64,000 bases of DNA from Spirogloea muscicola. Lineage: Eukaryota; Streptophyta; Zygnematophyceae; Spirogloeales; Spirogloeaceae. The stretch is from contig WELB01000018.1 in NCBI GenBank assembly GCA_009602725.1, positions 584,731-648,730 of the forward strand, read 5' to 3'. Of this stretch, positions 1 through 64,000 are shown in pieces (positions within the stretch are counted from its first letter, which is position 1; the number at the start of each line of letters is the position of its first letter). Position numbers and translations under genes: made by a program. Below the pieces are notes generated by a model that was not told the DNA's origin, searched no databases, and saw nothing but the letters and a program-made list of their open reading frames with translations.

Positions 1-445
1 GCAGGGAAGGTGGCGGCGGGCCGCCACCGCCATCGGCCCGCCGCGATGCCCACCTCCAGCCGGGCGGTCAGCCAAGTTGTCGCCCTGTGCTGGACACGTC
101 TTGCTGCAGAGGTGGTTAACCTAAACCGTCCCTAATCCGTACAACCGTGGGCAGTGTCCGAGGGCTTCGATGACAATTTCCGACGTCACCTGCGGCTGGT
201 GGCGCCAACGCTGGCAAATCAACAGGTTCACCTCTCCGGCGGCGAGATTGTCCAGGGCGAATCTTCTACGTAGGGACTTCCTGCCCCAATTGCAGGCAGT
301 TTGTCGGGCACTGCAAGTCATACTTGTATACCACGCTCTGACTGCCTTACCCCCAGCTTCACACTCAAACCATTGTGGGGGACAGCAACGAAGGATCCAC
401 GCCGAATCCTGATGGGCGACTGCAACTGCGATGGACCCTCACTAG
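1..445 (+). repeat. Degraded upstream part of a dispersed retroelement copy
   Basis: No host gene is seen. The stretch leads directly into the retroelement tail at 446-652 and carries in-frame stops, so it is probably the decayed upstream coding part of that copy. GC is high near the left edge. The assignment is an inference from adjacency only. Confidence 0.35.
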
Positions 446-652
446 GTGGCAAATCTGCCAGGCTTCAATGCTGCCGGCTCCTTCGCCCAGGTATTTCGTA
501 TGAGGCTGGCGGTCTCGTCTCAGCGCTCTTTGGCTCACGCGGTCCACATGCACGCTGGACGCGCTATGGCTGCTGCCTCAGGGTCTCGAAGGAGTGCCGC
601 TTTCCCTGCTCCGAGTTATTCTGATTTGCTGTTGCTCACTCGTGGATACTGA
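446..652 (+). mobile_element. Retroelement tail, subfamily A (ORF C-terminus ending LTRGY-stop)
   Basis: An open frame of 68 codons ends S-Y-S-D-L-L-L-L-T-R-G-Y-stop. It carries the family signature F-N-A-A-G-S, then R-M-R-L-A-V, Q-R-S-L-A-H-A-V and A-G-R-A-M-A-A-A-S-G. The 3' untranslated tail follows, with the GGGCTGGC stem-loop near 750 and the terminal GGGCG motif near 781. Other copies in the window show the same order of coding tail, about 80-100 bp spacer, and stem-loop. The protein resembles the region after the reverse transcriptase in some algal non-LTR elements; that identity is inferred. Confidence 0.6.
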
Positions 653-1624
653 GTATCGATCTGCATCACAATGTGTCTTGGTGTGTAGTTTTGTCTTTCC
701 GGGCACCGTTTTGTGGCCTTTGAGGCCTGCGGACATTGTCCATTGTTTTTTGGGCTGGCTCTGCTAGCCCATCTTCTCTCAGGGCGCGCCGTTCTCTCTC
801 AATATGGTGTAACAGTTACTATAACCACATCTTGTTCTCCGTACGCTGCCACCCGCTGCCGACGCTGCCTTCACCGACACGTGGCGGACGCTCAACAGTC
901 GTGAATGAGGTCATTGCGAAATGCATTGAATTGCGTTGAATCAGGTCATTGAAATAACTGCGCCCAAAAGAAGGAAGGAAGAAGTAGCATTTCTTCCACG
1001 TTTCTCCGGGCTCCTTTGGACTTACGCATTCATTGTTGGCTGGCTTTTCCGAGCCCTTGCCCCCTTGGGAACAGCTGCTTCTTCCAGAGGGGCGATGGCT
1101 GTGAAAGGCCAGCCCAATAAATACGTTAATGAGGTCTGAAGGTGCCAGAAGTGCGCAAAGCCCAAAAGCGAGGACCCGTATAGGAAGAAGAGTACTCACT
1201 GAGCTCGGAGGCTCTATGACTATGCTTCACAACCTGCGATGTGGCTGCAGAAGAGCATCCTACTGACCCTACTGACCATTGACGCAGCTTGGTCGACGTC
1301 TGGGGCGCCAAGCGCGCTCGCCGGGGCTCTCCCTATGAGAGGGGCTCTTTCCCAATAGCCAACAGTCTCGCAGGCAGATCTTATTGATTCCTTTCATTGC
1401 GCTTTCCGGCACCTTCAGACCTGTCCATTTCTTTTGGGCTGGTCTCTCACAGCCATCAAACGTCTGCTTCTTTTGGGCTGGCCTTTTACAGCAGCACACA
1501 CAAAGCAGACGAAGTGTTGAGACTGAAGTTGCTTAATTCCAGATCACGCCGTACTGTCACACAACGAAGGCGCAATCAAATGATACGGCACAATGGTGAT
1601 GGAGGCCAACCTGGATGCATGGGT

Positions 1625-1960
1625 GTGACAGAAAGGCGCGCGGTGCGCGCATGAGAATGAAAGGGAGGCTAAGTCGAGCCTCACAAAGTCCTGGTAACGG
1701 GGCAATAAGCTGGCTAAGGGGTTCCCTCGTAAACCCACGAGTTAGCACAGAAATATCCGACAAGCTAAGCTGAGGAGCCAGAGCACCACCACGCAAGCCA
1801 TGCGCCTGGCCTAGTGCGCGCTCAGCACGCTGGTGTGTCGCGAGTGCCTAGGAGCGCTGTGTACTTAACGGAAGCTGCACACCATAGCAAGCATTTACTG
1901 CTTGCGGGACACTAGAATGCCCTAAGCTACCCGCCCGACTACGTCGGCGGGCATCGACAG
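1625..1960 (-). mobile_element. Retroelement tail, subfamily C
   Basis: Reads on the minus strand as L-S-L-S-D-I-S-V-L-T-R-G-F, the subfamily C version of the conserved C-terminus. It is followed by a 3' tail ending in GCGCGCACCGCGCGCC near 1637. The DNA aligns closely by eye with the copies at 5740-6160 (-), 46930-47290 (-) and 48440-48760 (+). The final stop codon of the family is not kept here, so this is a decayed copy. Confidence 0.6.
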
Positions 1961-2556
1961 AACGAAGGAGCAACTGGGAATCGTGGCTGTCACTTGTGCT
2001 AGACGGCCCCCATGCAAGGCGTGTCGAAGCTGGCCTTCACCCCTGGCGGGGGGCTTGTCGTGCAATACGTGGCGGTGGCTTATTGATGTTTACCTGTCCA
2101 AGATTGCTGACCTAGCTGGACGCATAGCTCGAGCTGTTATACTTCTGAACCGAAAATGATGTCAAAGATGGGGACCTTCTCCAACCCATGTCAAGGTTGA
2201 ACGCTCGCGTTGTGATCGTGTGTACAATGACGGCGGAACAACGACAAGGGCCAGGACCCACGCATGACGCCTACCTCCACTTTTATCTTCTGAGCCGCAA
2301 CGAAGTAAACCAATCAGAAAGAGCACCTTGACCCCCAACAAGGACCGTGTAATGGGGCGCTAAAAAAGGGGTTGTGTGTTTCAGCGCTTTTCGTCCTTTT
2401 TTCATTCTCTCTGTTTCGAGAGCAGAGCTCATTCAAAGGAGGCGAGGACTGTGAAAAGCAAGCCTGAATTAAGTTGAAAGGTCCAGAGGGGCCTGAAGTT
2501 GCTGAAACACACTATTATGCAAGTACCATGTAGGATAAGCACCTAGTAACCTCTAG
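1961..2556. other. No gene seen
   Basis: Nothing coding is recognised between the subfamily C fragment and the next element fragment. A weak minus-oriented copy of the short retroelement tail lies near 2440-2470. The rest shows no repeat or RNA gene that can be supported by reading. Confidence 0.4.
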
Positions 2557-2781
2557 TTAGCAGCCGAAGTCAGATAGACTAGCCGCCGGAAAGCAGTCCC
2601 CTTGACGAAAGCCAGAGGCTGCAGAGAGAGCATCGAGCAGTTTTTTCTGGTCACTGGTGCAGAGCACTCTGCTTGTGTTGGCGAGGACCTTGTGCCGTGC
2701 AATGTGCACGGAGATTTGCTGCAGCGCCCAGAAGTTCGTCTTGTTCCCCTCCAGGAGGAACTCCCGGTGCTCAGTGCGCAT
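2557..2781 (-). mobile_element. Unassigned ORF ending in the subfamily A signature
   Basis: This 74-codon minus-strand frame ends A-A-S-G-F-R-Q-G-D-C-F-P-A-A-S-L-S-D, the same block as in the copy at 6495-6749. It lacks the L-T-R-G-Y end. The upstream half (T-E-H-R-E-F-L-L-E-G-N-K-T, then K-V-L-A-N-T-S) is not found in the other copies and reads like unrelated coding sequence. It could be a host exon joined to an element tail, or a more diverged element. Function unknown. Confidence 0.4.
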
Positions 2782-3159
2782 GTAGGTGTCGCTGCACGCC
2801 AGCTGCTCTGAAGGGCCCTACAGGGGGCTGCGGCATTGCAGAAGACTGGACTGCTTTGGACGAGCTCTTTTCCTTGTTGCTCAAGCTTGTCATGCCACAG
2901 GACGTCGATTGCCATATAATATTGATTGTCAGATGGACACAAATAAATCACCGACGGTATATCGCACGACAAGCTGCGGTTGGGTGCTCCTAATTTTCCG
3001 GCGCAGGCCTGCCAGGTGCCGACTCGTCGGCAAGCAGGCGGGTTGAGTCAGCAGGCAGCACCCCACTCTGCATTTCTGGCGGGCAGGGAAGGGTGCCGTG
3101 TCTACAACGAGCGCCTGGCCCGGTCAGCCTAGCGGGTTGACCCCCCGTCATCAGAAAGC

Positions 3160-3345
3160 TGGTCGAGCGTTAGCTGGTAGCACACGAGCTTGTCGATTGT
3201 CGTCCCGGTATTCGGGCATCAATTAGCGACCTCTATGTGCTGACTCGTGGTTACTGAGCGGGTCAGCTTAGCAGCAGGTGATGTACATTTGTCAATGTGC
3301 TTACCTTGTACTTGGCCTCACAGGCCCTCCATCTTTAATAAAATA
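3160..3345 (+). mobile_element. Retroelement tail, subfamily B
   Basis: The DNA near 3210-3258 encodes I-R-A-S-I-S-D-L-Y-V-L-T-R-G-Y-stop. It is followed by the subfamily B 3' tail, whose stem is built on TTGGCC...GGCC. A one-base insertion upstream puts the A-G-R-A-L-A-G block in another frame, so the copy is broken. It is a near match to 4136-4600. Confidence 0.6.
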
Positions 3346-4135
3346 CTCCATTTCCCGTTGATACCCCGGAAACACTCAGACGGCGTCCGCCACGTCGGGG
3401 CACGGTGAGAAGCCCGCCAGCCGGGTGGGCCAGAATTAAGAAAAAATATTGTGAGCCAGATTAATGAAGGAATCTTACTATTAGCCAGCCCAAAGGAATG
3501 TACAAGTTCTGAAAAGGCCGGAAGGCGCCAAAACATGTGAGTACTCTCGTGACTACTTTCATGGATTTTGCGAGTGAATGCTCAATGAACTCTAGTCAGC
3601 AAGTGCACATCAGAATGACTAGAGGGCCGAAAAGCGTCGCCCTGTCAAAAGCCGGAGGCAGCGGCCAAGGTGCAGCCTACCCGCCAGCAGGTGCACGGCA
3701 AAAGACAAGGACCGCTGCAGGAGAATGGCAAGGCGCTATGACAGAACACGTAGCCGCCGTGTATCCTGCCTCTGTCTTTGAAAGCGCACTGATTGTTTTG
3801 TACTTACTGCTCTACGATATGACCAACCCATCCAGACCTTTATTGCCATCACGCCTGGCGGTGGTCCTCGATTCGTACAACTAGCTGCAAGTTAGTCCGA
3901 CTTGCGGCTGCGGATTCGGGGTTACTTAGATCCTGTTCGCTGGAGCCACTTGCATAGCTGTGTGGTCTTAGCCCCTTTTCGGCCCTTAAGTAATTGTCCA
4001 CTTTTTGCGGGCTGGCTTCTTACAGCCCTCGCCTTCTTCGAAGGAGCCCCTATTTTTCCTTCAAAGGAAGGCGAAGGCTGTGAGAGGCCAGCCCAAAGGG
4101 AATAAACAAGGTCCGGAAAGGGCCGGCATCAGTCA

Positions 4136-4600
4136 ATGACGTGGTCGCAACATGGTCATGATGGACACCTACGACCCTCAGAACTCCCGCAGCGATCATC
4201 TCCTACCGGCGGCCATCCCCACACATTCGGCTGCATGGGCCCCCGCTTTCACACCTTGCTGGAGAAGATTGCAAGCTTGGGATATGCACGTCGTGAGGAT
4301 ATGCTTCCAGCTCAGCTGGGCATGCCGGCAGCCTTCTTGTCGTTCTTGCGATGTCGAGTATCAGTTTGTCTGCAGCGAGCTCAGGCTCATGCATTGCATC
4401 AAAAAGCTGGTCGAGCCTTAGCTGGTAGCTCTAGAGGTTGTCGAGTGCTGTCCGGTATTCGGGCATCAGTTAGTGACCTCTATGTGCTGACTCGTGGTTA
4501 CTGAGCGGGTCAGCTTAGCAGCAGGGTGACGTACATTTGTCAATGTGCTTACCTTGTACTTGGCCACACATGGCCCTCCATCTCTTAATACACTCTCCTT
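4136..4600 (+). mobile_element. Retroelement tail, subfamily B, longest open copy
   Basis: One open frame of 122 codons stops at 4502-4504. It carries G-P-R-F-H-T-L-L-E-K-I-A-S-L-G-Y, then R-V-S-V-C-L-Q-R-A-Q-A-H-A-L-H, A-G-R-A-L-A-G and S-D-L-Y-V-L-T-R-G-Y. The 3' tail follows to about 4600 with the GGCC-acacat-GGCC stem. The copy at 56933-57395 is close in protein and DNA, which supports coding constraint in the recent past. The block F-G-C-x-G-P-R-x-x-x-L-L corresponds to V-D-V-H-G-A-F-G-x-x-W-L-x-L-L in subfamily A. Function inferred as the end of a retroelement polyprotein. Confidence 0.65.
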
Positions 4601-4815
4601 TCCTTCTCAGAACTTGGTCCCAACTGCTGAGGAGGCCGGGCACGCGGTCGCCAAGAATGCAGTCGCCAAGGAGAACAAGTCTGCGGACCATCACACAGGA
4701 AGCAGGTCTGTCGTTTCTTCTGATCTCGACTTTTCAGATGTGTCGAACAATCTTGAAGGCGCATTGAGAATTGACTGCATCCTCGCCTCCAAGGGGCTGC
4801 TTCAGGTCAACAACT

Positions 4816-4845
4816 CCGTGATATCATCAACCGTGATATCATCAA
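4816..4845. repeat. Tandem repeat, 15 bp x 2
   Basis: Two perfect, adjacent copies of CCGTGATATCATCAA. Small and of no evident function. Confidence 0.8.
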
Positions 4846-5499
4846 CCAGGACTGGAGGCCTTCAGGTTGGTCTTCTAGGGTGGTGACGGCTGGGCGCGCC
4901 CATGCCGATCAATCTGACGCCCAGTTTGCACCACTTTCACATGAATCACGACCTTTCATCACCGTCCTTTTGGGTCAGCCTATCTACGACCATTGCACCC
5001 TCTTGAGAGCTTCTTGCCTTCTGCAGTTTTGGGCTGGCCTCACACAGCCATTGCCTCATCATAGTGGAAGCTTCTTTTCCTGCAGCTAACAATGAGCAGC
5101 CGCTTCTCGTATTGTGCAAAGAGATCCCTATCATTGGCCCATCGGCTCCTGTGGCTGTGCTTTGGCTCTCAACTCAGCCTGTCCGGTTATACGTGCTCAC
5201 TCGTGAGTACTGCAGCCAGCTACGGCCGTGCCCTCCTTCCCTAAACCCTAAGTCCCTCTTAGTCAGAAACTCCTGCAGCTTCGGCCTTGCCTTGGCAACT
5301 CTTGACCAGCTTATTTATGCTTTGTGTAGCCCCATTCTGTGCGCTTTCCGCCTTGTTCTGCAAGAACAGAAAGATTGCCTCCCTCATTTCACAGGCAGCG
5401 CGCGCCTCCTTATCCTATGCCTGATCAGAAAACTAATCTTCTAGTCCTGCATGGGAAGGAAGGCGCGCGGTGCGCATGAAATTGGAAGGGAGGAAACTT

Positions 5500-5720
5500 C
5501 GTGCTATTGATGCTGCCTCTGGGTCTCGTTGCGGTGCCTCTTTTCCAGCTGCAAATTACTCCGACTCGCTGATGCCAACCCGGGTTACTAAGCTCCCTCC
5601 CGCTATCGTCTCGTGCATAGCTGTGTGGTTTAAGCGCCTTTCGGCTTTCGGCTCTTTGGACCTCGTCCATTTTTTTTGGGCTGGCCTTTCTCAGCCACCT
5701 TTTACATTGGGCGCGCTTTC
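5500..5720 (+). mobile_element. Retroelement tail, subfamily A, decayed
   Basis: Encodes A-A-S-G-S-R-C-G-A-S-F-P-A-A-N-Y-S-D-S in line with the family C-terminus, but the last codons are shifted and the stop is lost. The 3' tail follows with TTTTTGGGCTGGCC near 5670 and the start of the stem. A pyrimidine-rich 3' end is visible before 5735. Confidence 0.5.
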
Positions 5721-5739
5721 TACTTTAACTCGAGCCTTA

Positions 5740-6160
5740 CAAACGTCCTGGTAACAGGGCGATGATCCCTGTTACCATTGGGCGAGCAATTTCATTCAAT
5801 GAGCTGGCTAAGGAGAGGAAGTGCTCGCCCATAGAGCTGGCTAAGGGGACACTGATATCCTCGAGTGAGCACATACCTATCTGACAAGCTAAGCTGAGGA
5901 GCCAGACCACCACCACGGAAGCCGTTAGCCTGGCCTGATGCACGCCCAGCACGCAATGTGCTTACCTTTGTATTTGGCCTCACAGGCCCCTCAGCTCTTA
6001 AAAAGAGAAACACACTCCTCGCTGGTGCATCGCGAGTGCCTCGGAGCGCTGCAGACTCAATGAAAGCCGCATTCTATAGCAAGCAACAATGGCTTGCTTG
6101 ACGCTAGGAAAGCCCTGAGCTACCCGCTCAACAACGTAGGCGGGCATCGACATGTTGTGG
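5740..6160 (-). mobile_element. Retroelement tail, subfamily C, carrying nested insertions
   Basis: Reads on the minus strand as R-M-R-L-S-L-S-L-Q-R-S-E-A-L-A-M-H-Q-R and later L-S-L-S-D-R-Y-V-L-T-R-G-Y. The body is interrupted by at least two younger pieces. A subfamily B 3' end lies at about 5953-6012 (+), where intact copies read straight through. A 20-bp piece of the subfamily A 3' end lies at 5814-5833, flanked by 13-bp direct repeats. The nesting shows that A and B were active after this C copy landed. Confidence 0.65.
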
Positions 6161-6383
6161 GAAGGGTGCCGCGGCCAGGTGCCCCGAGCACCAGCCTGGT
6201 GCGGCTCGCGGAAGCAAGCGCGGCCAGATTGACTGGTGGTGGAAACGGCGGCGGCGACCAAACCCCGATGAGGTCTGTTTGCAGCGTGCTCAGGCTAATG
6301 CCTTGCACTAGAATGGACTATTGTCCATTCTTTTTGGGCTGGCTTTGCCAGCTGCTCTTCTCTATGGGCGAGCACTTCTCTTG

Positions 6384-6419
6384 CACTAGGAAGCTAGACG
6401 AGCTCTCTAGTGCAAGAGA
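6384..6419. repeat. Short inverted repeat
   Basis: Arms of about 12 bp (CTCTTGCACTAG and CTAGTGCAAGAG) surround a short loop directly after a subfamily A 3' end. It could be a fold-over formed at insertion. No function is implied. Confidence 0.6.
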
Positions 6420-6439
6420 GGACCAACCGGTGGGCGACG

Positions 6440-6749
6440 ATTTGTTTCCCTTGCAGTCGACGTACACGGGGCCTTTGGCGCAAAGTGGCTCGACTTGCTT
6501 CACCGCCTTGCGCAGCAGGCCGCGGCCCGCCGCCACGGGCAGCAGGGCGAGCAGCCCGGCTTCAATGTCGCCGGGTCCCTCGCGCAGGTCTTCCGCATGC
6601 GGTTGGCCGTCTCGCTTCAGCGGTCCCTTGCGTTCGCAGTCCACTTGCGCGCAGGCCGAGCTTTGGCGGCGGCCTCCGGCTTCCGTCAGGGCGACGTCTT
6701 TCCCCCGGCTAGCTACTCCGACTTGCATCTCCTGCCTAGATGTTACTGA
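6440..6749 (+). mobile_element. Retroelement tail, subfamily A, with the upstream VDVHGAFG block
   Basis: The frame reads V-D-V-H-G-A-F-G-A-K-W-L-D-L-L-H-R-L-A from about 6458, then G-F-N-V-A-G-S-L-A-Q-V-F-R-M-R-L-A-V and A-S-Y-S-D-L-H-L-L, stopping at 6747-6749. It is the copy that shows most of the conserved domain in one frame. The hydrophobic pattern with a later R-x-R-x-S/A-V-x-L-Q-R helix recurs in all three subfamilies. A reversed 3' tail (stem-loop near 6836) lies just downstream. Confidence 0.6.
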
Positions 6750-6939
6750 GCGTCCTCTGGCTGATGTCTTCGTCCTAGTCCAAAGGCATGGACTGTAGTG
6801 TAGCTCCAGAAAGTGCGCGCCCATAGAGAAAGGGGGCCAGCAAAGCCAGCCCAGAAAGGATGGACAATGTCAAAAGCCGGAAAAAACAAAAAACACACAG
6901 CTAGGCAGCGAGAGAATAAGACACGACGAAATCACAGGA

Positions 6940-7200
6940 AGCTCAATACCCCCGGGTGAGCAACATCAAGTCGGAGTAGCTCGACGCAGCCAGTTGGTGG
7001 TAGAAGAAAGAAAGAAAGAAGTAGAAGGGCTTCGTATCTGACATCTAGTATTCAGGCATCGATTAGCGACCTTTGTGTTTTGACCCATGGCTACTGAGCG
7101 GGTCAATCTGCTGTCGGTTATGTACGTCATTAAGATGTGCTTGCCTTTGTACCTGGCCATTTGGCCTTCGTTTGTTTCAAATACACGAACATTCTATTTG
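6940..7200. mobile_element. Composite head-to-head pair: A tail (-) joined to B tail (+)
   Basis: At 6956-6995 the minus strand encodes S-Y-S-D-L-M-L-L-T-R-G-Y-stop. At 7050-7098 the plus strand encodes I-Q-A-S-I-S-D-L-C-V-L-T-H-G-Y-stop, followed by a B-type 3' tail to about 7195. A GAAA microsatellite lies between them. The same arrangement with similar connecting DNA recurs at 52612-52890, so the pair has probably been copied as a unit. Confidence 0.55.
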
Positions 7201-7712
7201 CCTTGTTCTGCATGAACAGCCATACTAGCTAGGTCTGGCCTCCCTCATTGAATGCTCAGCGCGCGACCCCTGATCCACGATGGTGAGGGCACCGGGCCAG
7301 GTGCCCCGAGCACCAGCCTGGTGCGGCTCGCGGAAGCGGCGGCGGCGATCAAACCCCGGCGAGCCCCCACCATTGTTAATTTCATTATTCCTTCATTCAA
7401 AACTCGCAAGCTCCCTAGCAAGCTGGCCATGGCGCCCGGCCGCCGCCGAGCCTCCGCGCGCCACGCCGCCCGCGCCGGCTCTCACGGCGGCTCTCGCGGC
7501 GGCTCTCGCGGCCGGCGGCGCCTGCCGCGCCGCTGCCATTTGGCTGTGGCGCCTTACGCTCGTTCGGCCGCTTCAATTTCAACGCAGTAGGACGGCTTCG
7601 TGAGGTCCTGATGTCGGACCTCGGCCGACGGAGGCGCAGAATGTGCTGACGCCGCGGCAAGACCCGAGCGTGGGAGGCAAGACGGGCGGGCCCGCCACGA
7701 CGTCAGGGCCAC

Positions 7713-10279
7713 ATGGGAGGCTGCCTGTCTGGCCCCCAGGGGCCGGACTGGCCGCATGACCTGCCGTCCAGTCAGTCTGACGTCAGCAGACCTGCGGCTC
7801 CCAAGCCCTCCCTGGCGATCGAAACCGCCGACCTGACCTTGCGGCTGAGTTCACCTGCCTCGCCAGGTATCTCAGGTCCCCTGCGCTTAGTTGTTCTGAA
7901 GAATACTTGGCAACATGGAGCACACCCTTCGCGGCAACCGAGCATGCTGGCCGGCTCGATGGTTGTTTCTCGTCAAGATATCGCTGTCAAGTGATCATGC
8001 ATGTTGGCCTGAAAGGCTGGTGATGCAGTAGGTGCATACTGAATGCAGCAAGTCCAAGTGCTCAAGGAGCACTTGCACCTTCTGTGGACGAGCTCAGCTC
8101 AGGATATTGGTTCGATCAGTGTGGAGTATAGGCACCTGGGTCTGCATCAGCTTCTGTCGATCAGATTATGTCGTACTGACTGTGATACTTACGATGCTCC
8201 CGACTTGCCATGATCCACCTCAGCTGCGTCATCCTACCAAGGTGAGGCGCTCACGCCGACGCAGTCGCGTGGCTTCAACAGCTCGTTTGAACTTCCAAGC
8301 CACGAGTCCAGTCACTTGATGGTCTACACCTACCAGGAGCTGGCTATGGCAACCAATTTTTTCGCAGATGAAAACAAGCTTGGAGAAGGTGGCTTTGGCT
8401 CAGTATACAAGGCAGCTTTGCACGTTGACTCAGACTTGCCAGGTGTCAGTGAGGCAGTGGCTATCAAGAGCCTAAATGCGGAGTCCCAGCAGGGCCACAA
8501 AGAGTTCATGGTGAGAATGATGCCTAATAAGAAGCATGTGTAGGTCACGATGCTGCCTTTGTTGTCGAACAATCTCCTCATTGGTTCAGTTCAGGATTCT
8601 TGCTTAGGCGTGCGATGGGCTATGCAATGATTTGATGATGCTTTGCAAGCGCCACTACATTACAAAGGATGCCCCAGAGGCTGCTTGCTGTGCCTGACTT
8701 GGAGGAACTTGCCTCCAGTCTTATCCTTCACATGCATGCTTTAATTGTGTGAGCTAGTCATTTTGGTTCATGCTGTTGGCCACGTGTCTTTCTGTTGCAG
8801 GCAGAAGTAAATTTTCTGGGAGCACTGAGGCATCCCAACCTTGTGCAACTCATTGGTTATTGTGCTCAGAAAAGCAAGCGGTGCCTGGTGTACAGATTCA
8901 TGCCGCGGGGTAGTCTGGAGCAAATAATCTTCAATCGTAAGTACTGCTGATTCGTGCAACTTCCACATGTAATGACGCGCACATGTGCTTGAAGCACCTG
9001 GAAGCTGTCAAATTCTGGCTTGGATATTCCTGAAATAGTCATCATCTGGTAAAGCATTGAGGACAACAGTGCCCAACAATAGTACACGTGATTCACCGTA
9101 TGGCTGCAGGGGAAGCTGAGGTGCTGCCGTGGTCCTTACGTCTCCGTATCCTTTTGGATGCTGCGTCGGGGATGGCCTTCCTGCACTCGGGAGCCGGCAG
9201 TCAAGTCATCTATAGGGACTTCAAGTCCTCCAACGTGCTCATTGACGAGGTGATGGGCATGAGTATCCCTCATGTGATGTTGACGAGTAAGTATGGCAAG
9301 AGTATCCTACCAGCAGTGCCACGCTGCCAACGAATGTCTCGCCTTCACGGCAGGTGCTGATGACTTTAGCTAGCGACAGGTAGTCAACTGGGCAAGGGAA
9401 TTCTAGCTGGTTGGCTTCTAACGGAAGGAAAACATCTTGCATTCAGGATTGGTCAGCTAGGCTCGCCGACTTTGGCTTGGCCAAGGACGGCCCAGCTGGC
9501 GAGGAAACACATGTCACGACAAGAGTAGTTGGGACCCATGGCTATGTAGCTCCTGAGTACATTCGCACTGGTAAGGGTGTGTCTTTTGCAGCGAAATGAT
9601 AAGAAGCAAGGTTCTATGTCGTGAAGAGCTTTAGAGAGTTGTGTATCTGATATGGAGCATCTGATTCAGCCCACCTTCATAGCCACGTGTTGCTGTACCA
9701 CGAGCTCTGTAAACTTTGATGACGCCTTCATAGCAGAGTGTGAGCAGTTGCATTTTGCTTCTTCTGAAACATATTCTGCACTAGCTTGACAGTCATAGTT
9801 CTTGTAAGAGGAGTTGAGGAGAAAATTATCATCAAGATGTGTTGCCTGTTCAAGAGGCCGGAACTATGAGTCACATGGATGGAGTGCGTGGGGGTTGACG
9901 TAAAAGAAGTACTTCTGGTGTTGATGCAGGCCACCTTACAGCAAAGAGCGACGTCTACAGTTTTGGAGTAGTCATACTTGAGCTCCTAAGTGGCAGAAGG
10001 TGCTCTGAGCCAGACCTTCCGCCTCTGCGCGAGAACCTTGTCAAATGGGCTGCTTATGCCCTCAAAGACAAGTCCCGTATACATGACTTCATGGATCCCC
10101 GGCTGAAAGGAGATTTTGATGCACAGCAAGCTGGGAAGGTGGCCACGCTCGCCCAGTTCTGCATACTAGTGGACGCGTCACGTCGGCCTGCCATGCTGGA
10201 TGTTGTGGGTGTCCTGGCAGCACTTCAAGGGCTCAATGCTGACCGGAAGGCGACCCCTTCTAAGAGCAGCACTCAATAG
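7713..10279 (+). CDS. Receptor-like cytoplasmic protein kinase (RLCK-VII/PBS1-like)
   Basis: A Ser/Thr kinase without an extracellular domain. Seven exons can be read: 7713-7866, 8049-8125 (least certain), 8265-8510, 8801-8936, 9110-9249, 9447-9570 and 9930-10279. Frames match across the junctions and give about 408 residues. The start M-G-G-C-L-S fits N-myristoylation plus palmitoylation, known to hold this family at the plasma membrane. A Ser/Pro-rich linker follows. Kinase landmarks are all present: L-G-E-G-G-F-G at about 116, V-A-I-K (K145), E161 in helix C, Y-R-D-F-K-S-S-N (D241, tyrosine in place of the usual histidine, typical of the group), A-D-F-G (D259), and [10 protein letters not shown]. 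It is predicted active. Partners and trigger cannot be told from sequence. The exon 1-2-3 links are the weak point. Confidence 0.85.
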
Positions 10280-12000
10280 GCGACAGACAACCACCAGTAT
10301 TAGACCTGTCGAGTCACGTGCAGAGCTTGCAAGCCGAAAAGCGGAGCAAGTCTTATCAAGCATGAGAAGATGACGATGGCTGCAAGCGGATTAGGGGTTG
10401 AAGAGGCTCAAAATGCCTGTCAGCTACAGTTTCAGGCACAGCTGCAAGGCACCGCAACCTACCTGTGAAGCCGAGATTTCCGCAGGCCATGGCTTCACCT
10501 TCTGTCCCAGATCAAGGTCATTGTGACTTACCTCGCAGCATTATTGCAAAAGCGTGCTGCTCTTGTTGATGCTGCGGCCCTTAGCTTTGTCACTTGGTGA
10601 CCTGATATGACTGAAATGCTGTATGGCAGGCAACACTCACCAGACAGGCACCTACCTCAGAGCCAACGTGCAGGCCGGGATGACATTCCTTTGGATACTT
10701 CATTTCAAGAGATGCAAGTGGGATCTGGCTTGACCTCCTGAGCTCACAGGCTTGGTGCTGATATTTCAAGAGGTGGAGGAAAGCTCGCTGTCCTGAATCG
10801 CCACAAGAATACATTCCTGATTTTTGATATCTCCTGATATCGCTTGATATCTCCCCTATCAGGAGATGTGTTTTGGTGGGCTGAATCTGTTGTCGACGGC
10901 TTTTCTTACCAAGCTGTTTGGCCGGCCCTCGTTATCTGATTCCAGAGCATGGGCACAGCAGCAGGCAATGTGATACATGAGCATTACTGTGAGTGGTACT
11001 GTGTCACACTCGGACAAGTACTCAGATTGCATTGAATGCATAGTGCTGAAGGAGCACTGTACATAAAATGGTTTGGCATCACATTGGATAGTGTTTTCGT
11101 TATGGCTTTTTCACCACACTGTGACTCTGCCCTGACTGAAGTGGTAGAGTTGAATGAGCAGAGTGGGCAGCACAGAGCTAGAACTCTGGTGGAATTTAGT
11201 TGCGCTCCTTTAGAAAGGCATTGATAGCACAAGCAGCTAGCTAAGCTTGGCAGCAGATGCATGATATGTCATACATTTGAGAAGCTGCTTTCATGCGTGC
11301 TTCTGCCTTCACATTGACTTTCTCTCCCTGTCAGTGCTGCTTTTGCCTCAAATAGGAGCATAGTGGCATGTCAAAAGAGCAGTGGCATGTATGTATGTCT
11401 TCTTGACCAAAATTGCGTTGTTAATTTCATAGTTGCACCAACTTTGATTGACTCCATTCATTCTTCTTATTCTATTTTCTAATGCGTATAATGCCTCAGG
11501 TCACGTGGTTGTTGAAGCTCCTGCTCAAGCTTCATCAGATGCTACTTACTAGGTCTTGAGATACTTAGAAGATATAAGTATGTGATGGGAGACTCACAAC
11601 ATAAGCCATATTATCTGATCCATGGCCTCCAACCACGAAATAGTTGACACCCTTTGATCTATCCCAAAAGTCCCACACTAACAAATGCGAGCTCACTTCG
11701 CTCAACAGACTCCGCTGACTTGGACGGGTGGCCAACATGTGATCTTACTCACAGCTCCCTTATTGGTGCGCATCAATCTGGATGTCTTTGGCGGTCAGGT
11801 GGCCTTGATGATCTGGCTTGAAGCTGTTTAGAGGACATGTACATAATGTCCTGAACGAAGTCTTTGAGATCAGCGAGTGAACATCCTTGATGCCAGCACT
11901 GCCTAGCCTGCTTGCATGACTTCAGAATTGCCCCTCTGCAGCCTTTTCCTTCTCTCAGTGTCTCCGTGTCAATGAAAGTCTACTACAGGAAAGAGCATCA
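10280..12000. other. No gene seen; 3' flank of the kinase
   Basis: No convincing exon ch ain, RNA gene or mobile-element tail is recognised. A small GATATC-rich cluster (GATATCTCCTGATATC and relatives) lies at about 10826-10866. The start of the stretch is probably the kinase 3' untranslated region. Confidence 0.4.
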
Positions 12001-12448
12001 ATAAGTAGAATCACATTGCTCCTCACATTTGCCATGTCAAACTACAATCTGGCTTGGACAATCCCCAGTTACCATCGCTTGGTGCAATCTTTGTATCACT
12101 GGCTGTATAGAAGGCATACAAGCAGCCCACCACGAGCAAGCCAAGTATGTATTCGATCGTACTCTACTTGTTCTGTTAAAAAAATGGAGCTGTGGGATGG
12201 CTTTCTCACCAATCACTCTGGAACACATTCTGTAGGTTGTCTGATCTCCCCAGCTGGCCCTCGCAGCCACTGCCTCTTATGATGACCACGAAGGACTCTC
12301 TCATCATGCAATACCCCTGAGTACTTGTCCACCTTAACAAGCAAGTGCGGATGCGCCCTTGTCACCGCAGCCAAGTCCAACCAATGCACACTTCCCGAGC
12401 GTGAGTTCTTCTGAGGAATACAGAAGGCCACAAAGGCCGCTAGTCCAC

Positions 12449-12736
12449 TTACGCCAGTACTTGCACAAAGCCCAGCACTGCCAGCACTACGGTGGCGGCA
12501 GCATTGTAGGGCACACGCGCTGGTGCCCCCTGGCGCACCACCCGTGACGCGCGACTCACAGACAAGGCCAAGTGGGCTGCTCCAACAACAGCCCCTGGCG
12601 GTGCTGCTGGCTCCGCTTTGTCCCAGAGCGGCACGCTATGCTTGGCCATGCAGTCACCATTGCCAGGATCTCGGCTGCCACCGACGTCCTCAGGTGCAAG
12701 CAGCTTCGCAGCAGCACAGGCAGCTGCCAAAATCAT
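12449..12736 (-). CDS. Unassigned small ORF, possibly an exon
   Basis: A 95-codon minus-strand frame with GC-rich third positions, Ala/Val-rich ends and a hydrophobic C-terminus (A-A-T-V-V-L-A-V-L-G-F-V). It lies downstream of the Ca2+-ATPase on the same strand. It is not recognised, and no flanking exons could be joined to it. It may be a terminal exon of a small membrane protein or chance open frame in GC-rich DNA. Confidence 0.25.
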   Translation of the reverse strand: MILAAACAAAKLLAPEDVGGSRDPGNGDCMAKHSVPLWDKAEPAAPPGAVVGAAHLALSVSRASRVVRQGAPARVPYNAAATVVLAVLGFVQVLA

Positions 12737-13346
12737 GGCAGGCGGCTCGGCAGACCACGACCATGTCCATGGCAGCCTGCTCGCTGCAAGCCCCGGCGTG
12801 AATGTGAATCTCGAGGTGGACTGTCCTCGTCACTCTTGCTTGCAATTCTGCACTATCAACGGTGAGAGCATCTATTGATGTGCAGCCCAGCTTGGCATTC
12901 TGCCAAAAATATTTTGACGTGATACTGCACTCGAGATGAACTAGGAGCACACTGCACTGAGCTAGAGCCTCTGCGGAAAGGTGGACGACCTGCGCACTGG
13001 CATGTGCAACTAAGATTCAGCAGCAGGCATGTAAATTTGTCTGCAGCCCTTCTTAGTGGTGGCACGTGTCTAGCAGCTACCTACAATGAATGAAGGAATA
13101 GTTGGTGAGTGCAAGAGCTCTAGCTACTGTGCTGCTGCCGCTTGGGAAGCAGCTCCGTGCGATAAGGGAAGCTAAAGTGGAAGCTCCGGCCTGCGACAAA
13201 GAAGTGGTCTCTCTCAGTATCCTCACTTTGACAGACCAACTCGATCTCGCACAGAAGAACGTACATGGCAAAAGCCAGCACAACTGTTGCATCATATTTG
13301 GGAGCTGTCAATCTACGATACTCCCTGTCCAAGAGCATCACTGTAC

Positions 13347-22698
<9,352 letters not shown>

Positions 22699-22979
22699 GG
22701 TGGCCGAGCAGCACGTCGACCAGTGTGCTAGGCAGCCGGCCCCAGGCAATGCGCTCGCAGCCACAACACGGCCATCGCTCCGCCGGCACAGATGCTGTCA
22801 GCTCGCTAAGCTCGCAAGGCGGCAAACAATGGCGGCGGCGGCGGCGGTGGCGGCCGCGGGGCGTCGACGGGGGAGTCCGGGACGAGGGGACTAGGGCGGG
22901 GTTAGGGTGGTTGGGCAGAGTGGGGCGGGCCTGTTCTCCAAATCCGTGTTCTAATTAGTTCTAGCTCTGGTTGGAAAGT

Positions 22980-23215
22980 GGCTCTCGGGGTCCGTGCTCT
23001 GGCTCCCAACTTAGCCTGTCGGATTTGCATGTGCTCACCATGTGCTCGTTTGCATGTACTGACGTCTCTTTTCAGCCTGCACAATGTTACCTCAGCCGCC
23101 TTTAGCATAGGCCCCACTTTCTGCACAAGCTTATGCTTGTACAGAGTATTGGCCTACATTTGCCTCCCTTTCATTTCATGCGCACTGCGCGCCTTTCCCT
23201 ATAGCTCTTCAAGAT
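22980..23215 (+). mobile_element. Retroelement tail, subfamily C, decayed
   Basis: Encodes L-S-L-S-D-L-H-V-L-T followed by the subfamily C 3' tail (GGCCTACATTTGCCTCCC, then GCGCACTGCGCGCC near 23182). It sits about 280 bp upstream of the Ca2+-ATPase start codon and may overlap its promoter. The frame is broken. Confidence 0.5.
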
Positions 23216-23219
23216 TGGA

Positions 23220-25430
23220 AGCTCTTGGGTGGCGTTGGCTGTGGATGTAAGCATCCACTAAAAGGGGACGAGGGATGTGAAAGCTAGCCCGAATCGCGTA
23301 ATCTCGACAATTTATGTCCGGCCGGAAAGTGCAAATAGTTAGTCTCCTTTCTGGAGGATGTTGACGACAGTGCACTGACAAGTCCTACTTATGGTTCCTA
23401 CCAGTATAAACAGGTATGTTACTGCCTAGCAAGGCTTAGTCGTGTAGGCCGCTGCTGACCTACCAGCCGGGATGTGCTGAAAAGAAACGTCTGAGCAAGT
23501 AACACATCTGTACAAGCGTCAACTTCACAGCAGAGCTGTGGGAAAGTGTTGACTGGAGCATGTTTGCTATCATGTGAAGTCTCTCTCTTCTCAATTGGCC
23601 GTTCGTAGCCACAGCCCGTCTTGGTTGTAAGTCATCTTGATGAGTACATAATCAACTTCGCAGTCAAGCAAACCAGCAGTCCCTGCACGTGGTTGACACA
23701 GTATGCACACTCTCGAGGGCCCGCAGGAGAACGCGAGAGCCATGTGTCTCATCTTGCTCAGTCGTGCTTTGTTATAGACTGACAAGCTGTCATGCTCACC
23801 ATGTACCACAAGAAGTTGGACCGTCCAGACAATTGCATGCACCTACGCAGCAAGTCAACTAGTCGAGCGCAGTATTCGCTTCTATGGATGACACTATGCA
23901 CGTGTACTTTACAGGACATAGCCATGACGAGGATGACATGGATGACGTTGACAATCATCTTCGATCAAGAGAATGAACACATCTGTGTTTCTAAGATTGA
24001 TAAGCGCACAAATCTTTGGCATGTCCCCTGACTCACATACTGCATAAATTCCTTGCCAAGTGATTGTGCCTCTGGTGTAATCTGGTGTAATCTGGTGTAA
24101 TATTGCAACTTGCAAGTTCATGGGTTTATGACCTGTTGAGTTTGCGATCAGTCAAGCTTATGATGATAGTTACTGCGTTGTGAATTCACTGCATAATTTA
24201 CAAGTTGATCTACTGTCGTGGCTCTCTGGGTCTTGCTGTATTAGTTGCATGTGACCTGTTCAGTCCAAATAACAAGCAGACCTTGCCACCAAGGTGAACA
24301 CACCCACTCAATCCAAGTGCTCATTCCAAGAGGCCTCGTTGATTGACTACCTTTTACTGGCCTTTGAACATCACCATCCTCCTTAGAGTCGCGCAACATT
24401 CTTTCCTGCCTTTTGCCTGCCACTGAGCGTCTATCCACAGAAGTCTTGGGAAGTGATTTGTAGGTTTTCGCTTCCGGCCCTCTTGGACCTTGTTCATTCC
24501 CTATTGGGCTGGCCTTGCGCAGCCATTGCCTCATCGTGGAAGTCTATTTTCTGTTACCTGCTCAATATGTGAGAGCGGCTACCTGCTGATTCGAACATGA
24601 TGGCATTTAAGCGCATGTTTCGAGCTTGAGCGACTACCTTCGAAGTGCATCGGATGACCCGTCCGAACACACAGGTGGAGAAGCACCTCACAAAGCACCT
24701 CACAGAAAGAGAAGGTAGGCATTTCAAATGGGCAAGGGCAAGAGAGAGATGCCAGCAAGTAAGAGCTTCGGATGGGAACGTGGCTGATGAAGGCCAGTCC
24801 AAGAGTATGAGCTGAGTCTGGTTAGAAGCAGCATTGAAAAGTGCTCAATAGCGCTTCACAGACTTAGCCTTGCATTACCAAAAAGCGACCATTTAGAATT
24901 GCCAACAGCTCCTGTGACATACTGCACAAAACACACTTTGACAGCCTTTATTCCGCGCTGTGCTGCTTGTGGAGTAGAAACTTGAGATCATGCTTGCACT
25001 TGTGTCTACGCTCGTGACCTTAAGCTCGTAGTCCCTGTAGATCTTCACTTTGGAATCGCTATTTCCAGATCCAAACCCATGCTGGTCAGCAGGATCGATC
25101 ACAGACCTAGTGACTGCAGTCATATTCTTTCCCACCAAGATTGAAAGTAGGAATTACACCATGACAGCCTTGCCATCCTTCCTTGCGCAGGTCCTTCCTA
25201 TCCCCCGGATGTTACCAAATACGCAAGCCATCCAGGTCGAGGTGAACAGAGGATGAGAACAACGGTGTTACACACTTGGGCTGGCTGCAAAGGTGAAGAA
25301 AAAAAAATTAAGAATGTCCACAGGTTGTTTCCATTTTACATGTCAATTGACACCTCTATAGCTCGGCGCCCTGCATTGCTGCCAGAAGGGTCAGCAGCTG
25401 GGGGCTGCGTGCGCCCCAAAGGCGGTGTTG
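23220..25430. other. No gene seen; short repeats only
   Basis: Open frames here are short and unconvincing. A plus-oriented retroelement 3' tail (TTGGGCTGGCC...CAGCC) lies at about 24470-24545. Part of the right end is probably plastocyanin 3' untranslated sequence. Confidence 0.4.
24071..24100. repeat. Tandem repeat, 10 bp x 3
   Basis: Three perfect copies of TCTGGTGTAA in a row. The unit contains TGTAA, a common green-algal polyadenylation signal, but no gene end has been placed here. Confidence 0.85.
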
Positions 25431-25431
25431 C

Positions 25432-25842
25432 TCAGGACACGGTGATGGTGCCGGCCATGCCAGCGCCCTGGTGGGGCTCGCAGTAGTACTCGTATGTGCC
25501 CGCCTTGCTGAGGGTCACCTTCACCTCCTCGCCAGCGGCGTTGACGAGGTCGCCGTGGGAGATGGCGTTGGCGTCGACGCCGGAGGGGACGGCGTCCTCG
25601 TCGAAGACGATGTTGTGGGGGAAGCCGGCGTTGTTCTTGAACACGATGGTCTCGCCGGCCTTGACGGAGAGGGAGGCGGGCTCGAAGGCGAGGGAGCCGT
25701 CGTCCTTGCCCATCTTCACGGTCGCGGCGTTGGCGCCGGCGGCGAGGAGGAGCGTGGCGCCGGCGGCCACGAGGGCCTTGCCAGCGTCCCGGGCCAGCGA
25801 CGCGCGCGGCGCGGCGAGGCGCACGTNGCTAGGAGCAGCCAT
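25432..25842 (-). CDS. PETE: Plastocyanin precursor
   Basis: Blue copper protein of the thylakoid lumen that carries electrons from cytochrome b6f to photosystem I. Single exon, 136 residues from ATG at 25842. A 39-residue presequence has a basic start and a hydrophobic Ala/Leu stretch ending A-N-A, which fits a chloroplast transit plus lumen signal with cleavage before A-T-V-K-M-G. The mature part is 97 residues. All four copper ligands are present: H37 (F-P-H-N), C82, H85 and M90 in [11 protein letters not shown]. The two-residue shortening relative to land-plant numbering is known in green algae. One ambiguous base at 25827 leaves residue 6 undefined. The frame is open upstream, but that extension is proline-rich repeat-like sequence and unlikely to be used. 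Confidence 0.96.
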
Positions 25843-26235
25843 GGAGGGCTGTGGCACTGGGCCAGAGTAAGTGGGGGAGGAGGGAGGGGGGCACGCTTGC
25901 GGCAGAGGCGCGGGAAGCGGATGGGCTGCTGGCGGGGAGGGAGGGGAGGCCCCCCTGCTGGCGGGGAGCGGAGGCAGGCGCTGGCAATGTGACTGGGGGC
26001 CCGCCGGGGAGGGGGGTGGAGGAGGGGGGGCGGGGCCTGGGACAGGGCCGCCATTGGGTGCCGCCGGATGAGGGGCCCCCGGCGCCCGCCCGCGTGGCGC
26101 GCTCCCGACCCCCGGCCCGCGGAGCGGGCTTCCTGGCATGATGGCGTGTCAGCTTCGTATTGGTCACACCTGCTGCTGAAATCTTCTTGTAGCAAATCTA
26201 AAATGTAAATGCGCTTCTTCTGGGCGAGCACTTTC

Positions 26236-27035
26236 TTCAGCCCATGACACCCACTGCACCAACAACACCGCGTACGCGATGGCTGTGGTGTCGACTGTGC
26301 GCCATGAAGCCGCGTGCTGGTTGCTGGGCTGGCTTTTCACAGCCCCTTTGATATTGCTAACTTCATTCGGATTGCTATAGAGCAATTGAGCTTGCGCTGC
26401 GTCGTGATGCAGGACGTAGTGCTCATTTGACCTCAATCAGCCAACCTGGGGGGTCTAATGAGCAATCTATGCGCCCACGCTTTGACCCCGTCTGTGCGAA
26501 TCCTTATCTGGCACGACTGGCTTATGTGGCGCGTAATGGCGCGTCGACCCCCCTGATCTCGTTTCCTGCGTGGCTGTCACCGAGTGGCCTACCCTCCAAC
26601 GGCCGCCGCTTCTCTCCACAAATATAGTCGAATTGCCGATCCGAAAGCCCCAGAAGTTGTCCAGCAACTCGCATATTCGGTTCTCACGGCACGGCTCGAC
26701 TTCAACGCCGCTGGCTCATGGGCCCAAGTCTATCGTATGAGATTGTCGGTCTCCCTTCAGCGCTCCATGGCCCCAAGCCTTGCATCTGCGTGCTGGCCGT
26801 GCTCTCGCTGCGGCCTCCGGCTTTCGTCAAGGGGATACGTTTCCGGCACTTGGCTATTGACGGCAGCTGTGTTACTACCGTGAATGCGACCCTCTTCAGC
26901 CCATGACCCCCCACCGTACGAACAAACTTGCGAACACGATGTTGTGGTCGTGAATGTGCGCCATAATCAGAAGAAAGGGCTCGCCCATTGGATAGGGGCT
27001 GGAAAATCCGGTTGCTGGGCTGGCTTTGGAGGGAA
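26236..27035 (+). mobile_element. Subfamily A tail between two direct repeats
   Basis: A decayed A copy (L-D-F-N-A-A-G-S-W-A-Q-V-Y-R-M-R-L-S-V at about 26700-26755, then A-A-S-G-F-R-Q-G-D in another frame) lies between two direct copies of a roughly 105-bp segment. One copy starts at TTCAGCCCATGAC near 26233, the other near 26896. The right copy is itself split by a reversed 3' tail (GCTCGCCCATTGGATAG near 26979). The direct repeats may be a segmental duplication rather than a target-site duplication. Confidence 0.45.
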
Positions 27036-28190
27036 TGGAGTACTTTAGAAGAGCTCACCACCTCCTTACAGTGTCGGCCTGATGAACGGCGATTTTGCCA
27101 TAGACGAAGCACGAATTGACAAGAGTCGCGGTCCGATAATTGTGATGCACTGCGATCGCGAGAATGGAACCACCTTGAGATAGTATTGTCGCCCAGCAAA
27201 TATCCTCAACCACAATATTACATAAGATACTCCAGTATCATCCGTCTACAATTCATTGGGCCAATTTCTACGCTGATATGAAGCACACACTACTTGATAA
27301 CAAGAGGGTTTGATGTCAGGTAAGTGAATATGTGATTGCCTTGCTCTGTCTATTTAGGAGTTCCTCTAAACCAAGAGCATTCCAATCAGAAACTTTCTGA
27401 GCCCCTTCATGCTTCTTACCTTCGAACTTCGTTCTTTGTGTTTCTGGGCTGGCCAATCACAGCCATCGCCCTCTACTGGAAGAGTCTTTCTCTCTTACAC
27501 AGTGTACGGCTGATTTTGGCCTCCCTTTCATTCCAAGCGCGCCGCTCGCCTTTCTCCCTTTTGCATGAACAAAGTATTGGGTGATCTTGCATCCAATTAA
27601 AATCATACGCACCGCCGGCTTTCTCCATTTCTGCTGGTGCTGCTCCAAATACGGCAAATGGCTCGTACAAGGTGGGGGCAATGGGTGTGGTAGAGAAGGT
27701 GCTCGGCTGCTGACTAGGGGCTATTGAGCCCCCATTTTTTGAGGTAAACACTCTAGTATCTCACTTCAATATCTGTATTATCTAGCCTTTCCGGCCCTTT
27801 CGACATTGTCAATTGTCTTTGGGCTGGCCTTTCACAGCCATCGCCCTTTCTGGTTAGCTTCTTTGAAAGGGAAGGTACGCGGTGCTCATGAAATGGGAAG
27901 GGAGGCCAAGCCGAGCCAGAAAACTGTGCAAGCGAAAATCTGTACTCAAGATATGCGACTACACAATGTGAAGCCTGTCATGCGCAAGGGCGTCGATGCG
28001 AGCTGGCGTCGATTGGCTGATATGGAGACAAATGCTGACATATACAAGCTATGTGCTACACAAACCGAACAAGAAAGTGGTTGCGTTGGCCCGGCTGACA
28101 AGAAAGCAGTCCGTCAGGAGGCCACCGTCACCAATCGTCCATCTCACGCAATGTCATCAAGGAAAACCTAGAGGTCCAAATCTGACTTTG
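27036..28190. other. Repeat-rich, no host gene seen
   Basis: Contains plus-oriented retroelement 3' tails at about 27425-27490 and 27795-27850, and the GGAAGGGAGGCCAAGCCGAGCC tail segment of subfamily C near 27897. No exon chain is recognised. A run of ten or more C residues lies near 28196. Confidence 0.45.
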
Positions 28191-28789
28191 TAACTTCCCC
28201 CCCCCCAACGGTTAGTCCTGGCACAGGATGACAGGTTGGGGAAACAGTTGAACAACTCACACAGGACATGTCATAATAAGAAACAGAATCATCAATCTTG
28301 CAACCACAGGTACTTATCAATAAACAGAAGCATGTTGAGGCTCGATGTGCAATGAGGTGCCAGACTTAAACCGCGTCTTCGGCCTGCGCTTGATGGCATC
28401 CTTCTGTAAGGCGTAAGTGGCAAGAAGAGGTGTGCCAATCTGGATCTTCTGCAGAACTGGAACATCTTCAAGACAGCGGTTATCATCAGGAACATCAGTA
28501 GTAGATGGTGATAAACAAACGTGTGATGCTATTGGATATGGATGTGCAGAAACAGTCTCAACAGCCAAGGGTGTAAACTGCTTCTTTCTCCCTGGAGGAT
28601 TCATCCGTGGAGAACACTTCATGATAGTCAGCTGCGGTTCTTCAGCTGATTGGCTGTCTGTATGTTCAGCAAGGAAAATTGCTAATAACCTGCGAGTCTG
28701 CATAAGACCAATTCTTCATGAGGGGTAATAGAACTCTGTCAGTACTGGAATTCTCCCAGTCCGGCCTGTACCAAACAGTTTTGGAATAC

Positions 28790-29878
28790 TAATCTAGGCC
28801 AAATCCTAGCGGTACTAGAAACTTGGTCCCCAACAAAACATCATATGTGTCTGCCTTTGGAATGCAAGTAACAGACAACGAGGTCCGCTTGTCCGCATCA
28901 GAGTACAATGTTATCTGCAGAGGCGTTCTGGTAATACCAATGATACTGTCAGTACCACCCGTTGCAGTTTGATTTTCATGTCAGTCTTGACAATGTCACA
29001 AGGCTGCAGCTTCAATGCGTCAACCATGTGCCTACCCAGAAGAACAGGTTGAGCACCTGAGTCGAAGAGAACCAATGGAGGCCGTGTCGACTCAATCTTC
29101 ATTATGCCAGAAGTGTTGTCCAGCATTGTAACAGAGGATAACTTTTTCTTCCTCTCATCTGCTGACCTGCATGGTGCACAACCAGCAAATGAGTGATCTG
29201 CAAGTTGCTTAGTAGAAGTCATGTCCGGGACAGCTGCAACTTGTACATTATGACACTGTTCGTCAGCAGAGCTATTTTGAAGCATGCTGCTCAGTCTTTC
29301 TTTCGTCCACCCCAAGTCGTGGAAGCTCAGAACAGGTGCTGTGTAAATCCTGTCCAACAGCTTTTCAGCTGACAACGTGCAATCAACATTAGGTGTTGCA
29401 TTTTCAACAACCTTCGGTTTCGTGGTATTCACAACAACCTGAGGAATTGGCAAGGCAATGTCACATGGGGTTGCATTCACTTTGAAGCCCGTTGGATATC
29501 TAGCATTGCCAGTCCTAGCACTTTGCAGCAAAGCGTTTTCATTCCGCTTCAACAAATATCTGTTTGCATCAGAAGGTTTTGGAACTGTAGCAACCTTGGC
29601 AGCAAGGTGTGCATACCTATACTCGTGTGAAGTGTCTGAATCATGTAGGGTTGCATGTAGCCCTGCAAGATCCTCCTCGTCATCATCATTGTAATGGGAA
29701 CTGCAGCTGCAGCCAAGTCAGCCCTAGCTTTGGCTTCAGCCTGATGGACAGCCAGCTGTTTAGTTAGCAGTTCCACATGTCTCTCCAATTTCTCAATCCT
29801 GGACTCTCCACCGTGTGCGGCGGCATCCGAAGAAGACCTCTGTCCACTCACATTCATATTGCGAAGTTGAGCAGGCAT
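28790..29878 (-). pseudogene. Retrotransposon aspartic protease with upstream coiled coil (frame-broken)
   Basis: The first part (29549-29878) has a heptad-like stretch I-E-K-L-E-R-H-V-E-L-L-T-K-Q-L. The second (28911-29555) carries L-V-L-F-D-S-G-A, the active-site D-S/T-G of retropepsins. A matching Y-D-V-L-L-G and L-G-F end follows at about 28800-28850, after a frame break. The enzyme would process Gag; here it cannot be made whole. Confidence 0.65.
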
Positions 29879-30169
29879 TTAGTCAGGGTTCTTCTTCCAA
29901 CATTGCATTTCTACATGACCCACTCTGCCACAAAAAGCACAAGTAGCTCCTGTGGTCTGGTGCAATGCAGTACAATTCCTCTTGATATGACCTGTTTTCC
30001 CACAATCGTGACAGGTGATAGCAGGACGAGGTTGATACTGCTTAGGACCATTATTCATTCCCGGAAACACATCAGACAATGCATGCATGGGCCTCAGAGG
30101 TAACTGATGACGTTTTCTTGATGGGTGTATCTTTGTCTTCCTTCCTTTCCTTGTCGGAAGCCGAGGCAC
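29879..30169 (-). pseudogene. Retrotransposon gag, nucleocapsid with two CCHC zinc knuckles
   Basis: Two zinc knuckles of the CX2CX4HX4C type are intact: C-H-D-C-G-K-T-G-H-I-K-R-N-C and C-A-F-C-G-R-V-G-H-V-E-M-Q-C. A basic N-terminal part (R-K-G-R-K-T-K, R-K-R-H) precedes them. This is the RNA-binding part of Gag in LTR retrotransposons. It lies in a different frame from the capsid region. Confidence 0.8.
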
Positions 30170-30212
30170 CTATAAAGCGATCATCAAGTCTTGTCAAAGC
30201 AAAATCAGCAGA

Positions 30213-30978
30213 CTACTTTTCAAGCACCTGAAACACGTCTGCAAGATCAAAGTGGGGCTTGCGGAGCTGCTTCGCTTGCATCAGTAATAAGTCTAGAACA
30301 TGGTACAAGGCTTTTCCTGACACAACACGAAGAAATTGGTTAGCTAGGTCCTGCGAACTGATGCTTGTACGGGATTTTTCTGTAAGCTTGGTGTACCTAT
30401 GGTAACAAGCTGTCACGGTTTCATTTTCTAGACGTTTTGAACCTGAACAACTCTTGCTTATACTGCATGTTATTTTCAGGGAACTGTTTGGTCATACGGT
30501 CTATCATCTCCTCAACAGGATCCTCAATTAGCTTAGGACCTGCTGCAATCTCGGCTGGTGTAGCAGACACGGATAGAGGTGTTCTAAGGCTCAACACTTC
30601 TTGTTTAGACTTTCTGTAAACATCCCCAGCAGCACCAGTATAATATTTAGCAAATAAAGTCATCTTCTGGTCCCCTTTAACCATAAAAGCCTGTACATCC
30701 AACTCACAGAGTTCTGCAACAAAATTATCCCTGACCTCTTCCAAAGACGACCCCTCATGTGTGCCATCAAATGTCGGACGGGTACCTGAAGCCATGTGTG
30801 TCCTTCGAGTGCGGAAGAGTCTGGCTGTCGGTACTGTCAGCTGAGGAAGATCTCCAGTTGTCGGAGTCTCTGCGGCCACAGAAGATTCAGGTGGAACAAA
30901 CGCAGGCCGATCAACACCAGACAGATCTGCACTATCTAACTCGTCCACTTTGACGAGTTTGCCGGACCGCAATCTCAT
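30213..30978 (-). pseudogene. Retrotransposon gag, capsid region (frame-broken)
   Basis: A start M-R-L-R-S-G-K at 30978 opens a frame of 185 codons ending at 30421. It continues in another frame at 30213-30416. The helical capsid-like content includes F-D-G-T-H-E-G near the start of the domain, V-Y-R-K-S-K, E-E-M-I-D-R-M-T-K-Q-F-P and then the V-T-A-C-Y-H-R-Y motif. The break near 30417-30421 would stop a full-length product. Confidence 0.65.
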
Positions 30979-31080
30979 GCAATGTTGAGTCAACAAAGAA
31001 GATTCGACCAACAGCAAGAACAGCTCTGAAATGTAAGTGACAGAAGCAAAGCACTTCAAGAGATCACAAAAGCCAATCAC

Positions 31081-32275
31081 TCGAGCCGGAGCGAGCGGCC
31101 CAAGCCGGAGCGAGCGGCCCAAGCCGAGCAGTCCGCTTTGCAAGTCTCGCCCTTCTGCCGCGAGCCACGCCTGCGCCATTGCCGCGCCTTGGAAGCGTAA
31201 AGCCTTGGGCAGGAGCCGCAGCAGCTAGTGAACCTTAGCTCGGACCCGCGTGCCGACTGCGACAAGTCGTGGTGACTCTGTGGTGAGCAGCCTTGATATT
31301 GTGCTGCCTATTGCGAGAGTAGACAACTACAAATCGTTTGGCAATCACTGACCATGCACAAGTCAACAATCTTGTGGACAGTGTTACATATTTGCTTGTG
31401 TACACATTCTGGCGTGTACTGCTTTGCGTGTACATTCCCGCATCTTGCATCTTTGCAATATTGGGTGACTAAAGCCGAGTTACCTTGTCGAGCCGTTATC
31501 CGACCATTGGTTACAAAAGCCGAGTGACCTTACCAACTGTTACAAAAGCCGAGCTACTTTCTATTGGTTACTTAAGCCGAGTCCGACTGCTACCTTATTA
31601 CTTGCAAAGCGGACTCCGGACTCCTCAGTCTAGGCTTGGACTCAGACTCATTTTGCTAGACTCGAGTGACCTTTCCAACTGTTATAAGAGCCGAGTTACT
31701 TTCTACTGGTCACTAAGCCGAGTCCGATTGTTACTTATCACTTGCAGGAGCGAGTAATAAGGTAACAATCGGACTCGGCTTAAGTAACCAATAGAAAGTA
31801 GCTCGGCTTTTGTAACAGTTGGTAAGGTCACTCGGCTTTTGTAACCAATGGTCGGATAACGGCTCGACAAGGTAACTCGGCTTTAGTCACCCAATATTGC
31901 AAAGATGCAAGATGCGGGAATGTACACGCAAAGCAGTACACGCCAGAATGTACACAAAAGCAAAGATGTAATACCTTGTCCACAAGATTGTTGACTTGTG
32001 CAAGGTCAGTGATTGCCAAACGATTTGTAGTTGTCTACTCTCGCGATAGGCAGCACAATATCAAGGCTGCTCACCACAGAGTCACCACGACTTGTCGCAG
32101 TCGGCACGCGGGTCCGAGCTGAGGTTCACTAGCTGCTGCAGCTCCTGCCCAAGGCTTTACGCTTCCAAGGCGCGGCAATGGCGCAGGCGTGGCTCGCGGC
32201 AGAAGGGCGAGACTTGCAAAGCGGACTGCTCGGCTTGGGCCGCTCGCTCCGGCTTGGGCCGCTCGCTCCGGCTCG
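31081..32275. repeat. Large inverted repeat, 523-bp arms, about 149-bp spacer
   Basis: 31081-31603 and 31753-32275 are reverse complements with few differences. The outer ends carry a tandem CCGGAGCGAGCGGCCCAAG unit. The inner part has motifs AAAGCCGAGTTAC and AAAGCCGAGCTAC repeated. The spacer contains another direct copy (about 85 bp, 31661-31747) of the inner segment 31525-31612. The left arm abuts the gag element and is probably its LTR; the right arm would be an LTR of a second copy in opposite orientation. Confidence 0.8.
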
Positions 32276-33108
32276 GGCCGGGCGAGCAAAGGCCGCTCGC
32301 TCCGTCGCGTTGGTGTCGCGTTGTCGTCGCCGCTGCGTCGCGGTTGCTTCGTCGTCGCCGCTGCGTTGTCGGCACGTCTGAAACGCGTGACTCAGCCTTA
32401 GAACACACGTGTCAAGCCAGGTCAGCTGTCCTAGTCAAATCGACACATATAGGCAGTCGACGGGATATGGCACGACAAGCCTTTCGCTAGCTAAGGGCTA
32501 AGGAAACAGGGCAAAAACACAACCAAGGGGGACAGTGGGTGACAGACTAACAAGCAGTTCTACCAGAATGGGTCGTAAAGCTGCGAAACAATAAACAAAG
32601 TTCTTTTCCAAAGGGGGCGAGGGCTGTGAAAGGCTAGCCCAAGAGACTTTGGACAATGTATGCAAGCCATGCAAGTGATAGGTGTGTGGAAGAAAGAAAA
32701 GAGAGGGGACTTCCTAAGAGGGCCCGGTGGCTCTGAAAGTAGACAGGCCAGCCCAAACTGTCAAGGATGGCGGCTGCTTTCCTAAGGGGTGTGATTGGCT
32801 GACGCTCTGGCAAGAGAGAAGAGAAACAGTTCATCCACATCAAGTTTGCATAAGCATCAATAACAGATGGTTGGTGACTTCAAAATGATTTGCCTCACTA
32901 TACATGGATTGACTGCAATTGGCGTTGTGATAGAGCAATGAGCCCATGAAGCCATTCCCAGCAAACCCTCTGTGCAAGACTGCAGTTCGTACATACGAGC
33001 TCGTGCATCTTTCTTGGGTGCACATTCTTGGGGCAAGTAGCTGTGGTTGTTAAAACAGATCCTGCTCTTGGTATGCAATTGGGAATAAATTGATCAAAAG
33101 GCAACCAA
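32276..33108. other. No gene seen; reversed retroelement tails
   Basis: Minus-oriented retroelement 3' tails lie at about 32590-32655 (GGGGGCGAGGGCTGTGAAAGG) and 32695-32770. The rest is AT-richer DNA without a recognisable exon. The right part may be the 3' flank of the GRAS gene. Confidence 0.45.
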
Positions 33109-33142
33109 TGTGTTGCAAGATAACAAGTTATCTTGCAACACA
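33109..33142. repeat. Perfect 16-bp inverted repeat, 2-nt loop
   Basis: TGTGTTGCAAGATAAC and its exact reverse complement are separated by AA. It lies about 120 bp past the GRAS stop codon in the gene's direction, so it may be in the 3' untranslated region. It would form a strong hairpin in RNA or a cruciform in DNA. Confidence 0.85.
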
Positions 33143-33260
33143 AGTGTTGCACTAGCAGCATGTCTACCATCGATGGGTGTGGAGTGAAGCGGAAGCAGCT
33201 AAAGTGTCAATGAATGAAGGATGCTGTTATCTTGAAGGGAAGGTATTGCTTGGTGCTAAG

Positions 33261-36200
33261 CTAAGGTGTTGCTGCTCCTGGCTGTGAGATGCCCACATCG
33301 GGCTGCCATGCCGACATTGCGAGCAACGAGCGGTCTTGCCAGCTGAGGATAAGGCTGTTCTCCCCCATCCCGTGCAGCCCATACCCCTCACGGTACACGG
33401 CCAGCAAGCCCTGGTGACTCGCACAGACTGCTCCACATCAGGGGATTATCTCATGCTTTCTTTTTCAAATGGAGATGGGGCAAGTCTCGGTCACTTCTGA
33501 TTCCATTGTATGATTATACCTATGCAACCATCAACTATTAAGTGCTGCATCTACTTCAGTCAGCGTAGCATCGAATTGCCCATCTTCTCCATGTGAGCAC
33601 GACTGAAATCAAATGACTGCCAGCTCATGTGGTGGAGGTGCAAACCTGGACAGTAGCCACGACCTTCTCGCTGAGTGGCCGGCCCACAAAGCCTGCGCGC
33701 ATGAATCGCCGCTGCCACACGCCGAGTGGCTCCTGCCGCTCCACGCGGTCCTTCCCTTCGCATGCAATGACGTTCACAATCGCTCGGCCCAACACCTGCG
33801 CATGCCGCCGCCAAAGCTGGCTAAGCTTTGGCTAGCACCTGTCGCTGCAATCTGCCACCACTGGAACTTAGTACTGTCCCATTCACAACAGCAGTAAGGA
33901 TGCTGGGCCACGATGCAAGGCCACGGGGCAGCTAACAGACTCGCTGCTCGTAGAGCCGTCGTTCAGCAATGTAGCGAGGTATGGAGGCATCAATGGACTC
34001 AAAGACGCCGGCATAGTAGAAGAGCGCCTCGTAGAAGCGAGCAAGGAAGAATGGCGAGTTGGTGTGTGCATTCTGCTCCACCAGTGTCACAATCTGCAAT
34101 CACAGCAATGAGGCCATGACCACCACCATGATCAAACCACTAATCTCTACGGTGCCTCATGCATGCGTCCTGGAAGTGGTGGCACAATTGCTGACCTGAT
34201 GCTTGGCGCCTCAGCTCGGGCTAGCAGCGGAGTGCAAGACATTTCTCCTCTTTGCAGAGAATGGCTTCGGCAGCCACAGCTCTATGGCTTACCGAAGGGT
34301 TTAGCTCGCGGATCATCTTCAGAACCCCCTTCCGGGGATTGGATGGTGTTGCCGTCTCATCCAGGAGCTGCACACATGGCTCTTTGACCACACCACTCAG
34401 GTCTAGAAGAATGCAGCATGCTAAATGAGCAAGTAACACAGCCATGTGCTCAGAGCAAGGGATACCACATTCTTGTGGTTGTCAAGACAGCTGGCTCTGT
34501 AGTAGACCTTCATGAGGTGATGTGTCCGTGCCAAGCAAGGTGGGCGAGAGAGCCTTCGGTGAAGCTTGGGCGTACCTGATGGAGGCGCAGGGAACAATTG
34601 ACAGCAAGGACCTCGTTGGCCCGCAGCGTGATCATGCTCGCCTTGACGCGGTCGATGCGCTGCCCAATTGCCTGGTACTCGAATGGTACCTTGCACACTG
34701 CAGCCACAGACTGCAGCCGCCAACCCCAACAGTCAATCCCACCACCCTTCCCGAGTATCAGCGCATCTGCGGTGAAGCAGCACTGCAAGATTGGCAAGGC
34801 GAAGGAATAGTTGCGCCTGCAGTCTTTGGGTGGCCTTCTTCTTGGGCTCATCACAAGTGTGGCTAGGCAAGCTACAGTCAGCGCATGTGGTCTCCACACA
34901 ACAGTGGGATTTTTACATTCTTGCTGACGCTTTACATTGACAGGACCTCCATCAGTGCAGATTAGCCCGTTGACCTACCTGCTGCAGGCTTTTTGTGAAC
35001 ATTCTCCAATTGGGACGGCAAGGACGAACTGTAGGTGGGTGGGATCATGATGGCATGGACACTGAGTGTGCTTGAGGGATGAGTGGAACCTTGAGCCGCT
35101 CGCCGGCCTCGAGGATGCAGTAGGCGCGCAAGTTGTGAAGCGCGGGCAGGTCGATGGCGGTCATCCGCAGGCACGGCGGGCCACCGGGCCTGGCAGCCAG
35201 GGCCTGCGATGGAAGTGGCGATTGCAACCCATGTCAGCCTCAGCCAGCATGACAGCCCAACCGTGCCTGCTGAGCTTATGGCCGCCAAGCTCCTGCTGTG
35301 GTCAACGCCAGCAGGTGGACCTGTATCATGGAGGGCCACTGAATAGCGTGGCCGATGCCAAAGTCGACAATGTGGACATGTGATGCGCCCTCAAAGGCCT
35401 CCAAGATTGCGCTGTTGGCCGCCACCTGGCCAAACGTCAGGTAGGGGCTTGCCATGACCAGCACCTGCAAGCTCGTCAGAATGGCAGCGGAGACGGGCTG
35501 TCAGGTCTCCAGGAGCCTTCAGAATATGCCGCTAATGGCGGCAGCAACAGTGTGGCTATCGGCAATGGTGGCAGCACAACGGAGGAACCTGGAAGGCCTC
35601 CATGATCTGGCGGCCACAGTCGGGCTCATGGAACTCGAGCGGCACGTCGGCCTCACTGCACTCGTCAATCGACTTGCCGCCGCTACTCGTTCGTGCGACC
35701 AGGCCCTCCAGGAAGTAAGCGCAGAGGCGCTGGGAGGCATCCCCGTACACGGATGCCACCTCGTTGACGTCCGCCATGAGCCGCTGCACGGCGACGGGGT
35801 CGCCCTCCACAATCGCATGCGCAACAGCCACGAGCATCTGGATCGCGCCGCCTGTAGCAGCGCCTGCCAGCGGAGGCTGCGACGAGGGCACTTGAGGCAA
35901 TGGTGGCGGCGGAGGAGCCGGCGCAGGTGGCGGCATGGGCGACTGCCCGACTGGAGCGTCTGTCGCGGCCGCTGCCGGTGCTGACGGAGGCACCAGCGCT
36001 GGGGGGGGCGGAGGCAGCAGGAGGTCGTCGAGGTCGTCGAAGGCGGGGACGAGCCAATCGAGGCCACGGAGGAAGTCCTCCTCGGTGACGTCCATGGCCG
36101 GCGCCTGCGCCGAGCTGACGAAGCGGTTGGGGGGGTCGTCGAGCATGTCCTGCATGACCAGCTCGCTGGAGGCACCGGCATGGCCGGCCCAGCGCTCGTC

Positions 36201-36503
36201 GAGCGAGCTTTCGGCGGTCGTCGACTCCGCCGCCGTCGTCGAGCTGTCCGCGCTGGGCGCCGTGACGCGCTGCCACAGCACCTCCAGGTCCCGGGCCAGC
36301 TGCGCAGACGGCCAGCTGCCATCGCCACCGCCGCCACGCCCCTGACCACCGCCGCTGCGGCCGGGCACCGCCGCTGCAGGCAGCGGCGGTCGACCTCCAG
36401 CGCTGGGCGCCGCCTCGAGCACCGGCGGCGGCCGGCCCCAACTGGCCAACGCCGAGGCGACGGAGGTTTCCCTCTCCACGCTTGGCAGCTTCGCCGCCGA
36501 CAT
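33261..36503 (-). CDS. GRAS-domain transcriptional regulator
   Basis: A plant-type nuclear regulator. Exons read as 35589-36503, 35321-35464, about 35089-35203, 34576-34697, 34293-34367, 33941-34093, 33646-33795 and 33261-33410. Exon 1 has a low-complexity acidic and proline-rich N-terminus with F-D-D-L-D-D-L-L, then the first leucine-rich region from about residue 218 (I-Q-M-L-V-A-V-A-H-A-I-V, G-D-A-S-Q-R-L). Next come the VHIID-type motif V-H-I-V-D-F-G-I-G-H-A-I-Q-W-P, the V-P-F-E-Y and L-A-V-N segment, F-Y-E-A-L-F-Y-Y-A-G-V-F-E-S, R-V-E-R-Q-E-P-L-G-V-W, and the closing E-G-Y...M-S-A-W. All domain blocks are present in order, about 610 residues. One short exon between 35089 and 34697 is needed for phase and was not resolved. 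The start is uncertain because the frame is open upstream. Confidence 0.9.
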
Positions 36504-36696
36504 CGCAGGCGCCGTCCCTTCGCCGCGGGGCGAAGGCGTCGGGCAGCTCGACGCGACGCTAGAGGGGCTGACGATCGGGTTGCCAACGTCGCCGCCGCCG
36601 CCGCCGCCGCTGCCGCCGCCGCCATCGCCGCCGCCGCTGTCGCTGTCGCAGCACTGCTCGGTGTCGTTGATTCGCTGTGGCACCGCCGGGATGCAG

Positions 36697-37304
36697 CTTC
36701 GGGTACACGCGGCAGGGGAAGAAGGGCGTGCCGACGTACGCGGCGATTGAGGAGCTGGACCGGCGCGGGATGGCGGTGATCGAGGCCGGCGACGCGGCCG
36801 CCTTCGCCGCCTACCTGCGCGAGACGGAGAACACGATCTGCGGCCGCCACCCCATCGCCGTCCTCCTGCAGGTGCGCTCCGTCCCCTTGCCGCTTCCCCT
36901 TGTTCCGTCAATCAGGACCAGATAACAGAAATTGTTTCTTATGACAGCTTCTATTGTGATGGCGAGGCTTCCTCTTGCTTCTTGCGGCACGCAGTCACTG
37001 CTTATTGCTCTGGCAAAGGACAGCAATCAGAGATATGCAGCAAAGCACAATGCTGATATTGCAGTCACGTGATGTCTCCAGTGTTGGTAATTGAAGACAC
37101 TTTCCACAGAACCTCGTAACACTGCTGGCGTGTCTGCCTGCGCAGGCCGTGTCCAGCTGCCGAGCGGAGCTGCGGACAAGGTTCGTGCGGTACGAGCAGT
37201 CAAGCCGGTGCCGCACCCTCCGCGACAGCAGCGTGAGCTATGCGTCGGCCGTGACCACCACCTCCGCCGCCATTACCGACGCACCCAGTGTTGCCGCCAA
37301 CTAG
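36697..37304 (+). CDS. MEMO1-like: MEMO-family protein, C-terminal exons only
   Basis: Two exons, 36697-36871 and 37146-37304, splice in phase. They encode the last 110 or so residues of a MEMO-like protein: [31 protein letters not shown], then R-Y-E-Q-S-S-R-C and [11 protein letters not shown], stop at 37302. The Cys in C-G-R-H-P matches the conserved site residue of the family, which is non-haem iron/copper binding and linked to redox signalling in animals. No N-terminal exons are found on the plus strand upstream; that space holds the GRAS gene's first exon on the other strand. Either the earlier exons lie far away or the gene is truncated by rearrangement or assembly. Confidence 0.8.
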
Positions 37305-37760
37305 GGCAGCNTGCCGCCGCGGCGGCGGGAGCGGTCCGGCCGCGCGGCCGCCATGGCGGCGGCGCGAGCTGGCCCGACCGCGGGGGCTGGTTGGCGGCTC
37401 GCAGTCAGCGGGGGGGGGGCTCTGGAAAAAGCAATCACGTGGCGCAGGCCGGGCAGCTCCCCCCGCCCTGCCCGTGGCCCGCGGGCAGCCGCGCCGGAGT
37501 GCGCCCCATCTCCGGGCAGGCCACACAATCTTCGTTTCTCCGCTCACTCCCTGCCCGCGGGTAGCGCTGACTCTTTTCCAAGGCTGCCCGCCCTGGGCCC
37601 CCGGGGGCCGGTGGCGCCCGGGGCAGGTGGCTCCTGCCCCGCACGGTCGGACCTCCCTGGGCCAGACGGGCTAACTTGACGGCGCCCCGTCAGAAGGCTC
37701 CCCTGGAGAGCATCTGCCTGGCCGGTGTGGTGCCCAGGAAGTTTCCCTCGGCCCCCGACA
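37305..37760. other. GC-rich stretch after the MEMO exons, no gene seen
   Basis: Very GC-rich with runs of G and one ambiguous base at 37311. Long open frames on both strands are expected by composition and none is recognised. Confidence 0.4.
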
Positions 37761-37772
37761 AAGAAATGGCCG

Positions 37773-37791
37773 TGACGTCACAGTGACGTCA
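37773..37791. promoter_or_regulatory. Paired TGACGTCA sites
   Basis: Two perfect palindromic TGACGTCA motifs at 37773-37780 and 37784-37791. This is the core bound by many bZIP factors. No transcription start is mapped nearby, so function is unproven. Confidence 0.3.
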
Positions 37792-37879
37792 GGGTCAGTA
37801 GGCACTGCCTCCTCTGATAGATACGTCAGTGGGAGCCGTCACCCAATCGTCACCTCTAAGCTCATTCGATTCTGGCGGC

Positions 37880-38190
37880 GAATGCTCGGCTTGGGACGAC
37901 ACTGTGCCACGGCCGAGAAGCAGTCCCTGGCTCACGCAGTCCACTCGCGAGCTGGCCGCGCTATGGCTGCTGCATCGGGGTCTAGGCGGAGTGCCTCTTT
38001 CCCAGCTCCTAGTTACTCCGACTTGCTGCTGCTCACTCGTGGTTACTGAGCTTCCCTCTGCATCGTCTCGTCTCTTGCTGTGTAGTTTCTCTTTTCGGCA
38101 CCTTTTCTTTGGCTCTTTGGATTCTGTCCATTCTTTTCGGGCTGGCATTTGCCAGCCCCGCTTCTCTATGGGCGATCAAATTAGTCTTTC
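37880..38190 (+). mobile_element. Retroelement tail, subfamily A, with full 3' stem-loop
   Basis: The frame stops at 38047-38049 after S-Y-S-D-L-L-L-L-T-R-G-Y. It includes Q-S-L-A-H-A-V-H, A-G-R-A-M-A-A-A-S-G-S-R-R. The tail then runs through TTTGGATTCTGTCCATTC, the stem GGGCTGGC...GCCAGCCC and CTCTATGGGCGA to about 38175. It is the best local template for the short 97-bp insertion at 39257-39353. A second tail of a related type follows at 38200-38285. Confidence 0.7.
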
Positions 38191-38603
38191 GTAGTACTTG
38201 TTGTGTGCTCCAGCGTTTTTTGCCCCTTCCGGATTATTATTTTCTTATGGGCTGGCTATTCACAGCCCTCGCCCCCTTTGGAAGAGAACAGACCCCTTCG
38301 GAAAGAAAGTGCTCGCCCATAGAGAAGAGCTCTTTGGAAGAGCTCACTTTTCTTAACCAAGAGTCTTGACAACTGTCATGCCACAGGGCGTCGACTGCCA
38401 GATAGCGTCGAGAAGTCAGATTAGTACGGAAGCAGGCAACAAATCAGCCTCGCATGGTGGGGTACTCAATGAAGTGAGGTGAAAAGTAGGTCTACGAGAA
38501 TTAAGTAGCTAAATCGATATTGTAAGAAAACAACAGAACAGAAACTAATAGAATAGGAGTAACCAACAGATGATGTGGTTGGCAGTAGAGAACTTGGAAT
38601 TGA

Positions 38604-39215
38604 ATGAACAATTTCAATAGGTGGCTCAATGTTTGTATTGAGCGCGGCAAATTGTTCAAGAGGCATATGCCAATCGCAATGGACAAATTACTCATTGCTC
38701 AGCATCGTGACACGCAGCGCTATGCCAACATTCGTAGTGGATGCTGCAAGCCCAAACCTTCAGTTAGTCACGTCGGTGACTATGTAAATCTCAAGGTCAC
38801 TCCTAAGCATGGCTTGGATGTTACTGCCGGTCCATACATATGTAAGGTTGTTGGCAACAACTCCTCCGGCGTTGTTCACCTTCAGGGGTCTTGTGGCAGG
38901 TCTGGTGGCAGATGTAAATTTCTGATCACATTCAGAATGTTTCTCCCTGTCATCTAACTAATATTGATCCTACTATAGAATCGTACCCAGCAGTGGGTAT
39001 CTGTCCACTTTTCATGCGAAGTCTGCACTCGGAAAGACCAAGCTGCAGCAATGTTATTATTTATTACATGTAATCGAGGGTGGCATATCCATTTTTTAAC
39101 ACCACCGCTCACGAGCAAACCTTCAGATGACTGGTTTTGCAGAAATTGTCTGGGTTCAAACCCAACTCCTTCGCCTGTTCCAGGACTTGCAGTTGGGGGA
39201 AGGGAATAAATTGTT
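38604..39215 (+). pseudogene. Ty3/Gypsy-type integrase C-terminal region plus PHD-like finger (frame-broken)
   Basis: The first frame (38604-38957) has A-Q-H-R-D-T-Q-R-Y-A, then V-G-D-Y-V-N-L-K-V and L-D-V-T-A-G-P-Y, the pattern seen after the integrase core in Gypsy elements of green algae. After frame changes near 38890-39010 the DNA encodes C-E-V-C-T-R-K-D-Q-A-A-A-M-L-L, N-R-G-W-H and D-W-F-C-R-N-C, a PHD-like zinc finger with at least one ligand position lost (F-I-T-C-N in place of the usual C-D-x-C). Such chromatin-reading fingers at the end of integrases are known in algal Gypsy elements. This copy is dead. Confidence 0.6.
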
Positions 39216-39256
39216 CAATTCATTCCAAGTTCTCTTTTGTCAACCACATCATCTGT

Positions 39257-39353
39257 AAGAAGAAGGCTCGCCCATAGAGAAAGAGGGGCTGGCAAAGCCA
39301 GCCCAAAAAGAATGGACAATGTCCAAAGCCGAAGAATGAGCCGAAGCCGAAGA
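39257..39353 (-). mobile_element. 97-bp retroelement 3'-end insertion with 6-bp target-site duplication
   Basis: The insertion interrupts the right arm of the foldback element. ATCTGT occurs at 39251-39256 and again at 39354-39359. The left arm (38562-38576 region) keeps the uninterrupted site with a single ATCTGT. On the minus strand the insert carries TTTGGACATTGTCC, the stem GGGCTGGC-TTT-GCCAGCCC and CTCTATGGGCGAGCC, ending in a CTT-rich tail. This matches the 3' end of subfamily A. It defines the 3' terminus and shows insertion after the foldback arms formed. Confidence 0.85.
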
Positions 39354-39779
39354 ATCTGTTGGTTACTCCTATTCTATAATTTTCTGTTCTGATTGTTTTC
39401 TCTCAATATCGATTTGGCTACTTAAATCTCGAGACCTACTTCTCACCTCATTTCACTGAGTACCCCACCATGCGAGGCTGATTTGTTGCCTGCTTCCTTA
39501 CTAATCTGGAGGCTGGCAGTGAACGCCCTGCTTGGAGCGCCTAAACGTTTCAATCCGGCTCGGCGTCGGAGCATCATCCTGATCCGGCGCCAGCGCCTCG
39601 CCCATCAACGGTGCGTAGGCTCCTTCGCCGTCACGGTCAATCCGTGCCTCACGCATCGCATTGCCCTCTTACCACCTTCACCACACAAAGCCCCGATTTA
39701 TTAACGCCCACGAAGAACGTCGAAGGCGTGATGTGCCTCGATGAGCCGTGAGGAACCGGGGGCAGTGGTGGGGAATTGG

Positions 39780-40140
39780 TAGCGGAGGAGAGTGTATTAA
39801 GAGATGGAGGGCCATGTGTGGCCAAGTACAAAGGTAAGCACATTGACAAATGTACGTCACCCTGCTGCTAAGCTGACCCGCTCAGTAACCACGAGTCAGC
39901 ACATAGAGGTCACTAACTGATGCCCGGATACCGGACGGCACTCGACAACCTCTAGAGCTACCAGCGAAGGCTTGGTAGGTAGCGGTAGAAGCGAGTCTCG
40001 GGCTCCACTGGCCCGGGGAACCCAGACGGGCCAAATGGCCCACCCCAACGAGCACTTCTCTCAACGAACAATGTAATTCTTTACCTGACCAAGCATAAAG
40101 AAAAGCGCGGCCGAATTGACTGGTGGCTGGGAGAAGCCAG
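39780..40140 (-). mobile_element. Retroelement tail, subfamily B
   Basis: On the minus strand the frame ends G-I-R-A-S-V-S-D-L-Y-V-L-T-R-G-Y with stop at 39882-39884. The B-type 3' tail follows down to about 39790 (GAGAGTGTATTAAGAG in plus reading). Upstream sequence diverges after the S-S-R-G-C-R-V block, so the copy is 5'-truncated or rearranged near 39960. A reversed A-type tail follows at about 40115-40160. Confidence 0.6.
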
Positions 40141-40881
40141 CCCAAAAGGAATGGACAAGGTCAAGAGGAGCCGCATGGCGCAGAAAGCAGGGGACTAAGT
40201 GCTAAGACGACAAGGAGGCATAAAGGGTGTGGAGGGCCGGGGCCGAGCAATTCGCTTGGTCAAGTCTCTCCCTTTGGCTGTTGCCGACCTTTGCCGCCGC
40301 CGCTGCCGCTGCCGCCGCCGCTGCTGGTGCCGCTGCCCAGTAAGCGTAGCGCGCGCAACCAGGGCTACGCCAAGAAGGCGTGGGCACAGGCACAGGACAC
40401 AGACCTGCAGAGAGCCTTACTCCGACGAGCCCCGCATCCGGTCGCGTCAGACCGGGCGCGCACTTGGTAAGCCGCGAGCATCGCGACCTTGTGCGAAACT
40501 GCCTCCAAGCCTAATCTTGGACCTTCAGAGAGCCTTGGCAAATATACGCAAGCGATTCTCATTGTGCTCCATTGCATCTACTGCATTGTGAGCTTGTTTC
40601 ATTCCGATCTCGCCATTGTAACTGTCTTTTGTGGGAGTTTGTCCTTTGGACATTTCCCGGCTCGGTTCGGTTACCTGGGTTAGTGCCCAAAACGTTCGCT
40701 GTCACTGTCACTACATTGATCCGTGGTTACTGTTCCGATTATCGATCCGTTACTGTTCTTTGAAACCCTCTCTGAGGGTACTCCGTTGACAAAGGAAACT
40801 CTCTTTGAGGGTACTTTTTGGCTCGTTCTGGTTTCTTGTTCACACTTTGCTTGTGGCTTGTCCTTCCGATCCCGTTTTACT

Positions 40882-41810
40882 TGACCAAGCGAATTGCTCG
40901 GCCCCTTGGCGATTGAACTGTGCGTACGATTCCGAAAGTAGTCAACAGGTACGACCTCCTTGCCAGCATCCAGAGCCATGTATGGGAAGTAGTTGGGAGG
41001 TCGTTGCTGCATGTCGATGGAGCGTTGGATCATCTGGGCTGGGGCGAGGTTAGTCCAATGAACCCTCTTCCGGTCAGCTAGGGATCCCAAAATTGCGTCC
41101 AGAATCGTGTAAGGCCCCAGGATGTCACAAATTGTTTGGAAGTCGAACCTGGCAAAATTGTGGGTCTCCTTGGGCTCTACGTTCTCAATATCATAACCAA
41201 ATTGGAGAAGCCGGGCGCCGGGCGCGTACGTTGTGCATGAATTTCACCAAGGATATGAATAATCCACTGGAGGGCTGCCTGAACCCTACTGCCTCAGGAC
41301 ATCCAAGAAGCTGCCAAGCCCGAATTGCTCAGACGTTTGCCCAAAGTGGACCTCCTCATTTCGGGAATTCCTTGTCAGGGCTTCAGTGCTCTCGGTTCCA
41401 GCAGAGGGTTCAGGCAGCCCTCCAGTGGATTATTCATATCCTTGGTGAAATTCATGCACAACGTACGAGCTCGGCAGCTTCTCCAATTTGGTTATACTGT
41501 TGAGAACGTAGAGCCCAAGGAAACCCACAATTTTGCCAGGTTCGACTTCCAAACAATTTGTGACATCCTGGGGCCCTACACGATTCTGGACGCAGCAATT
41601 TTGGGACCCCTAGCTGACCGGAAGAGGGTTCATTGGACTAACCTCGCCCCAGCCCAGATGATCCAACGCTGCATCGACATGCAGCAACGACCTCCCAATT
41701 TCTTCGCATACATGGCTCTGGATGCTGGCAAGGAGGTCGTACCTGTTGACTACATTCGGAATCGTACGCACAACTTCAATGGCCAAGGGTCCGAGCAATT
41801 CGCTTGGTCA
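40882..41810. mobile_element. Inverted pair of cytosine-5 DNA methyltransferase fragments
   Basis: Arms 40882-41287 (-) and 41405-41810 (+) are inverted copies of about 406 bp around a 117-bp spacer. The plus copy with the spacer reads V-D-L-L-I-S-G-I-P-C-Q-G-F-S-A-L-G (motif IV with the catalytic Cys), then E-N-V (motif VI), and R-K-R-V-H-W-T-N-L (motif VIII region). The spacer holds motif IV, so only the plus copy has it. The minus arm repeats the rest. Motifs I, IX and X are not seen. The end CCGAGCAATTCGCTTGGTCA recurs a third time near 40246. Charophyte retrotransposons carrying such methyltransferases have been described, which is the likely source. Confidence 0.75.
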
Positions 41811-41843
41811 TGGCCACTTGGTCATGGCCACTTGCTCTGCTGA
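41325..41843 (+). pseudogene. C5 cytosine methyltransferase fragment
   Basis: A 172-codon open frame. P-C-Q-G-F-S contains the nucleophile; in the enzyme family this Cys attacks C6 of the target cytosine. The following E-N-V and D-R-K-R-V-H-W-T-N-L match later motifs of the Dnmt family. The S-adenosylmethionine site (F-x-G-x-G) would lie upstream and is absent within the window frame, so the fragment should be inactive alone. The upstream codons L-P-Q-D-I-Q-E-A extend the match slightly before 41325. Confidence 0.75.
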
Positions 41844-41849
41844 GTTATT

Positions 41850-42690
41850 AGCCCCTAATCAACGCCCGCAAGTTGCTGATAAGGAAGGGAAGGAATCAGC
41901 TTGCCTCCATCCCGAGGAGGCGGCCAAGCCACCTCTCTCGGCCGTCACCTGCAAGGATCCCACTGCACGTCTCTGACAACCTCTGCGGTCAGTGAGGCGA
42001 TGAGCACAAAAGCACGGGGCACATATTCCCACCGCTTCCTCTCATGTCATCACGAGGCTCATCATACTCGCTCCAATCGCACCCCTAGGTTGACTTCCAC
42101 AGCGGCTGCACCACATAGAACTTAGCATCCCAGCGCAACCAAACCGTTCGTGCTATATTGCTGGTGCTGCTGCTGGTAGCAGCGCCAGATACCTGCATAG
42201 CGCAATAGTCATTTTCATGGGGCCCACGTGGTCTGCCATCGCTGACCACTTCTCAGGAGGTGCAACAAGTTACGGGAAAAGTTCCTCATCTTAGACTTGG
42301 CCTCTGCTGAGCACATAGAGCAGCTTCACAAGGTCAGTCCGATTCTTAATGAGGCTCTATATCCCCCAGCTGTCAGGAGGTGCAATTAAAGCTGTCAGGG
42401 GTGCAATCTATGCCCCCCGCCTGCTTCACCGTTGAGCGAGTGGGAGGTGAAGCAGACTGTATGCTAAGCCAGGTGATGACAGCAAAGCAAAGCTGATGGC
42501 GTCAATCCTACTTCGGCAATGGCGGTCGACTACGCAGTAAGCTGTAGCTGTAACCAGGTCCCAGGAGGCTCTTCTAGAGCTCTACCAAGCACCCTTGAAT
42601 CTCTGAAGCTAGCAGGTCAAGTACGTGCAACCTCAGTGCCTGCACGACCGGGCAATGCCCAATGGCGTGCCACACTGATGTGACCAAGAG
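41850..42690. other. No gene seen between methyltransferase repeat and S1 gene
   Basis: A tandem GGTCATGGCCACTT pair lies near 41807-41835. The rest shows no recognisable exon; the right part is probably 3' untranslated sequence of the S1-domain gene, which ends at 42697. Confidence 0.4.
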
Positions 42691-42696
42691 GCCACC

Positions 42697-45600
42697 CTAA
42701 GCATCGCTGTACATTGCCTCCTTGATCGCTGCCTTCATCTGCTCCTTGTTCAGCAAGGTCTGCACAAGAATCTGCACCATGTAACAGCATGCACCCTCCA
42801 GGGCGTCAGTCTCCAACTAAGCGCACATAGATATCTGCAACTTTAAGGTAGAAGCATGTAACATACTTGTCAGCATGCAGCAATCACTCCAAATATACTA
42901 AGAAGACAATTTAAGAGAAGGGCTTGAGGACTTCAGGATTGCCAGCAATCTACCTCTTGAACCTGCTGGCCTGAGCGTGCTAGCAGCTTGAAGCCATTGT
43001 CCAGCTGCTCCGATAGGTACACCTGTAGATTCCCAAAATCAGAGCAGGTTGTTGTGCACCACACTGGCTCACTTATAACTGTGTAAAAGATGCAATGTTA
43101 TCAAGTACAATGTGTGCAGCTACACTGTTTGCAGTAATCCGCAGCTGCAAGAGATCCACATCCTGCGGCATACGACACAGCTATGCCAAGGTGAGAGCCT
43201 TGCACAGAAGCAAAAGCTCACCTGGAAGGAGGTGGCCAGGGACGAGGCACGCAGGCTGCGGCCAAGCGCCACACTCACAATGGCTGGCTGCTCCTGCAGC
43301 TTCCGGATGACGGAGCTGACCTCCGGCAAGGGCTCAGCCTGCACCAAGCCAAGTAAAGTACCAAGTTAGCCCTCTGCAACAAAGAACGGCTTCAAGACCA
43401 AGGGTTCAAGTCTGGACAGGACAGCTACTAACTTCTCTTCATGGACAAAAGCACTGGGCCTAGCGTGCAAGAGGAGGTCTGACAAAGTTAAGATCATTCT
43501 GGCAACATCTCAGCTAGCAGCAAAGTACTCGGCCTAGCTGGCAAGAAGAGGACAGTCTGTCTTCAACTATTGGGTAATAGAAACGTCAAACAAACAAATT
43601 ACCTACCTGGGCTGACGCTGAGGGCTCCAAGCTACTGGAGAACCACTCCGCCGTTTCAGACGGTAATCCAACAAGTGATTCAAGCGTCTCCATAAGTGGG
43701 TCAGGCTGCAGGCCATGACAGAAGCCTTTGGTCAAGATGGAGCCCATGGCAATGTGAAGCGCAAGCATCCTGGTGTACTGCAAGAAGAGGCCCACTCTTG
43801 CAAGAAGAGAAGATTGGATGTGGGAACCCAGCCTTCAGCTTTGCAAGTACAGAGCCGGTCGTGCATTGATCAGAGTCGTCACTACTTTGCATCTCTGCTG
43901 CTATTATTGCTACTGCTCAGGAGGACAGATAGAAACACATATCTAGCAAAAGCTGAAAGACATTGAGTATGACAACATCTTGTTGACGACTGTATATGCT
44001 AGTCCACATGTCAGCTTCACATGGTCACTCATCAGACCTGCAGCTGTTTGAGTGACAGGTTGATTCGAGACGTTTGGAAGTCTAGCTTGCACACCATCGC
44101 TTCAATCTCCTGTGTATGTGCGTGAGCGGAAGGAAGGCAAGGCCAAAGAACACATCAGCGCGCCAGCTAAATCATAAGTGCCTTAATATGACAGTTATGA
44201 TGGTCTAGCTCCTCCTCAGCTTGGGTAAGGTCTGTCATACCCTGAATCTTATGAACAAGTCCACTTAATTTGCAACAAACCGACTCTCGCCCAAGAAGAG
44301 GGCGTCAGGAGCAGGCTGCACATGCCCAACTTTGCGCATCTGGTCGAGCAGAGAAAATGCTCGCCTGGCCGATGCTGAGGAGTGTCGTGGGATCCTTTGG
44401 CTTGCTCCACGACAGCTCCGAGCTGTGAATCATGGCCGTGACACCTTGCAGCTGCAGAGCGCAAGGAGCATGCACATGACATTAAGTCGTGTTTCACCTC
44501 AATCAAGGCCTTATGAAAGCCGTCATGGTGTCGGCGCTTGTTCCACATGAGCAGAAGCTGCTGAATTGGTTATTGATAGAGGACTCAAGGTGGCGCCTAC
44601 CTCCACAAACACGCCGTACTGAGTGATGACAGTCACGCGGCACGATACTGTGTCGCCATCCTTTAGGCCGGCCTGGATGGAAAGGAAAACAACATAGTGA
44701 GCTATCTCTGCCCGAGGAGGTTCGCTCAATCCAACAGGCAGTGAAGGCCAGCATTGCAGTCTTCAACCGATAGTTGATACTTGCATAGTGTTCACCAGAA
44801 CTTCTTGCTTCTTCTGAAGCGACTCGCCCGTCTCTGACTCGGTGGCCTTCTCGGAGATGATCAGCTGCCTTCGCTGCCTGTTCACGGTCTTTACCTTCAA
44901 CTTCACTTTCTGAATCATCATCAGACTACAAATAGTCAGTATATGAGGTCATGTATGTACACCATGTAGCGTACAGATGACTATTTATTGTACCACATAT
45001 TGCTCAATCAACTCTGATGAACGACTGATGATTTGTGATAATGGGATTATTGCAGCACGGAGGGACACCAGCCTCCAAACAGAACCGTGTATTCCAGTGT
45101 CTTGCATGTAGGGTATGTGTTCATTGGACTTGAAATTGCTGAGCTTGCACTGCATCTAGTTGACTGACTTCCAAGAGCTCAAGGAGCTCAGCTCAGAATA
45201 GCTAAGAATTTGTAGCACAAAGTGGACTAATTACCTGGCCAACATGCGAGCTCAGGTGCTTCAGTCGCTCTTCCTTGTACTCACGGCGGAGCTCCTCTTG
45301 CCGCTCCACTGGCACGGCCTCAGGCTGTGCGGCATCCGCTGCAGCGTCGACATTCTGGGGGCCGGCAAAGGCGGCGGCTCCCTTGTCGCCCATCGGCTGG
45401 ACCGCCCACGCCATGTCCAGGCCCTTGAGCCGGCCCCACCTCTCCAAGCTTGGAAGCCGCTTGCTCGCCGCCAGCTCCGAGGATGGTAGGAAAGCGATAA
45501 GTGACCCAAACAAGACCTGTAACAAGGGATAGCCGCAAATGACTTGGCTTCCATTGGTGACCAAAAAGTCGCAACCATGCGAGTGTCATGGGAAAAGCAC

Positions 45601-45897
45601 AACAAAACAATTGGCAGAGCTTGCAGACTTATAACGGGTGTTTACAGAGTTTGTCCTAGTATGACTCGCCACATGCTTGGACATGCCTATGAGTAATATC
45701 CTGACCCTTGGTGCTCAAGTCTTGGTTACATTGCCACTTACACAGCAAATTAGCAGAGCCCAACTAGCAGAGCCAACAATGCATCAACTCATGGACTTTG
45801 AGGCGATACCAGGCAGGAGATTCACAGCAAGTGAGGAGGCTCACCAGCAGGCCACCACTATTGCAACCAACAACCTCCGCCTCCTCAACAACACCAG
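42697..45897 (-). CDS. Protein with two S1 RNA-binding domains, probably plastid
   Basis: Ten exons read in phase: about 45845-45897, 45235-45516, 44796-44909, 44601-44672, 44365-44451, 44038-44109, 43607-43705, 43222-43338, 42954-43022 and 42697-42771, giving about 345 residues without the N-terminus. The first S1 domain (V-V-E-E-A-E-V-V-G-C-N-S-G-G-L-L, then F-G-S-L-I-A-F-L-P-S-S-E-L) has a long charged insertion. The second is intact: L-K-D-G-D-T-V-S-C-R-V, Q-Y-G-V-F-V-E, G-V-T-A-M-I-H-S-S-E-L-S-W and R-I-N-L-S-L-K-Q-L. The C-terminal part resembles plant plastid S1-domain proteins that act in chloroplast RNA handling. One intron (after 44365) has a GC donor. The first exon and any transit peptide were not found; retroelement sequence abuts the first visible exon. 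Confidence 0.82.
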
Positions 45898-46097
45898 ACG
45901 CCAGTAGGGCCTCCGCCCGAGCCCACTGACAGGCGCATGCGATACACCTGCGCGAGAGAGCCTGCTCATTCAAATCCGCCTGCTCCCCGTGGTACCGGCG
46001 GGATACAGCGCTGCGTGAAAGCTGGTGGAGAAGCTCGAGCCACCGATCGCCAAACGCCCCGTGAACGTCGATGGCGAGCGGGAAGGACTCGTCCTCC
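45898..46097 (-). mobile_element. Subfamily A coding fragment abutting the S1 gene
   Basis: The minus strand reads F-P-L-A-I-D-V-H-G-A-F-G-D-R-W-L-E-L-L-H, then in another frame A-G-S-L-A-Q-V-Y-R-M-R-L-S-V. This matches the element at 6440-6749. Similarity stops within a few bases of the acceptor (CGCCTGTCAG) of the first visible S1 exon. The block is open in the S1 frame, so it could be mistaken for the S1 N-terminus. Confidence 0.65.
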
Positions 46098-46930
46098 CTA
46101 TGTTAGCGCTTTTCGGCCCCTTCGGACCTTACCCATCCTCTCTGGCTTTTCGCAGCCCTTGGCACCTTTGGAGGAGCTTCCTTCCTTAAAACTTGGTCTT
46201 TCTGATCAAGACCGACCTTTCGAACGCATTGCCGGCTCTGAGAGAGCATCTCCTTCGTACAGGTCACCCGAGCCTCAGAGTAATGTCATATTTAGGCTGG
46301 CCCTCTGAAGTGCTACTTCTTCTTCTACTGTCATGCCAGAGGACGTCAAAAAGGCCCGTACACTCCCAATTGCTAACGCAGCATCTAGGACTGGAGAGAT
46401 ACCGTGTGACAATCCTTCATCGAAAACAGATCCCTTCTCCGAGCTGACTAGAAAGAACGATTGAGAACAAGTAACGACAGATGCTTGCATGAAGTACACT
46501 ACAAGACCAGGAACAGTAGTCATCGAGTTATGGACTGTATGATGTCGAGCTTAAAGCTGTGGTGCACCCAATTTGCAACCCATTTGCAACCGGGCCAGTG
46601 AAGGAGGACAGATAAGCGAGTAACAGTGGCTGGTCAAATACTGATAAGAGCTCTTTCCAAAGAGGGTAATCGCTTTGGAATGCCATCGTAAAATGACGAC
46701 GTCCAATCCTAGCATTCCGTGACATACATCAACGAGATCCCTCAGAGGCATTGAGACTAGTGGCCGACAACCAAAGATACTCTCCAAAACATGAAGAAGT
46801 CTCCTTGCAACAAAGGGGGCGAGGGCTGTGGAAAGCCAGCCCAGAAAGAATGGGCAAGGTTCATAGGGCCGAAAGGCGCCAAAGACGCACAGCTTACCAA
46901 GAGACCCAGAGAGAGGTCGCTCGATAATTG
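46098..46930. other. Repeat-rich, no gene seen
   Basis: Holds a plus-oriented retroelement tail at about 46100-46175 and a minus-oriented one at about 46800-46890 (GGGGGCGAGGGCTGTGGAAAGCC). The first exon of the S1 gene, if it exists nearby, should lie here or further right, but none is recognised. Confidence 0.4.
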
Positions 46931-47420
46931 GACCGATAAAATGGGACAAGCGCGTGGTGCACAATCTAAATACAAGCAACACATTGTGAACGAAATTGAA
47001 AGGAAGGCCAATTCGAGCCTTACAAAAGTTCTAGCAATGGGTCAATAAGCTGACTAAGGGGGACACTAGTAGCCTCGAGTGAGCACGTACATATCTGACA
47101 AGCTAAGCTTAGGAGCCAGACCGCCACCACGGAAGCCATTAGCCTGGCCCAGTGCGCGCCCAGCACGCTGATGTATCGCGAGTGCCTAGGAGGGCTGCAG
47201 ACTGAATAATAGCTGCATTTTATAGCAAGCAACGATTGCTTGCGGGACGCTAGAATGTCCTAAGCTACCCGCCTGACTACGTCGGCGGGCTTTGACAAGT
47301 TGTACCAGGCGATGGAGGAGGGAAGACCACTTCAATCCGTAGCCGCCATAAATGTCCGTGGCGGATGGGAAGAAGAAGTCGCCTCGCCCCGGGGTGGTCT
47401 TTACTATGTCTCTGCTTCTT
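46930..47420 (-). mobile_element. Retroelement tail, subfamily C, longer copy
   Basis: On the minus strand, D-I-Y-G-G-Y-G-L-K-W-S-S-L-L-H-R-L (about 47300-47370) is the subfamily C version of V-D-V-H-G-A-F-G-x-x-W-L-x-L-L-H. It is followed by A-I-V-A-C-Y-K-M-Q-L and, in another frame, L-S-L-S-D-M-Y-V-L-T-R-G-Y. The 3' tail ends near 46940. Frames are broken. Confidence 0.6.
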
Positions 47421-47949
47421 CTCCTCCGCATGATGCGTAGCCCAAACTGGCACAGTCGGCGTGGGTGCCCCTGGTTGGATTGTATCGATAAGAACAACGT
47501 CAAGGAGGAGACGAGGCTCGGAGGGGTGGAAATTACATCCAGACGTCTGATGTAAGGTCTGCCGCAATCCTGGAGTGCCGGCATGATGCCCGGCACCTCC
47601 ATGGCCGAATGGTAACCTGCCTCGCGCATAAAGCCATACAAAGCGTCACTTAGAAAGTTGTGGGGGGCATTACGTTCACCTCCCTCCACACATCGAAGCA
47701 CGTGAGCTGCCAACGAGATCTCGTCCTCCGAACGATGGACATTCACACTGGCGGATGCTCGCCAAACAAAGTGGGGGAAAGGCCAAGTTGGTGGTGTACG
47801 GCCTTCCGAAGGAGGTCGTCGGAGAGCAAAGGGACTCGTAGATTGGCAAAGCGTTGAGCCACTCCAACGCCCCCGGAGAGCTTATTGAGTGAAGACGAAG
47901 TTGGAAGGGCGACGTTCAGGTGCTCTCGTGGTCGGCGCGGTTGTACGCA

Positions 47950-48340
47950 GCCAGCAGCAGCGGTAGTAGTGGTCCATTTGTCATGCTTGGCGTTGACGTC
48001 ACTTGGCGACCATGTCTTTGACTGTGCGGTTGAGCCATTCCGCGAGCACGTCTGTTTGCAGGTGGTAGGGCGTCATGAAGGTCAGCCAGACCCCCCAGCT
48101 CATTGCACACCCGCTCCATAATTTGGCCGTTGAATTTGGTGCCGAGGTCGTCAGGAGCCGCCGGGGACACATGTGGTGACACAACACGTCGCGGATGAGG
48201 AACTTGACCACGCTGTCGGCGGTGGCGTTTGGCAAGGCTGCCCCGATCACCCAGCGGCTCAGGTATTCGGTTGCCAGCACAACGTACTTGTTGCCCCGTC
48301 CACGGGCATCGACAAGTTGTGCCCGGCGATGGAGGCAAGA
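47950..48340 (-). pseudogene. LTR-retrotransposon integrase core fragment (frame-broken)
   Basis: The minus strand reads R-G-N-K-Y-V-V-L-A-T-E-Y-L-S-R-W-V, then R-R-L-L-T with a frame change into D-L-G-T-K-F-N-G-Q, and later T-P-Y-H-L-Q-T-D-V-L-A-E-W-L-N-R-T-V. The second Asp and the Glu of the D,D,E triad are visible; the first Asp region is degraded. This is the Ty3/Gypsy integrase pattern. It is joined head-to-head with the subfamily C copy at 48340. Confidence 0.7.
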
Positions 48341-48760
48341 CCGTTTCATCCCATGGGCCATGGACATTTATGGCGGCTACAAAACGAAGTTGTCTTTCCT
48401 CCTCCATCGCCGGGCACCACTTGTTGATGTCCGCTGACATAGTCGGGCGCGTAGCTTAGGGCATTCTCGTCCCGCAAGCAATCGTCGCTTGCTACAAAAT
48501 TGCGGCTGTCATCAAGTCTGCAGCGCTCCCGGGCACTCGCGATACACCAGCGTGCTTGGCGCGCAGTAGGCCAGGCTAATGGCTTCCGTTTGGGTGGTCT
48601 GGCTCTTCAGCTTAGCTTGTCAGATATGTATGGCTACGTCGTGGTATTGTTGTCCCCCTTAGCCAGCTCGTTGCCCCGTTATTAGGGCTTTGGAAAGGCT
48701 CGAATGTTGGCCTCCCCCTTCATCTTCATGCGCACCGCGCGCATAATTTCCGACCCGGCG
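48340..48760 (+). mobile_element. Retroelement tail, subfamily C
   Basis: Reads I-P-W-A-M-D-I-Y-G-G-Y at about 48350, R-L-S-S-S-L-Q-R-S-R-A-L-A-I-H-Q-R and L-S-L-S-D-M-Y-G near 48620. The 3' tail ends at the GCGCACCGCGCGC motif near 48731. It aligns with the minus copies at 46930 and 5740. Confidence 0.6.
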
Positions 48761-48894
48761 GCCGGCCGCGTCGGGCAAGACGACCGACCCGTGGGTCCAG
48801 GCTCCGTGGGTCCAGGCAGCCTGTTGGGACTGGCCGACCCCGCCGTGCGCAACCCCGGGCCTTGCGAGCCACCCTTTTCCCCGTTTCACAATGA

Positions 48895-49203
48895 TGGAAG
48901 ATGCCGTGGGCGGCGTACCTTGCCGCCCACCACGACCGCCCCCTGGGATTCCTCAAAGCCGTGGACAAGCTGCGCGCCGCCTGCTACTGTCCGCGGATGC
49001 TCCGGAATCCACAATCACATCGCCAGTTGCCTCGCGTGCCGCACGCGCAAGGATCCACAGGCGGTGCACGCTCGCCAGTTGCTCCGCGTACAGCACGCGC
49101 ACCACAGGCGGGCGCGCTCCAGTCCATCGCGGTGCGGGCGCCGTTCGAGCTGGTGGCGTGCGACATCATGGGCCCCTTCCCGGCCCCGGAACCTCAACCC
49201 TAA
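48895..49203 (+). pseudogene. LTR-retrotransposon integrase zinc-binding region and start of core
   Basis: One frame reads A-A-H-H-D-R-P-L-G-F-L-K-A-V-D-K-L-R-A; after a frame change it reads N-H-I-A-S-C-L-A-C-R-T-R-K. Together these give the H-H-C-C zinc finger of integrases. Further on, A-P-F-E-L-V-A-C-D-I-M-G-P-F-P marks the first catalytic Asp of the core (D in C-D-I-M-G-P). The copy ends there, followed by AAACACTAAACCCTAG. Confidence 0.65.
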
Positions 49204-49389
49204 ACACTAAACCCTAGACCCCAATCCCCGACGACGGCGAGATGCCTCCAGGATATTGCGCCGCCGCGCCTGCCATTGCGTGGCGGCGGCGGCGGCGACG
49301 TCGGCGGCGACTGGGGCGGCGGGCGACTGGGGAGCAACCGGACTCGGCGGGCCCGCAGGTGATGAGAAGAGCAAGGGCCAACAGCCCTC

Positions 49390-49600
49390 CAGTGGCTCTG
49401 GTCAGGGGACCCACTTCCAGGAGCCTAGCATCTCTGATCTGCGGCTGCTTAGCAGGGGCTACTGAGTGATTCGTCGCTGCTTTGTGCTTGTTTTTCTTAG
49501 CGCTTCCCCTGGCCCCTCGTGCTTTGTTCATCTTTTTTGGGCTGGCTTTTCCAGCCCCTATCCTCAATGGGCGAGCACTTTCTTCTTCCAGTGTCTGATA
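49390..49600 (+). mobile_element. Retroelement tail, A-like
   Basis: The frame ends S-I-S-D-L-R-L-L-S-R-G-Y with stop at 49463-49465. The 3' tail has GGGCTGGCTTTTCCAGCCCC near 49540 and ends GGGCGAGCACTTTCTTC near 49585. The closest relative is at 50160-50345. Confidence 0.65.
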
Positions 49601-49741
49601 ACCCCAGCCCGGCGGCGCGCCCTAGCGCCCGACGGTCTGGATCTCAAGGATCGACCCAAACCCTACGGTGGAGATCCAATCGATCTACCAACCCTGGGTT
49701 AAACCCTGGGCCCTCCTAAACCTCGCCTACCACTGTCCGTT

Positions 49742-51165
49742 ATGAGCATCCCAAGGCGCTACAACGCAGCTCCACACAGGACAGCTAGACCTAGACCATN
49801 CCGGGCGCGGCTCGCTGCTGCCTGGTCCTCCTCCGCGGCCGCGGCGCCGGACTTCGCCGACGCCGCCGCCGCCGACGGCGGCGGGGACGGCGTCACGCTG
49901 ACGGCCAACTGCGTGCGGGTCAGCCGGCCTGCCTCCCCAGAACTCCCACCGCCCCGCCGTTGTCAGCTGCTGAGCCTGAGCTTCTAAAGCTGGTCTGACG
50001 TCAAGCGCCACGGCTGCCTCCCCTTTCGGAGCTCCCCCGGCCCCACGTTTCTGCAGTCTCCGTCTTCTCCTTCTCTTCTCTCTCCTCCCCTTGTCACCCA
50101 CCTAATTGTCCGATCAACCACTTGCTTGCGTTCCTTCCGAGCCTCTGGCTATAGACAGGGGACCCGCTACCCGGAGACTAGCATCTCTGACCTGCGGCCG
50201 CTCAACAGGGGATGTTGAGCACCCAATGGCAACTTGAGTCACTGTGTGCTTTAGCGCTTTCCTGGCCCCTTCGACTTCAGTTCATTCTTTTTTCTGGGCT
50301 GGCCGATCACAGCCATCGCCCCCTACTGGAAGAGTCTATGTTCTCCTCCTTTCGAGCTGCTGCGGCCCAATTCGCCTGCTGGCTTGTCGGGGCCTCTTAA
50401 GCTCCTCTGGTCGCTGTGCAGGCCGCCGAGCACAAGCCAGATAGCCGTAGGGGTTTGTGCTTGTTCCGCCTCGCTCTCCTTCCTCACGTCACTTGAGCTG
50501 CCCGCCTTGCTCTGGCGCCCGCAGCGTCTGCAGGACATCCGGCAGGGGGAGGGCGAGCGCGGGAAGGGCCTCATGCTGCGGCTCAGCGTCGACGGCGGCG
50601 GCTGCTCCGGCTATCAGTACGCCTTCTCCATCGACGACCGGTGCAACGAGGGGGACAGGTGAGAAGATTGCCGATACTGGCCACAGATGGACGGGCTCTG
50701 AGCCAGCGCATGGCTGCATGTAGTGCCAGGTCTAATGCTACGATTCCTTAATATCTCTTAACATATAGGACAAACAGGGGATTTGCTAGGCTGGGCCTGA
50801 GTTTTGTTCAAGCTGACGAAGCAGGGTGTTCTCGCGGGACGGTGCGGACCTCATCGTGGACAGCATCTCCCTCCCTTATGTACGCGGAGCCACCGTGGAC
50901 TTCACCGAGGAGCTCATTCGTTCCTCTTTCACAGTGAGTCTCGAGAGTTGTCATATCACGCAGGGCAGGCAGCTGCCAACACCATCAGTGTCCCTCCCTG
51001 CGCCAGGGCTGTAACCTTAAGTTTACTACTTTGGGACAACGCGGAAGCCTAGAATCTGCATTGATGACCAAGCAAGACACTGTGCGTGCGGTGCTCCTGC
51101 AGGTCGTTGCAAATCCCAACTCAACCTCCTCTTGCAGCTGTGGAGTGTCATTTGCATCCAAATAG
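49742..51165 (+). CDS. ISCA2: ISCA2-type iron-sulfur cluster assembly protein
   Basis: A-type carrier or scaffold used in maturation of Fe-S proteins; ISCA2 relatives act in mitochondria. Four exons, 49742-49918, 50525-50658, 50825-50933 and 51103-51165, join in phase to 160 residues. The N-terminal 40 or so residues are Arg/Ala/Ser-rich and lack acids, which fits a mitochondrial presequence. The domain starts [12 protein letters not shown]. The three cluster cysteines are present: C86 in G-G-G-C-S-G-Y and C151/C153 in S-S-C-S-C-G. An ambiguous base at 49800 hides one presequence residue. Intron 1 contains a retroelement tail (50160-50345). Confidence 0.92.
50160..50345 (+). mobile_element. 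Retroelement tail, A-like, inside ISCA2 intron 1
   Basis: Encodes [12 protein letters not shown]-stop, then a tail with GGGCTGGCCGATCACAGCCATCG near 50297 and GGAAGAGTC. The tail is nearly the same as at 58350-58490. It inserted in the sense direction of the host gene. Confidence 0.65.
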
Positions 51166-51169
51166 GAGG

Positions 51170-52600
51170 CTGCACGCGATCTTGGCCCCTCCCTTGTCTC
51201 CTTTACAGTTGTTGCATCAACTGTACTGCCCGTATGGTAGGTGTGGCGGCAGGTCGTCATGGTGCACAACAGGCGCTAGTGCAGTGAGTGACTGCTAGTG
51301 CCGGAAATATGTGTATACAGACCGATGCTATTTAGGACCCCATGTATAGCTGCTGGACTTGGTGGAAGCCAAGGCCTCTGGGGGCAGCCTGTGTGACATT
51401 ATGCCGGCTTCTCCACCATTTGCCTTTGACTAGAGATGTAGCTCTGATTGTAGAACAATGTTCTTCGAAGAGCCCTGTGTGAGGTCAGTTGAGTACGTTC
51501 ATGGATCTGCGGCCTCGTTAGCTTGCTGCAAGTTGAACTTTGATTCATATGTTGGACGCAAGCTGGTATGGAGAACTCTTGAGTTATAAGAAAGTATATT
51601 ATCTGTGTCCAAAACAGCGGAGATATTGAAGTTGTTTTACACAAGCCAAGGCAGTGAGCTGCCACGTGGCTGCAGTGCATCAATAGGTGCAACATAGCTA
51701 GTGAGTGACTAATGTCGTGCTTGTCGTGCTTAACACTCTTTTCTTTCAAAATGTCATATTGAATGTCGAGTAGGGCCAACAGCACCAGCACACACAGAGA
51801 ACACGAGCAGCTCTGATTGAGCTCCAGCTCCACTACTCATCGCCGATTGAGTCTTGTGCTTGATGCAGTAGAGCAGCTTTCTGAATATAGACACTGGTGT
51901 GTCAAGACCAGCCCAGAGAGAGGAGAAGCAGGCAAGCAATGCTTGCCACAAGGGCATCTTTGTCATTAGCGGAGGCTATGCAGCGTAGGCAACAAGTATT
52001 CAGGGGTGAGTGACCGTGAGAGTTACTCATCTTGACCGCAACCTGCAATTTAGTAGGCTCCATAGGTATTGGCCTTATGACGAAATGCATGACAGGGTGT
52101 GGGCAAGCGTCTGTTATCTGGGGGCTTTCGTGGTTCCTACTTCTGCATCTATGGCTTAGCAACGTGTCTAGCTATTTGAAGTAGCTAGACAGCTGCGCCA
52201 GCAGCAGTTTTGCGAGGAATCTGCCACCTCTTAGCTTAAGGGCTTGCTTGTTGTCAACAGGTATCTGCATCATTCTTTCACCGTTTCGAGCTTCTCACGC
52301 AAGTAACATCCTCCATAATTCTGCAAATTCGTGCCTTTCTATAACGTCGGGCAACAATTCATGAGCAGAGAGGTTCTCACCCCGTTAAGTTATGTGCGTC
52401 GACAGTTGAGAGAGTGGCCGAGAGTGCATAGAGTAGCGCAAGCTTGATCTGCTAAGCTTAATCGCCTTCTCCTTGCATGGGCGAGGTCCGCACGCAGAAA
52501 TTCAGCTTACAAGGAGGCATATCGCCCGACAATGGACACAATGGCCAAGTTGAACTCTAGAGCGCTGGATTTAGAGCGTACGTCTGCCTCCTGCCAAGGC
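51170..52600. other. No gene seen after ISCA2
   Basis: The left part is probably ISCA2 3' untranslated sequence. Several minus-strand open frames of 60-140 codons occur at 51400-52160 but show no recognisable domain, splice chain or composition bias. Confidence 0.4.
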
Positions 52601-52611
52601 CGCTAGACTCT

Positions 52612-52890
52612 ACATTCAGTATCCACGGGTGAGCAACAGCAAGTCAGAATAACTCGAAGCTGGGAAAGAAGCACTCCGCCGAGACCCTGAGGTGGCAGAA
52701 GGGCTTGGATTTAGAAAGAAATTTGAATCTGCCATCTGGTTTTCAGGCATCGATTGGCGACCCTTATGTGTTGACCCGTGGTCACTGAGCGGGTCAAGCT
52801 TGCAGTGGGTGATGTAGGTCATCAGATGTGCTAGCCTTTGTACTTGGCCATTTTGGCCTCCGATTGTTGTTTCAAATACACGAACAAGAA
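52612..52890. mobile_element. Composite head-to-head pair: A tail (-) joined to B tail (+), second copy
   Basis: The minus strand at 52616-52700 encodes S-Y-S-D-L-L-L-L-T-R-G-Y-stop. The plus strand at 52738-52788 encodes F-Q-A-S-I-G-D-P-Y-V-L-T-R-G-H-stop, followed by a B-type tail ending TTTCAAATACACGAAC near 52885. The connecting DNA and 3' tail align with those at 6940-7200. Confidence 0.55.
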
Positions 52891-53114
52891 AGACGCTTCC
52901 AGGACACGAAGAGCTCTCTCCCTTCGGACCTTGTCCACCCCATTGTGGGCTGGCCTTCCACACAGATGAGTATTCCACAGCAACCGCCCGCTTTCGGACC
53001 AGCTTCCTATTTGCTTTTCGCGGAGGCGTGGGCCATCCACTGGCATTGAAAGCGTGTTACGCTAGTCTTCGAAATGTGAAGTGCTGCGGAGGCGTCAGAG
53101 AGCGCCAAGTGGAC

Positions 53115-53122
53115 TGACGTCA
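53115..53122. promoter_or_regulatory. TGACGTCA site upstream of the first DJ-1-like gene
   Basis: A perfect TGACGTCA palindrome about 200 bp before ATG 53323, in a position suited to a bZIP-bound promoter element. No expression evidence is available. Confidence 0.3.
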
Positions 53123-53322
53123 TCAGCCACGGGGATCCTGGAGCCCGCCACCTGGTTGCCACGTAGGACGACGCAGTGACGTCGCGCCCGAACCGCCCGG
53201 CACTGCCACACTGCACCCTCGCCTACGCCCAGCCCCCCTCCGCCCGGCACGCCGTGAACTGCGCCGGCAGCGGCGGCGGAGGCGGCGCAGGCGGCGGCGG
53301 CGGCGGCGGNGTCCCGCCAAGC

Positions 53323-55203
53323 ATGGCGCAGTTGACTCCGGCGGCGGCGGCGGCGGCGACGACCGCCCGAGCGGGCGCCGGCGCGAATGCCGGCGGCGCC
53401 GCCGCCAGGGGCAAAGTCCTCGTCTGCTGCTCCAGCGCTGACCACATCGATCTGCAGGTCACATGTTCGACTCTGCGCTCGGCCTTGGTCGCCATGGATT
53501 ACCGTCGCTCGGCTTCTTTGTGGCACCTCGGCGACTGATATCTGAGGAGGCCGTTGAAGCCGAGCTGACGGCCGGCTGACGGTGGGCTCCCGCTAATATA
53601 TCGCTTATTGTGCAGAGCGGCAAGCACCAGCCGACGGGGTTCTTCCTCAAGGAGCTCGGCCGGCCGCTCATCCGGCTCCTCGAGAACAACTACCAAGTGG
53701 TGGTGAGAGCAAAGCTCGGCTGCTCGGCTTCCAATTCCGTTGAGCTTGATTGCCAGTATCTTTTGGTTAGTCCTTGTGCGCCGCGACGGTCTTGGTCATT
53801 AACCAACGACGCTGAAGCCTGCCGTGGTTGCTGGCGCCGTCTCCAGTTCGCCAACCCGAAGGGCAACGCGCCCGCCATGGACCCCATGTCCAACAGCAAG
53901 CTGTGGTTCAACCCCTTGCACTGGGGCGAGAAGGACGAGGAGGTGAAGATGCTGGACCGCATGCACGCGGAGGGCAACCTGGACCGCCCCCGCCCGTTCG
54001 CGTCCATCTCCGACGAGGAGCTGGAGTCCTTTGATGGCATCCTCGTTCCGGGAGGTTGGTCCACCATCATAGTACCCTCGTTGACATAAGGACCTTTGAT
54101 AGAGCTGCACTCAGGCCGGAGCTGCTCGGCAAGGGCAGCGCCAGCCTCTCTGAGTATGCCCAACTGAGTCTGACTAGTGGTGTGCTACGCTCCTTGCCTC
54201 CTGCGTTCTTGAAGGCCATGCTCCGATGGCGGACCTGTGGAATGACCCCAACCTGGGCCGCATTCTCCTCCACTTCCACAACCGCGCCAAGCCGACCGGT
54301 CAGCTATCTTCACTACGTTCCCAGTCAAGCTTTCACCGAGATCATTCTGTGTGCTGCGTGCCGACCCGTAAAGCACGACTCCCGCACACCGGCTGGTGCA
54401 CTGATGTCCTGAGCTACATCTGTTATCGCATGAAGTGTACTGAGTAGGTGCCACGATATCCCTGTGGGTGCTGGGCAGGAATGATTTGCCACGCTCCCAT
54501 TGCGCTGCTGTCCACAAAGCAGGTGCAGCCGAATGCACCGTGGGCATATGCAGGGTACAAGATGACGTGCTACTCGAACGTCGAAGAGAAGCTCAACGAG
54601 CTGATGTGGATGAGCAATCTCCCTTACCTTGTGACTTGACATTCTCTTGACCTTTCTGCTGAGTAGCACACCATGTGCCGGACTAGTACAGCGCTTGAGA
54701 CCCTTGCTGAGCCGCAGGAAAGCAAGACAAGGTGACTATGTCCAGATTTATTAGCGGAGTTCAATGAGACCGTATCCTCGTCAGCCCTTAACAGGGAGCA
54801 GTCTGATTTTTACAGGTGGAGACAGAGTTGAGGAACAATGGCGCCATAATGGTGGAGGCTCTTCCCATGATTCCCAAGGTCACGGTTGACAGGGAGCTCA
54901 TTAGTGCTCAGGTCCGGGCTGACCCACTCCTTGCAACTGCATGCAGACTTGGGAGGCTACTTATATCAGCCGAGGCAGCCTCAGGGTGGTTGCTGCTCTC
55001 AAGCAGATTGTTGCTAGAGTATCCAGTGAGGAGCCTGCTTGTGCTCAGGATCATGAATTTGACATCTTACTTTTGTTATGAGACAGGGCCCGACCTCTGC
55101 CGATCAATTTGGAGCAGAATTTGTGAAACACCTGAGCGACAAGAGCCAGACCCAGTTGCAGGGGCAAGCTTTTGCACCGCAGGCACGCATGTCTGTAAAT
55201 TGA
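53323..55203 (+). CDS. DJ-1/PfpI-like protein, copy 1
   Basis: Class I glutamine-amidotransferase-like fold of the DJ-1/PfpI superfamily; relatives act as glyoxalases, chaperones or proteases, so the activity is not settled. Seven exons in phase: 53323-53457, 53616-53702, 53847-54054, 54215-54298, 54479-54630, 54816-54911, 55087-55203, giving 292 residues. First strand G-K-V-L-V-C-C-S-S, then T-G-F-F-L-K-E-L-G-R-P, F-A-N-P-K-G-N-A-P, V-P-G-G-H-A-P-M-A-D-L and the nucleophile elbow M-I-C-H-A-P (C175). The frame is open upstream to M at 53176, which could add an organelle-targeting segment through a GGC-rich repeat holding an ambiguous base. The C-terminus is 16 residues longer than in copy 2. 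Confidence 0.88.
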
Positions 55204-55209
55204 TTAAGT

Positions 55210-56930
55210 ACTTGCACCACAACATGACGTACAACTGTCCTGTGCAGTATGAAGAGAATGATATGATGTGGAGTATATAGTAAAACCAGCTCAACAAATT
55301 TGGTGAAGCACCTTTCACCATGCAGCCATGTTTCACCTGCATGAATAGTGGCAGGCTACATATGTAACACGGAAGTACCTTCGAGGTCTTGAAAGTACCT
55401 CGAAGGTTGTACCACCTCTCAAAAGTCTGTCATGCATATTGCATTGCGAAATCGTTAAGGTCCAAGCCTGTAGAAGTCACGGCTGTTGAGATTTGTGACC
55501 GAGAAAGCAACACACAGAGTAGACATGCAGATCTAAATCAGGCACGTTGAAGAGACATATTATATTGCCGATTATTCATATGGAGGCTTCTTGCGCCATA
55601 CTGTCTAGATTTCCGATAAAAAATGTCCGATCCCTTCGCTCCTTCACTGCTTGCAGGCCATGCTTCAGTACTAAACCTGCAGTAAATCTCAAACCGAGCC
55701 GCACTCACCTCTGCTTTTACGGCCACTGCGCTATCTGGGCAGCCACTAACTGCAATCTTAGCCAAAGCATTAAGGGTTAGTTGAAGTGCGGCTTCCAATC
55801 GGAGGGCAAGCTGCTGGTTCTCCAGTTTGTAGGCGACCTCAGCATCGGAATACTGCGCAGGAGTGACTAGCACACTCATGATTGCAATGCTGTCCACAAG
55901 GCAGGTGGAGCCAAGTGCACCATGCGCATAAGCTGGGTGCAGTACGACTGCTCTTAAACTGGGAGGGCAGATTAATGAGCCGGTGTAGATGAGCAAGTAC
56001 ATTTACCCAAACAACAGTTTTTTGCGTTCAAATCGGTTCATACAATTTTCTGGACGTCCACTGTCTCGCAGTGCAGAATTTAGGATTTTGAAGGGGCTGA
56101 AAGCACAAAATACGCAGCGTTACAAAGCGGCTACAACCAATGGGTGCTGAATAATCTCTAATCAACAGCCGCAAGTAGCAGTAGCTCTTCTTTCGCTTGC
56201 AGCTGGAAAAGAGTCACTGCGTCGTAAGTCAGTGGCAGCGGCCAAGGCTTGACCTGCTCGCAATGCACAGTGAAGGCCTGCGAAGGCTGGAGCGTAATAC
56301 ATATTTGTTCATTTAAGGGGCAATCGCACACTTGAGGAAGCGACCCGGCGGCAAGCAACCGGGCTGCTCGCCCTGCTACCCTTGACGCCGAATTAATACT
56401 GGTCGCATAAGCTGTTTGAGAAGGCCGAGCTACAGAGACTTAGAAGCCATGTGGACCTCGACTCCCCTGCTCGTCGCTGGCAGGGTAATCCGCGCTTCCG
56501 CCCCTTGGCGCCTGCGCTTTCGCTGACAGCGTGCCCCGCCGATTGGGTTGTGGGTCCAAGGAAATTTGTCCTGACGACGTCCGCAATCAGACAGGAGCCG
56601 CCCAAGCCAGGCAAAACAGGTGACAGGGTTGTTTAATTGGTCGGAACACTGGCAGCTTAGAGACGTAAGCTCTTCCAGAGGGGGCAGGGGCTGTGAAAGA
56701 AAGGGGCTCTTACAAATGGGTCGAGGGCTACAAAACGACAGGCCATAAAAAGTGGACAAGGTCCAAAGGGCAGGAAGGTGCTAAAACCACACAGCTATGC
56801 AAGTGGCTACAGCGTATGGGCTTAGTAACCCAAGCATAGTAAACCAAGTCAGCAGCCGCAAGTTGGAGTAACTTGCAAAATTCATTGACCACATCATCCT
56901 AGAAGCGTAGCCAAAGCGCGCCCCCCCCGC
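55210..56930. other. No gene seen between the DJ-1-like copies, left part
   Basis: A short inverted repeat (CCTTCGAGG...CCTCGAAGG) lies at about 55378-55402. A reversed retroelement tail lies at about 56670-56760. Other open frames are not recognised. Confidence 0.4.
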
Positions 56931-56932
56931 AT

Positions 56933-57400
56933 GTGGGAGGTGCTGAGCAGAAAAAGCTCCGACACTACTCAGACTACCCCCGCAGTGACCACCTCCTCCC
57001 GGCCGCAATCGACACTTTCGACTGCTTGGGTCCTCGCTTCCATACCCTACTCGAGAACATAGCGAGTCTGGGATATGCACGACGCGAGGATATGCTCCCA
57101 GCCCAGATGGGTATGCCGGCAGCCTATCTGTCATTTCTGCGACGTCGAGTGTCAACCTGTCTGCAACGAGCTCAGGCGTATGCTCTGCATCAGAAAGCTG
57201 GTCGAGCCTTAGCTGCTGGCACAAGAGCTAGTCAATTGCCGTCCGGTATTCGAGCGTCAGCTAGCGACCTCTACGTGCTGACTCGTGGTTACTGAGCGGG
57301 TCAGCTTAGCAGCAGGTGACGTACATTTGTCCAATGTGCTTGCCTTTGTACTTGGCCACACATGGCCTCCCCATCTCTTAATATACACGCATTTTCCCCG
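56933..57400 (+). mobile_element. Retroelement tail, subfamily B, long open copy
   Basis: A 120-codon open frame stops at 57293-57295. It reads A-I-D-T-F-D-C-L-G-P-R-F-H-T-L-L-E-N-I-A, R-R-R-V-S-T-C-L-Q-R-A-Q-A-Y-A-L-H, A-G-R-A-L-A-A and A-S-D-L-Y-V-L-T-R-G-Y. The B-type 3' tail follows to about 57395. Protein similarity to 4136-4504 is high over the whole length, with mostly conservative changes. Confidence 0.65.
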
Positions 57401-57689
57401 CAAGTGCACTGCGTGAGCCTGGGAACGCTGACATTAGGTGGAGAGCCGCATGCGGAACCCCACCTGGACAAGTGACCCGGCATCGAAACCGGGGAGCTCA
57501 CCTTGCTGCCCCTGACTGCAATTGATGGCCCGCCGTGAAAGCCACTGCAGGTCTGGCCACCAACTGCCAAATGCCCCATGCCTGAAAGACATGAACAAGG
57601 TTTGAAGGGACAGGAAAGCGCAGAGAGCCCAGCCAGAAGGAGCGCGTAGAAGAAAGCGGCTGTGGAAAGCCAGCCAGATACATACAAGT

Positions 57690-57860
57690 GTTTATGACGG
57701 AGCCACAGGCTAGGCAGACAGGGCGCCCTTAGTACCCCCGTGTCAGCAGTAGGAAGTCAGATGAGCTGAGGGGGAGGAGGAGCAACCCCGCTGCGCAAGC
57801 CAGAGGCTGCTGCAAGGGCGCGACCAGCGCGGCGGTGCGTAGGAGGGAGCAGCTTCTGGG
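57690..57860 (-). mobile_element. Retroelement tail, A-like
   Basis: On the minus strand, L-S-S-S-D-F-L-L-L-T-R-G-Y ends at a stop at 57729-57731. The reversed stem-loop remnant (GCGGCTGTGGAAAGCCAGCC) follows near 57656. Confidence 0.55.
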
Positions 57861-58107
57861 GACAGTGGCCACGTGTGTGTGTCGTCGGAGTCTGCCACCC
57901 CCGTGACCTGGCAGCCACGTCGGCGCGTCCAGCGAAGCACGGGCCACGTCGGCAGCGCCACGTCCGAGCCCGCGCTCGCCATCTGGGAGCCACGTCGCGC
58001 AGCCCGCCTGTATGGGCCGCGGCCAAGTGGCACCCCCGCACCCCCCCACTTCTCTCCCCCTGAACTGAATAACGAATAACACACGAACCTTATTCCATCG
58101 CCTCTGA

Positions 58108-58190
58108 ATGAAGAAGTGCCCGCCCATAGAGAAGAGGGGCTGGCAAAGCCAGCCCAAAAACAATGGACAATGTCCAAAGCCAAAGAATGC
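58108..58190 (-). mobile_element. Short retroelement 3'-end insertion
   Basis: Minus-strand stem GGGCTGGC-TTT-GCCAGCCC with CTCTATGGGCGGGC, close in sequence and length to the 97-bp insertion at 39257. GAATG occurs on both sides and may be the target-site duplication. Confidence 0.6.
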
Positions 58191-58329
58191 ACCTGGAGAG
58201 CGGCTGGATCGACAAGAGCGGCCTTCACACCGCTTCTTCATGATCAGCAGCCGCATTCCTTTCCCCCTTGAGTAATTTGTAGCTGCTTTCTTTCTTTGTG
58301 TGCTTTGGTTTCTTAGCGCTTCCTCTGGC

Positions 58330-58500
58330 TTCCACTGACCCGCCGCATGCTCACTAGGGGAGTATTGAGCACCCAATGGCCACTTGAGTCGCAGTGTGCT
58401 TTAGCGCTTTTCTGGCGCCTTCGAAATCTGATCATTATCTTTCTGAACTGGCCGATCACAGCCATCACCCTTCACTGGAGGAGTCCTTCATTCCAACCCG
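58330..58500 (+). mobile_element. Retroelement tail directly upstream of DJ-1-like copy 2
   Basis: Starts at the CTCACTAGGGGAGTATTGAG end of the coding tail and runs through AACTGGCCGATCACAGCCATC to GGAGGAGTCC near 58484. It ends about 40-55 bp before the start codon at 58539 and so may form part of the 5' untranslated region or core promoter. Confidence 0.6.
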
Positions 58501-58538
58501 ACCTCCGCCCGGCTGGCCGAGCTCTCGCTCAGCCGGCC

Positions 58539-60833
58539 ATGGCCGCCGCCAGCCTCGCAGCCGCGCCAGCAATCCCGCCCGCGGCCCTCCGCAGCCTCTG
58601 CCGCTGCGCCCGGCAGGCGCCGCCGGCAGCGGCGCTTGTCAGCCCGCGGCAGCGGCGGCGCAGGCGCGGAGCCCTCCGCCTCCTCGACCGGCTCGCGGGG
58701 GCCGCCGATGGTCCCAAGACTGCCGACGATGGACGGGCTCCGTTTGCGCGTCAGGCGGCCCGCTGCGCGACGGAGATGCCTTCGGCTGCGACCGTTGAGC
58801 CGATCGCAGCGGCTGCCGGCGCCGCCAAGGGCAAGGTCCTCATCTGCTGCTCCAGCGCCGACCATGTGGACCTCCAGGTCTCCTCGCTTCTATCCTCACC
58901 TCGTTGTTCAGGGTCGCCACTCCACTGTCTCAGCTTCTTGCTTCTGAGGAGGCTGTTACGGTACAACGTTAATTCGATACACACACAATTGGCCGTGCAC
59001 AGAGCGAGCTGCAAGCTGCTTCAGCTGTGGCGTCTGCTACTGGACTGGCGTTGTTGAGACCAGTCATCTTGACGATACTGCTGTGGAAGTCAGAGGAGGT
59101 TCTACTCTATAAGCTCAACTGTATGACTCAAGTGTGAAGATAGTCCACTTCCCTATGATGCTGCAGAGCGGCAAGCAGCAGCCGACGGGGTTCTTCCTCA
59201 AGGAGCTGGGCCGGCCGCTCGTTCGGCTGCTCGATTCCAACTACCACGTGGTGGTGAGCGACGCGACTTGGCAGCGCACGCCGCCAAGCCTGCATAGTCG
59301 GCTCGTCAGTGCTAGCTTGACGGTGTCGTTCGTTGTGCGTTGAGTAGGCCCCACTGACGGTGCTGACACATGCCTTGTTCACCTTTGGCGATCCAGTTTG
59401 CCAACCCAAAGGGCAACGCACCGTCGATGGACCCTTTGTCTGATAGCAAGCTGTGGTTCAACCCCTGGCACTGGTCCGAGAAGGACGACGAGGTGCAGCT
59501 GCTGGAGTGCCTGCATGCCGAAGGCAACCTGGACCAGCCCCGCACGTTCGCCTCAATTTCTGATGAAGAGCTTGAGTCTTTTGATGGCGTCCTTATTCCT
59601 GGAGGTCGGTGTGGACTTGTCGTGCTGCCTGTTATTTCTCCAAAGAAGACACAACTATGTGCCTGCTTGTTGCTTCAAAGTGCTGCTTGTAGGGAAACAA
59701 GCATGACATGACCATCTTCCGGGCTCTCCGCAAGTTGCACGCACCTCCTCTGCGGAGGTGCCTGACACTCAGGTGGACTGTCATCTTTGACATAATGCAC
59801 AGAGTGAAGCATGCAGCTGTCAAAGCTGCGGTGTTACCACACTCACCAACCCAAGTACTCCGTGGGACGACTGGCTCTGTGTGCTCGTGCTTGCAGGTCA
59901 TGCCCCCATGACTGACCTGTGGAATGACCCTGAGCTAGGCCGCATACTCCTCCACTTTCACCAGCGCTCCAAGCCGACCGGTAAGCTGGTTTTCATAAGC
60001 CAGCTACAGAGGTGAGGAGCAGTCCTTTCTCCCTTAGTTGCTTCCCCACTCTGGAGTAGCCAGAGATGCCTGCGAGCTGGCGTGGACCTCCAATGTATAC
60101 AATGCGCGTATGTCGTCCTCAGAGAATGATTGGTTTGCCTATCTGTGTATTGCTGTGCAGGGATGATCTGTCATGCCCCGATTGCCCTGCTGTCCACGAA
60201 GCAGGTGGAGCTCAACGCACCTTGGGCGTACGAAGGGTACAAGATGACGTGCTACTCAGATGCCGAGGAGAACATGATTGAGCTTCTGTGGCTGGGCAAA
60301 CTGCCATACAAGGTGATGGGATTCATCTGCCTGGGACTCTTGGACGGTCCCTTTGTTGGGCCCCTCACAGAGGCTGTGCCTCTGGAGGCCTCCGACTCGC
60401 TTGCATAGCATGTACTCCCACAAAGCTCCTCCCATACTCATTCACAGGTCGAGTCTGAGCTGAGGGAAAGTGGCGGAATCCTGGTTGAGGCGCTCCCCAT
60501 GATGCCCAAGGTCACCATCGACAGGGAACTCATCAGCGCCCAGGTCTGGCATAGCCAACTTAACTTTTGCAACGAGTGCCCTGTTCACGTTTGAATTGGA
60601 GTCCACCTCGGTCTCAGCTAAAGCATCATGTGTGGTGCTTGCTGTCCTGGGACAGATATGCTCCGGCTGTGCTTCACGATGTCAAGTGGTCAAAGTAGCC
60701 CTGCCTTCGTGGAATGTCCATCTGGAGCAGTATTTGCAAGTGATGCACTCTATTTGTCAAGCAGGGCCCGACCTCCGCTGATCAATTTGGAGCGGAATAT
60801 GTTGAACAACTAAACAAGAAGCGTCAGGACTAG
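58539..60833 (+). CDS. DJ-1/PfpI-like protein, copy 2, with organelle-targeting extension
   Basis: Same superfamily and the same seven-exon structure as the copy 5 kb upstream: 58539-58877, 59167-59253, 59397-59604, 59897-59980, 60161-60312, 60448-60543, 60765-60833; 344 residues. Exons 2 to 6 have exactly the same lengths as in copy 1 (87, 208, 84, 152, 96 nt), so this is a tandem duplicate. The first 80 residues are rich in Ala, Arg and Ser (R-R-R-R-R-G-A-L-R-L-L), fitting a chloroplast or mitochondrial transit peptide. The domain keeps G-K-V-L-I-C-C-S-S, G-G-H-A-P-M-T-D-L and M-I-C-H-A-P (C243). Different N-termini suggest the paralogues may work in different compartments. Confidence 0.9.
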
Positions 60834-61049
60834 TCATCCTCGTCACAGGTGCCAAGTATCTGAGGTTTGATCAATGTTGAGCTCAAAGGCCTGAAGGGTC
60901 ACAGACTGCTAGCAGAAGGAATGCATGTGCTTGCAACACAGCACAGCAGGATTTCCAGCTCAAGCTTGCTTTCAGGATATTTCAGGTGGCATGACTCTGC
61001 ATGCATTTGTAGCTCAGCTTTTGTCAAGACCATCTGACAAGACGTGTCG

Positions 61050-62130
61050 AGGATAGAGAAGAAGGCTTTCCACAAGGGGCAGTGGCTGTGGAATGCCAGC
61101 TCAATGACAGTGCAGTGGGGGGGGGGAAAGGAGAGTCAGAGATGGACGAGGGGGGGGAGGAAGAGAAGAAAGAAAGAGCTCTTCCAACGTAAGGCCATGG
61201 CTGTGAGAAGCCAGCCGAATAGATGACCAAGTTTTGGAAGAAACCCTTCTACTGCGAGGCAATGCATGTGAAGACTCTTCCAGTTGAGGGCGATGGCCGT
61301 GTTTGGCCAGCCCAGAAAAAGGAATCAATAGTGGCCAGCCCAACCCAGAAAAGGCTCTTCTAGTGAGGGCGATGGTTGTGCAAGAAAGCGGCTGCTGATA
61401 TGAAAGAATCGGCTGTGAAATGCCACGAGTGGGAGCAAGGGCCTGCCCGTTTCAGCCCACCCTGGCCGGCCGTGCCGCGACACTTCTCCGCTAAAGCCTC
61501 CTGGCGCCAGGAACACACACCTAGCTGGCTGTTGCACACATCCCGTCGGCAATGCCACGCGGCGACCGCCAGCCGAAGTTGGCAAGCCACGTGCTTGTGA
61601 CACGTGGGCGGCCTGTTGTAGTTTCCTGTTGTAGTATCAGCAGCCGCTTTCTTCTTGGCAGCCTCCATTGCATTTCCCGACCTTGTTACATCATTGTGGG
61701 GTGGCCTCTCACAGCCTCTGCCTTCCTTTGGGACGGCTCTTACTTTGGGCTGGCTCTTCACAGCAACCGACTCCTCTCCCCGGCTCCTCTGTCCGTTGTT
61801 CCTTGGGCTGGCCCTTGTCACAGCCATCCGCCCCTCTCGGAAGGTCTTTAACCCTTGCTCATTCATTCTGGGGGTTGCACAGCTGGTTTCACAGCCATCG
61901 CCCCTTACTGACTGAGTCACTCTTTCGTTGTTCTCTAGCCACCGCCTTCCTCTTATCTGGTATTGGGCTGGCTTTCGACAGCCCTCGCCCCCCGTGAAAG
62001 AGCTGCTCCTTTCTCTTCTGGTCCCTTGCAACTTGTCCCATTCTTAGGGGCTGGCCTTTACAGGCATTGCTCCCTTTTGAGGGGAGCTAGATGGATTGAT
62101 ATACATCTAGCTAAACACTACAACAAGCTA
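61050..62130. repeat. Array of retroelement 3' tails arranged in two opposing halves
   Basis: About four minus-oriented tails (near 61080, 61190, 61290, 61365; pattern GGCTGTG...GCCAGCC) are followed by about six plus-oriented tails (near 61697, 61745, 61804, 61870, 61965, 62040; pattern GGGCTGGC...CACAGCC). Spacing is 50-110 bp. Poly-G runs lie at 61118 and 61151. No coding tail is attached to these units, so they are all severely 5'-truncated or a locally amplified unit. Confidence 0.65.
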
Positions 62131-62243
62131 GCATGCAAGCACAGCTTGACCTGCCTCAGGTCCAGCTCTGACCAGTGATGCCCTGCTCGTTCGTCTGCGT
62201 CTGTAGCTTCTGTTGACCTTGAAGTGACTGAAACTTGTTGCAG

Positions 62244-62503
62244 GGAGCGACGGAGTACAGATGCCTCATCATCCGACAGCTTTGAAAAAGTGTGCAGCAG
62301 GACCCCTTACTCATGTATGCCTACTACTGAGGGAGTGGCAAGTGCAAAACATCATAGAAGGAGATGACTGTCAGGCCCCTCAACTGCAACGCCTGCATGA
62401 AAACATCGGCAGGTCTAAGCTCCTCACTGCCACTTCTTCGTCAACGGACAGTTGCAGCGGAGAAGACCAATACGCCAGTGCGAATCAGCACAATGAATGA
62501 TTG
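62244..62503 (+). CDS. Possible small terminal exon, unassigned
   Basis: An acceptor-like TTGTTGCAG precedes a frame that stays open to a stop at 62498-62500. The product is polar and low complexity (S-S-S-T-D-S-C-S-G-E-D-Q). AATAAAGAATAAAG lies about 60 bp past the stop. It may be a terminal exon of an unseen gene, but no upstream exon could be joined. Confidence 0.2.
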
Positions 62504-62705
62504 TAAGAGAATGAGGGTTGTCATGTCTATGCCTGCATGACTACGAGAGTAGCCGTCACAATAAAGAATAAAGAATAGTGTAACTGGCTCCTACACGTGG
62601 TGCAGACAGGAGCAACTTCAGTGACGGCAGTGCCGTCTGTCTGAGCTGCCCGTCTAATGCAGGGAGGAGAGGCGTGCCGAGCCTAAAGCAGTGAGTTTGG
62701 CATAT

Positions 62706-63815
62706 TCACAGTCGCTCAAAGACTAGGTGAAGACCTGACTTTGAGTCGCCGCACTTGTGTATCCAGTACCGTTCTAGAACGTACATGACGTACATCTGGC
62801 TGGCCAGCTGCATGGCTTTGATGTGCGAAGGCTTGCCCAGTGCCCGCCGGGCGTGCTCCCTAGAGGACCAGATGCACGTTGCCAGGCACTCCCTCTGCTC
62901 GTTGAGCGTGCCATACCAATACTGCAAGCAAAAGCCTGCCAGACATCAGTGCATGAATCATTGAGTCAACCTCGGCTAGTAGACATGCTACCTTGCCATT
63001 GGTACAAAGAGCATTGAGATATCTACAGCAATCAGTGCACCTTCAGCAGCCCTCCACTCTTCTTGGCCTCCTCGTGCGCGGCAGCATCGGCGGCATACAG
63101 CTGCTCCGAGTCAGCCTCCACTTTTCTGATTGACCTGAAGACCACGGCATAGAGTGGGCCGCCCACTTCGTCCGCATAATAGGCAAGCTGTTGCAAGCGG
63201 GAAGCAGGCCGAAGACATCCTGTTGGATAGTCAGTGTGGTGTCAAAGCTTCTGGTAGTCTTCTAGCTTTTCTCGAGAAGACAAGTAGGTAATCTAACGGT
63301 ATCTGCTGTTCAAAGGGCTAAAATGATATTCACTGTCATTAATTTCATTGTCATCAGCAAGCTGATTCTGCAGCATATTCAGCAGCATTCACGGACCTTG
63401 AGCTACCGCTGTGGCGGGCAGTCAAGACGTGCAACTACAATTGACAACGCAAATTCGACTCGGTCATTCAGCACAGCAGCTGAGTCACAGCAATCCCGTG
63501 CTCGATCCAGGGTCAATGCCGAGGGCCCCCCGCTCTGGATCCTTGGACCAGCCTCAATCTGACCAACCTCGTGAACAGCTTCTCAAAGCCAATTGCACCT
63601 AGTCAAATCCACAGGACCTTAAGTGGATTGCATCATAGAGTCCTCGCCCGGCGACAGAGGGGCGCACGGACCTCTGGAAGGATGCGGTCCCACAGGAAGC
63701 AGTCCTCGTACGGCGTCGTCAGGGCGTCCGCGAGGGCGTCGGGCGTCGGCTCCAGGCCCTCCAGAAGCGGGAACATGGCTGGACCGGGCGCCTCCCGCGT
63801 CAGACTTGGCGCCAT
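62706..63815 (-). CDS. Conserved protein of unknown function (UPF0643-like)
   Basis: Three exons are seen on the minus strand: 63672-63815 (M-A-P-S-L-T-R, then L-E-P-T-P-D-A-L-A-D-A-L, Y-E-D-C-F-L-W-D-R), 63041-63187 (L-A-Y-Y-A-D-E-V-G-G-P-L-Y-A-V-V-F) and 62706-62921 (Y-W-Y-G-T-L-N, A-T-C-I-W-S-S-R-E-H-A-R-R-A, L-E-R-Y-W-I-H-K), stop at 62706-62708. Phases agree at all joins, but 485 bp between the first two may hide another exon. The pattern recalls an uncharacterised family known from fungi and algae (UPF0643 type); that name is from memory and tentative. No catalytic motif or targeting signal is evident. Confidence 0.65.
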
Positions 63816-64000
63816 CGCGGCTCGAACCTCAATCGCTCGATTCTTACAACGCGCTCGCAGAAGCCGCGGCGAGGCAGACCGGGCCTCCAGGCCGATGGCG
63901 GGGCGGGCCCGGCTCGCTCCGCCGGAAGGCTGGGGCCGGCAGCCCGCCGCGGCCCGTCACGGCGAGCCCGTTGGCCCGTGGCTAGATTGGCGGCGGCGGC
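63816..64000. other. GC-rich 5' flank of the minus-strand gene
   Basis: Very GC-rich, with no recognisable gene before the window edge. It is probably the 5' untranslated region and promoter of the gene starting at 63815. Confidence 0.4.

Follow-up and report, generated by a model that had tools for sequence, protein, structure and literature searches.

Fragments with a shared LTRGY end

A stretch of 64,000 nucleotides from the green alga Spirogloea muscicola (contig WELB01000018.1, positions 584,731 to 648,730; hereafter the window) contains many short coding fragments that end in the residues LTRGY and a stop codon, which raises the question of what kind of element they derive from. Very probably, they derive from a large group of LINEs of the restriction-like endonuclease (RLE) type in this alga, as dead copies that lack the 5' part.

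A six-frame scan of the window shows 13 LTRGY, 12 of them directly followed by a stop. When four full-length elements were mapped onto the window, 42 clusters were found on both strands, with a total of 6,529 bp, and 21 of them show protein-level similarity (E up to 0.05), in agreement with the at least 20 fragments on both strands reported in the first-pass annotation of this DNA. The library sequences used for mapping included flanking bases, which account for some of the 21 clusters seen in DNA only; therefore, 21 is the safe fragment count. The window copies are 5'-truncated (Table 1), and the longest of them is also disabled by one stop and a frame change. No protein match overlaps the reverse transcriptase (RT), RT queries at E 1 included, so the earlier statement that the window has no RT holds.

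Table 1. LINE fragments in the window, by family.
Feature	Position	Strand	Description
Family A 3' fragment	4183..4607	+	C-terminal domain, LTRGY-stop 4487-4504, 3' UTR with hairpins to 3' end; 5'-truncated
Family A fragment	56925..57404	+	98.5% DNA identity to full-length L057; LTRGY-stop 57278-57295
Family A fragment	3149..3340	+	LTRGY-stop 3240-3257
Family A fragment	39792..39974	-	LTRGY-stop 39882-39899
Family A2 fragment	7023..7188	+	Ends in LTHGY-stop
Family A2 fragment	52717..52883	+	Ends in LTRGH-stop
Family B fragment	6420..6750	+	C-terminal part up to mutated end (LLPRCY)
Family B, 3' UTR alone	40099..40219	-	93% identity; very short 5'-truncated copy
B-related fragment	457..653	+	LTRGY-stop 635-652
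B-related fragment	37891..38284	+	37880-38049 in first-pass annotation; LTRGY-stop 38032-38049; GGGCTGGC hairpin tail
B-related fragment	3581..3736	-	Mapping of full-length elements
B-related fragment	52616..52681	-	YSDLLLLTRGY-stop end; six-frame scan and element mapping
Family D-like, longest window fragment	46994..47915	-	Starts before CCHC region; LTRGY-stop 47066-47083
Family D-like fragment	48333..48632	+	Mapping of full-length elements
Family D-like fragment	1633..1976	-	Ends in LTRGF
Family D-like fragment	5841..5953	-	LTRGY 5855-5869 continues with Q, no stop; sole such exception
Fragment upstream of RT, the only one	2653..2836	-	2653-2799 matches B residues 415-464, just before RT
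Further subfamily	49445..49465	+	LSRGY-stop 49454-49465, then GGGCTGGC hairpin tail
Further subfamily	57729..57758	-	SSDFLLLTRGY-stop end; six-frame scan
Further subfamily	6943..6972	-	YSDLMLLTRGY-stop end; six-frame scan
Further subfamily	27710..27727	+	LTRGY-stop, then hairpin tail; six-frame scan
Further subfamily	2543..2560	-	LTRGY-stop; six-frame scan

Genome-wide abundance and conservation of the LTRGY end

The pattern YTNACNMGNGGNTAYTRR, which stands for LTRGY plus TRR (the stops plus some TGG), was found at 9,619 sites (4741 + 4878) of the 153 Mb genome, against 18 sites (10 + 8) for the reversed-pattern control in the whole genome, approximately 0.008 per 64 kb, and the repeated protein end noticed in the window is thus real. 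The LINE ends are spread over many contigs; the first-look totals (16,866 etc.) are candidates and not copies. No relatives were confirmed in viral and prokaryote contig collections searched with two peptide patterns each (23 and 596 pattern stretches, respectively).

Genome-wide, LTRGY sites use each of the six arginine codons and each of the three stop codons. Since the codons vary widely without changing the residues and the stop varies as well, the conservation of LTRGY acts at the protein level. This also argues against a short non-autonomous, SINE-like repeat in which the LTRGY reading arises incidentally from a conserved RNA hairpin at the stop. Such a repeat would fit the first DNA search, where most copies begin at one query base (48, window position 4183), and the sequence around the A-family stop codon can be folded into a hairpin; however, the common start is the point at which the window copy was truncated, and other copies reach upstream to a full RT open reading frame. 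With full-length copies in existence, we rejected the SINE-like repeat for the group as highly improbable, although pieces made up of a tail alone may be SINEs carrying LINE tails.

Domain organization of the full-length elements

The full-length elements, read in four copies from other loci of the same genome, are about 4 kb long and show one open reading frame of 1196-1313 amino acids, measured from stop to stop. In the four copies the order of domains is zinc finger, RT, C-C-H-C knuckle, RLE motif and SDLxxLTRGY-stop. The N-terminus is low-complexity sequence plus one C2HC zinc finger, whose residues C247, C250, H262 and C266 are invariant in the four proteins; Pfam zf-C2HC_2 matched in A only, below the Pfam cut-off. 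All four proteins match Pfam RVT_1 (E 1e-18, 1.1e-16, 7.8e-15 and 8.5e-15), while no Pfam match was found in any of them for a Myb motif (E up to 1) or an AP endonuclease (APE) domain (E 1). Among solved structures, an RT profile of the four proteins has R2 (e.g. 9nl2, 9nl3, 9dou) as best relative (E 1.2e-8), followed by L1 ORF2 (2.7e-4) and bacterial RTs (4.8e-4); R2 comes first by profile only, and with family A alone as query, group II intron-type bacterial RTs (0.00029) stand above R2 (0.00072).

In RLE motifs of such LINEs, the two acidic residues are separated by 12-14 residues. The motif of the alga's elements reads D1113-x14-D1128 and K1155-X2-(K/H)-Y1159; the two aspartates, K1155 and Y1159 do not vary among the four proteins, whereas the proline of PD is absent, with L or A in its place. 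Family B has the exact KX2KY described for the endonuclease of RLE-type LINEs in excerpts of PMC5678591. The four ligands of the knuckle are also invariant, and its spacing, C-x1-C-x11/12-H-x3-C, falls outside the CX2-3CX7-8HX4C given in the same excerpts. The C-terminal domain showed no sequence match to solved structures (PDB), even at E 10; therefore, its assignment as a putative restriction-like endonuclease is made from motif, order and position.

By this organization, the elements are predicted to be LINEs of the early-branching RLE type. The suggestion that the window fragments represent the part of a non-LTR element that follows the RT is supported by RVT_1 in the four full-length proteins and the RLE motif after it; the full-length copies carry mobile-element domains, as that reading needs. 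Endonuclease type, recent activity, copy number and the lack of a fixed target had no place in the first-pass annotation.

Families, recent copies and selection

The proposed subfamilies are also real: compared with A, the full-length proteins of A2, B and D show identities of 77, 43 and 45%, respectively, and the A, B and D tails differ, each subfamily having its own. Among the 119 family A matches listed, nine keep the frame of 1267 amino acids, and the 5' regions of six sampled copies are identical to L057 at 1987 of 1988 bases, which suggests recent, and perhaps present, activity of family A. Near-identical copies are found in at least two families (A and D). Between A and A2, dN/dS is 0.11 in the RT, 0.04 in the CCHC-RLE region and 0.08 in the C-terminal tail, at dS of 0.8-1.6, in places near saturation.

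Two RVT_1 matches, L043 and L044, appear to be LTR elements carrying an integrase rather than members of the group with the LTRGY end. Open frames of 3,000-7,000 amino acids are also listed among the matches, and assembly gaps are suspected because L062 (listed frame of 818 amino acids) and L067 contain long N runs.

3' ends and tail hairpins

The 3' UTR is family-specific, measures about 100-140 nt, contains hairpins and lacks poly(A). Copies of A have a common 3' end and variable 5' ends. The ends of A and B were placed within one to three bases and that of D is sharp: among the 40 of 2532 candidates that were scored, 36 of 39 non-query copies stop at query base 271 and three run on to 272-274. 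For the stem-loops described for the tails, pairing reaches 95.6% in the A/A2 hairpins, but two of five covariation measures are no higher than in shuffles. Single-sequence folding z-scores were -0.93 (A), -1.67 (B), -2.09 (D) and -3.18 (C-type window tail); with its z-score of -0.93, the A tail as a whole is therefore not unusually stable. The stop-codon hairpin is missing from the minimum-energy fold of a single A tail.

Insertion sites

Insertion is not site-specific, the 3' flanks differing from copy to copy, and pyrimidine-rich sites are preferred. Pyrimidines occupy 175 of 216 positions in the first eight flank bases of A, 96 of 128 in B and 118 of 160 in D (0 of 2000 random draws each), although the one-to-three-base slack in the A and B ends could slightly raise the count at the first positions. 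In this first flank set, 27 of 50 A loci were anchored and 23 dropped, and three of 19 B loci were unused (N or no anchor). The preference was repeated on a new set (50 of 54 flanks; the other four had no anchor).

A pyrimidine tract followed by AG is also the signature of an intron 3' splice site, and targeting of such sites was suggested by the first 62 flanks, in which AG terminates 12 of 40 pyrimidine runs (window background 11.5%, p 0.0013); one of the 27 anchored A loci, L038, was mis-anchored and left out of this analysis. The independent flank set gave 4 of 31 (p 0.48), and splice-acceptor targeting was rejected as extremely improbable.

Target duplications with a score of at least 10 were found in four of 31 A copies, against 1.1% of mismatched flank pairs, and are not clear in the other 27. 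In six full-length copies the best score was 8, under the highest mismatched-pair score (9.5).

These features are consistent with target-primed reverse transcription. The LINE protein would use the 3' structures to bind the mRNA that encodes it, its endonuclease would nick a pyrimidine-rich site, and the resulting 3' OH would prime reverse transcription that begins at the fixed 3' end; an early stop would leave many 5'-truncated copies.

Relationship to known LINEs

The elements resemble R2 in the single open reading frame, the zinc finger before the RT, the putative knuckle and RLE after it and KX2KY (excerpts of PMC5678591). R2 inserts in 28S rRNA genes (PMC7650587), whereas the flanks of the alga's elements vary, 17 B flanks showed no match to rRNA (E 0.05), and the knuckle spacing of the elements differs.

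An element of the Utopia/NeSL clade, ancestrally or actually targeting U2 snRNA genes, would explain the identical order of zinc finger, RT, zinc finger and RLE within one protein (PMC4640811). This origin is unlikely: the genome has seven U2-like matches (46 of 997 candidates scored), compared with 9,619 LINE ends, and the 3' flanks vary as described above. A NeSL-clade element lacking the U2 target would be compatible with these results. Utopia is reported from Amoebozoa, SAR and Opisthokonta, and green algae are not among the hosts given (PMC4640811). Dualen/RandI is an RLE-bearing LINE of green algae, reported from Chlamydomonas relatives in excerpts of PMC8226300 and PMC3747384, but it encodes both APE and RLE (PMC4640811), and the four proteins of the alga combine an RLE motif and a low-complexity N-terminus with no APE match (Pfam, E 1), which makes this identity very improbable. 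Utopia, R2 and Dualen/RandI each fail on one of the features compared, and the clade may be HERO, NeSL, R4, CRE or a new one. By description, HERO is also alike, an RLE clade in which many elements are non-specific (PMC4640811). Zepp/ZeppL of green algae shares nested, 5'-truncated copies within existing copies (excerpts of PMC8226300); in contrast, Zepp is L1-type, while the alga's elements have the RLE motif and ends on many contigs.

Besides Dualen, no RLE LINE of green algae was recognised in a non-exhaustive literature search. A separate RLE-LINE clade of green algae is a tentative proposal, plausible but somewhat short of probable, and would be characterised by no fixed target, approximately ten thousand intact coding ends, several recently active families, an odd knuckle spacing and dependence on a free LTRGY-COOH, fixed across families at about 43-45% identity.

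The RLE-type LINEs of this alga are a very abundant member of an already known kind of element, and in this sense the result is fairly ordinary. Four of the five RLE clades are mostly target-specific (PMC4640811). With about 10^4 ends, no fixed target and near-identical copies in families A and D at least, the group is a natural system for the loss of target specificity, and also for how several families coexist. To our knowledge, the carboxyl end is a little-studied part of the LINE protein; its fixed LTRGY offers a simple, testable lead into that part.

Full-length copies and their protein domains

A DNA search with window positions 3900-4900 (40 of 3430 candidates scored) showed a stretch common to other copies, all with one 3' end; in longer loci, other copies continue upstream of 4183, where the truncated window copy starts. 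The 343-residue protein of one longer copy gave 119 matches (118 of 16,866 candidates scored), nine of which sit in a 1267-residue open frame. Four full-length proteins, all ending in LTRGY, were obtained from contigs C153, C87, C218 and C105 of the genome assembly. Their frames measure 1267 (A, stop to stop), 1313 (A2), 1196 (B) and 1292 (D) residues, and in the alignment of the four, identity to A is 77% for A2, 43% for B and 45% for D.

According to Pfam, all four proteins show an RVT_1 reverse transcriptase (RT) domain, and neither an AP endonuclease (APE) nor an RNase H was found in them at E 1. Invariant across the alignment are an N-terminal zinc finger (C247, C250, H262, C266), a YADD box at 713-716 and a knuckle (C1043, C1045, H1057, C1061), followed by an endonuclease pattern, D1113-x14-D1128 and then K1155-x2-(K/H)-Y1159. 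The knuckle spacing, CX1CX11-12HX3C, differs from the CX2-3CX7-8HX4C described for LINEs with a restriction-like endonuclease (RLE) in part of PMC5678591, where the catalytic lysine is the first K of KX2KY and the second is less conserved. Upstream extension gave an RT and an RLE motif in all four proteins, in support of the first-pass annotation, which had likened the coding fragments to the post-RT region of some non-LTR elements.

Among solved structures, the four-protein profile matched R2 proteins (1.2e-8) ahead of L1 ORF2 (2.7e-4). With the A protein as the sole query, the top rank went to bacterial group II intron-type RTs (0.00029), and R2 came fourth (0.00072); the C-terminal domain alone found no match there. 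By domain order and motif, A, A2, B and D are assigned to the RLE-type LINEs. Dualen was rejected because APE is lacking, and R2 and Utopia were rejected by target, with 7 U2-like matches in the genome for the latter (46 of 997 candidates scored). Utopia is known from Amoebozoa, SAR and Opisthokonta, and HERO includes many non-specific elements (both from part of PMC4640811); oomycete Utopia is the subject of PMC5348765, and relatives of Chlamydomonas are reported to carry LINEs of the L1 and Dualen types (PMC8226300). R2-like elements without site specificity are described from cockroach in a portion of PMC7650587, so target loss is already known in the group.

A region-by-region comparison of A with A2 put dN/dS at 0.41 (N-terminus), 0.16 (zinc finger), 0.11 (RT), 0.15 (thumb and linker), 0.04 (CCHC-RLE) and 0.08 (C-terminal tail), values which are rough because dS is 0.8-1.6. 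They show purifying selection, as expected where copying needs a working protein.

The conserved LTRGY end and fragments in the window

Six-frame translation of the window gave 13 LTRGY motifs, 12 of them directly followed by a stop. Across the genome (153 Mb, 471 contigs), back-translated LTRGY plus TRR, a pattern that admits TGG besides stops, was found at 9,619 places versus 18 with the reversed pattern; LTRGY as a pattern by itself was found at 11,020 places (control of this shorter pattern high, 3,046), about 87% of which have TRR next. Among the places listed, all six Arg, five Leu, all Thr and all Gly codons and all three stops are used, and given this free codon variation the end is conserved as protein, and so is the stop position.

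Mapping of the four full-length elements onto the window yielded 42 clusters, 21 of them with protein-level similarity, in line with the at least 20 fragments reported before. No window cluster overlaps the RT, even with RT-only queries at E 1, and the earlier statement that the window holds none stands. The non-coding GGGCTGGC...CAGCC pieces would be either tail-only LINE copies or SINEs using such tails. From its match at C129, the 46.9-48.6 kb region looks like part of a recent segmental duplication.

At two other genomic loci (L043 and L044), RT matches lie in 1237- and 1172-residue frames, with the same RVT_1 score at six places. Part of these frames presumably is integrase-like, and they probably belong to another element, this one of LTR type, that was also active in recent times.

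Features of the window and of one further locus (L102)
Position	Strand	Feature	Remarks
1407-1458, 5647-5719, 27785-27846, 58137-58187		Hairpin pieces without coding sequence	Examples
2653-2799	-	LINE piece	Just upstream of RT region
4183 to ~4607		Stretch common to other copies
25432-26148	-	Plastocyanin ORF	Top hits among solved plastocyanins are 7zqe and 2plt, which we take to be from Chlamydomonas; host accordingly taken as a green alga
30421-31224	-	ORF beside the palindromic block	Presumably LTR-retroelement-like
31082-32275		Large palindromic block	Inverted-repeat arms of 299 nt (99% complementary) and 225 nt (96%)
40919-41772		Inverted ORF duplication	Complementarity of 96-97% over arms of 178, 118 and 71 nt; ORF presumably DNA cytosine methyltransferase-like (GIPCQGFSALG)
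46.9-48.6 kb		LINE protein	Match of equal score at G000:C129:327863; ORFs equal in size, at same positions
53580-54089		ORF	Apparently PfpI/DJ-1-type, as we take it
53611-54634, 59162-60316		Host-gene-like blocks in two copies	78-91% identical, 5.55-5.68 kb apart
L102:115-244	-	Match to MIR6445, a microRNA precursor family (Rfam), close to LINE end	46.9 bits, gathering score 100; perhaps a repeat-derived hairpin

Ends, tail structure and activity

Copies of D end in …GCGCGCCTTCTCTC, at query base 271 in 36 of 39 and at 272-274 in three, while B copies end near …GGCCGCGCTTTTC and A copies near …ACGCATT, the last one to three bases being uncertain in both; poly(A) is absent at the A, B and D 3' ends. 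The 5' ends vary between copies. Six copies with the full A frame were compared: a start near GGCTCCCCACCC is common to five of them, and the sixth begins further downstream. Directly behind the 3' end, the flanks have a pyrimidine-rich stretch of five to eight bases in common and are mutually dissimilar in other respects: pyrimidines occupy 175/216 (A), 96/128 (B) and 118/160 (D) of the first eight flank bases (0 of 2000 random draws for each family), and their fraction at positions 1-6 of 50 new flanks was 0.90, 0.96, 0.94, 0.76, 0.70 and 0.64. A clear target duplication, 10-16 bp long, is present in 4 of 31 A copies versus 1.1% of mismatched pairs, and six full-length copies gave no clear outcome. 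These ends and flanks fit target-primed reverse transcription with frequent 5' truncation, in which the proposed nicking and priming would take place at weakly preferred sites.

Three hairpins in 21 A/A2 tails show 95.6% of cells paired and slid versions at most 38.7%, a comparison that favours the tested structure, as it was derived from one of the 21 sequences. Cells changed on both sides (18 versus 6.9) and the covariation score exceeded all 500 shuffles; pairs with two-sided changes (2 versus 1.5; 285/500 shuffles reach 2) and pair types (9 versus 10.0; 500/500 reach 9) were not above them. The changes track the A/A2 split, so they possibly reflect few events. The second hairpin lacks one of its pairs in 11 of the 21 tails; the first hairpin encloses the LTRGY codons and stop, and was not formed in the minimum-energy fold of a single A tail. 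Single-sequence folding z-scores were -0.93 (A), -1.67 (B), -2.09 (D) and -3.18 (C-type, a further tail type of the window). We infer that the A, B and D elements look like the 'stringent' LINEs, defined in a section of PMC3747384 as those needing their own 3' UTR.

Copies are nested inside one another: in several cases the 3' flank is a LINE tail too. The 5' region of six full-length-type A copies equals that of the reference full-length copy (L057) at 1987 of 1988 bases compared, and most of the D tails listed are alike in score and ends. Judging by this likeness, activity of the elements must be recent.
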